From Virgibacillus dokdonensis (lineage in GTDB: Bacteria > Bacillota > Bacilli > Bacillales > Amphibacillaceae), in the NCBI RefSeq assembly GCF_900166595.1, contig NZ_LT745763.1, positions 2,848,986-2,912,985 on the forward strand: 64,000 nt of DNA, in the 5' to 3' direction. A model generated the notes under the pieces. It saw nothing but the letters and a program-made list of their open reading frames with translations. It was not told the DNA's origin and did not search any database. Both the position numbers and the translations under genes were made by a program. Of this stretch, positions 1-64,000 are shown one piece after another. Every line of letters begins with the position of its first letter. Position 1 is the first letter of the stretch.

Positions 1-884
1 AACGCAAACATCGTAAACCCTTCGACCGCTTTTTCTAAAAAACCATCATCCTCTTCCATTACATCTGCAAAGAATATGTTCGGAGATTTACCACCAAGTT
101 CCAATGTGACAGGAATAATATTTTCCGACGCATATTGCATAATTAATCGTCCGGTAGTTGTTTCCCCTGTAAAGGCTACTTTTGAAATTCTACTATTTGA
201 AGCTAGTGGTTTACCTGCTTCAACGCCAAATCCATTAATCACATTCACAACACCTGCAGGAATTAAGTCTTTCACTAGATCAAGCCATACATGAATAGAA
301 GCTGGCGTTTGTTCAGCTGGTTTTAAAACAACACAGTTTCCAGCAGCTAGTGCAGGAGCTAATTTCCATGTAGCCATTAATATTGGAAAATTCCAAGGAA
401 TAATTTGTCCTACTACTCCTAAAGGTTCATGGAAATAATAAGCGACCGTATCTTTATCAATTTGACTAACTCCGCCTTCCTGTGCTCGAATCACACCTGC
501 AAAATAACGAAAATGATCAATAGCAAGTGGTATATCTGCAGCTAACGGTTCACGGACTGCCTTTCCATTATCCCAAGTTTCTGCAACAGCTAACTTTTCC
601 ATGTTCTCTTCCATTCGATCAGCGATTTTATGAAGCAACAATGATCTTTCCGTTACCGATGTTTGGCTCCATATCATTTTCGCCTCATGAGCGGCATCTA
701 ACGCAGCTTCTACATCTTCCTTTGTCGATCTTGCTATCTGACAAAATACTTCTCCAGTTACCGGACTTGCATTTTCAAAATAATTTCCATTGGCTGGTGG
801 AAGATATTCTCCTCCTATAAAATTATCATATTTTTCCCTAAAATGAACTACAGCATTTTCCGTATTTGGATTAGCATACCTCAT
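1..884 (-). CDS. NAD-dependent aldehyde dehydrogenase, ExaC/AldB-like (3' end outside window)
   Basis: Oxidises an aldehyde to the acid with NAD. The start is an ATG at 882-884 behind GGGAGGAG, giving a protein that opens [12 protein letters not shown]. The visible 294 residues hold the nucleotide-binding half, including the conserved [14 protein letters not shown] stretch, and match the acetaldehyde/chloroacetaldehyde dehydrogenase group (ExaC, AldB, AcoD) in style. The catalytic cysteine should lie just beyond base 1, so it cannot be checked here. A near-perfect cre site lies about 22 bp upstream of the start, pointing to CcpA repression on good sugars. The substrate is not determined by the sequence. 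Confidence 0.9.
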
Positions 885-905
885 CTAACTTTCTCCTCCC
901 TTTTA

Positions 906-919
906 AGAAAGCGCTTTCA
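906..919. promoter_or_regulatory. cre site (CcpA operator) of the aldehyde dehydrogenase gene
   Basis: The palindrome AGAAAGCGCTTTCA reads TGAAAGCGCTTTCT on the gene's strand and fits the cre consensus TGWAARCGYTWNCW at every position. It sits between the expected promoter and the ribosome site, where bound CcpA would block transcription. Confidence 0.75.
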
Positions 920-1040
920 AGTAATTGTGATTTTAGTATAACAAATCATTTCGAATAATTGCAAGATTATAGCTACTTGTATAGTATGTCTAAGATTTAT
1001 CATATCTTAAGGAAACGATTCTTATAATATATGAGCGAAG

Positions 1041-1084
1041 GCGCCGGCGCCAGTTTAGCAACGTAGCGAATCGAACGAATCAAC
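1041..1084. repeat. Dispersed repeat family 1, copy 1 (short, left arm only)
   Basis: The stretch 1047-1084 matches 6489-6526 at 34 of 38 positions (shared core GTTTAGCAACGTAGCGA). This copy lacks the right palindromic arm seen in copy 2 and is preceded by a self-complementary GGCGCCGGCGCC-like block. Confidence 0.75.
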
Positions 1085-1101
1085 AGAGATAAATATAGTG
1101 C

Positions 1102-1129
1102 AAAAAACCCTTGATATCTATCAAGGGCT
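1102..1129 (-). terminator. Intrinsic terminator of ydjO
   Basis: On the minus strand CCCTTGATA-GA-TATCAAGGG is followed by six T residues, about 50 bp past the ydjO stop. Confidence 0.8.
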
Positions 1130-1175
1130 AGTAGCAGGGGTTTATATCTTATAAAGAGATACTTATTGGTTCATG

Positions 1176-1358
1176 CTACTTAAGTTCAGGAAGAGTCCTT
1201 ACTTCCTTTTGCATAGTGGACTTACATAACGGACATGTTGGTTCCTCCTCAAAACTATACGACTCCCGCATCCAACCTTGACAGTCGTCACTGGTGCATG
1301 ACCAAATGTTCGTTTCCACTTCTGGAACCGGTTCTTTTGGTCCACGTGAAAAAGACAT
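1176..1358 (-). CDS. ydjO: YdjO-family small cysteine-rich protein (cold-inducible in Bacillus)
   Basis: 60 residues. Two CxxC-type pairs (CTSDDC near residues 21-26 and CPLC near 42-45) suggest a small zinc ribbon. The opening tract, the WxC motif and the length match the YdjO family, whose B. subtilis member is cold-inducible with unknown function. The start ATG is preceded by AAAGGAG. The gene is monocistronic with its own terminator. Confidence 0.8.
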   Translation of the reverse strand: MSFSRGPKEPVPEVETNIWSCTSDDCQGWMRESYSFEEEPTCPLCKSTMQKEVRTLPELK

Positions 1359-1692
1359 GTGAGCATCTCCTTTCTTATACTAACTTCTATTATACGCCTA
1401 TTGTTGCCAGAAGGAAAGCTACTAAGCGTACAACTATCGTTCGATGCATCCTGTTTCTAGGGTTTAAAAAGGTTATTCTACTTATATTATATGTTATTGA
1501 GAAAAGATTTATGTAATGAATTAAATATAACAACCGTGCTAAAGGCGCCCTATTGTCACTTGTGTAGTCTTGGTGAAAATTGAAACTTCCCATCAATGGA
1601 CTACTAATTCTTGAAGCGAGAATCTTAGAGCCCCCTTCTATTTGCTATTAGAAAAACGCTGTCATTTTATTATACTATAAAACTTTCCTAAA
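1359..1692. other. Intergenic region with an IS200/IS605-like end fragment
   Basis: No gene is seen in about 330 bp. Near 1555-1640 the plus strand contains TTCTTGAAGCGAGAATCTTA, preceded by GTCTTGG and GGAAACTTCC-like segments. This resembles the 3' end and RNA scaffold of IS200/IS605-type (TnpB) elements as I remember them. No tnpB reading frame is present, so at most it is a remnant. Confidence 0.3.
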
Positions 1693-1725
1693 GTATAAAA
1701 AGGAGAGAAAGATATCTCCCCTTTT
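1693..1725 (-). terminator. Intrinsic terminator of the HAD phosphatase gene
   Basis: On the minus strand AAAAGGGGAGA pairs with TCTCTCCTTTTT across a 6-nt loop. It lies 20 bp beyond the stop codon. Confidence 0.75.
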
Positions 1726-1744
1726 GTTAAACCGTTCTATACAT

Positions 1745-2485
1745 CTACAGCGCATGCCGTCTAATTGCTTTGCCAACTCCATCTGCGTTGTTCACATCTG
1801 TAATGTAATCCGAAGCTTTTTTTACCGCTTCTTGCGCGTTACCCATAGCAACACCTACTCCAGCTTGTTGAATCATTTTTATGTCATTCAAACTATCTCC
1901 AACCGCCATCACTTCATCCATTGTTATTCCAACCAAGTTACAAACTTTTTCTAAACCTTTGGCTTTATTTACTCCTTCAGGGTTTACCTCTAGGTTCGTT
2001 GGTAAGGAATTCGTCATTTCCAGCCCATCTATAAAAGATAGCTCTTTAATCATTTTTTCTAAAGTGACTGGGTCATGAGACTCACAACCGAATTTCAACC
2101 ATTTTAGCTCATGAACATTTTCTGGTAACTCATTACGATATACTTGTTCTGTAGTGATCATCCATGTCGTAAGTCCAAGCCCTGTAGCTATATGGTACAT
2201 CTGTTCAATTTTCTTAGAGTCGAACAGATGTTGCTCGACAAGCTCTTGGTCTTTCGTCCAAATCTCTCCACCATTCACTGTTACGAGATAAGATTGTAAT
2301 CCTAAAGATTCTGCAAATGGGTAACAAGATTTCAACCAACGTCCAGTACTTAATACAACATGAATTCCTTTATCCATTGCTTCTGAAATTGCTTGACGAG
2401 TCAGTGGTGTAATTTCATGATCCTTTGTTAATAACGTGCCATCCATGTCTAAAGCGATGAGTTTAATATTCTTTGCTTGCTCCAT
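1745..2485 (-). CDS. Cof-type HAD-IIB family sugar/nucleotide phosphatase
   Basis: A haloacid-dehalogenase phosphatase of the Cof subfamily, 246 residues from the chosen start. Motif I is LDMDGTLL near the N-terminus (Asp nucleophile), motif II is the STGR tract near residue 50, and motif III/IV is GDSLND near residue 190. The reading frame extends 8 codons further upstream, but only the ATG at 2485 has a ribosome site (TGGAGG). That upstream stretch overlaps the end of the MFS gene, so the two are probably cotranscribed. Substrates of Cof enzymes are sugar phosphates, FMN or pyrimidine intermediates, and sequence alone does not decide. Confidence 0.85.
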   Translation of the reverse strand: MEQAKNIKLIALDMDGTLLTKDHEITPLTRQAISEAMDKGIHVVLSTGRWLKSCYPFAESLGLQSYLVTVNGGEIWTKDQELVEQHLFDSKKIEQMYHIATGLGLTTWMITTEQVYRNELPENVHELKWLKFGCESHDPVTLEKMIKELSFIDGLEMTNSLPTNLEVNPEGVNKAKGLEKVCNLVGITMDEVMAVGDSLNDIKMIQQAGVGVAMGNAQEAVKKASDYITDVNNADGVGKAIRRHAL

Positions 2486-2505
2486 TATTTTCCAGCCTCC
2501 ATTTA

Positions 2506-3684
2506 TCAAGTATTTCTAGTTAAAACGAAACCCCGATCATACATACTCGTTGTTATATAAGGAATGATAAGTAGTGCTAATAAAATAAAGAATAACAATT
2601 CAATGTTAAACATATCTACAATAACCCCACCTAATACTGGTCCGACCATTCTTCCTGCGGCACCAACACTATTTACGATTCCTTGATAAAAACCTGTCCT
2701 TCCTTGTGGGGCTAAATCATTTGCCAAAGTAGGAACGGCAGGCCAAACAAGCATTTCTCCCACTGTTAAGATTACCATAGCTATCGCAAACATGCTAAAG
2801 GTTTCTGACCATAACGCAATCAGAAAAGATATAAGAAATATGGTATTGCCCACATATATTTGCATTTTTTGTGAAGTAACCTTTGTGGTAAGCAACTTTA
2901 TGAAAGGCTGACCTAACACAATAAGAAAGCCATTAATTGCCCATAAGGTACTATATAATTCTAATGGTATTTGTAAATCTTGCGTATAGGAAGCAATAGT
3001 GGATTGCCATTGACTATAAGCAATCCAAGTTATTAAAAAGCCGCCACATAAAATAAATAAGGAGATAAAAGCTGCTTTATCTTTAATATTTCCTTGCTGT
3101 TTTAAAACGGTCGTATGCATCTGGCGATCTATATAAGCATCCATTGGTTTAAACGTCATGAAAACAATAAGAAAAAAGCTAAAAAACAAAATCGCATTGC
3201 TTATAAAAATATAATTAAATGATATACTTGCTACATAGCCACCGACAGTAGCTCCTAATGCAACTCCAAAATTCTGAGCAACATATATGGCATTAAACGC
3301 ACGTCTTCCTCCTTCTTTCCAAATCGAACCAGCCATCGCAAACATAACAGGCCAGGTTATCCCAGAACCAAAACCTATTAGAATAAGCGCAATAGAATAA
3401 TATACAATGTCATGATGCAATAATACCATAACGGTAGAAGCCGTCATTGCTAACCCTGTTCCGAAAAGGATCGTTTTATAAGGGCTGAACTTATCAAACA
3501 ATATACCGCCTAGTAAGTTACCTGCAATGGAAGCACCTTGGTTAAGCATTAAAATAAACCCTGCAAAAGCAAGGCTTTTCCCCAATTCATTGTGCATATA
3601 TATAGTGTTTAATGGCCATAAGAAAGAAGCACCAGTGACATTTACCGTTGTTGCAATTACAAGTAGCCAAATTTGTTTTGGCAT
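2506..3684 (-). CDS. MFS transporter, drug:H+ antiporter-like (YttB/YuxJ type)
   Basis: About 392 residues with 11-12 predicted membrane helices and a GGILFDKFSPYKT loop between helices 2 and 3, the usual MFS signature position. It resembles the B. subtilis YttB/YuxJ group of putative exporters. The ATG at 3684 (MPKQIW) is preferred over the GTG three codons upstream because AAGGTG lies at proper spacing. The downstream HAD gene begins about 20 bp past the stop. The substrate is unknown. Confidence 0.8.
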   Translation of the reverse strand: MPKQIWLLVIATTVNVTGASFLWPLNTIYMHNELGKSLAFAGFILMLNQGASIAGNLLGGILFDKFSPYKTILFGTGLAMTASTVMVLLHHDIVYYSIALILIGFGSGITWPVMFAMAGSIWKEGGRRAFNAIYVAQNFGVALGATVGGYVASISFNYIFISNAILFFSFFLIVFMTFKPMDAYIDRQMHTTVLKQQGNIKDKAAFISLFILCGGFLITWIAYSQWQSTIASYTQDLQIPLELYSTLWAINGFLIVLGQPFIKLLTTKVTSQKMQIYVGNTIFLISFLIALWSETFSMFAIAMVILTVGEMLVWPAVPTLANDLAPQGRTGFYQGIVNSVGAAGRMVGPVLGGVIVDMFNIELLFFILLALLIIPYITTSMYDRGFVLTRNT

Positions 3685-3845
3685 ACATATCACCTTCTAT
3701 CCTATGATCTTATCTACGTTATTTTAAATCATTTCGGATAACGAATCAATAAAGTAGCTCTACATATACCGTTAAAATTTATTAACACAGTCGCAATGCT
3801 TCATTAGATTTAGTAAATGTTCAAAATTGAAGTTTTTAGCACCTT

Positions 3846-4448
3846 CTATCGAGATAAAGTAGAAATAATTGTTTTTACAGCGCGCGTTAAATCGGACTGC
3901 GACCAGCTAGGAAGTTGTTTTTTTAAAGCGAGCTCATGAGATGCTGGAAGATGGATAAAACCAACTGGGATGGATAAAGCATGCTTCTGTACAAAATGTA
4001 ATGCGTGATACATAACGTTGTTGCATACGTATGTACCGGCAGTATTTGATATATGTGCAGGTAGCTTTTCTTCATGTAATGCATCAATTATTTTATGTAA
4101 GGGTAAGGTGGAAAAATAACCATCTGCACCACCAGTTACTATTTTCTCTCCATGCGGTTGGTATCCTCCATTATCTTTTAAACCGTCATTACAGTTTATC
4201 GCAATCCGCTCAGGTGTAATAGCACTTCTTCCTGCAGCCAATCCCAAAGCAATCACAGCTTCTGGCTCTAGTTCTTCCATATATGCAATCAATTGTTTTC
4301 CTGCCATCATAAAATCAACCGGCAATTTTCTAGCAACAATTTTATAACTATCTATTACTTCTCCATCTAGTTCTTCTACTATTTTTTCTGTGGGGTTTAT
4401 TGGATTATCTAGGAATGCCGCGAAACCAGTTAACAATAATTTTTTCAT
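3846..4448 (-). CDS. pcp: Pyroglutamyl-peptidase I (peptidase C15)
   Basis: Removes N-terminal pyroglutamate from peptides in the cytosol. The 200-residue protein has the complete triad expected for C15 peptidases: Glu80 (TPERIAIN), Cys142 (TYVCNN) and His166 (GFIHLPAS). Start MKKLLLTGF at 4448 is set by AAAGGAG; the frame runs ten codons further upstream without a ribosome site. Transcribed alone, towards the MFS gene. Confidence 0.95.
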   Translation of the reverse strand: MKKLLLTGFAAFLDNPINPTEKIVEELDGEVIDSYKIVARKLPVDFMMAGKQLIAYMEELEPEAVIALGLAAGRSAITPERIAINCNDGLKDNGGYQPHGEKIVTGGADGYFSTLPLHKIIDALHEEKLPAHISNTAGTYVCNNVMYHALHFVQKHALSIPVGFIHLPASHELALKKQLPSWSQSDLTRAVKTIISTLSR

Positions 4449-4647
4449 ATTTATAACTCCTTTTACTATTTTATCCAACTATTACAACAAAGAATTCTTT
4501 ATAAGAAACATCATAACATACATTGAAAAATAAACTCACTCCCTCGCTCCTATCTATGTAATGAACGAGTTGCTTGCAGAAAAAGTAAAATAATTACCGA
4601 ATGAAACGAAAAATTGCTATTGACAATGAAAACGAAATCATCTTACC

Positions 4648-4676
4648 TTGCTCAAATTATGATAGTTAAATATAAT
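4648..4676 (+). promoter_or_regulatory. SigA-type promoter of the dicarboxylate symporter gene
   Basis: TTGCTC, 17-bp spacer, TATAAT. The expected start of transcription lies near 4683, which rules out the in-frame ATG at 4675 as the start codon and supports 4708. Confidence 0.65.
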
Positions 4677-4707
4677 GTTATACATGGGAGAAAAAGGGGG
4701 AATATGT

Positions 4708-6357
4708 ATGATTTCGTCAACTTGGAATTGGATGTGGGAGAAACATGACGAATTAAAATCTTTTTTTACATTTTTTGTCCAAGCTAATTCCTCTAGATTA
4801 TCAACTGGTAGATCCATAGACCCTTTCGATAGTCTAGTAGGAAACAATAATGATCCGGGGAAAAATCGTAACTATAAGCCTGGGCAGCTTATTGGTTTAA
4901 TTGCAGGTCCATTATTATTTACCATCACTTTATTATTCTTTTCACCTGAAGATTTATCTCAACAGGGATTAGCCGTTTTAGCTAGTACGATTTGGGTTGC
5001 AATTTGGTGGATGACCGAAGCAATCCCCATTCCAGCAACTTCTTTATTACCAATAATTTTATTTCCTTTAACAGGTGGCTTAGATATTGGTACTACTACA
5101 TCTTCCTATGGAAGCGATACCATATTTTTGTTTATGGGTGGTTTTATGATAGCGCTAGCAATGGAAAAATGGAATCTACATAGGAGAATTGCACTATCCA
5201 TTATTTCTGTAATTGGTACGAACACGAACCGTATTATTCTAGGATTCATGGTTGCAACTGGTTTTTTATCCATGTGGATTTCTAACACTGCTACAGCAAT
5301 GATGATGGTTCCTATTGGTTTAGCTATTATTTACCAAATTTCAGACGCCTTAAAAGACGATCCTTCCATCGACACATCTAAAGAGAACTTTGCTTTTGGA
5401 AAGGCTCTCATGCTGAGTATTGCATATTCAGCATCTGTTGGAGGTATTGCTACATTAATAGGAACACCTCCTAACGCAGCATTAGCAGGCGTCATTAATA
5501 AAATGTATGGAATAGAGCTATCTTTTGCGAAGTGGATGTTATTTGGCGTGCCAATCGCATGGGTGTTTATTTTTATCATTTGGTTCTACCTAATTAAAAT
5601 AGCTTACCCATTAAAACTAAAACAGCTTCCTGGTGGCAAAGCATTGATTCATCAAGAAAAGCAAAAGCTTGGGAAACCTTCCGCTGAGGAAAAGGCTGTT
5701 TTCACTGTATTTATTCTAGCAGCTTTGGCTTGGATTACTCGTTCATTTTTACTTGTTCAAATTAACCCTAATATAAATGATGCGATTATCGCTATGAGCG
5801 CAGCTATCCTTTTGTTTTTGCTACCCTCCAAAAATTATAAAGACACGTTTCTATTAGATTGGAATACAGCTGTGAAGCTACCATGGGGAATCTTGTTATT
5901 ATTTGGGGGCGGTTTAGCAGTAGCAGCAGGATTTACGCAGTCTGGCCTTTCTGAATGGATCGGAAATCAATTAACTGCATTGCAAGGTATTCATATTTTT
6001 ATTGTATTGCTAGTTGTTGCAGGACTAGTCATATTCTTAACAGAGATTACTTCCAATACCGCAACAGCAAATATGATGTACCCTATCATGGCGGCGCTCG
6101 CTTTAGCTCTAGGAGTCCATCCATTCGTAGTCATGATCGCTGCTGGTGTAGCTTCATCTTGTGCTTTTATGTTACCGGTTGCTACCCCACCAAATGCCGT
6201 CGTCTTTGGTTCAGGTTACTTACGAATTCCAGATATGGTTAAAGCTGGTGTGGCGTTAAATATAATTGGCTCTATTTTAGTCACGGTAGCCATTTATTTC
6301 TTACTGCCGATACTTTGGGGAATAAACATTACGGAAGTACCTGATTTTGTGAAATAA
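4708..6357 (+). CDS. DASS family Na+-coupled dicarboxylate symporter (SdcS-like)
   Basis: 549-residue SLC13/DASS carrier. The middle and end closely follow the SdcS group: GQLIGLIAGPLLF at the first helix, two SNTAT tracts (WISNTATAMMM and TSNTATANMM) that bind sodium and substrate carboxylates, and GTPPNA / TPPNAVVFGSG motifs. The N-terminal 60 residues are longer and more polar than usual. The start is the ATG at 4708 behind AAAGGGGG. Likely imports succinate, malate or fumarate. Confidence 0.9.
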   Translation: MISSTWNWMWEKHDELKSFFTFFVQANSSRLSTGRSIDPFDSLVGNNNDPGKNRNYKPGQLIGLIAGPLLFTITLLFFSPEDLSQQGLAVLASTIWVAIWWMTEAIPIPATSLLPIILFPLTGGLDIGTTTSSYGSDTIFLFMGGFMIALAMEKWNLHRRIALSIISVIGTNTNRIILGFMVATGFLSMWISNTATAMMMVPIGLAIIYQISDALKDDPSIDTSKENFAFGKALMLSIAYSASVGGIATLIGTPPNAALAGVINKMYGIELSFAKWMLFGVPIAWVFIFIIWFYLIKIAYPLKLKQLPGGKALIHQEKQKLGKPSAEEKAVFTVFILAALAWITRSFLLVQINPNINDAIIAMSAAILLFLLPSKNYKDTFLLDWNTAVKLPWGILLLFGGGLAVAAGFTQSGLSEWIGNQLTALQGIHIFIVLLVVAGLVIFLTEITSNTATANMMYPIMAALALALGVHPFVVMIAAGVASSCAFMLPVATPPNAVVFGSGYLRIPDMVKAGVALNIIGSILVTVAIYFLLPILWGINITEVPDFVK

Positions 6358-6417
6358 AAAGAAACAGCAACAAACAGTGACGTAGTAAAAACATATTCAT
6401 AATTTGTTGTTATTCAT

Positions 6418-6458
6418 AAACATGTGGGAACAAATAGATTCCCACATGTTTATTTTCA
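6418..6458 (+). terminator. Intrinsic terminator of the DASS symporter gene
   Basis: AAACATGTGGGAA and TTCCCACATGTTT form a 13-bp perfect stem with an 8-nt loop, followed by ATTTTC. Confidence 0.8.
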
Positions 6459-6487
6459 TACTATTGAAAAGCTATAACAAAGGAGCA

Positions 6488-6602
6488 AGCGCCCGTTTAG
6501 CAACGTAGCGAGTGGAGCGAATCAACTAAAGTTTTAGGACTCATGGAACCAATGATGACTTATCGTAGGGCGATTCGTGAAGTGGCCTAGTTGCTGGACG
6601 CT
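6488..6602. repeat. Dispersed repeat family 1, copy 2 (palindromic, about 115 bp)
   Basis: The left arm AGCGCCCGTTTAGCAACGTA matches copy 1 at 1041-1084. The right arm, ending GATTCGTG..AGTGGCC..AGTTGCTGGACGCT near 6572-6602, is an imperfect reverse complement of the left arm, so the RNA or single strand can fold into a long hairpin. It lies in the 430-bp gap between the symporter and anmK, which otherwise holds no gene. Confidence 0.7.
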
Positions 6603-6786
6603 GGATCCGGACGTGGCTTATTTCGATTATTTTGTTATACATAAGCCCCCAATTTTATACTTTCTTATCTTCTAAAAAAGTTGAACAATAGGCCCAGCTT
6701 TTTTACGTATCAGTAAATGGCAGAGTACTTATCATTACATTTTCTTTATCCTTTTTCTTCCTCCATATTTCTAATTCGTATGGTGT

Positions 6787-7968
6787 CTACCACGATATTT
6801 TCCCCATAACTACTGGCTTATTTGCACCAGTTGCCGCAGGGAGATTATTCGTTCTTTGCTTATAACATTGATATCCTAGTAAAGCAAAAGAGATCGCCTC
6901 TTTGGCATCTGCAGGCATTCCAATCTCATCCGTTCCGCAAACAATGACGTCCTTAGACAAATATTTAGAAATAAACGTTAATAGCGTTTTATTATATCTG
7001 CCCCCACCACTAATAAACACTTCTTTTAAGCTAGCAGATGCTATATATTTATTAATCTCTAAAGCAATGGTCTTTGCAGTTAAAGCCGTTACCGTAGCCA
7101 CTTTATCATCATTATCAATTTGAAGACGCTCAGCTTCAAGCCATAGCTGGTTAGAGTACGCTTCTCCGAATAATTCTCTTCCCGTACTTTTAGGTGTTGT
7201 TAGATGGAAGTAAGGGTGATCTAAAAGCTGCGACAGCCAGGCTTCATTGACTGTCCCTTTTGCTGCTATAGCACCATTTTCATCATAACTTTGTACACCG
7301 TTTGTAGCCAAACTTGTAAAAGCATCCATTATCATATTTCCAGGCCCGGTATCATAAGCTAGTACATCCGCTTCTTTACATCCTTTTGGAAGTATGGTTA
7401 CATTGGAAATGCCTCCAATATTAACTAGCGCTCTTCCGTATTCTTCTTTCCGATACAACTTATAATCCGTGTATGGTACTAATGGAGCTCCTTGTCCACC
7501 AGCTGCCATATCTCTCGTTCTAAAATCACCAATTGTTGTAATACCGGTAAGTTCTGCAATCATACCAATATCCCCAATTTGTAGCGTTGAAACGACTTTA
7601 TTTCCTTCTATTTCCCTTGGTTCTGGCTGATGATATATCGTTTGACCATGTGAACTAATTAACAAAATTTGTTCCGATGACAACCTAGCATCTTCCATCA
7701 CTTGTTTCGAAGCATCTGCAAATAACTTTCCAAGATACATATTCATGCTTGATATTTCTTCAATACGTACTGTTTCTGGATTACACATGTTTGAAATTCT
7801 TTCTTTCATTTCTTTTGAATAGGAAAAGCTAGCAAAATGAAGTAGTTCAAAATTTAATGAGTGATCTTCATTTATTTTGACGACCGCTGCATCAATACCA
7901 TCTAAAGAAGTACCAGACATTAAACCAATAACAATATTGCTTGACGTCGCTGATTCTAACATCTCCAT
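6787..7968 (-). CDS. anmK: Anhydro-N-acetylmuramic acid kinase
   Basis: Converts 1,6-anhydro-MurNAc to MurNAc-6-phosphate in cell-wall recycling. 393 residues, near the usual family length of 370-390. The N-terminal GLMSGTSLDGIDAAVV tract, the GDFRTRDMAAGGQGAPLVP catalytic segment and the NIGGISNVT motif are all present. The ribosome site is GAAAGGAC; the ATG at 7968 or the one two codons later could be used. Its product feeds MurQ, whose gene lies at 27905-28768. Confidence 0.93.
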   Translation of the reverse strand: MEMLESATSSNIVIGLMSGTSLDGIDAAVVKINEDHSLNFELLHFASFSYSKEMKERISNMCNPETVRIEEISSMNMYLGKLFADASKQVMEDARLSSEQILLISSHGQTIYHQPEPREIEGNKVVSTLQIGDIGMIAELTGITTIGDFRTRDMAAGGQGAPLVPYTDYKLYRKEEYGRALVNIGGISNVTILPKGCKEADVLAYDTGPGNMIMDAFTSLATNGVQSYDENGAIAAKGTVNEAWLSQLLDHPYFHLTTPKSTGRELFGEAYSNQLWLEAERLQIDNDDKVATVTALTAKTIALEINKYIASASLKEVFISGGGRYNKTLLTFISKYLSKDVIVCGTDEIGMPADAKEAISFALLGYQCYKQRTNNLPAATGANKPVVMGKISW

Positions 7969-8137
7969 TGTCCTTTCGTGTTCATAAAATGAATTTATAT
8001 AAGCGTTTTCAGATCGCTCTATGTTAACTATACCATAATCAGGCGTCTTTTGAAATTATGTTTCGTTAATTTTAATGATTTTCGTAACTAAATTTCAATC
8101 GAGAATTTATATGCATTTGCATAAATATAACTCACAT

Positions 8138-8302
8138 TCATTTTTTTCGCCGTAAACTCTTCGGTAAATGAAAAATGATGAAAGCTAAACCTATTCCAAG
8201 GCTAATGTAAGGTAGAATTAATGTTGGGTCTTCATAAATGAAGTAAGCACCTACACCGGTAAAAAGCCAACCAATTAATTCATAAAACAAATGTTTTAAC
8301 AT
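8138..8302 (-). CDS. Small two-helix membrane protein, unknown
   Basis: 54 residues, MLKHLFYELIG..., with two hydrophobic helices (about 4-22 and 28-45) and a basic tail ending RRKK. The start is set by GGAGGAG at 8311-8317; the frame is open for eight more codons upstream. I do not recognise the family. Its downstream neighbour on the same strand is anmK. Confidence 0.6.
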   Translation of the reverse strand: MLKHLFYELIGWLFTGVGAYFIYEDPTLILPYISLGIGLAFIIFHLPKSLRRKK

Positions 8303-8372
8303 ATAATCTATTTCTCCTCCTTCCATAATAAAGCAGAGTTCTTTATAACTTACACAAGTACCTACATAAGTT

Positions 8373-9641
8373 TTATTTATTCATGTAAGCAGAATTGGAA
8401 GTGTTCTGACGCCTACCGTGTGGAATAGAACGACTGACAAGTAAATAAACCATTGGTATTAGTCCAAGTAACACAGCTAGTCCTTTCCAATGGAAATTTT
8501 CCCAAATTGGCGCTAAAGCAGAACTACCTAAGGTAACACCTATGTAATAGGAAACCAAATACAAGCTAGAAGCACTCCCTTTGTGGTGTGTAACTGTTTC
8601 ACTGACAGAAGAAGCTGTCAATGAATGTGCTGTAAAAAAGCCAAGACAAGTAATGCAAAGCCCAACCACAATAATAGGTAATGAGTTATGTACTGTAAAC
8701 AATATACCAATACCTAAGGTAAGCATACCACCTATGCGAACTTTTTCTAACCCTATGAAACTGGAAAGCCACCCGGCTAAAGGTGAACCAATGACTCCAA
8801 GCCCATATGCCAGAAAAAAGTAAGAAATAGTATGCAGTGATAATAAAAATGGCTCTTCTTGTAGATAAAAAGGCAAGTAGGTCCAAACCCCTGTAAACGA
8901 CATTTGCAAAACAATTCCTAATCCAAAAACGAGTAACAATTGTGGATCTTTAAGATGAAATAGAAATCCGTCTATATCCTTACTAAATCGTAGCCGGCTA
9001 GGTTGAAAATGTTTAGAATGTGGAAGCAAGAAATGAGTTAATATTAAAATAAGACCTCCAAATGCAGCTAGTCCATAAAAGGCAACCTGCCAAGATATAG
9101 CATCTGACACTATCCCCGTTATTACTCTTCCAGCCATCCCTCCAAGTGCATTACTAGATATATATAATGCTGTTGCAAAAGCTGCACTTTTAGGTTCAAT
9201 CTCCTCATGTAAATAAGCAAGTGCTGCAGCTGGTAAACCAGCAAGAGCAAAGCCTTGTATAAACCGAAGTATAATAAATATTATAAAACTATCAGTGATT
9301 GGCATAAGCAGAAACGGAAAAATAGCTCCTAATAAGGATATTTTAATAAACTGCGTTCTTCCCATTCGATCTGATAAAAAGCCCAAGATGATTAAACCTA
9401 CAATTAAACCAATAATAGTAAATGACATAGATAAACTAGAAACGGAAACACTAATTTGAAATTCATCAACAAAGACTGGCAATAAAGGTTGAATTGCGTA
9501 CATACTAGCAAAAATAAAAAAAGATGCTAACGCTAAACTAGCATTAATCCTCCAAAAATAACTATCTTTCACACTATATGGTTTTTTTTCAATCGTTTTA
9601 TTTGAATTCTCTTCTTTTGTTACATTATTTTTCAAAAACAT
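8373..9641 (-). CDS. MFS transporter, YnfM/arabinose-efflux type
   Basis: 422 residues with twelve helices. GFLSDRMGRTQ marks the loop between helices 2 and 3 and a central loop separates the halves. The start at 9641 (MFLKNN) is chosen for the GGGAGAG ribosome site. It overlaps the end of the upstream transporter gene by 17 bp, so the two are one operon, possibly translationally coupled. The substrate is unknown; YnfM-type carriers are often associated with drug or sugar efflux. Confidence 0.8.
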   Translation of the reverse strand: MFLKNNVTKEENSNKTIEKKPYSVKDSYFWRINASLALASFFIFASMYAIQPLLPVFVDEFQISVSVSSLSMSFTIIGLIVGLIILGFLSDRMGRTQFIKISLLGAIFPFLLMPITDSFIIFIILRFIQGFALAGLPAAALAYLHEEIEPKSAAFATALYISSNALGGMAGRVITGIVSDAISWQVAFYGLAAFGGLILILTHFLLPHSKHFQPSRLRFSKDIDGFLFHLKDPQLLLVFGLGIVLQMSFTGVWTYLPFYLQEEPFLLSLHTISYFFLAYGLGVIGSPLAGWLSSFIGLEKVRIGGMLTLGIGILFTVHNSLPIIVVGLCITCLGFFTAHSLTASSVSETVTHHKGSASSLYLVSYYIGVTLGSSALAPIWENFHWKGLAVLLGLIPMVYLLVSRSIPHGRRQNTSNSAYMNK

Positions 9642-10830
9642 ACTTGTCTCTCCCTGCACCAAAACCAAATGTTACAACAATCACAGAAACGATAATTAAC
9701 ACTACTAATGAAACGTCCCAGCTCTTGGTTTTATCAAAAATAAATCCTATCATAAACGGCCCAAAAGCAGCAAGAATATAACCAAAGGTCTGTGCCATTC
9801 CTGATAAAAAGGCAGCTTGTTTTGCAGTTTTCGCTCGCATACCAAGGAATGTCAATGCCAAGGCAAATGTACCGCTTAAGGAAAAGCCAATTAAAATAAC
9901 ACTGATCACCATAATAGAAAATGTTTCTCCGAATAATAAACCAGCATATCCACTAACAGAAAATAATCCTAATGCTAGTACAAGCCCTTGTTGAGAACGA
10001 AATTTCTCAGCAATTACAGGTACAAGAAAACTTGCAGGTAATCCAATAAATTGCATAAAAGATAATAGCCAACCTGCTGTTGAAGCACTTATCTCATTTG
10101 CCTGCAAAATCTCTGGCATCCATGATATCGTGACATAAAATAAAAAAGATTGAAACCCCATGAATCCCGCTACTTGCCAAGCTAGTGACGAAAGCCATAT
10201 TCGTTCTTTCTCACTGTTATTCCCATGATAATAAACAGGATGCTTCATTTTTTCATGTTTTGTTAGGTAAAACCATACTACCGTCCCGATCAATGCCGGT
10301 AGAGCCCAAATCCATAAAGCCATCTGCCATCCAAGTCCGAACCCTTCCGCTATAGGAACACTTACTCCAGAAGCTAATGCTGCAAAAATCCCCATAGCTG
10401 TAGAGTAAAGGCTTGTCATCCATGCTACTTTCGTTGGAAATTTTTCTTTTATTATACTCGGTAAAAGAACATTACAAACCGCAATTCCTAAGCCAATGAA
10501 TAACGTTCCTGCAAAAACAAATACAGCCATCGAAACACTGCGTAAACTAATACCGAGAAACAAAGTAAGCAGCCCTATGAGCATAATCATCTCATTGGAA
10601 TATCGATAACTGAACTTCGCTACAAGCGGTGACATAACCGCAAATGCTAATAATGGCAGACTCGTAAGTAACCCTGCACTCCAATTAGCTAATTCTAGTT
10701 GGTCACGTATCATACCGATAAGCGGTCCAACAGAAGTGATTGCTGGTCGCAAGTTAAAAGCAGCGACAATAATACCTGCTATTAATAAATATTGATACAA
10801 AACGGATTTCTTTTCTTTCATTTGTTCCAC
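9625..10830 (-). CDS. MFS transporter, CynX/NimT family (YycB-like)
   Basis: 401 residues with twelve predicted helices. The opening AAFNLRPAITSVGPLIGMIR tract is the hallmark of CynX/NimT carriers, linked in other bacteria to cyanate or nitroimidazole transport. The start GTG at 10830 follows AAAAGGAG at about 10 bp; a later ATG at codon 4 is possible. First gene of a two-transporter operon. Confidence 0.82.
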   Translation of the reverse strand: MEQMKEKKSVLYQYLLIAGIIVAAFNLRPAITSVGPLIGMIRDQLELANWSAGLLTSLPLLAFAVMSPLVAKFSYRYSNEMIMLIGLLTLFLGISLRSVSMAVFVFAGTLFIGLGIAVCNVLLPSIIKEKFPTKVAWMTSLYSTAMGIFAALASGVSVPIAEGFGLGWQMALWIWALPALIGTVVWFYLTKHEKMKHPVYYHGNNSEKERIWLSSLAWQVAGFMGFQSFLFYVTISWMPEILQANEISASTAGWLLSFMQFIGLPASFLVPVIAEKFRSQQGLVLALGLFSVSGYAGLLFGETFSIMVISVILIGFSLSGTFALALTFLGMRAKTAKQAAFLSGMAQTFGYILAAFGPFMIGFIFDKTKSWDVSLVVLIIVSVIVVTFGFGAGRDKYVFEK

Positions 10831-10937
10831 CGTCGCTACTCTCCTTTTTAAAAATTCCCTCTCTAATCATAGCACAAAAAAGTAAGGTTAGCCCCTGAAA
10901 CAAAACAAACTCTTTAGCATTTTCCGTATAACTTTGC

Positions 10938-11071
10938 TATAATAACACATATACTAAAAAGACCACAGTGCTAGCTGTGGTCTATGGATAAGCGGTTCTC
11001 AAAAGAGGATCGGCTTTATTGGGATAGGCCTCTGCAATGACGTTTTTTTAAGAGCATGAGGTCTATTTTTT
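10938..11071 (+). ncRNA. Predicted antisense antitoxin RNA of the type I toxin locus
   Basis: An extended -10 promoter (TTTGCTATAAT, -10 at 10938-10943) points rightward into the 3' end of the toxin mRNA. The RNA would start near 10950 and end at a hairpin made by ATAGGCCTC (11024-11032) and GAGGTCTAT (11058-11066) followed by T residues. It would pair with the toxin terminator region and the last codons, the same convergent layout as RatA/TxpA. Direct evidence is promoter, hairpins and orientation only. Confidence 0.6.
10956..10982 (-). terminator. Terminator of the toxin mRNA
   Basis: On the minus strand GACCACAG-CTAGCA-CTGTGGTC is followed by TTTTT. The toxin mRNA therefore has an 80-nt structured 3' untranslated region, which is also the antitoxin target. 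Confidence 0.75.
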
Positions 11072-11158
11072 ATTCATGATGCGTACCACTAACGTCAACA
11101 ATGTCACCAGAAAGGTGCCAAATGCGAAAATAACTACAAAAACTTCATATACATTCAC
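11063..11158 (-). CDS. Type I toxin, small holin-like membrane peptide (Hol_Tox/BsrG/TxpA style)
   Basis: 31 residues: MNVYEVFVVIFAFG, a hydrophobic run of about 22, then RIMNKK. The xVYEx start, single membrane helix and basic end fit the holin-like type I toxins of Firmicutes. The GTG at 11158 lies 8 bp after AAAGGGGG. The frame continues upstream for 65 more codons with no ribosome site, so the long version is rejected. Expression should be blocked by the convergent antisense RNA and by LexA at the box 100 bp upstream. Confidence 0.7.
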   Translation of the reverse strand: MNVYEVFVVIFAFGTFLVTLLTLVVRIMNKK

Positions 11159-11255
11159 CTGGCTCACCCCCTTTCTTATAGGGTTTGCCGCCGACTCCAC
11201 AAGAACGTTATCTTTATTTAGTATGCCATACATATAGAATTCCATACACAAAAAC

Positions 11256-11269
11256 GGAACAAACGTTCC
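11256..11269. promoter_or_regulatory. LexA-type SOS box upstream of the toxin gene
   Basis: GGAACAAACGTTCC fits the Bacillus LexA consensus CGAAC-RNRY-GTTCG except at the two outer bases. It lies just upstream of a candidate extended -10 (TATGGCATACT on the minus strand, -10 at 11220-11225), so LexA would cover the promoter. Confidence 0.55.
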
Positions 11270-11443
11270 TTTTCGCCTATATGCAAGCACAAGCCACTTA
11301 CTAAAGCTTGTATATTCCATTATATGTTCTTTCCGTGCCACGATGTAATGCATTTGAAATGTATATTAACTAAATAGTTATTTGAATACACACATATATT
11401 AACAATTTTCCAACGATTAAAAAATCTTCCTTTGTTGTTAAGT

Positions 11444-11640
11444 TATAGGAAAGGCTATCATTTTTCTTACACTTTCCTATAGGGCATGAATGATCTCAAA
11501 AAGCCTCTTTTCATAAGATGCCTTCACTCCCTCTCAAACTTGACAAGCGCACATCCTCCCATTCCTGACAGCGTAAGCCTTACTTACCACGGGCGCCTTA
11601 TATACGGATAGTATCTCGTTCCACGAGGATCACAAGGCTG
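11444..11640. other. Gene-free structured intergenic region
   Basis: TATAGGAAAG (11444-11453) and CTTTCCTATA (11472-11481) make a 10-bp perfect hairpin. The following 150 bp are GC-richer than the surroundings and contain several short complementary segments but no reading frame with a ribosome site. It could be a small RNA gene or a decayed remnant; no known RNA family was recognised. Confidence 0.35.
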
Positions 11641-11648
11641 CTCTATAA

Positions 11649-11703
11649 TGAAATAACCAATCGGAGCACAGCATAATACTGACCACGATTGGTTATTTTC
11701 TTT
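11649..11703 (-). terminator. Terminator of ltaS
   Basis: AAATAACCAATCG and CGATTGGTTATTT form a 13-bp stem with a 22-nt loop, flanked by T/A runs on both sides, immediately after the ltaS stop. Confidence 0.7.
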
Positions 11704-11710
11704 ATTTCTC

Positions 11711-13678
11711 TTACTCTTCTTTATTGTCACTTTCATCTATAACACTTTCTGGACCACCATAGAAATAATCACTTGTATCAACGGCGTCCCACTTTTCATT
11801 CGGTGTGTAAAAACGAAGTAGATCGCCATATAGCACTTCATCGGAGAGCTCAAGTTCTTTCATAACTTTCTCGTGCATTTCTTTCATTTCATCTGTAGGC
11901 TCTTCAATAACTTCTTTTGTTTCACTATCATAATATTTTCCGTCTACATAGCTGTACTCTGGCGACATAAAGTTTCCATTACGGAAAGGAACAACCTCAT
12001 GATGGTCTTCAGAGAACATATCAGTACCAAACTGAATATAGTCTTTCGCATCAATACCAAGAATATGAAGCATGGTCGGCATGACATCAATTTGACCAGC
12101 ATATGTTTCTACTGTTCCTTCACTCTCTACACCAGGAATTCTGATCATAAACGGAACACGTTGTAAGTCTGCATTCTTCATTGGTGTAATTTCTTCATCC
12201 GTTATTTCTTCCATTGCACGATTATGGTTATCAGAAATACCATAGTGATCACCATAAATCATGATAATCGAATCTTCATAGAGCCCTTTTTCTTTCAAAT
12301 CATTGAAAAATTGTTTTAATGATTCATCTAAATAGCGAGCTGTTTGGAAATATCGATCTACTGATCCATCACCCGTTTCAGCAGGCTCAATGGTAGCATC
12401 TTCCTCATCAATCAAATACGGATGATGATGCGTCAACGTCATCATATGCGCGTAAAATGGTTGATCCATATCTTCTAAATACGGCATGGATTGTTCAAAG
12501 AAAGGTTTATCTTTCAATCCATAGTTGATAACATTTTCTTCACTCATATCATAGAAATCTTCATGATAAAATTCATTAATTCCTAGGTGTTTATATACTT
12601 CATCCCGATTCCAAAACGACTTTCCATCACCATGAAAAACAGAACTTGTATAATTTTGCTCTTGTTCGAGAATTGCCGGTAATGCTTGATACGTATTATT
12701 ACCTTTTGTAACAAAAGCTGAACCTTGTGGTAAACCATACAACGACGTATCCAGCATTAATTCAGCATCTGCTGTTTTCCCTTGCTCTGTTTGATGAAAG
12801 AAGTTATTAAAGTACGTAAAACCTTTCTCTTGTTCATGAACTAAGGAATTAAGAAATGGTGTTACTTCTTCTCCATGGAGCTCGTAATCAATTAAAAATG
12901 ATTGAAATGACTCCAAGTGAATTTTAATAATATTTTTCCCTTCACCTTTACCGAAGTACTTTTCATTTGGTGCCGCATACTTAGATTTCGTGTAATTTTC
13001 TACTTTCGTAATGTCATTACTATCAGCTAAAACGCGCCTTGTTGACGTCTTTGCACTTTGAATAGCATCATAGATTGTAAAATTGAATGCTCCTAAATAT
13101 TTTACTAGATAGTTTCTATCAAATGTACGTTCTAGTAATTGTGGTCGGTCTGCTTCCGCTAAACCAAGATTAATACTAAAAGCTAATACCCCAGCTGCAA
13201 TTACTAAAAATGGTTTACGGAATTGCATCCGTTGCACAGACCAATTCTTTCTCACAAAAACAAATAACCCGATTAATAAAATAATGTCAATCCCATACAA
13301 TAAATCGCTCCACTGTGCTAGGTCAGCAATGCTTCCTCCTATGCTGCCGAAGTTATCTGTTTGAAGCATCGTTGGAATCGTAATGAAATCACTATTGAAA
13401 CGATAAAACACGACATTCGCATATAAAATAAATGTAAGTATCGCATCAATAATGATAATCCAAATTCCAGCTCTTCTACCCTTTGCAAATAACGCTAGTC
13501 CTAGAAAAATTAAGGCAGAACTTAGTGGGTTAAAGAATAATAGAAATTCTTGCATTGCTCCACTTACCCCTAAGCTGAATTCAAATTTATATATCAAATA
13601 CGTTTTCACCCAAAAAAGCACTAGTGCTACCGCGAAGAATCCTAATTTACTGGATATAAATTTCTTCACTTTCTTCAC
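11711..13678 (-). CDS. ltaS: Lipoteichoic acid synthase (LtaS family)
   Basis: Polymerises glycerol phosphate from phosphatidylglycerol on the outer face of the membrane. 655 residues: five membrane helices in the first 190 residues, then an extracellular sulfatase-fold domain. Metal/catalytic residues are visible: Glu256 (HLESF), the nucleophile Thr302 (QGKTADAE) and the YGDHYG metal motif near 480. B. subtilis has four paralogues (LtaS, YfnI, YqgS, YvgJ) and sequence by eye does not separate them. Starts at ATG 13678 and has its own terminator. Confidence 0.92.
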   Translation of the reverse strand: MKKVKKFISSKLGFFAVALVLFWVKTYLIYKFEFSLGVSGAMQEFLLFFNPLSSALIFLGLALFAKGRRAGIWIIIIDAILTFILYANVVFYRFNSDFITIPTMLQTDNFGSIGGSIADLAQWSDLLYGIDIILLIGLFVFVRKNWSVQRMQFRKPFLVIAAGVLAFSINLGLAEADRPQLLERTFDRNYLVKYLGAFNFTIYDAIQSAKTSTRRVLADSNDITKVENYTKSKYAAPNEKYFGKGEGKNIIKIHLESFQSFLIDYELHGEEVTPFLNSLVHEQEKGFTYFNNFFHQTEQGKTADAELMLDTSLYGLPQGSAFVTKGNNTYQALPAILEQEQNYTSSVFHGDGKSFWNRDEVYKHLGINEFYHEDFYDMSEENVINYGLKDKPFFEQSMPYLEDMDQPFYAHMMTLTHHHPYLIDEEDATIEPAETGDGSVDRYFQTARYLDESLKQFFNDLKEKGLYEDSIIMIYGDHYGISDNHNRAMEEITDEEITPMKNADLQRVPFMIRIPGVESEGTVETYAGQIDVMPTMLHILGIDAKDYIQFGTDMFSEDHHEVVPFRNGNFMSPEYSYVDGKYYDSETKEVIEEPTDEMKEMHEKVMKELELSDEVLYGDLLRFYTPNEKWDAVDTSDYFYGGPESVIDESDNKEE

Positions 13679-13846
13679 CTCAAATTGTTATAATTCAAAA
13701 TTTGTTCCTTTAATTTCATTTAAATTTAATATTAATTTTTCTTAATACGATTGTTAATTATAACGTATTAAATCCTTGCGGTCAATTTTTTTATAAGAGT
13801 AATAGTTGACTAGTTTTACCAAAATTTGTCGAAAAACAACTAGATA

Positions 13847-13892
13847 GAAAAACTCGGTTGACCGCCTTTCATATGTAGCGATCAACCGAGTT
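13847..13892 (-). terminator. Terminator of the membrane chemoreceptor gene
   Basis: On the minus strand AACTCGGTTGA and TCAACCGAGTT pair, followed by TTTTTCT. The rest of the 300-bp gap between ltaS and the chemoreceptor gene shows no gene. Confidence 0.8.
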
Positions 13893-13980
13893 CTACTAAC
13901 TGGCTCAACTTTAGCTGGTGCTTGAAGAACCTTATAACCCAATAAAATGGATAACTATAATAAGAAAATGTACGCTTCCA

Positions 13981-15675
13981 TTATATAGTAAATCGTTGCA
14001 TTAAAGTTTTTAAATTGTCTGCGAGTTTGGAGAGGCGGTCAGCGTTGGCAGATACTTCTTGCATGGAACTACTAGCTTGCTGAGCAGAGGCAGATGTTTG
14101 CTCAATACCAGCTGCAGACTCTTCAGAAATCGCCGCAATTTCCCCCACAGAACCATGCATCTCTTTACTATTTTCAGAAACCCAATCAAAATGTTCTTTA
14201 ACCTGAGATATTGCATTTGCCATTTCATTGACAGAATGATATATAGATTCAAATGTATCTTTTGTTTCTTTCATTTGTTCTGAACCAGCAGTTACCTCTT
14301 TATATCCATCTTGAAGTGATGTAGTTACTTGATCGGACTCTGTTTGAATATCATTAACTACTTTTGTAATATCATTTAGTGACAAAGATACCTGTTCTGC
14401 CAGTTTCCGTACTTCATCGGCAACGACCGCAAAGCCTTTCCCATGCTCCCCAGCCCTTGCTGCTTCAATGGCTGCATTTAACGCTAATAAATTCGTTTGT
14501 TCAGCGACTTCACCTATCACAGTTACTAATTTTGAAATTTCCTTCGTTTTTATATCTAAACCGCGTACGCTTTCTACAGCATTCTTTACAATATGATCTA
14601 TCTTCACCATTTGGTCGTTTGTCGTTCCCATAATATCATGTCCAGACTTTGTTTTTACTAAAACTCCCTTAGAAGATTTCTCTATGCGATTACTGTTCTG
14701 ACTCACTTCTTGGATGATATTGTTTAAATCGTTCATCATACTTGCTAAATTAGCTGCATGATTTGCCTGATTTTCTGCCCCAGAAGCAAGCTCTTCCATC
14801 GTCGCAGCCACCTGCTCTGTCCCTTGCTGCATTTCATCAGAAGCTTGGTTCAGAGCTTTCGATTTATCATCAACCACGCTAGACACATTTTTAATGGAAA
14901 TTAACAATTCTTTTAATTGCTCATTCATCTCGTTCGTTGTCGCCATTAGCTCAGCAATTTCATCTTTTCCTTTTATATCTAGCGGTTCATTATTCAGTTC
15001 TCCGTTAGCTATCTTCGTCATTCTTTCTTTCACACGCTTTAACGGTTTTGCTATGGAATAAGCAGTTAGCAATGCAGTAAGCACTCCTAGTACTACAACG
15101 GATACTGTAACGATCAACCCAAAGCTTAACGTGAACTCTCCAGCTTGAATAACGTCCTCACTTTTATTTGTAATATTGTTTTCACTCTTTTGTGCTAACT
15201 CCTTAAATCCATCAATTAATTGATTTCCAATTGGTTGAATTTCATTTGCCATGATGACCTTTGCTTTAGCACTATTTCCTTCGTCCATTTCTTGAAAGAA
15301 CTTATCCGTCAGTTCACCCCATTCTAGTTTCTTTTCCATTAAAAGCTTAACTTCTTCCGAATTATTGTGTTTTGAAACATAGTTCTCCAATTCTAACGTT
15401 TCATCAATTGTATTTTGGAAGCTCTGTTTATATCGTTCATCATTATATAATAAGTACCCTCGCAAATAACCGGTTCGCTCAGCCATATTAAATGCCAATT
15501 GTTCTTCAGTAACTAATAATTGCATATCCTGTTGTATCATTTCTTCTGTACCCTGATTACTTCTGTTAATGCTTATTACATTTATGACTCCTAATAAGAT
15601 AACTAGCATAATTACAATCGAAAAAGCAAAAAAAAGTTTCATCCGAATGCTTTTAAATGTAAATAACTTACGCAT
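13981..15675 (-). CDS. Methyl-accepting chemotaxis protein, transmembrane
   Basis: 564 residues. A membrane helix at about 11-33, an extracellular four-helix-bundle type sensor (35-185), a second helix (186-208), a HAMP linker (210-262) and a long cytoplasmic coiled coil. The hairpin tip [20 protein letters not shown] near 390-410 is the CheA/CheW contact. The ATG at 15675 sits 8 bp after AGGGAG; the ATG two codons upstream is an alternative. Ligand unknown. Confidence 0.92.
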
Positions 15676-16135
15676 GTTCATTTCTCCCTTGTATATAGTC
15701 TAGATGTTCCACTATCGGAAAGTATAAAATTGTAAGGTTTTTAGTATAGCAAAACGATGACATATCATTGCTAAAGATTTGGCGATAATCCAAGTTTTTC
15801 TCATAAATAAGTAAATTTTATATAAATATTTTAATCCATATATAAATTTCCCTTCTCCAACGTGGGTGTATAATTATTTTAAACATTCATATAGCTAATT
15901 AGTGAACAACAATCAAGTTTTAACAATTCGCTTATTTTTTTATCGGTATAAAGATACGAAATATGAAGCTTTATGAAGTTTTTTTAACAAATCTTCTTAT
16001 TTATTGTGAGGCAAGGACCTACCTCACTCCTTTTATAATTCGTTAGTTTATAATTAGTAATAAAAATGAAGCTATTTATAAATATTGCTAAGCTTCCGAT
16101 ATTAATAATGGACGCCTTTTTCTTGCGAGTGAAAA

Positions 16136-16165
16136 TTGTTTCTTTATTTAACAACTTCGTATAAT
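16136..16165 (+). promoter_or_regulatory. Candidate promoter of yfmS-yfmT
   Basis: TTGTTT, 18-bp spacer, TATAAT. The 580-bp gap before the gene also contains an imperfect GTGAGG/CCTCAC hairpin at 16006-16027 and is otherwise without genes. Confidence 0.45.
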
Positions 16166-16256
16166 GACTTTCTCGTAAGGAAGAAGAGGTATTAAAAGAT
16201 GATGAAACAAAAAACAAATCAATTAGCTTTACAACCTGATTAGGAGTGTGGATAAA

Positions 16257-17120
16257 ATGAAGGAAACAACAGTTGAGCAAATAAATACGCACCCTTTGCT
16301 GCAGTCATTTGTTACTGTTGCTCCATTTTTACAAGATTTAATTAACGATGATATTACAATAGGTATTTATGACACAGAGAAGTTAATTATTAATTTTCCG
16401 GCTAACACTTTCTCTTTAAATGTGCAACCTGGCGATCCATTAGTAGAAGGGGATATAGTAACAAATGCCATTCGGCAAAATAAAAACCAATCGGCCATCG
16501 TTCCTGCTGAGTTATTTGGTGTGAACTTGATTGCTCGTGCTGTACCACTTCATGATGAGACTGGAAACCTTATTGGGGGTGTTGGGGTCGGGCTTAGTGT
16601 GGAAAGAGCAAATCAGCTGTCCGAAATTTCTTCTAATTTGTCAACTGTTTTTGAAGATGTAACCAATACCATACAAGATATGGCAGAATCCATTTCCGGT
16701 TTAGCAAATAACATGTCCGTCGTCTCAGAAAAAGCTACAGAAGTTACCAAACAAGTAGATACAATCGAAGACGTCTCCAATGTGGTGAAAGGAATAGCTG
16801 ACCAAAGCAATTTATTAGGATTAAATGCAGCCATTGAATCTGCCAGAGCTGGGGAGCATGGGAAAGGATTTTCGGTTGTAGCAAATGAAATTAGAAAAAT
16901 GGCGACAAACTCCAAAGATCATGTGTCTGAAATCCAAACAATAACAAATACGATTAAAGAAGTCATTGCTAATTTGAATAAGCATATTCAAGATACGAAT
17001 GTAGAATCAGATAGCCAATCAGCGGCTATTGAAGAATTATCTGCAACTGCGCAAGAAATAAATAGTAATATTCAATTACTAGCTCAACTTGCCAAAGAAA
17101 ATATGCAACTGAAAAATTAA
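16257..17120 (+). CDS. yfmS: Soluble chemoreceptor, YfmS-like
   Basis: 287 residues with no membrane helix. An N-terminal sensory domain (about 20-120) ends with [12 protein letters not shown], followed by a short methyl-accepting signalling domain with the tip [20 protein letters not shown]. Length, layout and the aldehyde dehydrogenase neighbour match B. subtilis yfmS-yfmT. The ATG at 16257 lies 10 bp after AGGAG. yfmT follows after 18 bp, so the receptor and the dehydrogenase are cotranscribed, suggesting that the receptor reports on the enzyme's substrate, product or redox effect. Confidence 0.85.
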
Positions 17121-17138
17121 TTTATCGGAGGGGTAACT

Positions 17139-18596
17139 ATGTCATTTAAAAAATTGCCAAGTCAATATATTAACGGCGTGTGGAAAGAGGGGGCTTCTCC
17201 CCTTATTATGGAAAACAAAAACCCTTATAATGGCGACCTTCTCGCCACATATCGTGCAGGCAGTAAAAAAGATTTGGATGATGCTTATCAAGCTGCAAAT
17301 GCGGCACAGAAACAATGGGAAAAAACCAACCCTGTAACTAAGCGCGAGGTGTTTGAAAACGCAGTTCAATATATAAACGATAACTATGAATCCATTGTTA
17401 AAATAATAATAGAAGAGATTGGTGGGACAAGGTTAAAAGCAGAATTTGAAATAGGACTTGTAACCAACATCATAAAAGAAGCTACCACATTTCCTTTTCG
17501 AATGGATGGGAAAATCTTAACCTCCCCTATCGATGATAAGGAAAATAGAGTTTACCGTGTTCCTGTAGGTGTTGTTGGCGTAATCAGCCCATTCAATTTT
17601 CCATTTTTCTTATCCATGAAATCGGTAGCAACAGCATTGGCAACTGGTAATGGAGTTGTGCTAAAACCCCATGAACATACACCAATTACTGGTGGAACAA
17701 TGATTGCATCTATTTTTGAACATGCTGGATTACCAAAAGGTCTACTCAATGTAATCACAACAGAAATTTCGGAAATTGGGGATGACTTTGTTGCACACCC
17801 TATCCCTCGAGCTATTTCTTTTACCGGCTCCACAAAAGTTGGAAAACATATCGGTGCCATTGCAGGAAAACATTTAAAGGATGCACACTTAGAATTAGGA
17901 GGAAATAGTGCATTAATAGTATTAGAAGACGCGGACATTGATTTAGCGGTAAGTGCTGCTGTATTTAGTCGTTTTACACACCAAGGGCAAATTTGCATGT
18001 CTGCGAATCGCTTAATTATACATGAAGCAGTTTATAACGAATTTGTTGAAAAATATGTAGCGAAAGTAGCTACATTACCGTGCGGAGATCCCAAAGATCC
18101 AAACACCATTATTGGGCCGTTAATTAATCAACAGCAAGTAGAAACAACGAAAGCTTTCATTACTAAAGCAATAGAAGATGGAGCCAAGCCTATTCTTCAA
18201 GGAAAAATAGAGGGAAATGTGATAGAACCTGTGATCTTCACAAATGTGACTCCTACTATGTCTATAGCAAAAGAGGAAGTATTTGCCCCTGTTGTATCTA
18301 TTTTACAAGCATCAAACGACGAAGAAGCCATTTCTATTGCAAATGATACCTTATATGGTCTAAGTGGAGCTATTCATACAAGAGACGTTGAGCGTGGTGC
18401 AGAGCTTGCAAAGCAATTAGATACAGGGATGATCCACATTAATGACGGGACCATTAACGACGAGCCTCATGTCGCATTTGGGGGAATGAAAAATTCAGGT
18501 TTAGGACGTTTAAATGGGGAATGGAGCTTAGATGCCTTTACTACTTTTAAATGGATTAGCGTTCAGCACAAGGCTAGAAACTATCCATATAGTTAA
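17139..18596 (+). CDS. yfmT: Aromatic aldehyde (vanillin/benzaldehyde) dehydrogenase, YfmT-like
   Basis: 485 residues, the same length as B. subtilis YfmT. It has the NAD-binding SPFNFPFFLSM and FTGSTKVG motifs, catalytic Glu in LELGGN near 255 and catalytic Cys in GQICMSANR near 289. The start ATG is behind GGAGGGG. YfmT and relatives oxidise vanillin and benzaldehyde to the acids; the substrate here is inferred from that family. A bidirectional terminator follows. Confidence 0.88.
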   Translation: MSFKKLPSQYINGVWKEGASPLIMENKNPYNGDLLATYRAGSKKDLDDAYQAANAAQKQWEKTNPVTKREVFENAVQYINDNYESIVKIIIEEIGGTRLKAEFEIGLVTNIIKEATTFPFRMDGKILTSPIDDKENRVYRVPVGVVGVISPFNFPFFLSMKSVATALATGNGVVLKPHEHTPITGGTMIASIFEHAGLPKGLLNVITTEISEIGDDFVAHPIPRAISFTGSTKVGKHIGAIAGKHLKDAHLELGGNSALIVLEDADIDLAVSAAVFSRFTHQGQICMSANRLIIHEAVYNEFVEKYVAKVATLPCGDPKDPNTIIGPLINQQQVETTKAFITKAIEDGAKPILQGKIEGNVIEPVIFTNVTPTMSIAKEEVFAPVVSILQASNDEEAISIANDTLYGLSGAIHTRDVERGAELAKQLDTGMIHINDGTINDEPHVAFGGMKNSGLGRLNGEWSLDAFTTFKWISVQHKARNYPYS

Positions 18597-18628
18597 AACT
18601 CGCATGTTGAACAACCTATAGTATAAAA

Positions 18629-18658
18629 AACTGCACCCAATTGGGTACAGTTTTTTTT
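18629..18658. terminator. Bidirectional terminator between yfmT and the YheC/D gene
   Basis: AACTGCACCC and GGGTACAGTT pair almost fully around AATT, with T8 on the right and A6 on the left, serving the two convergent genes. Confidence 0.8.
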
Positions 18659-18711
18659 ATTTTTAAGCCGCAATAGTCATGGACTAGTAGAAGAAGATAT
18701 AATTCCCCTTA

Positions 18712-21165
18712 TCATCCTCTTCCTGTGAACAACTCAGAAATATAAGAAAGCAATTGTTTTGCTAAAATTGTTGGATTATATATATAAGATGGACCGCTAG
18801 GATTCACATCTAAGACATAGATGTTTCTCAAATCGTTCATCGATAAGCTAATAGCTACTTCAGACATACTTTCTTGATACGTGTTTTTTAAAGTAGTAGC
18901 AGCATTTTCAGCAATAGCCATAAGCTCTGATTCCAATAACTTTACCTCTTGACCATCGTATGTCTCTGTTAAATACTCCAGCATATCTCGCCTGTGAACA
19001 GTCGCATTGCTTCCTGCTTCAAAACTTTTCGTTTTGACATATCCACTTATGAAATCCCAATTTTTCATTTCCTTGTTCATTAAATGAACATGTATAGAAA
19101 CCAAATCATCTCTATTTTCGAAAGCTGTAATACGTGGATCAACTTGGACAACATAGCTTCTTTCCTCTAATAATTCCTTTAGTTTATTTGTCAATGGAAG
19201 TTGACTGTACACTGTTTTTCTTTTTCCATGAATAAGCAAATATTTACCATGTTCAAGTTCCTTTATAACATGTTCATCATATAATGTCCCAACTTCAGGC
19301 TTTAGCACAACCTGGTGATGGGCCTCTAACATTCTAAAAATATCTCTCGTTCTCTTTACTTGTTGGAAAGGTAACATATACTCCCTGTCTGCTAGATGGT
19401 TATATAATTCAGATCGTTCGGTGAGATCATTCCAATTATTAGTAAAACTTGCTTTCTCAGACAATTCTTCATACAGCCATTGCATCTGTTTACTATTTCT
19501 CATCTTCAATCTATCAAACACTATGTCAGGATACTCTATTATTTTAGCAATCCACACCCCATCCTCTAATACATAACCACGGATGACTCTTTCATATTCA
19601 TCAACATCCTTGGGACTAAATACATAAAAATAAAATTCTTTTTGTTCTGCCAGCTTTGCAAATTCCTTGGTCAATGCATCTCGAACATGTTTTCCTACTA
19701 ACATACCTATTGTAGGTTTTCCATTCGTTGACGCATTGGAGATATTGGCTATACTGGAATTAAACCGTTGCTGAAGTATCCGATCAGAACGAAATATACC
19801 ATTTTCAGCAAGGTATTTCGCATAGGCTATTGTATTGACTGCTCGTTTTTCTTCGTGATAGGCAGTTTGCGGACCATTATTCGCTTCATGCATCCAGTAT
19901 CTACCATTTTCATCAATTGCAAAATCCAAACCAAGTTCATCTAATGCAAAGTTGTATAACTTATCTAAATGGCTCGCTACTTCTAAGGATAGTTGCAAAA
20001 TATCATGTGCGTACTTTTCTCCAAGTTCGCCATACTCATGAAGTAAAAATGTATGAAAGTCTTCTACTCTTCCTTCTGTAGCAACATTACTTAAATTACT
20101 TTTTCTATTTCCAACACGCGGGTATATGTGCGTGATTATCCAATCCCCTTGTCCATTCTTTTGGACGTGAGAGCGAATATGATACGGTTCATCGTCTTTC
20201 GTACGTGTATGAATATACCGTTGAATAATAAAACTACCTTTTTTTCTTAAAATATGCTCTTGCAACCATTTTGAAAACACATCTTGATTTAAAATTTTTT
20301 CTTTTTTATGCTCCATTAAAATGTAACGGTTACCTTTTTTGGTAACAAAGAAAATATTTTCCCCACGGTTACTTAATAGTGATTTAAACACTACTTTATT
20401 ATTTTCTTGTAAAAAGTCAAAAACATCACTTTCCTTTTGACAAAGTCTAAACGGAACGAGTAAATCAGCATATTTACGGTACTTAACCATTCGTTTAGGC
20501 AAAGAAAATTTGTTACCTACATGATAGCTTGTAAAAGGGATTTTCCGTCTTAATTCCCTTTCGACATGGGAAGGTCTAATTGTTCCTATATTATTAATGA
20601 CATCTGGAAAAGGAGCAGTTATTCTCTCCCAGTTTCCATTTACATATGTATCAGCTTCTACCTCATTATTCTTTAGGTCGACATCTGTTTCTGTAAAGAA
20701 TAGTAAACGGGCATGTTGTTGTTGACTTTCTTTAACTAAAGCTTGAAGCCTTGGTTGAGGTAAGAACTTTACAGGATTCGCCTGTGGGGAGAAGACACCA
20801 ATTGTATACACTTTTTCAGCTTTATTTTGCCCATCTATTCCTTCCATATAGGATAACATTCTCTTTAAAAGTGGCAAAAATGAAAATTGAAGTACTTCTG
20901 TAATCTTAATGAATTTATTTGCTTCCAATAATTGAGCGACTTGCAATAGATAGTTTTCTAATTTACGCTTGTCATCTCGTAAAAACTCGTCATTCTCAAA
21001 CGTCTTACTTACGGATTGCACACCTTCCACAATAGAACTAAATATAAAGATTGCCTGATGGCTTTCTTCTTGCTTTACTAACTGATAAAAATATTCTGTT
21101 GCCTCAACAATGGTATGTAATATGTTGTTCGCTTGTGATAGCTGCTTTTGCGATATTGCCTCCAT
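18712..21165 (-). CDS. YheC/YheD-family spore-coat-associated protein with two ATP-grasp modules
   Basis: 817 residues, about twice the usual 360-450. An N-terminal helical segment (1-115) precedes a first YheC/D ATP-grasp unit (about 118-460: IGVFSPQANPV, then GLDFAIDENGRYWMHEANN) and a second (about 485-815: IGMLVGKHVRDA, then NIYVLDVNPSGPSYI). The first unit keeps the acidic ATP/metal tail (D..MHEANNGP). The second has DVNPSGPS in the same place. YheC and YheD associate with the spore coat in B. subtilis; the reaction is unknown. The fusion suggests an ancient joining of a yheC-yheD pair. Confidence 0.82.
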   Translation of the reverse strand: MEAISQKQLSQANNILHTIVEATEYFYQLVKQEESHQAIFIFSSIVEGVQSVSKTFENDEFLRDDKRKLENYLLQVAQLLEANKFIKITEVLQFSFLPLLKRMLSYMEGIDGQNKAEKVYTIGVFSPQANPVKFLPQPRLQALVKESQQQHARLLFFTETDVDLKNNEVEADTYVNGNWERITAPFPDVINNIGTIRPSHVERELRRKIPFTSYHVGNKFSLPKRMVKYRKYADLLVPFRLCQKESDVFDFLQENNKVVFKSLLSNRGENIFFVTKKGNRYILMEHKKEKILNQDVFSKWLQEHILRKKGSFIIQRYIHTRTKDDEPYHIRSHVQKNGQGDWIITHIYPRVGNRKSNLSNVATEGRVEDFHTFLLHEYGELGEKYAHDILQLSLEVASHLDKLYNFALDELGLDFAIDENGRYWMHEANNGPQTAYHEEKRAVNTIAYAKYLAENGIFRSDRILQQRFNSSIANISNASTNGKPTIGMLVGKHVRDALTKEFAKLAEQKEFYFYVFSPKDVDEYERVIRGYVLEDGVWIAKIIEYPDIVFDRLKMRNSKQMQWLYEELSEKASFTNNWNDLTERSELYNHLADREYMLPFQQVKRTRDIFRMLEAHHQVVLKPEVGTLYDEHVIKELEHGKYLLIHGKRKTVYSQLPLTNKLKELLEERSYVVQVDPRITAFENRDDLVSIHVHLMNKEMKNWDFISGYVKTKSFEAGSNATVHRRDMLEYLTETYDGQEVKLLESELMAIAENAATTLKNTYQESMSEVAISLSMNDLRNIYVLDVNPSGPSYIYNPTILAKQLLSYISELFTGRG

Positions 21166-21293
21166 ATGAACACTCCTAAGGGTTTAAAAACTCTTCTTTA
21201 TTGTTATTATCGGATCAAAATAGAAGTAGTTTGAGAAAATATTTGGATTTTTAATGCAGAGCACATCAGATTTGTTCCAACTTCCCCGCCTCT

Positions 21294-21602
21294 TCATTTA
21301 TTTTTAATGTCCTGGATCATATCTTTTACTAGCGCTTCTTGATAGCCTGCTTTTTTCATTCGTTTCATTTCTTTTACAAGTGGCAATAGTGTAGTGTGTT
21401 CCATGCACTCTAGTTTTTTTAATCGTTCTTTATCGATTGGTTTCACAGGATTACTTTTATGATATGCCGCTACATCCATTTGCCATAGACGCAACTGGGG
21501 TGCATAACGATGTAATAATCTTTCCGCCATTCCCACTCCTTCTGGATAAAAATCACTCGCATAATGAATGATACAATCTTCCTTTGCTAGTAAATCGCTA
21601 AA
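21294..21602 (-). pseudogene. Remnant of jetD (Wadjet type II Toprim nuclease, C-terminal end)
   Basis: About 100 codons. Reading upstream of the GTG at 21536 the frame continues in IIHYASDFYPEGVGMAERLL, the Toprim-like DxD segment of the TIGR02679/DUF2399 family, and ends with a GYQEALVKDMIQDI tail typical of its C-terminus. The N-terminal two thirds are missing. It joins the jetA remnant within about 15 bp and in another frame, so it is the far side of an internal deletion. Confidence 0.7.
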
Positions 21603-22555
21603 TGTAGATAGTCTTTTTTGCGACTACGGAAATAGTGGCGGCGTTCTCCCAATCGCTGGACGACACGAGTAATACGACGAATTTGTTCATTCGTTCGCGT
21701 TTGTAAGCTATCTAATTCACTTTCTCGATAAGCATCTCCTAAAAACCAGATTGTTAACGTCTGCCACTTGCCTTCCATATCTTCCATTAATGCTTCATCT
21801 TCTGTTACATCTTCAAAACGTGGCACATGTTGCTGGTGAACGATGACTTGCTGCATAAAAGCATATAACTTTTCCTTATCGATCGTCCGAAGTAATTGCT
21901 GTGTTTTTTGCGCCGTATGCTGTAACCCAACGATAAAATCTCTTAAATAAGTCGTAAATTGATCTTTAAACACGAGAAAAGCTTCCGTATGTATACGTTC
22001 TTCTGCTTGTTCACTATTTATATGTACAATATAATCTGAGGTGTTTTTAGTAATGGAGCGAAAATAGGTGAAAATGTCATTCCACAGTTGCGAACATTCA
22101 TCAGCCGCTGGAAAGAATGACTGTTGAAGCATCTTTTCTAGTTCGACTAATGATTGGTACAACCGTTCGAATTCTTTTTTCTCCAAAGATCCACCAAATA
22201 CGTCACCACCTTTTTCCATTTCAACGAGCATTCGTTCAAATTCGACTGTATAAGGTGTACATTGATAACGAAAACGTTTCTTTTTAAATTCCTCGATTGT
22301 ATGTGCTCTTCCCATTTCTTGTCTAGCTAATAAATTATTCCATTTTACCAATTGATCTAAATCTTGATGGAGTTGTTCTTCTGTATAATCTTTTAAATCC
22401 GTTGATTCTTTTAAATACGTCAATATTTCTTCTGGAAATAAAAATTCACGCATTCGTTCATGTTGGATATAGAAATAACGTAGAATAGCTCGATAACTCC
22501 AAGCTTTTTCAGCCGTTAAATAACTCGCTTCGACAACCTTTTTATACGTTTGCAT
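21587..22555 (-). pseudogene. Truncated jetA (Wadjet type II, TIGR02677/DUF2397)
   Basis: 322 codons from an ATG at 22555. The family features are clear: YLTAEKAWSYRAILRYFY near the N-terminus, QDLDQLVKWNNL, RYQCTPYTVEFERM and the RRHYFRSRKKDYLHLA segment. Full DUF2397 proteins are near 480-500 residues, so the winged-helix C-terminal third is gone. The frame stops at TAG right where jetD sequence begins. In intact loci jetB, jetC (SMC-like) and jetD follow; here they are lost except for the end of jetD. Plasmid-defence function is not expected. Confidence 0.75.
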
Positions 22556-23008
22556 ATCTACATTCTCCTAGTTTAAACGTTTCTTCACTTAGAATGTACT
22601 TTTATCATAGCTAGTGAATCGCCTAAAGGTATTTTATATTACAAGAATCGACTTTTTTTATATTGTAAAGTCTTATAATCCACAAGTCCAATCGTACAAT
22701 AGAGAGGGGGGGCGTATCTGTCTCAAACAATTTCCAGCACTTCATTTATACACACTTTTACTGTTTGTTTCGTGCGGTAGTGGCCACTGCGGAAAATTTT
22801 TTACCATTAGAGGGGGTATCACTTACGTAATGAAGGGAAATATCATCTATATAATTATAGAATAACTACATGCGTATTTATGCCTACATCCTCTTAATAA
22901 ATCCTTCCAAATGCACTTGTTCATCTTACGATTGCTTGGTATTCTGATTACCGTCGCGTTTGTAGTGAAATGTAGAAATTTTTTAGAGGTTGTTCAAAAA
23001 ATGCATTG
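22556..23008. other. Intergenic region without a convincing gene
   Basis: A plus-strand open frame at 22614-22865 has a GAGAGGGGGG tract inside it but no start codon at the right spacing and no recognisable protein features. I see nothing else until the repeat at 23009. Confidence 0.4.
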
Positions 23009-23069
23009 AAAAAACTTAGCTTATCACTAAGTCTTATGACGAAAGCCTTTGTTTTTCTTATACGATAAA
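23009..23069 (+). repeat. Dispersed repeat family 2, copy A
   Basis: 61 bp that match 33907-33967 at about 50 positions without gaps. It contains a small hairpin (ACTTAG..CTAAGT) and the shared block TTTTTCTTA..CGATAAA. Just upstream, 22986-23000 reads GAGGTTGTTCAAAAA, like a transposon end. Probably a short mobile or structured element. Confidence 0.65.
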
Positions 23070-23258
23070 CCAAAAAAAATTATACTTTTCCTATAGTGCT
23101 AAAAAGTGACTCATGGAACTTCATCGTTGCTTATTTAACGGACTGCATACACTCCACTACTTCAAACTTCACCGTCCAGAACTGTTATCCTTTTTATCTA
23201 TTTTTTGCACATGCGCTTTTTTATATGGTTATCTTCATGCTAAAGGGGGAAACGAGGC

Positions 23259-23501
23259 TTGAATCAAAAGCAGATAAATGATTTATTATCCACCATGAAT
23301 GATTTGCTGGAAGAATTGGAAGAAATACGAGAAAAAAGTAGGCAAGTGGATGATCAGTGTAACGATTTAGACATTCGAGCAAGTAATATGAAAGGAAATA
23401 TAAACCAATTAGAACAAGGGTTACAATCCTTAGAAGGGCAATTTAACTTAGTCACAACAGGTCACGAAAATGTGATCTTTTCCAACACTTCTTGGCTTTA
23501 G
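23259..23501 (+). CDS. Small coiled-coil protein, unknown
   Basis: 80 residues starting at a TTG nine bases after AAAGGGGG. Residues 5-65 are rich in heptad-spaced leucine, glutamate and lysine and should form a coiled coil; the last 15 residues are unlike the rest and may be a frameshifted tail. No family recognised. It is the only gene in a 1.1-kb stretch between the Wadjet remnant and the secreted protein. Confidence 0.4.
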   Translation: MNQKQINDLLSTMNDLLEELEEIREKSRQVDDQCNDLDIRASNMKGNINQLEQGLQSLEGQFNLVTTGHENVIFSNTSWL

Positions 23502-23587
23502 CCCCATCATCAGTCAAAAATTCAAAATATACAGGAGGTACATTAAAAGAGTATCTCCTCATTTTTATGACCCATATATTCCGAAAA

Positions 23588-23620
23588 TTGTTTTTTTCTG
23601 AATAATGTGGTATATTATTC
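23588..23620 (+). promoter_or_regulatory. Promoter with overlapping palindromic operator
   Basis: TTGTTT, 17 bp, TATATT (-10 at 23611-23616). A perfect inverted repeat GAATAAT-N7-ATTATTC (23600-23620) covers the -10, so an unidentified regulator probably controls the downstream secreted protein gene. Confidence 0.5.
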
Positions 23621-23684
23621 ATATGACAATTGACGAGAGGAGGGCATAGGTAAAGAAGCAATACTTAAAGAAGGGGGATTTAAA

Positions 23685-24395
23685 TTGAAAAAAGCTTTTT
23701 TCTTATTGTTTGTAATTAGTTTATCATTATTGGCAACGCCATCAGCATCATTAGCTTTGGAAGAAAAAGAACATGACTTGAAATTAACTAACGAGGATTT
23801 GTCACATTTACAAGAAGAATTAGTTAAATATGATGTAGAAGCAGAAATAGCTAAGAGTCTAAGTGAGAAGCTTAATAGCGGACAATTACTAGATTCCATG
23901 ACTATGACAGAGGAAGATGCAGTAGATTCAAGAATTAAGAAGCATTTAGACGGTAGCGAAGAAAAACTCTATATCTATCCTGACGGTTCTATTACAGTGG
24001 CAGGTGTTGAACCTGATAAGATTACAGCTTTCGCAGAAGGTATTAAAGGAGGTAGTTGTAGAACTGGAACAGGTTATACAAATTGCACTAACAAAGTGGT
24101 TTACTATAAAAACCCTGGCGTTTGGGAAATCAGTTTTAGAGCAAATTATACATTTCAAAGATCGCAATTTGACATTATCTCAAGAGTTTATAATCATAGT
24201 GTATGGATGATTGGTGGAACAGCCCAAGACCCATCATTAAGAATGTTAAAATCAAAAGAAAATAGCGCAGGTCCAGCAAAAGCTCGCTTCTCTACTTATC
24301 TTAACTTAGGCGGAAGCTATGGAACTTTAACCAGAAGTGTTGAATTGAGAGTAGGTAATAACCGAGCAAAAGTTTACGCTGCTAAATATTATTAA
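23685..24395 (+). CDS. Secreted protein of unknown function, possibly DUF5626-like
   Basis: 236 residues. A signal peptide (MKKAFFLLFVISLSLLATPS, cleavage likely after ASLA near residue 24) is followed by a charged helical propeptide-like segment (25-95) and a C-terminal beta-rich domain (120-236) with CRTGTGYTNC and SFRANYTF tracts and two cysteines that could pair. The start TTG lies 7 bp after GAAGGGGG. The domain reminds me of DUF5626, but I am not sure. A small membrane peptide gene follows the terminator. Confidence 0.65.
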   Translation: MKKAFFLLFVISLSLLATPSASLALEEKEHDLKLTNEDLSHLQEELVKYDVEAEIAKSLSEKLNSGQLLDSMTMTEEDAVDSRIKKHLDGSEEKLYIYPDGSITVAGVEPDKITAFAEGIKGGSCRTGTGYTNCTNKVVYYKNPGVWEISFRANYTFQRSQFDIISRVYNHSVWMIGGTAQDPSLRMLKSKENSAGPAKARFSTYLNLGGSYGTLTRSVELRVGNNRAKVYAAKYY

Positions 24396-24403
24396 TATTT
24401 TAC

Positions 24404-24441
24404 AATAGGGGACTATTCCTGAAGAGGAATCCCCTATTTAC
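24404..24441 (+). terminator. Terminator of the secreted protein gene
   Basis: AATAGGGGA and TCCCCTATT pair, with an inner ATTCCT/AGGAAT stem, followed by TACATTTT. Confidence 0.75.
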
Positions 24442-24504
24442 ATTTTAGAAATTTAATTCTACAATTAAAGAAACATTAGATTAATTTCAATAGGAGGAAT
24501 TGCT

Positions 24505-24606
24505 GTGTTTCTAGGAGATTTGTTGTCACAACTTTTCGTCTATGGATCAATAGTTTTAATAATATTGATTGTCTTTTTAATATATCGTAATTCGAAAAAT
24601 AATTAA
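24505..24606 (+). CDS. 33-residue membrane peptide
   Basis: GTG start 5 bp after TAGGAGGA. The product is MFLGDLLSQLFVYG followed by a hydrophobic run and IYRNSKNN: one membrane helix with a basic end. It is too short for standard gene callers but has one of the best ribosome sites in the region. It lies 110 bp after the secreted protein gene, beyond a terminator, so it is a partner only by position. It could be a toxin, immunity or signalling peptide. Confidence 0.5.
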   Translation: MFLGDLLSQLFVYGSIVLIILIVFLIYRNSKNN

Positions 24607-24764
24607 CACATAAAAATCTGTATCCCTTCATAATAATATATTTTATGGTAGTTGTAGCATAAATTATTAAAAACATACCCATTTGATAAAAATAATTTTG
24701 CCTATTTTAAAAACAAACCTTCTTAAAGGAGATAAATAAAATTAAGAAAAATCGGGCAAAAACT

Positions 24765-25309
24765 GAGGCCACTGAAAAAGCCCAAAAAGATATGATTTCC
24801 AACTTTATCATGGGAATCATGTCTTTTTAGATGCAGGAATGTAAGTTTGTAAAGCTGGACATATGGCGATTCGCAAAGCACGCCAAGGAAAGAAAAGTGT
24901 CGCGAAGAACCAAACAGATACCTATTATTTTGACGTGGAAAAATGTAAATTTTGTCCGTTCAGAGAAGGCTGTTACAAATCTGGAGCTAAAAGCAAGAGT
25001 TATTTCGTAAGCACCAAATCGAATGAACAAAATGAACAGGCGAAGTTCCAAGAAACGAATGATTTTAAAGAGAAATCCAAAGAACGCTATAAGATTGAAG
25101 CGAAAAATAGCGAGTTAAAACACAGACACGGATATGATTTTTCAACATCTTCGGGTCTAGTTGGCATGGAAATGCAAGGAGCCATGGCAATATTCTCTGT
25201 AAACCTAAAACGAATATTGAAACTAATGGGTTAAAAATAAGCAAATTGAGTGCATAAATCAGTAAAATGAGGACTTACACTAAGAAATCATAAGATTTTC
25301 AGTGACCTC
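24765..25309 (+). mobile_element. Internally deleted IS1182-family element
   Basis: Terminal inverted repeats are present at both ends: GAGGCCACTGAAAA (24765-24778) and TTTTCAGTGACCTC (25296-25309), 13 of 14 matching. Only 545 bp remain, against about 1.8 kb for a complete element. A hairpin around 24785-24828 (AAAAGATATGATT..AATCATGTCTTTT) and a transposase 3' fragment lie between. No obvious target duplication. Confidence 0.75.
24845..25234 (+). pseudogene. IS1182-family transposase, C-terminal fragment
   Basis: About 130 codons. It contains the end of the DDE domain: CKAGHMAIRKARQGKK, then a Cys-rich CxFCPFREGCYKSG knot, and KERYKIEAKNSELKHRHGYD / GLVGMEMQGAMAIFSVNLKR, strongly conserved in IS1182 transposases. 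The N-terminal catalytic aspartates are missing and an in-frame stop lies just upstream. Confidence 0.85.
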
Positions 25310-25391
25310 TCTTAGGCTGCCTTTCTTCTAAATTTAAATGGGATTGGTACCCTAATTTTTCTTGAATACGTTCTTCATTATAAGGCTTCAT
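25299..25391 (-). pseudogene. IS3-family transposase tail fragment
   Basis: On the minus strand 25 codons read YNEERIQEKLGYQS and onwards, the usual end of the rve integrase domain of IS3-group OrfB. The fragment's stop codon lies in the inverted repeat of the IS1182 remnant, so that element inserted into or beside an older IS3 copy. Confidence 0.5.
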
Positions 25392-25636
25392 AAGTATTAT
25401 TCCTACACAATTTCTGATCTCCTGAAATGATAACGAATTGTATTTAATTGGAATTCTTCCTATGTTAATTAGCAAACACCAATAGTTATTAATACACTAT
25501 AAATAACGCACTGGAAATATAAAAGTTATAACTATGTCGAGAAAAACTTCCACTCCTTTAAAAGCAAATGACCATTCTATTCTAAAAAGTGGTAAAATAA
25601 GAAACAAATACTTTGTCACGGAAAGGAGTTTACTTC

Positions 25637-26692
25637 ATGACAAACATTCCTATTTTGGATGGTCATAATGATACATTATTAAGATTACACAAGTCACATG
25701 AAAGTGAAATGATTTTCTTTAATGAAAATACTTTTGGGCATATTGATTTGCCACGTGCAAGAACAGGCAAGTTTGCTGGAGGCTTTTTTGCTGCCTTTAC
25801 TCCAAATGAGAACTACAAAGTCGAACCAGAAAAACATGTAACTAAAACAGGATACGATATGCCCTTACCACCACCTATTGATCAGCCATTTGCATTGAAT
25901 TATACGAACGCCTTGGCTGCAACTCTTTTTAAGCTAGAAGCCGCTTCAAATGGAAAAATAAACGTCGTGAAAAGCAAGGAAGAATTGATCCGTTGTTTGA
26001 ACAAGCAAAAATTGGCTACTATTTTCCATATAGAGGGAGCTGAAGCGATTGATCGTGAGTTCCATGCGCTTCACGTCCTTTATCAAGCTGGGTTGCGATC
26101 ATTAGGCATTGTTTGGAGTAGACCTAATCGATATGGCGAAGGTGTTCCTTTTCGCTATCCATCTTCTCCTAACATCGGTGATGGGTTAACAGATGATGGA
26201 AAACGCCTCGTAAAGGAATGTAATCAGCTCGGAATTATGGTTGATACAACGCATTTAAACGAGAGGGGATTTTGGGACGTTGTTCAGTTAAGTGATGCTC
26301 CTATTGTAGCAACTCATTCAAACGTCCATGCAATCTGTCCAATTTCAAGAAACCTTACCGATAATCAACTCAAAGCAATTAAAGATAGTAATGGAGTAGT
26401 AGGCATTAATTATGCAGTCAATATGTTACGTCCTGACGGTCAATTTGATACAAATATTCCATTAGATACCATTGTTGATCATATCTCCTATATAGCGGAT
26501 AATTACGGAATTGATCATGTCGCTTTAGGATCCGATTTCGATGGCACAACTGTACCAGATAGTCTAAAAGATGTGACAGGTTTACCTAAATTACTAAAGA
26601 GGCTAGAAATAGCGGGGTTTGCAGAGCAAGAAATTGAAAAAATTGCTTATAAAAATTGGATACGCGTATTAGGAGAAACTTGGAAGGAGTAA
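25637..26692 (+). CDS. Membrane dipeptidase family enzyme (peptidase M19)
   Basis: Zinc dipeptidase related to renal dipeptidase, 351 residues. Metal-binding GHND near residue 11, FHIEGAEA near 130, TTHLN and THSNVHA with the second histidines near 205 and 225, the SRNLTD motif and GSDFDG near 300 are all in place. The ATG at 25637 follows AAAGGAG at 8 bp. No signal peptide. Bacterial members hydrolyse L-D or L-L dipeptides; the nearby muropeptide sugar cluster makes cell-wall peptides an attractive substrate, but that is inference. Confidence 0.88.
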   Translation: MTNIPILDGHNDTLLRLHKSHESEMIFFNENTFGHIDLPRARTGKFAGGFFAAFTPNENYKVEPEKHVTKTGYDMPLPPPIDQPFALNYTNALAATLFKLEAASNGKINVVKSKEELIRCLNKQKLATIFHIEGAEAIDREFHALHVLYQAGLRSLGIVWSRPNRYGEGVPFRYPSSPNIGDGLTDDGKRLVKECNQLGIMVDTTHLNERGFWDVVQLSDAPIVATHSNVHAICPISRNLTDNQLKAIKDSNGVVGINYAVNMLRPDGQFDTNIPLDTIVDHISYIADNYGIDHVALGSDFDGTTVPDSLKDVTGLPKLLKRLEIAGFAEQEIEKIAYKNWIRVLGETWKE

Positions 26693-26826
26693 GGTCTATA
26701 GTTAGCATTTCAGAAATTAGATATGTAGGGAGTTTATCCTAATAAAGTGATACTACAGGCAGTAACCGTTTACCGTTCTTCTACTTCATGTTTTCCAGCT
26801 TATTCAAGGAGATGACCTAAAGTAAT

Positions 26827-26901
26827 AGGTGCTGTTATCTTCCACTTAGACTTGTCTAGCTTACATTTTCCAATTCTTAAGCTGGGAGTCCTACAGCACC
26901 T
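26827..26901 (-). terminator. Long imperfect hairpin after the kinase gene
   Basis: AGGTGCTGT (26827-26835) and ACAGCACCT (26893-26901) are exact complements enclosing 57 nt with further partial pairing. It closes the minus-strand cluster; there is no strong T run, so termination is uncertain. Confidence 0.4.
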
Positions 26902-26924
26902 TAAATCCGGATAAACTCTAAATC

Positions 26925-27896
26925 TTAGTTTGTACTTGCCTCTTGCATCCTTTTTATCATATCAGAAGTAACTTTTACATCAAGTTGTGTAAAACCGCCT
27001 ACGATAGATCCATAAACAGGTAAGAGAGAAGGAGTTAAAACTCGAAAATAGTCATCCTTTTCCAAGTTCCTATGGACAATTGGTAAAACTCCATCCACAT
27101 CGTTAAAGATTCCGCCACACAATACCACTTTAACTTCTTCCCTATCTGTAAACAATTTACGATAAAGTGTTACGATGTGATGTACTATTTCAATTGCAGC
27201 ATTTTCAACTATCCGGCTAGCTACACGATCATTTCTTTTATAGGCACAAAAAACAATTTCAGATAAACTTGCAATCGTTCTCTTCATATCTTGCGCAAAA
27301 TAAATATGGTCAATGAGAGAGCGAGCATTATCTACACGGAAATGTTCATAGAGCATATCCAATAGTATTGTTTGATCTCCTCTTCCATCTTGGAATTTTA
27401 AAGCGGCAGATACACCTTGCCTTCCTATGCTGTAACCACTACCTTCATCACCAAGTAGATGCCCCCATCCCCCTACTCTATCTTTATTTTGCTTCTTGTT
27501 TATTCCATAAGCTACAGATCCGGTTCCTGATATATGAACGATCCCCGGATCACCCAAAGTTCCGGAATATAACGCATTTAACGCATCTATCTCCAAATAA
27601 ACTTTGCTGTTCTTAGGAACTAATGATGATAAAATACCTGTTATTTGCTGTTTTATTTCAGCGCTCCCTGCCCCAGCTATACCTGCATAAACACAGATTA
27701 CACGTTCAAATTCAACTGGTGCCCGATCTTTTATACGTTGGAATATAGCTTTAAATATCTCATGTAATTCCTGGTTAGATATTACATTTGCATTCGAAGG
27801 ACCGACTGTAAAATTAATTACTGTATTTCCTCTCATATCAACCATTACTACCTGTGTTTTTGTACCCCCACCATCAATACCAATTATATATTCCAT
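26925..27896 (-). CDS. N-acetylglucosamine/N-acetylmuramic acid kinase, BadF/BadG/BcrA family (NagK or MurK-like)
   Basis: 323 residues, ASKHA fold: GIDGGGTKTQ at the N-terminus (phosphate 1), GPSNAN, HISGTGSVAYG near 120-130 (phosphate 2), GGWGHLLGDEGSGYSIGRQ and a late GGIF adenosine motif. This family contains eukaryotic-type GlcNAc kinase and clostridial MurK, which phosphorylates both MurNAc and GlcNAc. Eight bases separate it from murQ upstream. In context it would phosphorylate free GlcNAc released by MupG. Substrate by context, not proof. Confidence 0.8.
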   Translation of the reverse strand: MEYIIGIDGGGTKTQVVMVDMRGNTVINFTVGPSNANVISNQELHEIFKAIFQRIKDRAPVEFERVICVYAGIAGAGSAEIKQQITGILSSLVPKNSKVYLEIDALNALYSGTLGDPGIVHISGTGSVAYGINKKQNKDRVGGWGHLLGDEGSGYSIGRQGVSAALKFQDGRGDQTILLDMLYEHFRVDNARSLIDHIYFAQDMKRTIASLSEIVFCAYKRNDRVASRIVENAAIEIVHHIVTLYRKLFTDREEVKVVLCGGIFNDVDGVLPIVHRNLEKDDYFRVLTPSLLPVYGSIVGGFTQLDVKVTSDMIKRMQEASTN

Positions 27897-27904
27897 TTTC
27901 CCCC

Positions 27905-28768
27905 TTATTTCCCTTCCCTTTGTATATCCATAATGGCTTCACGTAAATTACCACTGTTTTCCTGTAAAATATAACAGGCCTCATCTGACTTCAATTGAAA
28001 CATGCTAATAAGAATAGCTGCCTTTAAATTAAACTCAGATTCCTGCAAAGCCTTTTTTGCTTCATGTTCTGTAACATTAGCAATGTCACATACTATACTA
28101 ACAGCTCTATCTCTTAATTTTTGATTCGTTGCTTGAACATCAACCATATAATTATTATATACTTTTCCATTTTTTATCATAGAAATAGTCGATATCATAT
28201 TTAAAACCAACTTCTGAGCCGTACCTGCTTTCAAACGAGTAGAGCCTTGAATAACTTCTTCTCCTACAAGAAGTTCAATAGGATAATCGACTAATTGACT
28301 TATTTTTGTATTTTCCTTACAGACAATACAAGCAGTAGGTATATGCTGTTTTTTTGCTTGCTTAATTCCACCAATAACATAAGGTGTTTGACCGCTTGCT
28401 GCAATAGCGATTAGGAAATCTTTTGATGATAGATGCTGTTTCGCATCATGTTCCCCCGATTCTACACTATCCTCTGCATTTTCAATTGCTTGTCTGATCG
28501 CATTTTCCCCACCAGCAATCAAAGCAGTGAACAGATCGGGTTGAACCCCAAAAGTTGGTGGACATTCCGATGCATCTAGTACACCCATTCTTCCACTTGT
28601 GCCTGCCCCCATATATATAATTTTTCCGCCATTCTTAATCGTTTCGGTTACTTTTTGAATAACGGGCTCAATCTGATGAAAAGCTTTTTCTACAGAAACA
28701 GGAACCGTCGTATCTTCTTTATTCATATAAACCATAATTTCTTTAATAGACATTTGATCTAAACCCAT
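27905..28768 (-). CDS. murQ: N-acetylmuramic acid 6-phosphate etherase
   Basis: Cleaves lactate from MurNAc-6-phosphate to give GlcNAc-6-phosphate. 287 residues with a SIS domain: IYMGAGTSGRMGVLDASECPPTFG near 50-75 and the EVIQGSTRLKAGTAQK segment near 170-185, both family signatures. The usual N-terminal TTExRN stretch before MxLD is absent; an upstream frame codes for IEERFF followed by TAA. The ATG at 28768 has GAGAGG at 9 bp, so a shortened protein is probably made. There is a 111-bp gap to mupG. Confidence 0.9.
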   Translation of the reverse strand: MGLDQMSIKEIMVYMNKEDTTVPVSVEKAFHQIEPVIQKVTETIKNGGKIIYMGAGTSGRMGVLDASECPPTFGVQPDLFTALIAGGENAIRQAIENAEDSVESGEHDAKQHLSSKDFLIAIAASGQTPYVIGGIKQAKKQHIPTACIVCKENTKISQLVDYPIELLVGEEVIQGSTRLKAGTAQKLVLNMISTISMIKNGKVYNNYMVDVQATNQKLRDRAVSIVCDIANVTEHEAKKALQESEFNLKAAILISMFQLKSDEACYILQENSGNLREAIMDIQREGK

Positions 28769-28879
28769 TTAAAAGAACCTCTCTTCAATTTTGAGCTACA
28801 TTCGTTTAACGTCCATGTAAAGCTAGTGAATAATTTTTTCAAAAGCTGCCACACCAAATTTATGTAACTCAAATTGTTT

Positions 28880-29965
28880 TCATTTTTCTTCGAAGCCAAA
28901 CTTATCCCATGGCTGCAGATGATCAAGAAGTAATACCTCTTCCTCACGTATTCTGCCAACAACATTGGACTTACCTGAATTCACCATATCTTGCAATGCA
29001 ATTTGTAACTCTCCAGCATATTGTTTATATAAATCACTTTCAATAATAATATCCCCGCGCTTTATATTCGGTGTATGATGCACAGGGAAAGAATGCCCTC
29101 GATACTTGACCCGACTTTGAGTAGACCGAATTAAATAATCAGATACATCCCCACGATAGAAATGTGGTTCATCAAAAATAATTTTTCTCTCCAAGTCAGA
29201 GATTCCTTCTTCTACTTTTATTGAAAAAATAATTTTTTCACGCTGTAGCGTACTCAGCTTCTTTAGCTCTTCTTCAGATGCATAAGCATTGCCAATAATT
29301 ACATCGTCAATTAAATTGGTAGCCCATAAATGTTTTGCCTGTACTTCAATAGGTAATGTACGGTGCATTTCCAAAGTAGGAAGGCCTTCCATAATAGGCC
29401 ATGGTCCATAAGTCGCATCGGAAGAAGATACAAATGCTGCTGTTCTTAAACCGTAATCTTTAAATTTCTTACTACACTGTATAAAAAAGTCATAAGCAAG
29501 ACCTGAATACCTATGTGGATAAAAATTATGACAGCCTACTAACTTTTCTTTATTAGGACGATAACTCATGATATTATCTAAGTATTTCGTTGCGTTACTC
29601 ATGTTTATTTCTATCTTTAATTCATACGGATTAAAAGTCATTTGCGCTTCTTCATTTCCAGTAAAGCCAAGATCTAATCGAATACCATCAACACCTAATG
29701 CATTAAAAAATGATAAATCATTATATGAAATATTTAATTCTGAAAAAACTCTTGGATTTATATCACAAATTACTTCCATACCCAGTTGTTTGGAGAACTG
29801 AATGGTTTGTTTAAAGTGTTCAATAATTTTCTCAGCATCACCTTCCATGGATAGAAGGCATGTAAAAATACGAGTAAAACCATATTTATGCGCCAATTCA
29901 ATATACGCTAAATCATCTTCCACCCTTGAATGATTCGGGTATATAGAAATCCCCAAGTTTCTCAT
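28880..29965 (-). CDS. mupG: DUF871 family protein, MupG-like 6-phospho-N-acetylmuramidase
   Basis: 361 residues: an N-terminal TIM barrel (about 1-240, opening RNLGISIYPNHS, with HNFYPHRYSGL near 165) and a C-terminal cyclophilin-like domain (about 245-355, with KYRGHSFPVHHTPNIKRGDI). DUF871 includes S. aureus MupG, which splits MurNAc6P-GlcNAc after PTS uptake. Here it sits between a PTS IIA gene and murQ, exactly the context that function predicts. Ends KFGFEEK. Confidence 0.85.
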   Translation of the reverse strand: MRNLGISIYPNHSRVEDDLAYIELAHKYGFTRIFTCLLSMEGDAEKIIEHFKQTIQFSKQLGMEVICDINPRVFSELNISYNDLSFFNALGVDGIRLDLGFTGNEEAQMTFNPYELKIEINMSNATKYLDNIMSYRPNKEKLVGCHNFYPHRYSGLAYDFFIQCSKKFKDYGLRTAAFVSSSDATYGPWPIMEGLPTLEMHRTLPIEVQAKHLWATNLIDDVIIGNAYASEEELKKLSTLQREKIIFSIKVEEGISDLERKIIFDEPHFYRGDVSDYLIRSTQSRVKYRGHSFPVHHTPNIKRGDIIIESDLYKQYAGELQIALQDMVNSGKSNVVGRIREEEVLLLDHLQPWDKFGFEEK

Positions 29966-29978
29966 CTAATCACCTCTA

Positions 29979-30305
29979 TCATGATAATTTTGTTTCTAAG
30001 CAATGAATTCGTTGTAGCATTTTTATCATCTGTTCAATTAAAGATATTTCACTAATGGATGTCATTAGATGGTCTTGGGCATGCACCATTAATAATGACA
30101 TCTTCACTGGTTCATCATTTATTTCTGCTTGAATTAATTTCGTTTGCGTATTATGCGCTTTCGTTAATTGCTCTTGTGCTTCCTTCAATTTTTCTTCTGC
30201 ATCGGAAAATGCGCTCTCATAAGCTAACTCCAGAGCTTTGTAGGCAGTAGCTTTCGCGTCACCACCGTGGGAAATAATAGAAAAAATATCCATTTCTACA
30301 TTCAT
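29979..30305 (-). CDS. PTS lactose/cellobiose family EIIA
   Basis: 108 residues, helical trimer type. The phospho-acceptor histidine is in LMVHAQDHLMTS near residue 76-80. AAGGAGG precedes the ATG at 30305. It heads the minus-strand operon IIA-mupG-murQ-kinase and is separated by a divergent promoter region from its IIB and IIC partners. This is unusual, since in licBCAH operons IIA follows IIC. Confidence 0.88.
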   Translation of the reverse strand: MNVEMDIFSIISHGGDAKATAYKALELAYESAFSDAEEKLKEAQEQLTKAHNTQTKLIQAEINDEPVKMSLLMVHAQDHLMTSISEISLIEQMIKMLQRIHCLETKLS

Positions 30306-30344
30306 GATATAGACCTCCTTAGCTATTTATCAACATCATATCAT

Positions 30345-30365
30345 ACTTAAAATAAAATTTTAAGT
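30345..30365. promoter_or_regulatory. Palindromic operator candidate of the salvage cluster
   Basis: ACTTAAAAT-AAA-ATTTTAAGT, a perfect 9-bp inverted repeat 40 bp upstream of the IIA start. No regulator gene of RpiR or GntR type lies in the cluster, so the binding protein is unknown. Confidence 0.45.
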
Positions 30366-30379
30366 TTTATTTTTTTATA

Positions 30380-30432
30380 TTGAATTTTTCTTTCACATAC
30401 TATATAATCAATGTATGTGAAACCCTTTTCAC
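30380..30432 (+). promoter_or_regulatory. Promoter and operator of the PTS IIB-IIC-GH4 operon
   Basis: TTGAAT, 17-bp spacer, TATAAT (-10 at 30403-30408). TTTCACATAC (30390-30399) and GTATGTGAAA (30412-30421) form a 10-bp inverted repeat that brackets the -10. The following TGTGAAACCCTTTTCACA (30415-30432) is a cre-like palindrome with two departures from the core consensus. Confidence 0.55.
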
Positions 30433-30468
30433 ATTTTCACGACTTATACAAATTGAGGAGGTAATAAA

Positions 30469-30774
30469 ATGAAAGTGTTATTTGTATGTTCTGGGGGAAT
30501 GTCTAGCGCAATTGTAGTTAAGGCGCTAAAGACGGAAGCGAAAAAACATGGGCATGAAATGGAAGTCCACGCTATTGGAACAAGTGAGGTTGAACAAGAA
30601 ATGCAAAAAGAGTGGGATGTTTGTATGGTCGCACCACAAATTAAACACCGCTTTGACCAAGTCAAAGTGCATGCGGACGAAGCAGGAGTTCCTTGTGGAG
30701 CAATTCCAGCACAAGCTTACACGCCATTAGGTGGTCCTTTACTATACAAAACTCTAAATGAACTCATCAAGTAA
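30469..30774 (+). CDS. PTS lactose/cellobiose family EIIB
   Basis: 101 residues. The phosphocysteine is Cys7 in MKVLFVCSGGMSSA, with the MVAPQIKHRF segment typical of the cellobiose group. The start ATG follows GGAGG at 7 bp. Receives phosphate from the IIA encoded on the other strand and passes it to the sugar on IIC. Confidence 0.9.
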   Translation: MKVLFVCSGGMSSAIVVKALKTEAKKHGHEMEVHAIGTSEVEQEMQKEWDVCMVAPQIKHRFDQVKVHADEAGVPCGAIPAQAYTPLGGPLLYKTLNELIK

Positions 30775-30794
30775 AGCGAAGGGGAGAGATTACC

Positions 30795-32060
30795 TTGAGT
30801 AAATTTGTAGATTTTATGGAAAATAAACTATCCGCTCCTATGGCACGTTTATCGGAACAACGTCATTTATTAGCTGTTCGAGATGGAGTTATTTCTGCAT
30901 TACCTTTTATTATTGTTGGATCATTCTTTTTAATCTTTGCTTTTCCGCCATTACCACAGGATTGGTCAATTACACAATGGGCAACAGCGCATGCTGCAGA
31001 AATTTTAATTCCATACCGAATGACCATGTTTATTATGTCATTATACATAGCATTTGGTATTGGCTATAATCTAGCGAAGTCCTATAAAGTAGACCCTTTA
31101 TCCGGAGCGCAAATCGCTGTTGCGGCTCTACTATTAACCCTAACGCCAACTGCTCTTGATGAATTAGGGTTTGTTCTACCAATGCAATATTTAGGTGGAC
31201 ATGGACTATTTGTTACCATTATTGTATCCATTCTTGCTGTAGAAATATTTAGAGTTTGTAAACAAAAACAAATTACCATTAAATTACCTGAGCAAGTACC
31301 ATCTTCGGTTTCTCGCTCATTCGAAGCACTTATTCCCGTTGCCATAGTAATCATCTTAATGTCAACCATTACCGTTGTAATGGGAGTAAATCTACATCAT
31401 GTAGTCGATAAATTAGTTGCTCCATTAGTAACTGCAGGCGATAGCTTATTCGGTGTATTAGTACCAGTATTTCTCATCACTTTCTTCTGGTCATTCGGTA
31501 TACATGGGGTTTCTGTCGTAGGTTCTATTGCAAGGCCACTATGGGAAGTATATCTTGTTAACAACTCTCAAGCAGTGGCAGATGGAGCTTCGACCATTCC
31601 GCATATCGCACCAGAAACTTTTTACCAATGGTTTATTTGGATAGGTGGTTCTGGGGCTACATTAGGTCTCGTTATTGCGATGTTGCTTTTCGCAAGATCT
31701 AAATACATTAAAAATTTGGGTAGAGCTACGATCGTTCCTAGTTTGTTTAATATAAACGAACCAGTTATTTTCGGGGCACCAATTGTTCTTAATCCCTTAT
31801 TGATTATTCCGTTTATTATTACGCCAATTGTTACAGCGATTATTGCTTATTTTGCAACATCTATAGGATTAGTAAGCCCGACATATATTATGCCACCATG
31901 GACATTACCAGCTCCAATTGGTGCATACTTATCCACTGGTGGTGATTGGCGAGCTGTTGTATTAGTACTAATAAATATTACCATATCTGTAACAATCTAT
32001 ATGCCGTTCTTAAAGCTATATGATAAAAAAATGATAGCTATGGAACAAGGAGAGGAATAA
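30795..32060 (+). CDS. PTS lactose/cellobiose family EIIC (sugar permease)
   Basis: 421 residues, about ten membrane helices. Family motifs: RDGVISALPFIIVGSFFLI near 35, FFWSFGIHGVSVVGSIARP near 230, LFNINEPVIFGAPIVLNP near 315. The start is a TTG behind GGGGAGAG. The carrier defines the substrate, and its family transports beta-linked disaccharides such as cellobiose or chitobiose. With MupG and MurQ next door a MurNAc-GlcNAc type disaccharide is the interesting alternative. Confidence 0.9.
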   Translation: MSKFVDFMENKLSAPMARLSEQRHLLAVRDGVISALPFIIVGSFFLIFAFPPLPQDWSITQWATAHAAEILIPYRMTMFIMSLYIAFGIGYNLAKSYKVDPLSGAQIAVAALLLTLTPTALDELGFVLPMQYLGGHGLFVTIIVSILAVEIFRVCKQKQITIKLPEQVPSSVSRSFEALIPVAIVIILMSTITVVMGVNLHHVVDKLVAPLVTAGDSLFGVLVPVFLITFFWSFGIHGVSVVGSIARPLWEVYLVNNSQAVADGASTIPHIAPETFYQWFIWIGGSGATLGLVIAMLLFARSKYIKNLGRATIVPSLFNINEPVIFGAPIVLNPLLIIPFIITPIVTAIIAYFATSIGLVSPTYIMPPWTLPAPIGAYLSTGGDWRAVVLVLINITISVTIYMPFLKLYDKKMIAMEQGEE

Positions 32061-32223
32061 GAAAATAACATTACAATGGGACAGGCATCCAAAGCATTAG
32101 GCTCCCATTCATTATTATCGGAGTGTAATAATATGAAAGAATTTGGAGTGCAAGGTGGAACGCAGCTATATGGGATCAATTTCATCCTTGCGTAAGACGT
32201 TCATTTTTCCTATGCAGCAATGA

Positions 32224-32258
32224 AGAAAAGAGAATAGAAGGTGTTCTCTTTTCTTTTT
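32224..32258 (+). terminator. Terminator after the EIIC gene
   Basis: AGAAAAGAGAA and TTCTCTTTTCT pair, followed by T5. The 32061-32223 stretch before it holds several nested inverted repeats (for example AATGGGA..TCCCATT) and no gene. Partial read-through would be needed to express the downstream GH4 gene from the PTS promoter. Confidence 0.65.
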
Positions 32259-32280
32259 ACTCTATAGATGAGGTGAAAAT

Positions 32281-32592
32281 ATGATTCAATCCAAAGGCAT
32301 CATCCCTAGAATTAGTTTTAAAGGGGTATTTGTGTTTATGTCAATAACCATTTTAGGGTTATTGCTGTTTCCCACCCTTTTCATGACTTTAGGTATTACT
32401 AAAACAGCTAGTTTTTTTATCGCTTGTACCATTTCTTCATCCATTGGTAGTATGCTCGTTTTAACTAAAATTGATGGAAAACCTACTGAAAGAATCTATT
32501 TCAGAAAAAGAATAGCGCTTTCAATGATTGTCGGACTTTTATCAAGTGCACTCATTATTTTTGTTTTTGGAGGAGATATTTTTGGATACTAA
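32281..32592 (+). CDS. Small membrane protein cotranscribed with the GH4 enzyme
   Basis: 103 residues with three hydrophobic helices (about 15-35, 42-60, 78-98). GAGGTG precedes the ATG. Its end overlaps the start of the GH4 gene by 11 bp, and the GGAGGAG ribosome site of the GH4 gene lies inside it, so the two are translationally coupled. Family not recognised. Confidence 0.65.
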   Translation: MIQSKGIIPRISFKGVFVFMSITILGLLLFPTLFMTLGITKTASFFIACTISSSIGSMLVLTKIDGKPTERIYFRKRIALSMIVGLLSSALIIFVFGGDIFGY

Positions 32593-33898
32593 AGGTATAA
32601 AACTTGTCACTATTGGCGGTGGATCAAGCTATACACCAGAATTTGTGGAAGGCATTATTAAACGGTATAACGAATTACCAGTCAAGGAGCTCTGGCTTGT
32701 CGATATCGAAGACGGCAAAGAAAAACTTGATATTGTAGGAAACCTAGCTCGAAGAATGGTTAAAAAAGCCAACATCCCGATGGAAGTACATTTAACTTTA
32801 GATAGAGAAACTGCTTTACAAAATGCGGACTTTGTAACTACACAAATTCGAGTCGGATTGTTAGATTCAAGAATTAAAGATGAAAGGATACCAATTAAAC
32901 ACGGAATGATTGGCCAAGAAACAAATGGTGCTGGCGGATTATTTAAAGCCCTTCGAACCATTCCAGTATTAATGGAGATTGCTGAAGACATGCAAAAATT
33001 ATGTCCAAACGCTTGGTTAATTAATTTTACAAATCCAGCAGGTATCGTTACGGAAGCATTAGTAAAATATAGTAAACATAAAAAAGTGGTTGGTGTTTGT
33101 AATGTACCAATTAATATGAAAATTACTATTGCAGACCTTTTAAGCGTGCCTGAAGAAAAAGTTCAAATTGAATTCGCAGGTTTAAACCATATGTCTTATG
33201 GTACGGATGTATTTGTAGACGGGGAATCAAAATTAGCGGAAGTGATTGAATTATTGGCTAAACCTGAAAATCAACTATCTATGAACAATATAGCACCTCT
33301 TCCATGGGAAGAAGAATTTATTAAAGCACTTCATATGATACCTTCTCCTTATCATCGTTATTATTATAAGACGAAGGAAATTTTAGCTAATGAACAAAAA
33401 GAATACCAAGAAGGAAAAACAAGAGCAGAAACAGTCAAAGAGCTGGAAAGTAAGTTATTTGAACTTTATAAAGATCCAGACCTAAATATTAAACCACCCC
33501 AACTTGCTGAAAGAGGTGGCGCATACTATAGTAATGTCGCTTGTAATCTTATTTCATCTATTTATAACAATACAGGAGACATCCAAACGCTTAATGTTGT
33601 GAACAACGGAGCAATTTCCAGTCTTCCTGACAACACTGTAGTCGAAGTGAACTGTACCGTAACAAATAAAGGACCAATCCCTTTAGCTGTCGGTGCTTTA
33701 CCATCTCCTATTAATGGACTTATTCAACAAATCAAGTCTTTTGAGCTAGCTGCGATTGAAGCAGCTGTAACAGGTTCTTATGAAAAAGCATTGTTGGCAT
33801 TATGTATTAACCCTTTAATTACAGATGATGGAAAAGCAAAAGTAATTCTTGATGAATTACTTGAAGCACATAAAGAATATTTACCACAATTTCAATAA
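32582..33898 (+). CDS. licH: GH4 family 6-phospho-beta-glucosidase (LicH-like)
   Basis: 438 residues. NAD-binding VTIGGGSSYTPEFVEG at the N-terminus, QETNGAGGLFKALRT near 115, the metal-binding NFTNPAG and GVCNVP cysteine segment near 150-175, FAGLNHM near 200 and RGGAYYS near 320. Very close in pattern to B. subtilis LicH. The start is a TTG 5 bp after GGAGGAGA. GH4 enzymes use NAD and a divalent metal to open 6-phospho-glycosides. Here it may act on 6-P-cellobiose/chitobiose from the same PTS. Confidence 0.9.
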   Translation: MDTKGIKLVTIGGGSSYTPEFVEGIIKRYNELPVKELWLVDIEDGKEKLDIVGNLARRMVKKANIPMEVHLTLDRETALQNADFVTTQIRVGLLDSRIKDERIPIKHGMIGQETNGAGGLFKALRTIPVLMEIAEDMQKLCPNAWLINFTNPAGIVTEALVKYSKHKKVVGVCNVPINMKITIADLLSVPEEKVQIEFAGLNHMSYGTDVFVDGESKLAEVIELLAKPENQLSMNNIAPLPWEEEFIKALHMIPSPYHRYYYKTKEILANEQKEYQEGKTRAETVKELESKLFELYKDPDLNIKPPQLAERGGAYYSNVACNLISSIYNNTGDIQTLNVVNNGAISSLPDNTVVEVNCTVTNKGPIPLAVGALPSPINGLIQQIKSFELAAIEAAVTGSYEKALLALCINPLITDDGKAKVILDELLEAHKEYLPQFQ

Positions 33899-33906
33899 TA
33901 CTTAAT

Positions 33907-33967
33907 AAAAAACTTGGCTTGTCACCATGTCCTATGGCGAATGCTGTAGTTTTTCTTAAACGATAAA
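33907..33967 (+). repeat. Dispersed repeat family 2, copy B
   Basis: Matches copy A (23009-23069) at roughly 82 percent without gaps, including ACTTGGCTTGTCACC and TTTTTCTTAAACGATAAA. It leads directly into the terminator between licH and malR. Confidence 0.65.
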
Positions 33968-34019
33968 AACCATACGTCAAAAATGAAAGCTACATTCTGG
34001 CGCATGGTTTTTATTTTTA
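33965..34019. terminator. Bidirectional terminator between licH and malR
   Basis: AAAAACCAT (33965-33973) and ATGGTTTTT (34004-34012) flank a 30-nt loop. T runs occur on the right of the plus strand and on the left of the minus strand. Confidence 0.65.
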
Positions 34020-35033
34020 TCTTCCCCCTACAGAATCCCGATACACAATTTCATGTGGAATAATGATACGTTTTTCAGGGACAAAATCCGATTGCGTTTT
34101 TTCAATTAAAGCTTTCGCAGATTGTACACCCAGTTGATATATTTGAATGTCAACAGTTGTTAAAGCTGGACTTGTCAGTTCAGATAGGTATACATTGTTA
34201 AAGCTTACCAATGAAATATCAGTAGGGACATCATACCCTAATTTTTCCAAAGCACTTAGCACCCCTAGACTCATTAAATCATCACTTACAACAATTCCTG
34301 TTGGCGGATGCTCTAATTGCAGCAACTTCTCTATTGCTTCTCTCCCTCCTGATTGAAGGAATTCACTATGAATACAATAAGCTTCACAAACTGGTAGTTC
34401 CGCTTCATTTAAAGCCGCTTTATATCCGTTTTCTCGATCCATCGTTACAATAAGATCTCTGGAACCACCAATAAAAGCAATATGCTCATGGCCTTGGTCA
34501 ATTAAATAATTTGTTATCTCTTTTCCTGCTTTATAGTTATCATTATCGACATGTGTAATTTCACTTACATAATCATACGGTTTTCCTACAATTACAAATG
34601 GGAAATCTTTTTCACGCAAAAAATTTGTTATTCGGTCATTCATACGTGAGTAAAGTAAAATGATTCCGTCTACATAACTGCCATAAACCATACGTTCTAC
34701 TTCAGCAAACATCTCTTCTTCTGTTCCACCACTCGATAACATCATCGAATATTGCATATCATGGGTAACCGTTCCGATACCTCGCAACACTTCCGGGAAG
34801 AACGGATTTTGTAAAGACTTATCAGCAGATGAAGGCATCACAACGCCAATCGTTTTGGTAGACTTGGCGACTAAATTTCTAGCATTTACGTTAGGGTGAT
34901 ATCCTAATTCCTTCATTGCCTTTCGAACCTTCTTTTTCGTATCCAGACTGATTCTCGGATTATCTGCAATTACTCTAGACACAGTAGAAGGTGATACACC
35001 TGTCGCCTTTGCTACATCTTTTATTGTTACCAT
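34017..35033 (-). CDS. malR: LacI-family repressor of maltodextrin genes, MalR-like
   Basis: 338 residues. An N-terminal helix-turn-helix (TIKDVAKATGVSPSTVSRVI) with a hinge near 50 and a periplasmic-binding-like effector domain (60-330) with SDDLMSLG and SFNNVYLSELTSPALTTVD. It is the last gene of the malE-F-G-GH31 strand. The sites it would bind are the GCGCAAACGTTTT palindromes near malE, cgt and the cyclomaltodextrinase gene, similar to the pneumococcal MalR operator. Confidence 0.87.
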   Translation of the reverse strand: MVTIKDVAKATGVSPSTVSRVIADNPRISLDTKKKVRKAMKELGYHPNVNARNLVAKSTKTIGVVMPSSADKSLQNPFFPEVLRGIGTVTHDMQYSMMLSSGGTEEEMFAEVERMVYGSYVDGIILLYSRMNDRITNFLREKDFPFVIVGKPYDYVSEITHVDNDNYKAGKEITNYLIDQGHEHIAFIGGSRDLIVTMDRENGYKAALNEAELPVCEAYCIHSEFLQSGGREAIEKLLQLEHPPTGIVVSDDLMSLGVLSALEKLGYDVPTDISLVSFNNVYLSELTSPALTTVDIQIYQLGVQSAKALIEKTQSDFVPEKRIIIPHEIVYRDSVGGR

Positions 35034-35084
35034 TTTTTACATCTCACCCTCTACTCCATCATTTGTATCATTAGTTAGTATATG

Positions 35085-37433
35085 TTATAGGTTTATCGTT
35101 GTTTGCTTTCCACTTTTCGCTCCATTTATTATAACATGCTGCCCTTCGCTAAGACCAATTACATTCACTTTTATGTCCTGATAACTTGGCTGATACGTAC
35201 CCTCTTTGCGTTTCACTTCAACGGCTACTTGATCCTTTGTCGAGATGATCTCTAAGTCGAGTTTAAGATAAGTACCATTCTCAAAAGCAAATGTTTCTCC
35301 ATCATCATCATAAAGCATACATGTATATGTTGCATCTTTCTGGCTTGCGAAAATATGCATGGTCATATCGGTTCCTTGTTTTTCCTTGTTAGAGATATAA
35401 GGATTTTGCAACACTGCTGTTCCTTTTTTAATAAAGATCGGTAATTGATCCAGTTCTGCATGAACAAGGTGTACTTTACCCCCTTCAAATTCTTTTCCCA
35501 CAATGAAGTCTACCCAATCACCTTCTGGAAAGTATACAGCACGATCTGTAACTGCTGGGGCTAAAATTGGCGCGATCATCACATTATCCCCAACCATAAA
35601 TTGATCGTTTAGATTATAGGTCTTCTCATCAGTAGGATACTCCATGAATAACGGACGCATTACAGGCAAACCTCGTTCACTTGCTTGACGAAACAACGTA
35701 TACCATTGTGGCATCCATTCATAACGCATTTTAATATATCTTCTTATAATATCTTCATACTCTTCCCCAAACTGCCATGGCTCTTGATACAGCGTTCCGA
35801 TAGCTGAATGATTACGGAAAAACGGTGTAAACGCGCCAACTTGCGTCCAACGAACCAATAGTTCTGGGTTTGTATCATGGGCAAATCCACCTACATCAGG
35901 GCCAGTAAAAGCAACACCAGATAACCCTAAGTTCATTACCATTGGCAGACTCATTTGTAAATGTTCCCAAAAGCTCCGATTATCGCCCGTCCATACTGTA
36001 GCATACCGTTGTACACCAGCGTAACCGGAACGAGTAAGCAAAAAAGGACGTTTACCATTTAATTGTTCTTTTAATCCTTCGTAGGTTGCTTTCCCCATTA
36101 ATAAACCGTAGACATTATGCAATGCACGATGTGTTGTAGGATTGCCATCATTCCGATGCATGACAGCGGTATCCATTGTTTTTGTTTCATTAAATACAGC
36201 TGGCTCATTCATATCATTCCAGACACCTTCTACACCCATATCGCTGTAAAACATATGCTTATCGCCCCACCATTTCCTTACACGTTCCTCGGTAAAGTCA
36301 GGAAAGGCGCTTTTACCTGGCCAAACTTCTCCAATATAAATATCATCTTCAAGATACTTACAGAAGTTGTCATCTCTTACCCCTTCTTGGTAAATGGTAT
36401 ATTCAGGATCTTTTTTCACACCTGGATCAACGATTGGCACAACACGAATTCCCATATCTCGAAGATCCGCTATTAATTTTTTAGGATCAGGGAAACGATT
36501 TTTATCAAACGTAAATACACGATAACCATTCATATAATGAATATCTAAATGGATGACATCAACAGGAATATCTCGCTCCACAAATTTTTTCGCTAAAGCA
36601 CGAACTTCTTCTTCCGATTCGTAGCTATACCTTGACTGGTGATAGCCTAATGCCCACTTTGCTGGAAGAGGCATTCTTCCAGTTATGAAAGTATATTGTT
36701 CTAAAACTTCTTTTGGAGTGGGCCCTGCCATCACATAATAATCGACTTGTCCCCCTTCTGCACGAAAGGTATACATATTATTATAGCTTTTCATATCAAA
36801 GGTCGTTCTAAATGTATTATCAAAAAAGATACCATGTGCTTTTCCTTGGCGTAGTGTCATAAAGAAAGGAATAGATTGGTACAAGGGATCTGTTTCTGGA
36901 TTATGCGGTGCATATACATCACTATTCCACATCTCATATTTTTCTCCGCGTTTATCTAAAAAACCACTTTTTTCTCCGAATCCATAGTAATGATCTGTAG
37001 TGAATTTCTCTTTACATACGATTACTTCTCCGTTTTCTCTAAAAGCCATGCCACGTTCTTTTTCTCGAACAATAACGCGTCCGTTGATTTCATGAATAGA
37101 GACACGAAATGGCTGTTTACGTATAGCAACTTCAAGCTCCTCTGTTTGTAACAAAATGATATCCGACATTTCCTTTTCAGTAATTGGCATGTTTTTTGGC
37201 TCTACTACCACTGATTTCGAGTCATTTAAATCAACTTTCCCTGTAGGATTCATTACAACCCTAACAATGGAAGGATGATAAAAACAAACAACGACATGTC
37301 CCTTTTCACATCGAAAAGAGTAGCCTTGGGAATTTCTCTTAAACTCTATTACATTCCCAATATCGCAGAATCGAATTGCTTCTGTCTCTGTATTATTTCC
37401 TGGATGAATAGCAAAACTAGTATCCTCTAGCAC
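35085..37433 (-). CDS. malA: GH31 alpha-glucosidase (maltodextrin-degrading)
   Basis: 782 residues, cytoplasmic. The GH31 (alpha/beta)8 barrel is intact: DVIHLDIHYMNGYRVF near 270, catalytic nucleophile Asp in GVWNDMNEPAVF near 415 and acid/base Asp in WTGDNRSFWEHL near 475, then PFFRNHSAIGT. N-terminal beta-sandwich and C-terminal beta domains flank it. It removes glucose from the non-reducing end of imported dextrins. Gene position between malG and malR supports the role. Confidence 0.9.
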   Translation of the reverse strand: MLEDTSFAIHPGNNTETEAIRFCDIGNVIEFKRNSQGYSFRCEKGHVVVCFYHPSIVRVVMNPTGKVDLNDSKSVVVEPKNMPITEKEMSDIILLQTEELEVAIRKQPFRVSIHEINGRVIVREKERGMAFRENGEVIVCKEKFTTDHYYGFGEKSGFLDKRGEKYEMWNSDVYAPHNPETDPLYQSIPFFMTLRQGKAHGIFFDNTFRTTFDMKSYNNMYTFRAEGGQVDYYVMAGPTPKEVLEQYTFITGRMPLPAKWALGYHQSRYSYESEEEVRALAKKFVERDIPVDVIHLDIHYMNGYRVFTFDKNRFPDPKKLIADLRDMGIRVVPIVDPGVKKDPEYTIYQEGVRDDNFCKYLEDDIYIGEVWPGKSAFPDFTEERVRKWWGDKHMFYSDMGVEGVWNDMNEPAVFNETKTMDTAVMHRNDGNPTTHRALHNVYGLLMGKATYEGLKEQLNGKRPFLLTRSGYAGVQRYATVWTGDNRSFWEHLQMSLPMVMNLGLSGVAFTGPDVGGFAHDTNPELLVRWTQVGAFTPFFRNHSAIGTLYQEPWQFGEEYEDIIRRYIKMRYEWMPQWYTLFRQASERGLPVMRPLFMEYPTDEKTYNLNDQFMVGDNVMIAPILAPAVTDRAVYFPEGDWVDFIVGKEFEGGKVHLVHAELDQLPIFIKKGTAVLQNPYISNKEKQGTDMTMHIFASQKDATYTCMLYDDDGETFAFENGTYLKLDLEIISTKDQVAVEVKRKEGTYQPSYQDIKVNVIGLSEGQHVIINGAKSGKQTTINL

Positions 37434-37480
37434 GGTAATACCTCCTACTGTCGATTTTCGAACCGAAAAAAGATATGTTG

Positions 37481-38329
37481 CTACCCTTTCGTCGCTCCTG
37501 AGGTTAAACCAGAAATTAAGTAACGTTGCAATAATAAGAACACAAGCGCAATTGGCACAGCAATAAGGATGGAACCAGCAGCAAACCTAGTGAAATTTGT
37601 TGAAAATTGGTCATTGATAAAATTAAATAACCCTAGTGCTAATGTATATTTTTCAGGACTTGTTAGCACAATCCTTGGCAATAAAAAGTCCATAAATGGC
37701 GCCATAAAATTAAATAATGCGACAACGGCTAAAATAGGCTTGGCCAATGGTAACATAATCGTCCAAAATATTTTTAAATGACCTGCCCCATCTATTTTTG
37801 CCGCTTCGTCCAGTTCTTTAGGTATCGTATCAAAGTACCCTTTCACCAACCATGCGTTGAAAGGAATTTGCCCACCTAAATAGATTAACATTAAACCATA
37901 AAGAGAATCGGTTAAGCCAATTGTATTTAATAGAATGTACAAAGCAACCATACCCATTAAAGCAGGAAACATTTGTAATAGTAAAAACATGTACAATCCG
38001 TATTTTCTACCAACAAATTTGTATCGTGAAAATGCGTATGCAATTAACGATGTAATGATAACCGAACCGACAGAATTGACAACGGCAACATAAAGGCTAT
38101 TTTTATACCAGATGACATAATCACTATTTGGATCAGTAAACAACCATTTATAATGTTCTAACGTTGGGTTTTTTGGTATTAGCTCTGTAACCATCATGTT
38201 AGAACCCGGATTTAAGCTCATCATAAATGCCCAAAACAGTGGGTATGCGATTAAAACAAACATAACAAATAAAAAAATATAGATAAACGTTACTTCTATT
38301 TTTGATTTTTTCTTACGCGACATAGCCAT
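37481..38329 (-). CDS. malG: Maltodextrin ABC transporter permease MalG
   Basis: 282 residues with six helices. The EAA loop contacting the ATPase is ELDEAAKIDGAGHLKIFWTIMLPLAKP. The start ATG overlaps the malF stop (TAATG) behind GGAGGGG, so it is coupled to malF. No ATPase gene is in the cluster; a shared MsmX-type ATPase elsewhere would be needed. Confidence 0.92.
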   Translation of the reverse strand: MAMSRKKKSKIEVTFIYIFLFVMFVLIAYPLFWAFMMSLNPGSNMMVTELIPKNPTLEHYKWLFTDPNSDYVIWYKNSLYVAVVNSVGSVIITSLIAYAFSRYKFVGRKYGLYMFLLLQMFPALMGMVALYILLNTIGLTDSLYGLMLIYLGGQIPFNAWLVKGYFDTIPKELDEAAKIDGAGHLKIFWTIMLPLAKPILAVVALFNFMAPFMDFLLPRIVLTSPEKYTLALGLFNFINDQFSTNFTRFAAGSILIAVPIALVFLLLQRYLISGLTSGATKG

Positions 38330-39624
38330 TAGTAACGCCCCTCCTCTTTAAACGAAGCCGTTTTTCTAAACTGATAAAAGGCAAATATAGAAACAACTAA
38401 CCCCATAATTATCGTGATTGCAGCAGCCATATTGTAGTTATTAGATTCAAATGTTAGTTTATACACCCAGGATATTAGTATATCTGTTCCCCCAGCGTTT
38501 TGACCACGAACTGCTGGGTTACCTTCATTAAATAAGTAAATAATATTAAAGTTATTAAAGTTTCCTGCATATTGCATAATTAACAATGGCGCAGTTGCAA
38601 ATAAAATATGCGGTAATGTAATGTGTCGTAATTTTTGCCATCTTGTACCACCATCCACATCTGCTGCTTCGTACATATCTCGAGGAACGCTTTGCAATAC
38701 ACCTGTAAATAAAGCAAACACAAACGGAAAACCTAGCCACGTTTGAATCATAATTAAAGCAACCTTTGTCCAAAATGGATCAGATAACCAAGGCAACATA
38801 ACATTAAACTGGCTTAGAATATCACGATTAATGGCTCCAAAAGTAGGATTAAATAAGGCCGAGAAAATTAAGATAGAGACAAACGCCGGAACCGCCCAAG
38901 GAAGAATTAGTATCGTCCGTATTGCCCGTTTAAATTTTATTCGTGTATCGTTTACTAACAATGCTAATATTAACCCTAAAGCAATCTGCAATGTAGTGGC
39001 AACAACCGTCCATACTATCGTCCAACTAAAAACACTAAAAAATGTATCTTTCCAAATATCAATATGAACTAAATCAACAAAATTAGTAAAACCCACCCAA
39101 TCCAACAGTTTTCGGGGAGGGGCATTATATTGATTGTAGTTTGTAAATGCTAACGCAAACATAAATAGTAAAGGTACTACAACAATAAATAACAACATAA
39201 TTAACCCCGGCATTATCATGAAATAAGGGAAACCGTTGTTATAAAACCCTTTTACACCCTGTAACAAGGTTGGTTTAGGTCGATTTGCTTCTCTTGCTAT
39301 GGCGTCAGAACGAGCATCCATAAAATTATAGATGTATATTCCAATACCGAATGCTAATACAATTAATGAAATTAAACCTTGAATAAGTAATTGAATAGAA
39401 TGGTGTTCCCTAGGTATCGTACCAAGTGTAAAAAGCCCCCAAATACCTATATCTATATAATCCCAAGTTGTAATTAAAAATGCAGTTGAAATAATTAAAA
39501 ATATAAAACCTTTTAAAAAACGTCGATTATACATTTGTCCTAAACCAGGTATAATAGATAAGATTACTGCTAGTGTACGAGGTTGTATTTTTCGGGTTTT
39601 AGATACCATCTTTTCTTCAGCCAT
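38329..39624 (-). CDS. malF: Maltodextrin ABC transporter permease MalF
   Basis: 431 residues from the ATG at 39624 behind GAGGAGGAG; the frame is open 26 codons further but without a ribosome site. Extra N-terminal helices (LAVILSIIPGLGQMYNRRFLKG) precede the MalF core, and the EAA loop is DMYEAADVDGGTRWQKLRHITLPHI. The N-terminal extension with a TM2-like GxGQMYN motif is common in Bacillus MalF/MdxF. Confidence 0.9.
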   Translation of the reverse strand: MAEEKMVSKTRKIQPRTLAVILSIIPGLGQMYNRRFLKGFIFLIISTAFLITTWDYIDIGIWGLFTLGTIPREHHSIQLLIQGLISLIVLAFGIGIYIYNFMDARSDAIAREANRPKPTLLQGVKGFYNNGFPYFMIMPGLIMLLFIVVVPLLFMFALAFTNYNQYNAPPRKLLDWVGFTNFVDLVHIDIWKDTFFSVFSWTIVWTVVATTLQIALGLILALLVNDTRIKFKRAIRTILILPWAVPAFVSILIFSALFNPTFGAINRDILSQFNVMLPWLSDPFWTKVALIMIQTWLGFPFVFALFTGVLQSVPRDMYEAADVDGGTRWQKLRHITLPHILFATAPLLIMQYAGNFNNFNIIYLFNEGNPAVRGQNAGGTDILISWVYKLTFESNNYNMAAAITIIMGLVVSIFAFYQFRKTASFKEEGRY

Positions 39625-39673
39625 CCCGTTTCTCCTCCTCTTGAAACATACTGTGACAAAATTTATCGTAAGC

Positions 39674-39704
39674 GATTGCGGTATAGTCTCTCTATACCGC
39701 AATC
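39674..39704 (-). promoter_or_regulatory. Strong intercistronic stem-loop between malE and malF
   Basis: GATTGCGGTATAG-TCTCT-CTATACCGCAATC, a 13-bp perfect stem without a T run. Such hairpins usually stabilise the upstream mRNA segment, giving more binding protein than permease. Confidence 0.6.
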
Positions 39705-39709
39705 ATATT

Positions 39710-40984
39710 TTAATTAGCGCCAGTAGACTCTATTTTTTGTTTAATAGACTCTACTGCCTCATTTAAAACTTCCTCTACAGGTTCACCTTTAGAAATAAAG
39801 TTTAAAGCATCATTAAACGGTTCCCATACTTGCTGCATAGCCGGTACACTAGGCATAGGCTCTCCATATTTAGTCTGTTCAGCAAATGCTGAGTAAAGAG
39901 GATTTTCAACAATTTCCGGGTCTTCCATGGCATCTTTACGCGCAGGTAGTTCTCCGGCAATATCGTAATAAAGTAAAGAACTCTCAAAATTAGTCAAATA
40001 AGCCATTAAATCTTGAGCCCACTCTTTGTTTTCTGAATAATAAGAAAGCATATATGACTTAATACCTACAAATGATTTAGGGTGTTCCCGGTTATCTAAA
40101 ACAGGAATTGGAGCTGCACCTAAATCTTCTCCTAAATCTTCCTCATATTCTCGAACCATCCACGGTCCATTGATAACTGCGGAAACCTTACCTTCTTTAA
40201 ATAAACCATTCAATATATCAGGAGTTAGATCTTGTGGAATATATTCTTTTTCGTACCATTCTTGTACTAATTCTCCACCTTTGATAGCGCCTTCATTATT
40301 TAAACCGATATCCGTTGTATCGTATTTCCCATTTTCATTTCCGAAAACGTAAGCTCCATTTCCTGAAAAGAATGGATATACAAAATACAAATTCGCTGCT
40401 TCTAACAAAAATCCATATTCATCTCTTGCAGGATTAGTATCCTTTTCAGCAATTTCCATAATCTGTTTCATTTCTTTCGGTTCTTCTTTTACACGAGACT
40501 TGTTATAAAACAGAGCATAAGTTTCCGAAACAGCTGGATAACCCCAATACTCTTCCTCATATTGCACAGCTTTCAAAGCATTCTCTGTATATTCTTCTTC
40601 TTTTTCTCCAAGATCAATTGGCTCTACCAATCCTCTAAGGACTAAGTCGCCTATTCTATCATGAGGTTGGTAAATAACGTCTGGTCCATTACCTGCAGGA
40701 CCCTCTACATCCAATTTTTCAATTTGTTCTAACATACTAACTGGAATCATTTCAACTTTAATCCCTGTTTCTTCTGTGTACTTTTTGGTCATTTTTTCTA
40801 AGGCTTCTCTTTGTTTTTCTTCATCATTTACCCACAGCGTTAAAGTTTCTGGTTTTTCTGGCATTTCATCAGTAGTTTTGGCATCTTCTTTTTCACCTGA
40901 TTTTTTACTATCATCAGGCCCACAAGCTGCTAAAAAGCCAATAAGTAAAAACATTGCAAGTAAATACATAAAACCTTTTTTCAT
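39710..40984 (-). CDS. malE: Maltodextrin-binding lipoprotein MalE
   Basis: 424 residues. A lipoprotein signal with lipobox LAAC (Cys21) is followed by a linker rich in D, E and K, then a type I solute-binding fold with LTLWVNDEEKQREALEKM, YQPHDRIGDLVLRGL and NGPWMVREYEEDLG, all typical of MalE/MdxE. First gene of the operon; promoter and operator lie just upstream. Binds linear or cyclic dextrins for MalFG. Confidence 0.92.
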   Translation of the reverse strand: MKKGFMYLLAMFLLIGFLAACGPDDSKKSGEKEDAKTTDEMPEKPETLTLWVNDEEKQREALEKMTKKYTEETGIKVEMIPVSMLEQIEKLDVEGPAGNGPDVIYQPHDRIGDLVLRGLVEPIDLGEKEEEYTENALKAVQYEEEYWGYPAVSETYALFYNKSRVKEEPKEMKQIMEIAEKDTNPARDEYGFLLEAANLYFVYPFFSGNGAYVFGNENGKYDTTDIGLNNEGAIKGGELVQEWYEKEYIPQDLTPDILNGLFKEGKVSAVINGPWMVREYEEDLGEDLGAAPIPVLDNREHPKSFVGIKSYMLSYYSENKEWAQDLMAYLTNFESSLLYYDIAGELPARKDAMEDPEIVENPLYSAFAEQTKYGEPMPSVPAMQQVWEPFNDALNFISKGEPVEEVLNEAVESIKQKIESTGAN

Positions 40985-41032
40985 ATTTGACCCTCCTAAA
41001 AATGAAGTTATTCACAATCAGCACATTTTGTG

Positions 41033-41087
41033 AAAACGTTTGCGCTATATTGTATTTTTATTATACATCAATTTAAGTAAAATGCAA
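41033..41087 (-). promoter_or_regulatory. malE promoter with MalR-type operator
   Basis: On the minus strand TTGCAT (41082-41087), 16 bp, TATAAT (41060-41065). The operator AAAACGTTTGCGC (41033-41045) lies just after the expected transcription start, where a LacI-family repressor would block it. It also resembles a cre site. Confidence 0.65.
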
Positions 41088-41127
41088 TATTAAATATAAA
41101 TTGTTTTCTTTATTAAGTATAGTATGG

Positions 41128-41180
41128 TTACGTTTGCAACGAATTACACTTTATTCTCATTATATTAGCGCAAACGTTTT
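41128..41180. promoter_or_regulatory. Operators in the malE-cgt intergenic region
   Basis: GCGCAAACGTTTT at 41168-41180 is the exact reverse complement of the malE operator core. A weaker ACGTTTGC half-match lies at 41130-41137. Spacing to the first site allows looping between the divergent promoters. Confidence 0.55.
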
Positions 41181-41223
41181 GATGAAGGGTAACTGAATTT
41201 TTTATTAATCCTTCACTTTTAGA

Positions 41224-41251
41224 TTGACATTTTAAATTAAGCGTTTAATAA
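41224..41251 (+). promoter_or_regulatory. Candidate promoter for cgt
   Basis: TTGACA, 16-bp spacer, TAATAA. It leaves a leader of about 140 nt that contains a complete intrinsic terminator. Confidence 0.45.
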
Positions 41252-41307
41252 TTAATTTATATACTATGTTAGACAGCATAATTTGAGGGCAATGCTTTTG
41301 TTTATCA

Positions 41308-41346
41308 AACAACCCCGACTTTTGATGAAGTCGGGGTTGTTTTTTT
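41308..41346 (+). terminator. Intrinsic terminator inside the cgt leader
   Basis: AACAACCCCGACTT and AAGTCGGGGTTGTT form a 14-bp perfect stem with a 6-nt loop, followed by T5. It lies 55 bp before the cgt start and after the only good plus-strand promoter, so it would act as an attenuator unless cgt has another start site. Confidence 0.75.
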
Positions 41347-41400
41347 GAAGGGAGGGTAATTGTTGCTAACTTCTCACAAAATTATAAGGAGGATGTATGA

Positions 41401-43509
41401 ATGAAAAATATTTGGAAATCGCTTGCATTAATTATTTTTATTTTTTTCGCCACACCCAACCTCGTTTCAGCTGATCAAAATGAAATGAGCACAATTAATT
41501 ACTCTAAAGATGTTATTTACCAAATTGTAACAGACCGCTTTTGGGACGGCGATAAAAATAACAACCCACCAAGTGATATATACAGCGCGGACTGCCAAAA
41601 CCTTCATAAGTATTGTGGAGGGGATTGGCAAGGAATTATAGACAAAATTAATGACGGTTATTTAACAGACTTAGGCATTACAGCTATTTGGATTTCTCAA
41701 CCAGTTGAAAATATACATGCTTTGCATCCAAATGGCTATACATCATACCATGGTTATTGGGCTAAAGATTATAAACGAACAAACCCTTATTACGGAGATT
41801 TTTCTGATTTTGATCTTTTAATCAATACTGCACACCAAAATAATATTAAAGTAATAATGGATTTTACACCTAACCACTCTTCTCCAGCTTTAGAGTCAGA
41901 TCCAAATTATGCTGAAAACGGAGCAGTATTTGATGACGGCTCATTATTAGGTAGTTATTCCAATGACCCTGAAAATATTTTTAACCATAATGGAGGAACT
42001 GATTTTTCAAGTTACGAAGATAGTATTTATCGAAACCTATATGACTTAGCTGATTATAATTTAAATAGCGCCAAAATGGACAACTATTTAAAAGATTCCA
42101 TTAAGTTATGGCTAGATAAAGGCATTGATGGTATCAGAGTAGATGCAGTAAAACATATGCCTCAAGGATGGCAGAAATCACTAATGAATGAGATTTATAC
42201 ACATAAGCCTGTATTCACTTTTGGAGAATGGTTTTTGGGTAAAGGAGAAATTGATCCAAAAAACCACCATTTTGCTAATGATAGTGGTATGAGCTTATTG
42301 GATTTTAGATATGGACAAACTATTCGTTCTGTTTTAAAGGATGGTACAAGTAATTGGCATCAATTTCATGAGATGATAAAACAAACAAAAAATAATTACA
42401 ATGAAGTAAATGATCAAGTAACATTTATTGATAACCATGATATGGCTAGATTTACATCTGAAAAGTCTTCAAAAACATCTACAGATATTGCATTAGCAGT
42501 ATTATTAACTTCTAGAGGCGTACCTACTATCTATTATGGTACGGAACAATATTTAACTGGAGACAAAGACCCTGAAAACAGAAAACCAATGACAAAGTTT
42601 GATAAAACTACGAAAGCATATAAAGTCATCCAAAAGCTATCAAACTTAAGAAAAACAAATCCAGCTCTTGGCTACGGACGTACAAAACAAAGATGGATAA
42701 ATTCAGACGTATATATATTTGAAAGAAAATTTGGTAACAACGTTGTGATAACCGCTGTAAATAAATCAGATAAAACGTATACAATTTCTAATCTTAAAAC
42801 ATCCTTTCCAAAAGGAAAATATCGAGACATACTAAACAGTAACTTAGCTGGAGTAGATTTGGTTGTTCAAGATAATGGAGATGCGGATAATTTTGATATC
42901 GAACCAAATTCAGTATCTGTTTGGGAATGTACTCAAAAATCTGAATCACCCTTAATAGGACATGTTGGTCCTATGGAAGGACAATATGGAAATACGGTTA
43001 CAGTTTCTGGAGAAGGGTTTGGAAAGGAAAGAGGTACCCTAAAAATAGGGGATGAAAAGGCAAAAATAATAAGCTGGGATGATTCAAAAATAAAATTCCA
43101 AATACCGAAGATGTCTGGCGGAAAATATGATATTTCACTTAAAACATCTCAAAAAATAGAAAGCAATACCTATCAAGATTTTGAAGTTTTAAACGGAAAA
43201 CAAGTAAGTATTCAATTTGTAGTTAATGACGCCTATACAAGAACGGGAGATAATATTTATCTAACCGGTAATATAAGTGAACTTGGCAATTGGAAAACCG
43301 AGGAAGCCATTGGTCCTATGTTCAATCAAGTTCAGTATAAGTATCCTAAATGGTATTATGAGGTAAGTGTCCCTGCTAATAAAAAAATTGAATTTAAATT
43401 TATAAAAAAAGATCATACAGGTACTGTAATATGGGAAAGTGGAAAAAATCACACATATACTACACCAAAACAAGGGACCGATACAATTAAAGTAGATTGG
43501 CAGGAATAA
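41401..43509 (+). CDS. cgt: Secreted cyclomaltodextrin glucanotransferase (CGTase)
   Basis: 702 residues in the classic five-domain plan: signal peptide (1-24, cut after VSA), catalytic A/B domains (about 25-425), C domain, a TIG/IPT D domain ([19 protein letters not shown] near 520) and a CBM20 starch-binding E domain (600-702). Catalytic Asp248 (GIRVDAVKH), Glu276 (FTFGEWF) and Asp347 (DNHDM) are present. Tyr214 ([10 protein letters not shown]) is the central CGTase residue that favours cyclisation. The substrate loop after PVENI is several residues shorter than in B. circulans enzymes. Confidence 0.93.
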
Positions 43510-43593
43510 ATATTTAACTCACTTTAATGGAAGGTGGCTCGCGCTCTATGCGAGCTGTGGTGGTTTCTGACTCTAGTAACAAAGGAATTTTAA

Positions 43594-45417
<1,824 letters not shown>

Positions 45418-45422
45418 TATGT

Positions 45423-45457
45423 AAAGCCTTTTGAGGTGGTTTCTCAAAAGGCTTTTT
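45423..45457 (+). terminator. Terminator of the cyclomaltodextrinase gene
   Basis: AAAGCCTTTTGAG and CTCAAAAGGCTTT pair perfectly around a 7-nt loop, followed by a T run. Confidence 0.85.
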
Positions 45458-45503
45458 CGTACTATAGGATGGCTTCGATGTTTCGTATATGGCTGATAGT
45501 ATC

Positions 45504-45997
45504 TTAAGATAACTCAATTTGTCCACCTGCTTTATGCAACAGAAATGAATGAATTTGTTGTTTGTGGTGATTATCATGCCAAATAAATGCGGCAATATAA
45601 TTAAATAATGTGTGTGGATAACCAGAATATTGATCCATTTTCTCGCCGTTTAATGTGAAGTTTGCAAAAGATTCAGCTTCTGTTTTCTGTTTTACAGCAA
45701 AAACTAATTTTTCACGCGTAATCGTTTTTTGCTCAATGAGATGTTTGCATATGCACAGGCTGGCGTGTTGATTATTTCAAAGTCCACGCTCTGAATAGTA
45801 GCATCTTGCTTCATTTTTGGAAGCATTTCTTCAAGAATGTACCTATCCCAAAAAGTCATATGACTAATGATCTCTGCTGTCGACCACTTCCCTTTCGCAA
45901 TTGCTTGGAACATGTCATCTTCTGGCACTTTGGTTAACTCGCTTATCCAATTATTGCATATAGCAAATGCATGTACTAACGCTTTCATACTTTCCAT
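45504..45997 (-). pseudogene. DinB-superfamily protein gene, frameshifted
   Basis: The start ATG at 45997 has GGGAGGAAG. Codons 1-75 read as a DinB N-terminus (NNWISELTKVPEDDMFQ, WSTAEIISHMTFWDRYI). Near 45772 the frame must shift: the other frame continues NQHASL.., then ITREKLVFAVKQ and a characteristic FIWHDNHHKQQIHSFL end with stop at 45504. A one-base deletion explains it. The intact product would be about 165 residues with histidines for a metal site. Confidence 0.75.
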
Positions 45998-46170
45998 CGT
46001 TCTTCCTCCCCACTCCCCATATAATTCGATATAATCATTAGTACCCAAACGCCCATCATACATATTATCCAAATTTACGAAAAAGTCCTTCTTTTGGGAT
46101 TTTTATTTCTATGAGGAAAAGGGTTGATGAATAAAAATGATAGGAGTATTATATTTTATGTAATACCTTT

Positions 46171-46243
46171 GCTGGTGTAGCACAGTTGGTAGTGCACTTC
46201 ACTCGTAATGAAGGGGTCGGAGGTTCGAATCCTCTCACCAGCA
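46171..46243 (+). tRNA. tRNA-Thr (anticodon CGU)
   Basis: 73 nt folding to a standard cloverleaf: acceptor GCTGGTG/CACCAGC, D arm GCAC/GTGC, anticodon stem CTTCA/TGAAG with loop CTCGTAA, T arm GGAGG-TTCGAAT-CCTCT, discriminator A. No encoded CCA. The 3' part from 46200 is the integration site of the element. Confidence 0.93.
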
Positions 46244-46244
46244 T
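46200..46244. repeat. attL core (45 bp)
   Basis: CACTCGTAATGAAGGGGTCG onwards to GCAT. It restores the 3' part of the tRNA gene, so the tRNA stays functional after integration. Confidence 0.9.
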
Positions 46245-46255
46245 TAATACAGTAG

Positions 46256-46299
46256 AGCGCTTAAACCTTTTATGTCAATGGTTTAGGTGCTCGTTTTTA
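46256..46299 (+). terminator. Terminator after tRNA-Thr, supplied by the element
   Basis: AGCGCTTAAACC and GGTTTAGGTGCT pair over 12 positions with G-U pairs, followed by T5. Confidence 0.65.
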
Positions 46300-46335
46300 T
46301 TGGTACAGTTTATACTATTTTTGAGTGATACAGCA

Positions 46336-46362
46336 TTTTTGCCGCAAAACTGCCACAAAAAA
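46336..46362. promoter_or_regulatory. Left arm-type integrase sites
   Basis: TTTTTGCCGCAAAACTGCCA: two TGCC(g/a)CAAAA units 11 bp apart. Similar TGCC..CAAA units lie beside attR at 62077-62112, as expected for arm sites of a tyrosine recombinase. Confidence 0.5.
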
Positions 46363-46501
46363 ATGTAACCTTATATTAATAAATTCATATAATAAATGAA
46401 AAACGTATGGTGTGTTTTAAGTCGGTTAAAATTTTGTTGTCGATATAGAACTTTTTCTTTTAATAATATTAATACCATCGTTTTTAATAATTCCTCAATA
46501 G

Positions 46502-46951
46502 AACGGGAGCTTTGGGGCAACAGAAGCGGCGAAAGCTTTAAGTTTTTCAAAACCTCATGATGCAATAAAAAATCACGTTGATGAGGATGACTCCGCCATC
46601 CACGGAGTCATCGACAAACTAGGCAGAAAACAAAGAAAGAAATTCGTGAATGAATCGGGATTGTACGCTTTGATCTTTGGAGCTTCTAAGCAAGGTAATA
46701 ATCCAGAAATAAGAGAAAGAGCTAAGAAATTTAAACGTTGGGTAACTCATGAAGTGCTTCCGTCAATCAGAAAACATGGAATGTACATGACAAACCAACT
46801 AGCACAAGAAATTACGAACAATCCAGAAATCATCCATTTTATTGCAGAGCAAGTCGCCAAAATAAATACGGCTAATAATCAATACCATGAACAAACGAAC
46901 AACAAATTAGAAGTTATCGACAAAAAGATTTTTAGTTATCAATTCCTGTGA
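46502..46951 (+). pseudogene. BRO-N family phage antirepressor, 5'-truncated
   Basis: Open from the TAG at 46499. The frame reads FGATEAAKALSFSKPHDAIK, then NESGLYALIFGASKQG and FKRWVTHEVLPSIRKHGMYM, a good BRO-N domain lacking about 25 N-terminal residues. The C-terminal DNA-binding/KilAC part is also cut; the frame ends where it meets a convergent gene. In satellites and prophages such proteins relieve repression. Confidence 0.8.
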
Positions 46952-47435
46952 CTTCTGTTGCCTTATTTAAACTTAATTCAATATCAGTATTCCCCACAAT
47001 ATGTCTTACCTTTTTAGTATAAAGTTTATTCGTCGTAGTTTTTGCAAACAGCACGATAATAACTTTTTCTCCAGTAGAGTACCCTGCTTTAAATAATTTT
47101 AGATCAATCTCTCTTTTGCTTTTTGTAAACCCTTTAGTATCAGCCCATTCTAATTTCACTCTTTTTGTATCCCTTGATAAAACATTGATTTTCTTATCCT
47201 TTTTCATTTTTATATAAAATCCTATTTCGGTAATAATAATAGGTACATTTCTCTTATTTACAAACCTGATTTGATATAGCCTCTTCTCTTTTCTAAACAA
47301 TAATTCTCCCTTTGGAAAATTACTAACACGAACGGTATACAATGTAACTGCAAGTGCTAAAAGAGTCAATACTGAGAGTGAAATATTTGATATGGCAGTT
47401 ATAGCATTCCAATCAACTATACCGTTTTCAAGCAA
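46932..47435 (-). CDS. Membrane-anchored protein of unknown function
   Basis: 167 residues from a TTG 8 bp after GGGGG. One N-terminal membrane helix (about 12-36) is followed by a basic beta-rich domain (45-160). No family recognised. It lies at the end of the element where accessory (morons, defence) genes are common, and converges with the BRO-N remnant, overlapping it by 20 bp. Confidence 0.6.
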   Translation of the reverse strand: MLENGIVDWNAITAISNISLSVLTLLALAVTLYTVRVSNFPKGELLFRKEKRLYQIRFVNKRNVPIIITEIGFYIKMKKDKKINVLSRDTKRVKLEWADTKGFTKSKREIDLKLFKAGYSTGEKVIIVLFAKTTTNKLYTKKVRHIVGNTDIELSLNKATEVTGIDN

Positions 47436-47651
47436 TTCAGCAACCCCCTTTTTTCACTAAGTTATTATCTCGCCATCCTTTTCGAGGACTGTCCTGTGAT
47501 AATCTGGATTAACTTCTTCTGTTGGTTGTTTATCCCAACAGTTTGCTCTTTCTAATAATTTAAGCCAGCAGGAACAGCCATTTTATATTCGCCGATATAT
47601 AAGCGGTGACCTCTATCCTCATTGGTTATCGCTCCTCTCGTGCTCTTCCTT

Positions 47652-47867
47652 CTATCTTCTTTTCGCTTCCCCCTTCATATTTGACGGAAACAGGTCATTT
47701 AATGTGCATTTAAATATTTTTGCTAACAATAACCCTTCTTGAATAGTGAACTGTTTTTTTCCGCGTTCTTTTTCGTGGTATGTTTGAGGATGCACCCCCA
47801 ACTTTATTGCTACCTCTTTTTGATTTAGCCCACTTTCCCTTCTCGCTATATACAGATTGGAATTCAT
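47652..47867 (-). CDS. Small XRE-family helix-turn-helix regulator
   Basis: 71 residues that are almost all helix-turn-helix: IARRESGLNQKEVAIKLGVHPQTYHEKERG, then a short basic tail. AAGGAAAGG precedes the ATG. The Cro/CI type is common in elements. Its own target is unknown; it is not part of the CI/Cro pair at the right end. The 215 bp between it and the membrane protein gene contain a Cys-rich open stretch without a start. Confidence 0.75.
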   Translation of the reverse strand: MNSNLYIARRESGLNQKEVAIKLGVHPQTYHEKERGKKQFTIQEGLLLAKIFKCTLNDLFPSNMKGEAKRR

Positions 47868-47997
47868 CTACCTTTCCTCCTTATACTTAATTAGCTATTT
47901 TCTCTAACTCTGTATCAAACAAATAACCTATCAAGAGACTTAGCTAATTGTTGAATAGTCATAACAAGATCCATTCCAAAATTCAACCTCGCTTCAT

Positions 47998-48138
47998 TCA
48001 AGCTTTTCTTTTACCGCTAGTGATAAATTTGTTTGTTTCCTCCTTCTCTTTTCTTCTTCTTTTAATAATTATCGGTGCTGAATGTAAAGCAAAAAACATT
48101 AGAATTTTCTCTTGAACATGCTCTGGTGCGTTGTTCAC
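47998..48138 (-). CDS. Small phage-type protein, possibly frameshifted
   Basis: 46 residues from a GTG 7 bp after AAAGGAGGTGA: MNNAPEHVQEKILMFFALHS..., then a very basic RRRKEK stretch. Downstream, other frames read LAVKEKL and NEARLNFGMDLVMTIQQLAK to 47915, which looks like the natural helical continuation, so the gene may have suffered small frameshifts. Function unknown. Confidence 0.5.
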   Translation of the reverse strand: MNNAPEHVQEKILMFFALHSAPIIIKRRRKEKEETNKFITSGKRKA

Positions 48139-48158
48139 GTTCGTCACCTCCTTTGTTT

Positions 48159-48242
48159 TTATTTAATTCCGAACCACTCGTTGATGGCATCATAGATGCC
48201 GAAATCACTTATAGCTGAAAAATTTTGCTTGTTTAAAGCCAT
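48159..48242 (-). CDS. Very short open frame related to antirepressor segment
   Basis: 27 codons: MALNKQNFSAISDFGIYDAI then NEWFGIK. No good ribosome site. SDFGIY recurs in the neighbouring antirepressor remnant, so this is more likely a remnant than a gene. Confidence 0.25.
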   Translation of the reverse strand: MALNKQNFSAISDFGIYDAINEWFGIK

Positions 48243-48253
48243 TATTAGGCCTG

Positions 48254-48467
48254 TTATCCGTTAAACGGATATTGGCTTTTTTTAATCATCACGCCTTCTG
48301 AACGTTGCGATCTAAATATTACTTTATAGATACCGAAGTCACTTAGAAAAAAACTTTTGATTCATACCCGTCAATTTGACAGATGTGAGATATTTCTTTT
48401 TTAAATGTCTTGTCATTGCGCTTGTTTCGCTATAACCCAACGCATTAGCTACCGCCCACCATTCAGA
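48254..48467 (-). pseudogene. Second BRO-N type antirepressor remnant, frameshifted
   Basis: Frame 1 from 48467: EWWAVANALGYSETSAMTRHLKKKY, cut here, ending KFFSK-stop. Shifting frame at a T7 run near 48352-48358 continues FLSDFGIYKVIFRSQRSEG. The two halves in order match the first half of a BRO-N domain. The rest is replaced by a TATCCG/CGGATA hairpin terminator (about 48249-48283). Confidence 0.55.
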
Positions 48468-48860
48468 TTATTAAAACTTCAACAAATAACCTTTATTAGA
48501 AAAAACTTGAGTAGAGGACAAATTGTCCCTAGTTGCAGATTACTCTACTAGTACCCTTGTCCAATTTTGGATAGGCTCCTTCTGTAGTAAAAAATCACGC
48601 ATGGTATAGCAAGTACCCACCTTTTGTGGGTAGGTAATTCCAATTAGGACGACCTAAGTTAGGGCTCCCTATACTTTAAGTGATGATGGCACATTTATTT
48701 CTATCTGCTAAACGGATAGTATTCTTTTCTTAATCATCAAGCAATACCTATTACATTCACTATAACAGATCCCTCAAATTTGAAGATACCCTTCAGGGAT
48801 TTTTTTGCTTATTTTTAGCAATACAAACTGAGGGTTGCCGAAAATTCGGCAACCTGGTGT
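48468..48860. other. Gene-free region with stacked hairpins
   Basis: No gene. Nested inverted repeats: AGTAGAG..CTCTACT (48510-48549) enclosing GGACAAATTGTCC, then TACCCAC..GTGGGTA (48614-48632), a second ATC.G.TAAACGGAT type hairpin (about 48702-48720), ATCCCT..AGGGAT with T7 (48771-48806) and GTTGCCGAAAATTCGGCAAC (48833-48852). Could hold a small RNA or be terminators of lost genes. Confidence 0.4.
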
Positions 48861-48892
48861 AAAAAAAGAAAGACTTGAAATAAATCAAGCCT
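48861..48892 (-). terminator. Terminator of the tape measure gene
   Basis: On the minus strand GGCTTGA pairs with TCAAGTC and is followed by TTTC and T7, 15 bp past the stop. Confidence 0.7.
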
Positions 48893-48906
48893 CTGAAATA
48901 GGAATA

Positions 48907-51615
48907 TTACCTAAAACTATCCCTCACCTTCTTATTACGTCTTTGCTTTTCTGTCACATAAGGCTCTGCGATATAACCTAGTTGTCTACCATCTACTTCA
49001 AAGCTTAAATGTCTCATAGCCTTAACCATAGCCATAGCCATTTTATCGTAGTCAATAGATTCGCCACCATTAGCCGCAGGATTATATTTCTTAGGTACTA
49101 CAGCTTCACCTTCGTGTAAGTACGCCAACCCGTCTTTAGCTACGTAGTTTGTACCTACGTTTAACTTAGGAATGTTAGGGATGTTAGGAAACCCAATTGA
49201 TTGCCCGCCTTTACCCCCAAGCCCGGGAACCCAATCGGGAATTTTAGGTAGTTTTATATCTAACCCATTTAAAGCGTTAATCATTCCATTTATAGCACCT
49301 ATAACACCATTAACAGCACCTTTTACACTACCCGTTATGCCATCCCATATATCATCGGTTGAGCTTTTAACACTATCCCATACGCCTGTGATGGTATCTT
49401 TAATGCTGTTAAACACTCTTGATACGGTTCCTTTCAAACCATCCCATATACCCGTGACAATGCCTTTTATTCTATTCCACATGTTTGATGTGATACTTTT
49501 AAGCCTGTTCCATATACCAGATATGACGTCTTTAATACCATTAAAAATCCCACTTGCAGTTGACTTAATACCATTCCATAACCCTGTCACAAATGATTTA
49601 ATAGCATTCCATACGGTTGATGTAACGGACTTAATACCATTCCACACGCTCGAAAAGAATGCTTTTACAGCATTAAATACAGTCATGGCTACTGATTTAA
49701 TCCCATTCCACACGCCCGTTAAAAATGCTTTTAAGGCTGTCCATACAACGGTTGCTACTGTTTTAATATTATTCCACGTTTCAGCAAAAAAGTTTTTAAT
49801 TGCTGTCCAAACAACCACAATTACATTCTTCATGATTTGCCATTGTTCATTGAGAAATGCACCTAATGATGTAACAACTTCAACAGATTTAGCTTTTAAC
49901 CAATCCCAAGTTTCCCCTATCCACTTAGAAACAGAATCCCAATTCTTCCACAGTAGTACAATTCCAGCTATCAAACCTGCAATAGCTGCTATAGTTCCCC
50001 ATATAGGTGCAGATATAGCTCCAATCGCTGTGGCTACAGCAGAACCTACAACTTTCAATACACCAAGTATTTTTGTTACAGAAAATATGATAGGTGCTAA
50101 CGCCATTAATGCACCAAGCACAACGGTTATCACAGAACCAATAACAGCCAAAGTAGATACCAGAGCAGAATTTTCTTTTGCCCAATCTGCGAACGTTCCT
50201 ACTACATCAGCAATATCATCTAATAAAGGTTTGAGTGTTTCTTTTATAGAAACAAAAGCTTCTCTGATTCTTTTTAATGGATCTTCGTCGGCTTCTTCTA
50301 CTGCATCTGTAAATCCTTCCGTTCCTTCTTTTAGATCAAAAGTATCTTTTTTCGCATTTATCAATACATCTGTAATAGCTTTCCCTTGATCTTCGTACAT
50401 TGTTCCGAAAATAGCTACACCTAGTTGACTTCTTTTTGTTTCATCATCAACGCCAACCAAAGCCTTTGCTACATCAGACATTGCCTGCTTTCCTGTTTCT
50501 CCGCCTTTCGCTACATCTTTACCCCACTGCTGTAGTTGTTCAGATGAAATATCAGTTCCTTCTATTAGTTTCTCTACAGATTTAGGTACTTCATCACCAA
50601 ATTCAGAAAGAAGTTTTCTCCCTTCTCCTAATCCATCTAAAAGATTATCTATATTCCAAGATTTCGTATCAACGCCAGAAGCGAATATGGTTTGTATTTC
50701 TTCGGCGTTGTAACCAGCCATAGATAATTGAGTACCATACTCAGCTATAATATCTAATTGTTCTGGAGGGAAGTTAGCTTTCAGTAATGAGTTAGTTAAT
50801 GCTAAAGCTTCTTCATTACCTATCCCTAGTGCTGCGCCTATCTCATTTGTTTCTTGTATTAATTCTGTGAAATCAATACCAGAATAGTTACTAGCGATAA
50901 CAGAAGCGCCTTTAGCCACTTTTGAATTAACTTCATCAGTTGCATTTGCGTTTAAAGCCCATTGCCTGCGAACACCTTCTAAAGCTTCTTCTGCATCAAT
51001 TCCATAAGTAGTGACTTCATTTATTGCCCCTCTTACCGCTTCTTTTGATTTTTCTGGTACATCAAAAGTAACATCAATTTTTGTATCTAAGGATGATGTA
51101 TCGAGCGCCTGTTGTATAGCTGTTCCTGCACCAACTCCTGCCGCTAAACCACCTAAAGCTGATTCAACGCCATCTATGGCTTTTTCGGTTTTTCCTGCTT
51201 CATCTTTAACGCCTTTCATATCTTTTTGCAGGTTATCTAATTCTTTACCATCATCAACAGAAGCTAACTTCTTTTTAAATCCATCTAGTTGGCTCTCTGT
51301 TTTAATAACTTCCCTTTGAAATGCTCTGTAAGCATCTTCCCCTATACCCCCACTTTTGAATTGTTTTTCAACTTGTTGCTGAGCTTTACGTAATTGACCA
51401 AGTTTATCACTTGTGTTTTCTACTTGTTGAGTGAGTATTTCCTGTTTTTGCGCTAATAGAGTGGTGCTTTTAGGATTAAACCTTAAACCTCGTTCCACTT
51501 CCCTTAATTCACTATTCAATTCGCTACTACGCTTATTTACGTCTTTAAGCGCCTTGTCCAGTCCTTTCGTTTCACCATCTAATTGTATTGTGATGCCCTT
51601 AATACGTTTTGACAT
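48907..51615 (-). CDS. Phage tail tape measure protein
   Basis: 902 residues. Coiled-coil N-terminus (1-160), a TP901-type core domain (170-470: VTTYGIDAEEALEGV, ALGIGNEEALALTNSLL), a strongly hydrophobic section (about 485-560), then about 16 tandem 11-residue units of the form WNxIKSxxxx (590-770), and a C-terminal tail with GLAYLHEGEAVVPKKYN. GGAGGAATATT precedes the ATG. It sets tail length in siphophages. It is the last gene of the leftward operon; no distal tail genes follow. Confidence 0.92.
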   Translation of the reverse strand: MSKRIKGITIQLDGETKGLDKALKDVNKRSSELNSELREVERGLRFNPKSTTLLAQKQEILTQQVENTSDKLGQLRKAQQQVEKQFKSGGIGEDAYRAFQREVIKTESQLDGFKKKLASVDDGKELDNLQKDMKGVKDEAGKTEKAIDGVESALGGLAAGVGAGTAIQQALDTSSLDTKIDVTFDVPEKSKEAVRGAINEVTTYGIDAEEALEGVRRQWALNANATDEVNSKVAKGASVIASNYSGIDFTELIQETNEIGAALGIGNEEALALTNSLLKANFPPEQLDIIAEYGTQLSMAGYNAEEIQTIFASGVDTKSWNIDNLLDGLGEGRKLLSEFGDEVPKSVEKLIEGTDISSEQLQQWGKDVAKGGETGKQAMSDVAKALVGVDDETKRSQLGVAIFGTMYEDQGKAITDVLINAKKDTFDLKEGTEGFTDAVEEADEDPLKRIREAFVSIKETLKPLLDDIADVVGTFADWAKENSALVSTLAVIGSVITVVLGALMALAPIIFSVTKILGVLKVVGSAVATAIGAISAPIWGTIAAIAGLIAGIVLLWKNWDSVSKWIGETWDWLKAKSVEVVTSLGAFLNEQWQIMKNVIVVVWTAIKNFFAETWNNIKTVATVVWTALKAFLTGVWNGIKSVAMTVFNAVKAFFSSVWNGIKSVTSTVWNAIKSFVTGLWNGIKSTASGIFNGIKDVISGIWNRLKSITSNMWNRIKGIVTGIWDGLKGTVSRVFNSIKDTITGVWDSVKSSTDDIWDGITGSVKGAVNGVIGAINGMINALNGLDIKLPKIPDWVPGLGGKGGQSIGFPNIPNIPKLNVGTNYVAKDGLAYLHEGEAVVPKKYNPAANGGESIDYDKMAMAMVKAMRHLSFEVDGRQLGYIAEPYVTEKQRRNKKVRDSFR

Positions 51616-51698
51616 AATATTCCTCCTTGTTAAATAAAAAAAGCACTAACTAAACGAAAAATCGTTTAATCAGTGCCCTGGTTGTTCCAGTAGCGTAT

Positions 51699-51845
51699 TT
51701 ATTTTTCTGTAAAGCTAACCTCATAATGAGAAATCTTTCCATCTTGCCATACAATGGTTTGCTTTCCATAACCGCTTTTAGGTTTCGTCACTTTTTCCTC
51801 TTTACCATTTCTAATTATATACGTTTCATGATTTTGCTTTTCCAC
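51699..51845 (-). CDS. Small DUF3954-like phage protein
   Basis: 48 residues from a GTG 7 bp after AAGGGG, overlapping the end of the tail chaperone gene by 20 bp in another frame. The ending KPKSGYGKQTIVWQDGKISH resembles DUF3954 proteins of Bacillus phages. It occupies the place where the tail chaperone's frameshift extension is usually found, but it has its own ribosome site. Function unknown. Confidence 0.6.
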   Translation of the reverse strand: MEKQNHETYIIRNGKEEKVTKPKSGYGKQTIVWQDGKISHYEVSFTEK

Positions 51846-52203
51846 GGAAACGCCCCTTTCTAGCATGTTGGGTTATAGCGTATGCTATTAATTCATTAAT
51901 CTGCTGAAAAACAGATATAACTGGGAATTGCTTAAAATCTTCAAGCCATATTCTAAGTTTAGGAATTTCTTCATTAGCGTTTTTCGCAAAGATCCAGCAA
52001 ACATGAAGCAAAGCATAATGATCAACTTTCTTTAGATCTGATGGCGGAGATGTTACGGAATTAATATTATACTTTATAACCACATCATATTTTTTAACAT
52101 CTTTTAAGAAATCTCTTTTTAATAGTTTTTTATATCTTTCTACAGTATCTTCTGTAGCTTTAAACCGTATTGGTTTTGCATCTATCATAATGACCTTTTC
52201 CAT
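51826..52203 (-). CDS. Tail assembly chaperone-like protein
   Basis: 125 residues: MEKVIMIDAKPIRFKATEDT, RYKKLLKRDFLKDVKKY and LLHVCWIFAKNANEEIPKLR follow the pattern of Firmicute siphophage tail chaperones, which sit directly before the tape measure gene as here. The frame continues 37 codons upstream to an ATG at 52314 (AEARGDFSNSIVMRELF), which may be the end of another gene fused by deletion; the ATG at 52203 gives the family-length protein. Confidence 0.65.
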   Translation of the reverse strand: MEKVIMIDAKPIRFKATEDTVERYKKLLKRDFLKDVKKYDVVIKYNINSVTSPPSDLKKVDHYALLHVCWIFAKNANEEIPKLRIWLEDFKQFPVISVFQQINELIAYAITQHARKGRFRGKAKS

Positions 52204-52452
52204 ATATAATCGCCTGCCTTCTCCCATTTGCTTTAAAAAAAGTTCTCTCATTACTATGCTATTGGAAAAGTCTCCCCTTGCCTCGGCATCCCAAAACCAA
52301 TTTAAAGCTTGCATGGGGCGGGGGATCTATTTAATATCAATATAGGGGAATTCTTTCTATTTCCGTTCATAATAGCTTAAAAACATATTTATAGTGCTAT
52401 TTCCTTTTATCTATACCACACCCCTCACGCGTGACCTCACGCATAAAAATTA

Positions 52453-52472
52453 ACCTCCTTCCAACGGTTTCC
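52453..52472. repeat. 20-bp direct repeat, copy 1, in the morphogenesis region
   Basis: ACCTCCTTCCAACGGTTTCC, 19 of 20 bases the same as 54166-54185. Next to it lies CACGCGTGACCTCACGC, and at 52312-52321 an isolated GC run (ATGGGGCGGG) whose complement CCCCCGCCCC resembles known Bacillus phage cos overhangs as I remember them. The 190-bp gap 52315-52506 has no gene. Confidence 0.5.
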
Positions 52473-52506
52473 TTTATGAAAGCGAATTTCAGAGAACAAG
52501 GGGGCG

Positions 52507-53112
52507 TTAAAGCATAGATATTATTTTTAATCTCTCCAACCTCTCTTTTCGTTCTTCTTCTTCAAATTCTTTTAATAATCGTTGTCGAATTGCTTCTTGC
52601 TGTTGGTAACTTATAGGCTGATCAACATGAATTTCTGAATCTTCATAAGCAGGTAAAGCTACAGCGCTGATCTCTGTCAACTTAGCTTTATGCACGGTTC
52701 GATAACTTAAACCATATTTGGAGTGATCCCATTCATCACCACCTTTTGGTATTCTAAAACCAATACTAATACCTGTTAAATCTCGCCTTCTAACTAATTC
52801 AAATAGGTCATTACCTAATGATGTGTCCGGTACATATAACCTAAAATGTAATCCTATACCGTTTTCCTTTAAGGATAAGGTTCCCGCACTTTTACGCCCT
52901 AACACTTTAGAACTATCATGAGCCATGAAAAAGAATTGATCATCACGTAGCAAGCTTTCGAGGAAAGCACCTTTACGGATGCTTTCCTTAAATTGCTTGG
53001 ATCCCCTTTTTAATATGGATGAATAACGATTCCATTTAACGGCATAGCCCGATAACGTTCTTTCATCTTCATTGACATTCGTTGGTGTAATACGAGTTTC
53101 GATTGTTCCCAT
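52507..53112 (-). CDS. HK97-family prohead protease
   Basis: 201 residues. The S78/HK97 protease core is visible: LSGYAVKWNR near 20, FMAHDSSKVLGRKSAGTLSL with catalytic His near 63, and the RRRDLTGISIGFRI segment with catalytic Ser near 117. The ATG overlaps the stop of the preceding gene (TAATG) behind GGTGGAGG, so it is coupled. In phages it matures the capsid, yet no capsid gene is in the element; it may act on helper-phage capsids or be left over. Confidence 0.85.
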   Translation of the reverse strand: MGTIETRITPTNVNEDERTLSGYAVKWNRYSSILKRGSKQFKESIRKGAFLESLLRDDQFFFMAHDSSKVLGRKSAGTLSLKENGIGLHFRLYVPDTSLGNDLFELVRRRDLTGISIGFRIPKGGDEWDHSKYGLSYRTVHKAKLTEISAVALPAYEDSEIHVDQPISYQQQEAIRQRLLKEFEEEERKERLERLKIISML

Positions 53113-53696
53113 TAGAAAATTCCTCCACCGTGAACAACAGCATTAGGTTTCGTATTAATCTCATATTTTTGTTTATTGAATAGCTGCGCATAACCATTAT
53201 CAAAAAATTCCGCACGTGGTTGGATCTTTAAACCTTCTACTGTTGACCAATCATAACGATTAGCTAAAGGCCTGACTTGTCCTTTCAATTTCCTATAATC
53301 CTCATTTACTTGTTCTATTTCTTCAAGTAGCTGTAAATACTCTTGTTTCTTCGCTTCGATCTTACCCTCTAACTTTTTACCCTTCTTTAACAAATCTTCT
53401 TTTTGGTCTGCATATTTATTAATGACATCAATAGCTTGATCTAGCATATTCTCTGGTTTTGAAGGATCTAAACGTTTGATGAAATCCTCAAGGGTGGAAA
53501 TGCGACTTTTAACATTTTCTTTTTGTTGTTTAACCTTTTCAGCTTGATCAAATTCCAGTTTTGACACATGAGCGCTATAATCATCTTCTAGTCCTTCTAG
53601 CTTTTTTTGTTCCTGGGAAAGCTCTTCTTCAAATTTTTCTTTTTGATTTTGTAACTTTTCACCTTCGGCACGATATTTTTTCATTAAATCTTCCAT
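53112..53696 (-). CDS. Coiled-coil protein, scaffold-like
   Basis: 194 residues, predicted long coiled coil over about 1-145 (runs of KLQNQKEKFEEELSQEQKKL type), then a globular tail ending NAVVHGGGIF. AAAGGAG precedes the ATG. It is translationally coupled to the prohead protease, the place and shape of a scaffolding protein or capsid delta domain. Family not identified. Confidence 0.6.
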   Translation of the reverse strand: MEDLMKKYRAEGEKLQNQKEKFEEELSQEQKKLEGLEDDYSAHVSKLEFDQAEKVKQQKENVKSRISTLEDFIKRLDPSKPENMLDQAIDVINKYADQKEDLLKKGKKLEGKIEAKKQEYLQLLEEIEQVNEDYRKLKGQVRPLANRYDWSTVEGLKIQPRAEFFDNGYAQLFNKQKYEINTKPNAVVHGGGIF

Positions 53697-53729
53697 GTTT
53701 TCATTCTCCTTTATTTTCGTTTTATATAA

Positions 53730-54107
53730 TTAACTCTTTGAATTTATGAACGATTCAAACCCGTCATCATCATCATTATCTTTATTTGCTAAGTGCCTGT
53801 TCATGGCATCAGATAGAACTCGATAATTCGTTTGATTCAATTTAATAAAGTCTTTATATTCCTTAGCCTGTACTCGTTCCCTTTCATAAGGCGGCGTATT
53901 AGGAGATTGTGTAAAGAGTTCCGTATAACCATACTCATGCAAGTTTTTTGACAGATCTTCTATCCTAACCTCTAATATCGCTGTATTTAAAATTGTCTTA
54001 TCCAATACAGCTAACATAGATGGAGATAAATCTTCATATTCTTTTCTAAGTCTTTCGTATTCTTGTTTTATCCTTTCATCTACAGATAAATCTTGTTCAA
54101 TTGGCAT
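53730..54107 (-). CDS. Possible small terminase subunit (P27-like)
   Basis: 125 residues from the ATG at 54107 behind AAAAAAGGAGGTG. Helical throughout; the order LDKTILNTAILEVRIEDLSK, TELFTQSPNTPPYERERVQA, NYRVLSDAMNR resembles P27-type small terminases, which satellites use to redirect packaging. It ends in an acidic DNDDDDGFESF tail. The identification is by pattern and context only. Confidence 0.45.
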   Translation of the reverse strand: MPIEQDLSVDERIKQEYERLRKEYEDLSPSMLAVLDKTILNTAILEVRIEDLSKNLHEYGYTELFTQSPNTPPYERERVQAKEYKDFIKLNQTNYRVLSDAMNRHLANKDNDDDDGFESFINSKS

Positions 54108-54165
54108 AAAAACACCTCCTTTTTTAGGGTAGGGGGTCACGCGAAATGACCTGTGTATTATTTGT

Positions 54166-54185
54166 ACCTCCATCCAACGGTTTCC
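54166..54185. repeat. 20-bp direct repeat, copy 2
   Basis: ACCTCCATCCAACGGTTTCC, with GGGGGTCACGCGAAATGACC nearby, mirroring the CACGCGTGACC motif beside copy 1. The two copies bracket the terS-like, coiled-coil and protease genes. Confidence 0.5.
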
Positions 54186-54277
54186 AAATAACTAGCACTG
54201 TTTATTTTTTAGGAGGGCATAGCTATATCCTTTTTTGAACAATTGTTTTATCGCTTAATATGCTGACTAGCATTTGT

Positions 54278-54727
54278 TTAAACAACAACTCTTTCTTCTC
54301 TTGTTTGTTCATTCCCTTGCTCCCTTTCTTTTATATGTTGTATGTCATTTGCTATTGTTCGAACAACTTCTCTAATCTGTTCACCTAATCCGTTTTTAGA
54401 GAAGATCAGATGATTATCCTTCATCAATTTATTAAACAAATGTTGCTGTTCTGCTCCTAATCCTTCTATAGCTTGTTGATAGTAGTTCATGTTCCTTTGT
54501 ATGCGCACCTTCTGCTTCTCATAATTTGATGATAGAGAAGCTAACTCAATACCTAACGTTTCTGTTGATCTATGGCAATAACCAATATGTCCTAAAGCTA
54601 GATCTAGTTGAGGATAGCCACTATATAGAATTTCTTCCCTTCGTTCCTGGTATTGCTCATTTAACACTTGCATTTCTTGCTCTGCATAAATGTATTTTTG
54701 TAACTCATACCATTCTGTTAAATCCAT
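54278..54727 (-). CDS. Helical protein of unknown function
   Basis: 149 residues, all-helical and charged. AGGTGGGG precedes the ATG. Residues 85-125 (YYQQAIEGLGAEQQHLFNKL) faintly resemble a region-4-like late transcription activator of phages, the usual gene upstream of terminase, but no firm helix-turn-helix is seen. Confidence 0.5.
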   Translation of the reverse strand: MDLTEWYELQKYIYAEQEMQVLNEQYQERREEILYSGYPQLDLALGHIGYCHRSTETLGIELASLSSNYEKQKVRIQRNMNYYQQAIEGLGAEQQHLFNKLMKDNHLIFSKNGLGEQIREVVRTIANDIQHIKEREQGNEQTREERVVV

Positions 54728-54785
54728 TTCCCCACCTCTGCATTTATGTTGGCTTGACTGCTTTTTTCATTGCTTTGTCACCCCT

Positions 54786-54974
54786 TTAAGATACATCTTC
54801 ATATTCTGCTTTTTCTTCTAATACTTGTATAATCTCGTTTTTATAAGTAACTAATAAACGCTTTAAATAGTATGGAAGATTAGTTCCGTTATTTACTATT
54901 AATCTATCTTCATTTACAGATAGAGAGAAACCAGCTAATTCCGCATAATCTATCAACTTTATAATTCCGATCAC
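54786..54974 (-). CDS. Small TubC-N-like protein next to the primase
   Basis: 62 residues: IDYAELAGFSLSVNEDRLIV, then PYYLKRLLVTYKNEIIQVLEE. This is the helix-beta-beta-helix pattern of the TubC N-terminal docking fold found as short stand-alone proteins beside primase genes in elements. The start GTG is 9 bp after AAGGA. It lies on the far side of the origin from the primase gene. Confidence 0.5.
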   Translation of the reverse strand: MIGIIKLIDYAELAGFSLSVNEDRLIVNNGTNLPYYLKRLLVTYKNEIIQVLEEKAEYEDVS

Positions 54975-55675
54975 GTCATCACATCCTTGTATGAATAATT
55001 GGGTATAACTCTAGTTCATTTAAGTGTTTTTTTATAGAGTAACAAGTAAGTAACAAACAGTAACAAGGGGTAACAAGCATTTTATATTCTTGTTACCAAG
55101 ATCCGCCTTACTCTCACAAGGCTTTTAAGATTTCAGTAACAAAAGTAACAAGTTTAAGAAAAAATATACTTACATATATATTTATTTTTTATTATCATGT
55201 TTTTTTCAGTAATCCCATGTATGTTTTATATTTCTTGTTACTATTGTTACTTTTGTTACTCATGACGTTTCAAACGTTGATATATAAGGTTTTTGTAGAG
55301 TAACAAACTTCCCTTTTCGTACCTTTTGACTTGTTACCTTTGTTACTATTCGCTAAAAACGTCATCACATCCTTATATGAATAATTACCAAATTACCATT
55401 TCAATACTAGATAATTACCTGTCTTTTATTCTTTGGTAATTGCTCTATTAGTTATCAATTCAACGTTTGTATCGTTCAAATTACCAAATTACCATTTTTG
55501 ATAAAACTATAACTTATATATGATATTGTTTTTTTATTTTTTTTACTTTCTAGTTATATGTTAGTGTGTGGTAATTTGGTAATTTTGGTATTTTACACTT
55601 TCTAGCTGTTGTTGCTCTTGGCTTTAATGAATTACCATTTTTTTAACCAATTTGTATTAATGGTAATTTTGGTAT
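54973..55675. other. Predicted replication origin with two iteron families
   Basis: 700 bp without genes, between the 62-residue protein and the primase-helicase stop. Block 1 (55039-55346) has 13 copies of GTAACAA or its complement; the first four are spaced 10-11 bp apart (55039, 55050, 55060, 55070). Block 2 (55383-55668) has about ten copies of AATTACCA or TGGTAATT. Each block is preceded by the same 28 bp (54973-55000 and 55359-55386, one mismatch). Very AT-rich segments lie between. Confidence 0.75.
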
Positions 55676-58078
55676 TTAATGAGATATCCCAAATTCGAAC
55701 CCTAGTTCACTTACGTATTTCATATTTACAGGAATAGCCTTATATGTTTTCCTTTTAACAGTAATCGGCTTATAATCTACCTTTTTACCATTCCTTTCAC
55801 ATGGGATTGTAATTCCTCTTTTCATCCATTCCTTACGTATCTGTTTCTCCTCAATTCCTAAATAGTCCTTAACATACGCAATCATTAAATAAAGTTGATT
55901 GTTTCTGTAGATAGCCTTATGAATTTGTGGTTCATATTCATAAAAAATATCTTGCCTGCTACTATCCAAATCAGTTAAAATTTCCTCCAGAAACTGCATA
56001 GGCTTGTCTATTGCTCTGTTTTCTTCTGCCATTTCATCAAATAAGCGTGATATTGCTTTTAAATCTATATCCATCCCTAGCATTTTGTTCAATATACTTC
56101 CCGTAAAATGAATAGCTGCATAATATCCCGCTAAACGACTTAAAACTTCATTCCCTTTTGCTTTATCTATATAATGTTTTCTAAAGTTGTGGTATTCAGG
56201 AATTAAGTCTTTCTTTTGTTTTTGCCATGCTTCCAAGAAATCAATTCCAATTGCGCCATAATTGTTTTCCATTCCCTCATACAGTTGTATGATGTTGTCT
56301 TGATCTTTTTTTAATGGTTCATCAATTAACGGAATAATTCTAGCTGCCGCACCGCCCTGGTTCTTAGCATATTCATTTAGAGAAACTTCTCCTGTACTTA
56401 ATAGGATATTGTTCCAGGTGTATTCCCTTTGACTTCCTTTTAAGCTACCTCGCCCTTTTGATCTACCGCCACTAAATTGATAGATAATATCTTTTAAAAC
56501 TCGTTCATTAGCTTTTCTAGTATCATCAAGCAATAAAGGATAGCTGTTTAAATATGCCGCCTTGCGTTCTATAGAAACTCTTGTGGCGTTCCATTCACTT
56601 AACAAGTTCTCATTTCCCCAAACACTAGCTGCCGCTCTTAATGTTGTTGTTTTTCCTTGTGAAGTCGTTCCACTAAGATCAACAATGAATGGCTGTACTC
56701 TAAGATCTTTTATAACAATGCTTGCAAAGCTTGCTAATACCATGAAAACAGCTTTTGGGCTTTGTTTAAGTCGTTCAAATACTTCATTTTTCCATGATTC
56801 GCTTGTTCCTTTTATTTCAAAGCCTTCATTTATTTGTTTTTCACCTTGATCTATCGCCATAATCTCAACATCATTTGTAAGAATAGGATGAATGAATCTT
56901 CCTTTAATGCTTCCTAACCTCTCAACTGCATAATGCTGTTTAATATCGTTTGCTAGTAAATACCGATCAAAATAAGTGATAATCTTCCTAACGTTATTTT
57001 CATTAATAGAAAAGCCTCTATCGCTTAGTTCAAGCAATTCTTTTCTAATAGCAATAGTAGAAGCTGGTATGATCTCTTTCACCGTTCTATTACGTTCTTT
57101 CCATTGAATTTCATAAAATACTTGTGGCCGTTCCACATTATAAAACTCTTTCGTTATATATGGTGTTTTTCGAGATACAAGCGTTGTAGCTACATTTCCA
57201 TCCTTATATTCTTTTTCCTCAAACAAAGTGTTCTTAGAGCCTATTTTAAACGGCTTGGGTATTACTATATTTTCTTGTTCACCTTCAATTTGCAATTCAA
57301 AACTAACATCACTCTTATTGGAACGGTTATTCTCTTCGCCAACTTTTTTTAAAGCTGAATTAACCTTCTCTCCAATAGATCTAAGGGGAAAATCTTCTTT
57401 GTATGGAACAAAGTATTCATAAGCTAATTCCAGGCTTTCTTGCACCTCTTTTTTACTCACACCACAATGCAAAAGCCTTCTTGCTAAGTCATAAAAATCA
57501 CCATCACGTGAACCATTAGTTTCATATGGATAAGCCATAGGTGAAGCTGTTTTTTGTCCATTCCATACTTTTTTTAAATAATGTGGTGGTTCATCTAGCT
57601 GTTCTAAGCTAGTTGATACAATATAACGCCCCTCAGTATTATAAGTTGGAAATACTTCATAACCTGAACCTGCCTTACGTGCATCTGTTGCAATCCCTAA
57701 TCTATTAACATAACCTTGATACTGAGTAAGTCCTTCCGATTCTCTAAATATAAAATGAAAACCTTTAGGCGTTTTAATAGCGTGGTGATGTACTAACTCA
57801 CCTTCTAACAAGTCTTTGAGCAACTTCCCCTCTACTTCATCATCCACATCAATTAAATATCTTCCTTTAGGGATAACAGCGCCGATCCAACCGCCTTGTT
57901 CTAACCATTTATTTATTTGATCGTCATTTAATGACTGTGTATCTTTCCATTTTCCAGCAGCCTTTTTAGCTGTTTGGTAATCAGTATTTCCCTTGGAATA
58001 TCCAATTAGCTTAATGATCTTTGCACCAGGCATTAATTCATGAACTTTATCTGTATAACGTGTTGTGATAGCCTGCAA
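55676..58078 (-). CDS. Prim-pol / DUF927 helicase fusion (satellite replication protein)
   Basis: 800 residues from a TTG at 58078 behind AAGGGGGTGA. N-terminal bifunctional primase-polymerase domain (about 1-180; IPKGRYLIDVDDE supplies catalytic aspartates, HAIKTPKGFHFIFR the His).  Then a DUF927 superfamily helicase: Walker A GTTSQGKTTTLRAA near 470 and Walker B YPLLLDDTRK near 510. Primes and unwinds at the adjacent iterons. The same design is used by pathogenicity islands and P4-like satellites. Confidence 0.9.
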   Translation of the reverse strand: MQAITTRYTDKVHELMPGAKIIKLIGYSKGNTDYQTAKKAAGKWKDTQSLNDDQINKWLEQGGWIGAVIPKGRYLIDVDDEVEGKLLKDLLEGELVHHHAIKTPKGFHFIFRESEGLTQYQGYVNRLGIATDARKAGSGYEVFPTYNTEGRYIVSTSLEQLDEPPHYLKKVWNGQKTASPMAYPYETNGSRDGDFYDLARRLLHCGVSKKEVQESLELAYEYFVPYKEDFPLRSIGEKVNSALKKVGEENNRSNKSDVSFELQIEGEQENIVIPKPFKIGSKNTLFEEKEYKDGNVATTLVSRKTPYITKEFYNVERPQVFYEIQWKERNRTVKEIIPASTIAIRKELLELSDRGFSINENNVRKIITYFDRYLLANDIKQHYAVERLGSIKGRFIHPILTNDVEIMAIDQGEKQINEGFEIKGTSESWKNEVFERLKQSPKAVFMVLASFASIVIKDLRVQPFIVDLSGTTSQGKTTTLRAAASVWGNENLLSEWNATRVSIERKAAYLNSYPLLLDDTRKANERVLKDIIYQFSGGRSKGRGSLKGSQREYTWNNILLSTGEVSLNEYAKNQGGAAARIIPLIDEPLKKDQDNIIQLYEGMENNYGAIGIDFLEAWQKQKKDLIPEYHNFRKHYIDKAKGNEVLSRLAGYYAAIHFTGSILNKMLGMDIDLKAISRLFDEMAEENRAIDKPMQFLEEILTDLDSSRQDIFYEYEPQIHKAIYRNNQLYLMIAYVKDYLGIEEKQIRKEWMKRGITIPCERNGKKVDYKPITVKRKTYKAIPVNMKYVSELGFEFGISH

Positions 58079-58181
58079 GAAGTTCACCCCCTTTACTTCA
58101 AAAAAACTGTATATCAAATGCGATTTATGTTATACTTATGGTAACTATATAATTGCTTATAAGGGCTGGAAACCTAAGCGA

Positions 58182-58418
58182 TTAATATTGGCAAGATTCC
58201 CTTTCAAGGTCGGATAACCATTTATCAATGGATTCCTTTTTAAACATGGTTCTTGTCCCTATCTTGATATGAGGAATCTTCTTTTCCCTACATAACTTGT
58301 AAACAAAATCTGTACTTAAATCTAAATACACTGCCATTTCTTTCACAGTCATGGTAGTACGTTCAATTGTTGGAAGGTTTTTCATTTCCTTTTGCTTAAT
58401 AGCTTCTTTTATATTCAT
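58182..58418 (-). CDS. Excisionase/AlpA-like helix-turn-helix protein
   Basis: 78 residues. The MTVKEMAVYLDLSTDFVYKL and IPHIKIGTRTMFKKESIDKWL pair is the MerR-like HTH_17 fold of excisionases. GAAAGGGG precedes the ATG. Probably directs excision with the integrase and may activate early genes. Confidence 0.75.
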   Translation of the reverse strand: MNIKEAIKQKEMKNLPTIERTTMTVKEMAVYLDLSTDFVYKLCREKKIPHIKIGTRTMFKKESIDKWLSDLERESCQY

Positions 58419-58435
58419 TGTTTATTCCCCTTTCG

Positions 58436-59032
58436 TTATTGGACAACTGCTAAATGCTTGGATTTTGTTTCCTTAATTTTTTCTGGTTTCCCATCTCGAA
58501 TATACATTGCTTCACCTTTACTGTTTTTAAAGGTATTTGGCGTTTCCATGCCTTGAGAAGCCATAAATTCTTCCATAAGGCTTAAATGTCCTTCCGCTCT
58601 TCTTAAAGAACTCATATAACAAAGTAACTCAACTTCAAAGTTCATTACTTCCCCATTCATGTACTCCCATAAAAACTCAGATATGTTTTCACCAATAGGC
58701 ACATCTTTATCCAGCATTTCGATATACTCTTTTGTATAGAAATAATCTTTCGCTTCAATCTTATAACCTTTGAAGTCTTTATCAATTGGAAATATGTTCG
58801 TAAATTCTCTAGGTGTAAGCAATCCCATTGTGCTTTTGATAGCACTAGCTAATTGAAATGCGTCTAATATCTCATTAAATCCTTTTTGCTCTGGTGCGCT
58901 GTTTACCATTTTTACACCATATAATACGGTTTTTTTAATATCATCCTTATCTAAGCTAACTTGGTATGCTTTTACCGAATTAATGAATGCTTTTAAGTAC
59001 AAATAATATTTCTCTTGATCGTTACGCCTCAT
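58436..59032 (-). CDS. Element early protein, unknown
   Basis: 198 residues, mostly helical, ending in a basic tail. AGGAGG lies 7 bp before the ATG inside the end of the upstream gene (11-bp overlap). It belongs to the operon between cro and the primase gene. I recognise no domain. Confidence 0.65.
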   Translation of the reverse strand: MRRNDQEKYYLYLKAFINSVKAYQVSLDKDDIKKTVLYGVKMVNSAPEQKGFNEILDAFQLASAIKSTMGLLTPREFTNIFPIDKDFKGYKIEAKDYFYTKEYIEMLDKDVPIGENISEFLWEYMNGEVMNFEVELLCYMSSLRRAEGHLSLMEEFMASQGMETPNTFKNSKGEAMYIRDGKPEKIKETKSKHLAVVQ

Positions 59033-59324
59033 GTTGTACCTCCTGCTTAATGAATTTTTCGAACAATTGTTGTTTGGTGTTTTTCAACTCATCATTAACC
59101 TGGTTTAGGTCATCAACTGTATATTTTAAAAGATCATCCATAAGCCGAATGGTTTGGTGAAACTCTCGAAAAGAAATGCGTAAAGTTTCTATATTCACGT
59201 TATCCATATCATCACGTAAATGCCCTATAACTTCCCTTACATCATTTAAAGTGATTACCTTTAAGTTCAAGTCCCCTGTTTGCGACTCTAATTCATGAAC
59301 AAGTTCATTTAAATTATTTTCCAT
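59022..59324 (-). CDS. Coiled-coil early protein, unknown
   Basis: 100 residues from the ATG at 59324, nine bases after TTGGAG; the frame is open to a TTG five codons earlier. Predicted coiled coil throughout (residues 5-95). Its start lies inside the upstream 43-residue gene in another frame, a compact phage-like arrangement. Confidence 0.6.
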   Translation of the reverse strand: MENNLNELVHELESQTGDLNLKVITLNDVREVIGHLRDDMDNVNIETLRISFREFHQTIRLMDDLLKYTVDDLNQVNDELKNTKQQLFEKFIKQEVQHEA

Positions 59325-59445
59325 TCGCTTCATCTCCAATCAATAGATTCGAAATATTTTTTTGGCACTCTTGTATTGCTTCCAACTGCGAATTAAAAAG
59401 ATAAAAAATTGCGTTTAGCTTTTTTTGGATCTCTCCATGTTTCAT
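59314..59445 (-). CDS. Tiny early protein, coupled
   Basis: 43 residues, MKHGEIQKKLNAIFYLFNSQ..., helical. Its ATG overlaps the stop of the upstream gene as ATGA, so expression depends on translational coupling. It overlaps the next gene by 11 bp. Unknown function. Confidence 0.5.
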   Translation of the reverse strand: MKHGEIQKKLNAIFYLFNSQLEAIQECQKNISNLLIGDEANGK

Positions 59446-59768
59446 AAAAGTGCAGCTGCTTCAGGATGCTGCTGTGTATCGTCTATAAGTTCACCAAAGA
59501 ATGACATTTGTCCGTCCATTATCTCTAAGCTTGCTTTTATTTCCGTGGCTTGATCCATAATTTTATGGTTTTTATTTTCCATGCTTACCACCTCCTTCTC
59601 TTTATTTTCCAACACATGACATTCCATAGTTTTACTAACTTCTTGCTTAGAATAAAATCCTTCGTATGCTTCATGAGCGCAATCTTTTGAACAGAATACA
59701 GATCCATTCTTTCCAGCCCGATAATAGCGACTTTGAAGTATACCATTCCCACAGTTAGAACAAATCAT
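59442..59768 (-). CDS. Small zinc-knuckle protein with an internal start
   Basis: 108 residues. CSNCGNG at 3-9 and FCSKDCAHEAY near 26 suggest a treble-clef zinc knuckle. A very strong internal ribosome site (AAGGAGGTGG) precedes an in-frame ATG at 59582, so a 46-residue C-terminal product (MENKNHKIMDQATE...) is likely made as well, or the two were once separate genes. Confidence 0.6.
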   Translation of the reverse strand: MICSNCGNGILQSRYYRAGKNGSVFCSKDCAHEAYEGFYSKQEVSKTMECHVLENKEKEVVSMENKNHKIMDQATEIKASLEIMDGQMSFFGELIDDTQQHPEAAALL

Positions 59769-59795
59769 TTTATTTCTCCTTCCTTCGCTTACGTT

Positions 59796-60038
59796 TTAAC
59801 TATCACGTTCTATAAAGAACTTCTTTTGTAATTCGTGGTTTACATTAATGTCAAAAAAAATATCATATGGATTTTTTTCTAAAACGTCACATATTGCAGA
59901 TATTGTCTTTTGTGTAGGATTACTTTTTCTATTTTCAACATTACTTACTGTAACCCTACTTAAACCAGATCGCCTTGCAAGTTCAGAAATAGAGATTCCT
60001 CGTTCTTGTCTAAATACCTTCAATTTATTGTAATTCAT
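59796..60038 (-). CDS. Cro-like XRE regulator
   Basis: 80 residues. Helix-turn-helix LARRSGLSRVTVSNVENRKS at about 20-39. Divergent from the CI-like repressor; first gene of the leftward early operon. Operator 3 covers its start codon, so it should be tightly controlled by the repressor. Confidence 0.85.
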   Translation of the reverse strand: MNYNKLKVFRQERGISISELARRSGLSRVTVSNVENRKSNPTQKTISAICDVLEKNPYDIFFDINVNHELQKKFFIERDS

Positions 60039-60159
60039 GATTTACACCTCCTTGAGCATAATTATAAAGTATCTCTCTGATTTTTGTCAACCATGATTTA
60101 CAAAACCTACAACCAAATTATAATAAATATCTTGCTATTTTGTCAACCTCGATTTACAA
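60028..60159. promoter_or_regulatory. Tripartite CI/Cro operator region
   Basis: Three 20-bp sites of the form TTGTYAA-N6-TTTACAA: 60028-60047 (over the cro start), 60084-60103 and 60140-60159 (35 bp before the repressor start). The centre-to-centre distance is 56 bp in both cases. This is a clear lambda-type divergent switch. Confidence 0.75.
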
Positions 60160-60194
60160 TTGCTTTAGAAAAAGATTTAAAAGGTGGTGACAAA

Positions 60195-60821
60195 ATGAGT
60201 CAACTAGGTGAATTTTTAAAAGAACTCAGAGGGAATAAATCAATTCGAGAAGTCGCTAAAGGTATTGGCATCAGCCATACTTATTTAAGCACATTAGAAA
60301 AAGGATATGACCCTCGAACAAAAAAAGAAAGAAAACCTACATTCGAAGTCTTAAGTAAATTAGCTAAATACTATAATGTATCAAGTGAAACATTAATGCA
60401 TAAAGCAGGTTATACTGATTTAGATCCTCTTAAATCATTTGGAGAGAATTTAAAAATATTACGAGGTGAACAACCACTTGAAAAAGTAGCAAAAGAAACA
60501 AATATATCTGAGAAGTACTTAAAAAGATTAGAGGAAGGTTTACCAGGGAATCAGAGACCAACTATATCGAATGTTATTAAACTTGCTGAATATTTTAATG
60601 TGAGAATATCAAATTTTGCCTTTTTAGCTGGTTATGACGAAACAGACATAGTCAAGGAAAGAGTTGGTATAGACATGGAATCTCCTGCAGATTTAGATAT
60701 ACGATATAGATTGGTCAGACCAGATAAAGATGCATATTACAACGGAATCAAATTAACTGAAGAAGAACGAAATGAAGCTGTATCGATTCTAGATAATCTT
60801 TTTAAAACCAAATGTAAATAG
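60195..60821 (+). CDS. Master repressor with two XRE domains (CI/Stl-like)
   Basis: 208 residues from the ATG at 60195 behind AAAAGGTGGTGA; 37 upstream codons are open but contain the operators. HTH 1 is about 3-63 (IREVAKGIGISHTYLSTLEK), HTH 2 about 78-140 (LEKVAKETNISEKYLKRLEEG), each with the FEVLSKLAKYYNV / NVIKLAEYFNV dimer-type extension. No peptidase domain, so induction by RecA-driven autocleavage is unlikely; derepression by a helper-phage protein is a better model. Confidence 0.8.
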   Translation: MSQLGEFLKELRGNKSIREVAKGIGISHTYLSTLEKGYDPRTKKERKPTFEVLSKLAKYYNVSSETLMHKAGYTDLDPLKSFGENLKILRGEQPLEKVAKETNISEKYLKRLEEGLPGNQRPTISNVIKLAEYFNVRISNFAFLAGYDETDIVKERVGIDMESPADLDIRYRLVRPDKDAYYNGIKLTEEERNEAVSILDNLFKTKCK

Positions 60822-60857
60822 ACAATTCTAAAAGTTATAGTTGAATAGGGTGATCTT

Positions 60858-62051
60858 ATGGCTGGTAGTGTAAGAAAGCGTGGTAAAAATTCTTGGGAAT
60901 TATCTGTCAGTCTAGGTTTAGGTGCTGATGGAAAATATATAAGAAAATATAAAAACGTTAAAGCTAAAAACAAAACGGAAGCCAGGAAGCTTCTTACGGC
61001 TTTTGAAAATGAAATAAATAGTGGTGAATATATCGAACCAACAAAAATTAAGTTTGCTGCTTTTGTAAACGACTGGCGTAATCTATATGCAAATAAGCAT
61101 TTTGCAGCTAAAACACTTGAAGCATACAACTATATATTAGATGGCCATATCATACCTGCATTCGGAAATAAGAAACTAGAAACCATTCAACCAATCCATA
61201 TAACAAAATATCTTGATGACTTGGAAAATGCTCGTAAAGATAAAAAAGAAGGAAAGCTTTCAACTGCTACAATCTACAAACATTATGCAATACTCCGATC
61301 TATCTTCAATTACGCTACAAACCATTTACGCATTTTGAAGAAAAATCCCGTATCACTTGTTCCTAAACCTAAAGTTGAAAGCAAAAAATATGAGGTATAC
61401 ACAGATGAAGAAGTGAATGATTTATTTGCTTTACTGGAGAATGAGTTAATTCATTATGGTTTAATGGTAAAAATCGCTATTTTAGGTGGGCTTAGACGCG
61501 GTGAAATACTTGGCTTGCTATGGGAAAATGTAAACTTTGACAAGAATACCGTTCAAGTACAATATTCGCTTAACTACACAAAAGATAAAGGATATGAATT
61601 GAAAGCACCTAAAAATGGTGAGGAAAGAACTATAACGTTACCTGGCTTCTTAATGAATGAACTAAATGAGTACAGCCATTTACGAAAAAAAGATCAATTA
61701 CAAGCTTCAGAATTATGGGATGGAGAATACCACGACTTTGTATTTTCTACTCACGAAGTAAAAGAAGGTCAAATTGTGGAGTTTGGAAAGCCTTTTTACC
61801 CTGGTAGTGTCTCGAGGTGGTGGACTAGATTTTTAAACCGCACTAAATTTAAAGCAATTCGCTTTCATGATCTACGACACACAGCTGCAACACTTTTAAT
61901 AAATGAAGGACTTCATGCAAAACATATTTCCTCACGATTAGGTCATGCCGATATTCAAATCACCATGAATACTTATGGCCATTACTTACAAGAAGCCGAT
62001 CAAAATGCTGCTAATATCTTAGAAAAAAAGTACGGAAAAAAGAACGTTTAA
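60858..62051 (+). CDS. int: Tyrosine integrase of the element
   Basis: 397 residues: AP2-like arm-binding N-terminus (1-60), SAM-like core-binding domain (65-170), catalytic domain with Arg213 (GGLRRGEILG), His337-x-x-Arg340 (HDLRHTAATLL), His363 (LGHADIQ) and Tyr373 (MNTYGHY), all present. AGGGTGATC precedes the ATG; 36 bp after the repressor gene, likely cotranscribed. attR lies 180 bp downstream. Confidence 0.95.
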   Translation: MAGSVRKRGKNSWELSVSLGLGADGKYIRKYKNVKAKNKTEARKLLTAFENEINSGEYIEPTKIKFAAFVNDWRNLYANKHFAAKTLEAYNYILDGHIIPAFGNKKLETIQPIHITKYLDDLENARKDKKEGKLSTATIYKHYAILRSIFNYATNHLRILKKNPVSLVPKPKVESKKYEVYTDEEVNDLFALLENELIHYGLMVKIAILGGLRRGEILGLLWENVNFDKNTVQVQYSLNYTKDKGYELKAPKNGEERTITLPGFLMNELNEYSHLRKKDQLQASELWDGEYHDFVFSTHEVKEGQIVEFGKPFYPGSVSRWWTRFLNRTKFKAIRFHDLRHTAATLLINEGLHAKHISSRLGHADIQITMNTYGHYLQEADQNAANILEKKYGKKNV

Positions 62052-62074
62052 GCACCATGTTTATGGTGTTTTTG
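62052..62074 (+). terminator. Terminator of int
   Basis: CACCAT-GTTT-ATGGTG followed by T5, starting at the stop codon. Confidence 0.65.
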
Positions 62075-62075
62075 T

Positions 62076-62112
62076 TTGCCTACAATTGCCACAAAAACTG
62101 CCAACAAATTTA
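62076..62112. promoter_or_regulatory. Right arm-type integrase sites
   Basis: Three TGCC units (62077, 62087, 62099) in TTGCC-TACAA / TTGCC-ACAAAAA / CTGCC-AACAAA context, spaced 10-12 bp, matching the left arm sites at 46336-46362. Confidence 0.5.
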
Positions 62113-62229
62113 CACAAAAATAATTATAACCTATCAAATTTATCAAATGAAAAATAAGCAGGTAATAACAAAAGCCTGCTATATCAGTACATGCAAAGCC
62201 AAAACTGTTATAGTATTTTCAATGTAGCA

Positions 62230-62274
62230 CACTCGTAATGAAGGGGTCGGAGGTTCGAATCCTCTCACCAGCAT
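62230..62274. repeat. attR core (45 bp, displaced tRNA 3' half)
   Basis: Identical to 46200-46244. Preceded by AATGTAGCAC, which itself repeats the tRNA's TGTAGCAC but skips 17 bases of the D arm and anticodon stem. Confidence 0.9.
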
Positions 62275-62293
62275 ATTTGGCAAGTATTGATAT

Positions 62294-62368
62294 AATGCTG
62301 TTCTTGATAAATTCAAGAGCAGCATTTTTATTTTCAATCTTTTTTTGCCGACCAATCTGCCGACTAAA
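62294..62368. other. Terminator and arm-like sites beyond attR: trace of a second element
   Basis: TGCTGTTCTTGA/TCAAGAGCAGCA (62296-62324) forms a terminator with a T run, followed by TTTTTTGCCGACCAATCTGCC (cut one base here) with TGCC at 62346 and 62358. This copies the order at attL: tRNA end, terminator, paired TGCC sites. It lies outside the present element. Confidence 0.45.
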
Positions 62369-62475
62369 TCTATACTAATTTTGGTGATATTGGATTTATT
62401 AGATTACTGTAATAATTAAACATTTTAAGTTAAGACTGATTAAAAAAATGTGCGTAAAGCATATTTTCCGCAAAC

Positions 62476-62521
62476 AAGACATAGCATATTAGCCTTTGTA
62501 ATTTGCTATGTCTCATTTTTT
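62476..62521. terminator. Terminator of the hydantoinase B-type gene
   Basis: GACATAGCA and TGCTATGTC form a 9-bp stem, about 55 bp past the stop of the minus-strand gene. T residues follow on the plus side and a weaker run on the minus side. Confidence 0.5.
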
Positions 62522-62576
62522 CCTAACTTAGCTGATATAGATAATACTTATAAAAATCCCACCACAGATGATTTCT

Positions 62577-64000
62577 CTATTCCCAATAAGCTACTGAGCG
62601 CTTGTGAAGCATCTCTCGAAATTGTTGCGTTGTTTTTTCCAAAACAGTGTTTGTTGAAAAATCAATAATTACCCCATATTGACGAATTAAGTCTAATTTC
62701 CCTATTACCCCCTCTCTATACTTTATAATTACATTTTGTGGTTCTTCTGTTAGCCACGCCTTTCTATTTTCTCTTATATAATTGCGCTTTCTGCTGGTTT
62801 CTTCTTGTAAAATTTCATAATAAACAACATCAGGATCAATTGCCTTGATAACCACGCCATAATCTTTTTCTGCACGAGCAATAGAAACGTAGCCATCTTT
62901 AACATCTTCTAATACCGATTGTGGATTACGTTTTAGTGGGTCGCCAAGTCCGCCTCCTCCAGCTGATGGTCTTGTAAATCTATCCCCTTCTTTTAATGAA
63001 ACATTAGAAAAAAAAGCACCTAAAAATTCTTCTTTATCTGTTTGAGGATTTAACCAATTTCCGTGCGGGTTTGACGGCAAACCGCCAAAGATCCCCCATG
63101 TAACTGATCTTGAACGGTCACAACATACAGACATAACAGCGTCTTGAATCGCCGTTAGTGTTCCCCCTTTCTCAACTCCACACCCTCCGCGATATTCACC
63201 GGGTCCTCCAGAATCAGTCATAATTTTATGATAAGATGTAATCACAGGGGTTAAACGCTCTTGACCTTCACAAGGTTGCACACTCAACCCCGCTCCAAAG
63301 ACTGGTGACATAGCATTCGCCCCATCTTTACTTATACGACCACCGTGGCCACCGACCATCCAGTCATACCACATAAAAAATTGATTATATCCTTCTCTTT
63401 GATCCCATCCTCCAATTAATAAATACTCTAAATTAAAAGAACATGCTAGCGCTTTTTCCGGCATAATATGTGACCACAACTCAAAGCAAGCATTCATAAT
63501 TTTCTCAAATGGTCCTGAACAAAAACCAGATACAGCCACTGGCCAATCTGCATGAACAACGGAACCTTTTGGTAAACTTGCTTCTATAACGCGATAGAAG
63601 CCAGAGTTTAATGGTATATCAGGAAAAAACGTTTTCGTCCCAGCATATAGACCCGAAAGTGAGGAACCAAAAGTTGCATTCAAAAAACAACCAATAGTGG
63701 AATGTGTCCCATCCAAATCATAAACAATTTGATCATCTTTAATAGATAATTTTACTTTAATAGGAATCATTCCGTCTCCAAAATCTGGATCCATATCGAT
63801 ATAATCTATTGTTTCCCATGTTCCGTTTGGAAGCTGCTTTAATTTCTCTCTGGTTAATCGTTCTACATAGTTTTGAACTTCAGCAAATGCTAATAATACT
63901 TTATCTATTGTATATTTATCTATTAATCTGAGAAGCTCTTTTTCCGCTACTTTTGTTGCTTCTACCTGAGAACGTAAATCTCCAAACCGTTCTTCTGGCA
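62577..64000 (-). CDS. hyuB: N-methylhydantoinase B / oxoprolinase-type subunit (HyuB), 5' end outside window
   Basis: 474 residues visible. The frame is open through base 64000, so the M at 63794 (MDPDFGDGM) is internal and the N-terminus is missing. Signatures: DLDGTHSTIGCFLNATFGSS, SGFCSGPFEKIM, SGGPGEYRGGCGVEKGG, CDRSRSVTWGIFGGLPS and RPSAGGGGLGDP. ATP-dependent ring-opening of hydantoins or oxoproline, or ketone carboxylation, together with an HyuA subunit presumably encoded upstream beyond the window. Confidence 0.88.
   Translation of the reverse strand, partial: PEERFGDLRSQVEATKVAEKELLRLIDKYTIDKVLLAFAEVQNYVERLTREKLKQLPNGTWETIDYIDMDPDFGDGMIPIKVKLSIKDDQIVYDLDGTHSTIGCFLNATFGSSLSGLYAGTKTFFPDIPLNSGFYRVIEASLPKGSVVHADWPVAVSGFCSGPFEKIMNACFELWSHIMPEKALACSFNLEYLLIGGWDQREGYNQFFMWYDWMVGGHGGRISKDGANAMSPVFGAGLSVQPCEGQERLTPVITSYHKIMTDSGGPGEYRGGCGVEKGGTLTAIQDAVMSVCCDRSRSVTWGIFGGLPSNPHGNWLNPQTDKEEFLGAFFSNVSLKEGDRFTRPSAGGGGLGDPLKRNPQSVLEDVKDGYVSIARAEKDYGVVIKAIDPDVVYYEILQEETSRKRNYIRENRKAWLTEEPQNVIIKYREGVIGKLDLIRQYGVIIDFSTNTVLEKTTQQFREMLHKRSVAYWE

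Follow-up and report, generated by a model that had tools for sequence, protein, structure and literature searches.

The window, a stretch of 64,000 nucleotides of Virgibacillus dokdonensis DNA, carries an element at 46200-62274 whose two att copies lie 16.03 kb apart. Its features, in window coordinates, are listed here.

46200..46244, plus strand: attL, 45 nt, identical to the 3' end of tRNA-Thr (tRNA 46170-46244); repeat search
46500..46951, plus strand: antirepressor (Bro-N) fragment, both ends of the full protein missing (PF02498, phrog_130)
46932..47435, minus strand: 167-aa ORF, N-terminus membrane-like by eye, no family match
47652..47867, minus strand: 71-aa HTH protein (PF01381)
48907..51615, minus strand: tape measure protein (TMP), 902 aa, open frame (phrog_5755, E 1.5e-148)
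51699..51866, minus strand: DUF3954 small protein between chaperone and tape measure (PF13128, phrog_4556)
51826..52203, minus strand: tail assembly chaperone (TAC)-position protein, 125 aa (phrog_709, E 9e-21, a PHROG of unknown function)
52453..52472, minus strand: 20-nt copy (19/20) of the cos-site flank, between protease and TAC genes; repeat search
52507..53112, minus strand: S78 (HK97-type) prohead protease (PF04586, E 6e-42; TIGR01543, 93.2 bits, cut-off 59)
53112..53696, minus strand: 194-aa coiled-coil protein, near-orphan (helical model, mean pLDDT 66)
53730..54107, minus strand: terminase small subunit (TerS) homologue (phrog_1066, E 5e-21; phage relatives beside TerL)
54132..54152, minus strand: core of a cos-like site, 25-45 nt upstream of the TerS start
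54278..54727, minus strand: 149-aa helical ORF (weak PHROG match to an Rz-like spanin, E 0.008)
54786..54974, minus strand: 62-aa ORF (weak TubC_N docking-domain match)
55029..55677, no strand: iteron-rich putative replication origin after the primase gene (GTAACAA and GGTAATT families)
55676..58117, minus strand: primase-polymerase/DUF927 helicase fusion (phrog_8841, E 5e-180; PF06048, PF09250)
58182..58418, minus strand: excisionase-type HTH_17 protein (PF12728, phrog_66)
58436..59032, minus strand: 198-aa protein (phrog_6329; 58% to L059)
59022..59339, minus strand: 105-aa protein (phrog_23736; relatives in L059 and L212)
59442..59768, minus strand: 108-aa Cys-containing protein (51% over 1-83 to L246; 46% over 63-108 to L245)
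59796..60038, minus strand: cro-type HTH regulator (PF01381)
60084..60821, plus strand: CI/Rpr-type repressor with two HTH domains (Pfam/PHROG scan)
60858..62051, plus strand: tyrosine integrase (PF00589, phrog_1)
62230..62274, plus strand: attR, 45 nt, identical to attL

The sequence-only reading had taken this stretch for a mobile element, which is borne out by the 45-nt att repeats, the tRNA-Thr attB and an empty site in a sister-species genome (G139). In that genome the flanks (to 46244 and from 62230) join with exactly 45 bp of overlap, and nothing at the site matches the element interior.

The integrase and the two-HTH repressor are read in one direction and the cro-type regulator, the small ORFs, the HTH_17 protein and the primase-helicase in the other, which is the layout of Gram-positive PICIs (divergent int-rpr versus xis-primase(rep)-ori, followed by interference/terS genes). 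At 16.03 kb, the element also has the PICI size of about 15 kb. Domain scans, iterons and att mapping confirmed the int/CI versus cro/xis/prim-pol/ori plan and 16-kb size proposed earlier, as well as a repressor without a cleavage domain, since no Peptidase_S24 or other cleavage domain was among the listed domain matches. Judged from its sequence, the integrated element has the gene plan of a PICI, with an excisionase-type gene and its own predicted primase-helicase.

The nearest relatives of the primase-helicase are found in loci which we labelled cf-PICI-type from their gene layout (L245/L109, L246, L250-L254 and L059), with identities of 73% in L109/L245, 71% in L059 and 66% in L246. The element also has small early ORFs in common with these loci. 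Relatives of the phrog_6329 protein, the closest named ones in Bacillota, occur in phage-like loci as well, and primases with 68-71% identity are present in three contigs that are at least partly phage-like (L247, L248 and L249), so primase relatedness is no proof of a satellite.

The TerS ORF opens at 54173, with a likely ATG start at 54107 (by eye). The earlier TerS-like label holds, as the protein matches phrog_1066 and has relatives (31-34%) beside TerL in staphylococcal phages; in two records of one phage these relatives are annotated as terminase small subunit. A region of about 80 nt in front of TerS aligns with its counterpart in L064, phage CBP1 and the G106 prophage (score reached by 0/1000 shuffles in each case), and the cos-like region aligns with that of phage PG1, where 0/500 shuffles reach the alignment score. 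No alignment above shuffles was obtained with the G041 prophage, which has the best full-length TMP match (45/500 reach the score), or with phage CD2301 (139/500). A search of IMG/VR with the motif pattern returned 30 stretches, and by custom-built profiles the motif stood directly before a TerS match in 30/30 and TerL came next in 29/30. Among 159 family genomes, the motif was found only in this element and the G106 prophage, with 0 hits for the reversed control. The motif lies directly before terS in all 30 IMG/VR stretches, which makes a helper-type cos site very likely. The possibility of a second such site at 52453 was rejected: the 20-nt flank is all that it has in common with the first, and it is weak against eight phage and prophage sites (best PG1, 3/500 shuffles reach the score).

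The TMP is 40% identical to that of phage GBSV1 over residues 1-874 and 46% identical to that of the G041 prophage over 1-823. With 902 aa, it is not clearly shorter than these relatives (955 and about 861 aa). No prophage with a close TMP was found in the same genome, where other matches are at 23%. The ORF of the TAC-position protein opens at 52314 and homology begins at 52203. The tail chaperone named by the sequence-only reading stands in part: position and homology to six phage proteins encoded just before TMP genes speak for it, whereas no TAC family of Pfam or NCBIfam was matched. A homologue search with this protein found only itself, and its single-sequence structure model was unusable.

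In the prohead protease, H65 and S116 are invariant across 9 aligned sequences, and its matches to “major head protein” PHROGs fall in the same protease region. A single-sequence search of IMG/VR with the protease gave no confirmed locus. The coiled-coil protein found only itself in the protein database, only its own genome among the 159 family genomes and no confirmed locus in IMG/VR. A protein in the same place in L213 matches it weakly (E 1.6e-4, 22% identity), and a fold search with its medium-confidence model gave no significant match.

The claim that a TMP, a prohead protease and a TAC-position gene occur here without capsid, portal or large terminase was confirmed by family scans, which in 19 window proteins revealed no portal, TerL or capsid protein (for the TMP, among the best 25 of 53 PHROGs). 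Genes for TerL, portal, capsid, tail tube or tail tip are not recognisable in the sequence of the element. When six gap stretches were searched for remnants of the missing late genes, nothing but the antirepressor fragment came up with the sensitivity applied; nucleotide comparison of these stretches gave chance-level matches of 30-37 bases. The TerL, portal, capsid, tail tube, tip and lysis genes or remnants that mark a complete or decayed prophage are thus not seen, and the residual phage-like traces are the antirepressor fragment, the upstream part of which is 60% identical to residues 25-84 of the L111 antirepressor, and the spanin-like match, the only hint of a lytic gene. The 149-aa ORF that gave this match had weak matches only in Pfam, PHROGs, NCBIfam and PADLOC, and the 167-aa ORF had none in the same four collections.

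A TMP in the absence of any portal, TerL or capsid label was also seen in eight other loci (L043, L052, L060, L099, L131, L212, L213 and L233). These tallies come from custom-built profiles, which missed other TerL and portal types: L230, a full prophage by eye, was labelled for its TMP alone. No weight was given to the CI profile, which had drifted. Left out of the count were L204 (TMP-like label, unclear element) and L066 and L086 (TMP label); L098 was rejected as a further TMP-bearing satellite and taken as phage, the genes after its TMP being tail-tip-like by eye. No portal, TerL or capsid family was found by Pfam (best 25 of 26 families) in 73 ORFs of the eight loci, a set made from 79 listed ORFs by leaving out 7 and adding 1; the list had been restricted to ORFs of 66 aa or more on one strand that bore no TMP, integrase, repressor, xis, primase or phrog_6329 label. 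A PHROGs scan was likewise negative among the best 25 of 52 families, which alone does not exclude head genes there.

Integrase and repressor lie on the stretch in five of the eight loci, and att-like repeats bound three. The TMP frames are open (775-1400 aa), and a TAC-position gene precedes the TMP in 6/8, two of which pass a TAC family cut-off. Gene content varies between these sister modules; L213 repeats the order coil, protease-like, TAC, TMP. The same gene order at tRNA-Thr in other Bacillaceae, by which a satellite family was to be recognised, did not turn up: the bounded relatives sit elsewhere, at tRNA-Ala and, as named by eye, at the glnA 3' end, trmFO and rpsD-tyrS neighbours, and the module varies.

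Tail shortening was tried as a rule for these TMPs and abandoned, since, compared with the relatives that were found, the TMPs of L052, L099 and L131 are shorter, those of L060, L212 and L213 lie within the range, and those of L233 and the element are about equal. In L043, the TMP has 568 codons up to the end that it shares with a longer prophage TMP from the same assembly, which has about 707, a comparison on contigs (L043/L044) of a 73%-complete assembly that may not be one organism. Both examined ends are common to the two proteins, and the middle differs.

cf-PICIs are defined by their own capsid, portal and TerL genes, none of which was recognised in the element. The cf-PICI-type loci resemble it in integrase, repressor, xis-type gene, shared small ORFs and a primase-helicase of 51-73% identity. 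They differ in carrying portal, protease, capsid, TerS and TerL, whereas the element has TerS, coil, protease, TAC and TMP, with no head shell or motor. Some of the four late proteins (TerS, protease, TAC and TMP) have homologues in complete phages such as Caldibacillus CBP1, Geobacillus GBSV1 and the staphylococcal 77-type phages, and the cos-like site recurs in CBP1; unlike the element, these phages have TerL, portal, capsid and tail genes.

The SaPIs and Gram-positive PICIs described in the available part of PMC6092414 have a divergent int-rpr/xis-pri-rep-ori plan, terS or cos packaging and a size of about 15 kb. The element shares the divergent plan, the approximate size and TerS with a cos-like site, and has a protease, TAC and TMP, whereas those islands are described there without phage structural genes. 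Further PICI traits given there are an att site that prophages never use, a repressor that escapes cleavage and is released by a helper protein, interference with the helper, and travel in helper particles. For the Vibrio cholerae PLEs (PLE11, PLE1 and PLE4), a satellite-encoded TMP with TAC and chimeric tails have been shown: TMP, TAC and BhuB take part in the chimeric tails, deleting tmp lowers transduction and the virion contains the satellite TMP (PMC12987554). The likeness to our element is in encoding a TMP together with a TAC-position protein. PLEs have a Vibrio host, an ICP1-type helper and another plan, PLE11 adds a baseplate hub protein, and the excerpt of PMC12987554 available to us mentions no prohead protease, TerS or PICI replication plan, all three of which are present in the element, with its PICI-type gene content.

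The satellite reading put forward earlier is supported by the PICI plan, the cf-PICI-nearest primase, the shared early ORFs, the cos-like site and TerS without TerL, the empty site and the recurring TMP loci without head genes. With a probability of roughly 0.64, we regard the element as a PICI-plan satellite which would be packaged by a helper terminase via cos and TerS and would build helper tails around its own TAC and TMP. A helper phage protein would lift repression, and the element would excise and replicate. Its cos site and TerS would direct the helper TerL, so that satellite DNA fills helper heads. Its TAC and TMP would replace those of the helper, whose tail tube and tip proteins would assemble around the satellite ruler into a chimeric tail. 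By analogy with the Vibrio PLEs (PMC12987554, as available), such chimeric-tail use of its own TAC and TMP is the most likely role of these genes, and remodelling of helper tails by the element is plausible. More weakly, the extra protease and coiled coil may act in the helper head by entering the procapsid and altering how large it becomes or how it matures, to the benefit of satellite particles. As a guess, the coiled-coil protein might be a decoy of the HK97 delta domain.

The TMP and TAC, and with them the protease, might instead be weapons of a satellite, spare copies which derail helper tail or head assembly and are not built into its particles. This is unlikely, even though the SaPIbov5 capsid homologue Ccm makes small capsids and blocks phage reproduction (PMC6092414), and a TMP with prophage-like ends and a different middle, as in L043, is what a poisoning partner might look like. 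Such an effect is not general, since deleting the EcCICFT073 capsid homologue failed to restore normal phage growth, as far as the same text reports. The sets in the relatives look made to work, with TMPs of full length in open frames and, in 6/8, a chaperone-position gene, and the PLE satellite TMP is present in the virion (PMC12987554, available part).

We do not favour, and consider quite improbable, a reduced prophage in which TerS, protease, TAC and TMP survived by chance after the TerL-portal, capsid-to-tail-tube and tail-tip-to-lysis genes had been lost. Phages do have TerS, protease, TAC and TMP in this same order, and relatives of TerS (29%), protease (46%), TAC (32%) and the TMP N-terminus (60%) occur in the G106 prophage (L042) alongside a related cos-like site. 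The phage-like contigs with primase relatives, the antirepressor fragment and the spanin-like match of the 149-aa ORF point the same way. However, the best late-gene matches are scattered (protease 49% in L038; TMP 46% in L229 or 40% in GBSV1; TerS 37% in L064), the primase is closest to cf-PICIs, the gap stretches gave no late-gene remnants, the frames are open and a similar set recurs in other loci. That the TMP-TAC set is functionless cargo from recombination with phages at the cos flank is hardly credible, for although the 20-nt flank copy between protease and TAC is a possible recombination scar, its recurrence with various types of TMP and, in the bounded loci, at differing att sites, together with open frames of 775-1400 aa, argues for selection.

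In 2026, satellites of one kind, the Vibrio PLEs, were reported to control phage tails (PMC12987554, as far as available). As a PICI-plan satellite, the element with its relatives would extend this idea to Gram-positive PICI-type loci without head genes and tie it to a cos/TerS packaging strategy. It adds a prohead protease and a coiled-coil protein without a capsid gene, a pair we did not find described in the satellite literature available to us. A tentative and on balance doubtful generalisation is that Bacillota harbour satellites akin to cf-PICIs that borrow heads and tail tubes and govern tail assembly through a chaperone and ruler of their own; here and in L213, a second protease and a free scaffold-like coil would re-programme helper heads, and here packaging would go via a copied helper cos. 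Two points raised by these candidates are directly testable, a satellite TMP setting tail length and a second protease changing the helper head.

At the integration site itself, second att-like copies lie near the same tRNA-Thr in two sister genomes.

From its sequence, the element is best read as a satellite rather than as a prophage relic. The edges of a 45-nt repeat match the ends, 46200 and 62274, that the sequence-only reading had proposed, so these coordinates are exact, and the left copy is the 3' end of tRNA-Thr. A search of eight genomes of the genus, the element's own included, found an empty site in sister genome G139, where the element flanks overlap by 45 bp and nothing from inside the element lies between them. 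The insertion measures 16,030 bp, and its main reading frames are open except for an antirepressor fragment.

46200-46244 and 62230-62274, att repeats, a perfect direct repeat of 45 nt
46500-46951, antirepressor (Bro-N) fragment beside attL, both ends missing

In two sister genomes, another att-like copy lies some 4-7 kb away from the tRNA-Thr site (window 46170-46244; regions G141:C10:1210643-1217784 and G145:C39:28778-33071), which suggests that other elements have integrated at the same hotspot there.

The integrase and a two-HTH repressor, for which the domain search lists no cleavage domain, share one orientation. The opposite orientation begins with a cro-type HTH, small ORFs, an HTH_17 excisionase type and a Prim-Pol/DUF927 fusion, followed by an iteron-rich stretch and a late-like set of two small ORFs, small terminase (TerS), coiled coil, S78 protease, a protein in the position of the tail assembly chaperone (TAC), DUF3954 and tape measure protein (TMP). 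The start of the TAC-position ORF was set at 52203 because residue 38 of the long ORF is where the first residues of six phage homologues align; each of the six is encoded next to a TMP gene, on its upstream side. Among the aligned proteases, His and Ser are conserved. Predicted mobility and replication genes, TerS with a cos-like site, and open TMP and protease frames are present; no shell, motor, tube or tip genes were recognised in the element. The gene order is the same as the plan published for Gram-positive phage-inducible chromosomal islands (PICIs) in PMC6092414, except that structural genes follow at its end. Since absence of structural genes is a listed PICI feature that the element does not share, it is named PICI-type. 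Literature searches, judged by titles and abstract openings and covering few subscription papers, turned up no recognisable description of a PICI-type satellite from Gram-positive hosts that has TAC, TMP and a prohead protease but lacks a capsid.

The roughly 80 nt that lie upstream of TerS align with the corresponding site of the G106 prophage (L042), phage CBP1 and L064 (none of 1000 dinucleotide shuffles scores as high in any of the three comparisons) and with phage PG1 (0/500). The stretch is not common to the G041 prophage (45/500) or phage CD2301 (139/500), and a 96-base query of the annotated phage collection gave chance-level matches. Its core pattern is present in 30 IMG/VR stretches, in all of them directly before a match to our own TerS profile; the large terminase (TerL) follows in 29, and the available part of the thirtieth ends 372 bases on. 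Among 159 family genomes the pattern occurs twice, in the element and the G106 prophage, and the reversed control pattern not at all. We read this stretch as a putative cos site, and TerS with such a site and no TerL would fit packaging by a helper TerL. A 20-nt cos-flank repeat (52453-52472 and 54166-54185, 19/20 identical), its first copy between protease and TAC, is possibly a scar of module exchange.

A decayed prophage would be the alternative source of these genes, and one prophage, that of G106, does hold distant relatives of all four late genes plus the cos-like site. However, the best late-gene matches are scattered (protease in L038, TMP in L229 or phage GBSV1, TerS in L064), and no remnants of missing late genes could be recognised in six gap stretches of the element. 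The satellite reading is preferred. The primase-helicase is 73% and 71% identical over its length to those of L109 and L059, and 66% identical to that of L246. These loci, with L245 (grouped with L109) and L250-L254, share the layout int-repressor-xis-primase-portal-protease-capsid-TerS-TerL (the L253 stretch without integrase), from which they were labelled capsid-forming PICIs. The 108-aa early protein is 51% identical to its L246 relative, and the 105-aa and 198-aa early proteins have relatives in L059. Primases of L247, L248 and L249 are also 68-71% identical, and their contigs resemble phages at least in part, so the primase alone is not decisive.

DUF927 occurs at 41 places in 36 of 398 genomes of the class; 30 of these places were analysed, omitting nine near-identical-scoring places (one genus), the own locus and a broken one. 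Four have a TMP label: L204, which was set aside as an ambiguous element, L208 (G356:C13), a PICI-type locus that is also labelled for portal, protease, capsid and TerL, and L212 and L213, which are PICI-type with no portal, TerL or capsid. A phrog_6329 search gave 37 genome and 57 viral loci, including L060, L099 and L131; L043 and L052 emerged when 159 genomes were searched with the protease and the primase, and L233 from a TMP search. TMPs of these eight loci (L204 and L208 aside) measure 775-1400 aa, that of L043 being cut by the contig end. Integrase and repressor lie on the stretch in L052, L060, L212, L213 and L233, and L043, L099 and L131 were assigned from their gene order and phrog_6329. 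In six loci a TAC-position gene stands before TMP, none being found in L043 and L060; its product passes PF23857 in L212 and L213, matches TAC_8 below cut-off in L131 and L099, and is assigned by position and PHROGs of unknown function in L052 and L233. The set of coil, protease-like protein, TAC and TMP recurs in L213, where the coil matches at E 1.6e-4 and the protease-like protein retains the His and Ser but scores below the TIGR01543 cut-off; L052 carries TerS (phrog_2538). Att-like repeats measure 65+26 nt in L213, 84 nt at tRNA-Ala in L233, 18 nt in L212 and just 12 nt in L052, with none found at L060. Pfam detected no portal, TerL or capsid family in 73 sister-locus ORFs, among 25 of the 26 families matched.

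A search of the element's own genome found no prophage with a close TMP that could serve as helper. Assembly G029 (73% complete) contains one contig from a prophage, C95, which encodes portal, protease, capsid and TMP, and a satellite-like piece (C101). Their TMPs share an N-terminal stretch (84% DNA identity over 672 columns), diverge in the middle and finish in 141 identical bases, with 568 codons to that point in C101 and about 707 in C95. Such a pair is what one would expect if a satellite ruler had been fitted to the tail parts of its helper, though the two contigs might belong to separate organisms.

We propose that a helper would trigger derepression, that its TerL would package the element DNA, and that chimeric tails of element and helper parts would form. 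Vibrio cholerae PLEs are the experimental precedent for the tail step. According to PMC12987554, satellite TMP and BhuB replace those of helper ICP1 in PLE11 virions, the tails lose about 10 nm in length, and deleting tmp cuts transduction by about 99.9% (96% in PLE1, 99% in PLE4). Any head role of the protease and the coiled coil is conjectural. The protease His and Ser are conserved, and in other systems satellite proteins that are small or homologous to capsid proteins redirect the size of the head (abstracts of PMC8569155, PMC12409344).

Directly after TMP, three satellite-like loci encode a 249-259-aa protein (L052:2888-3667; L099:9922-10686; L131:11376-12125). Phmmer connects them with one another at E 1e-12 to 2e-4; the L052 copy has no PHROG or NCBIfam match, and by eye its start resembles Ntn hydrolases. 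A related PICI-type element in Halolactibacillus halophilus (L061/L051) has a lone HK97-type capsid protein and no portal or TerL label; near its late end, an XRE/ImmA-type gene (named by eye) and its neighbour (L051:2382-4236) are maybe cargo.
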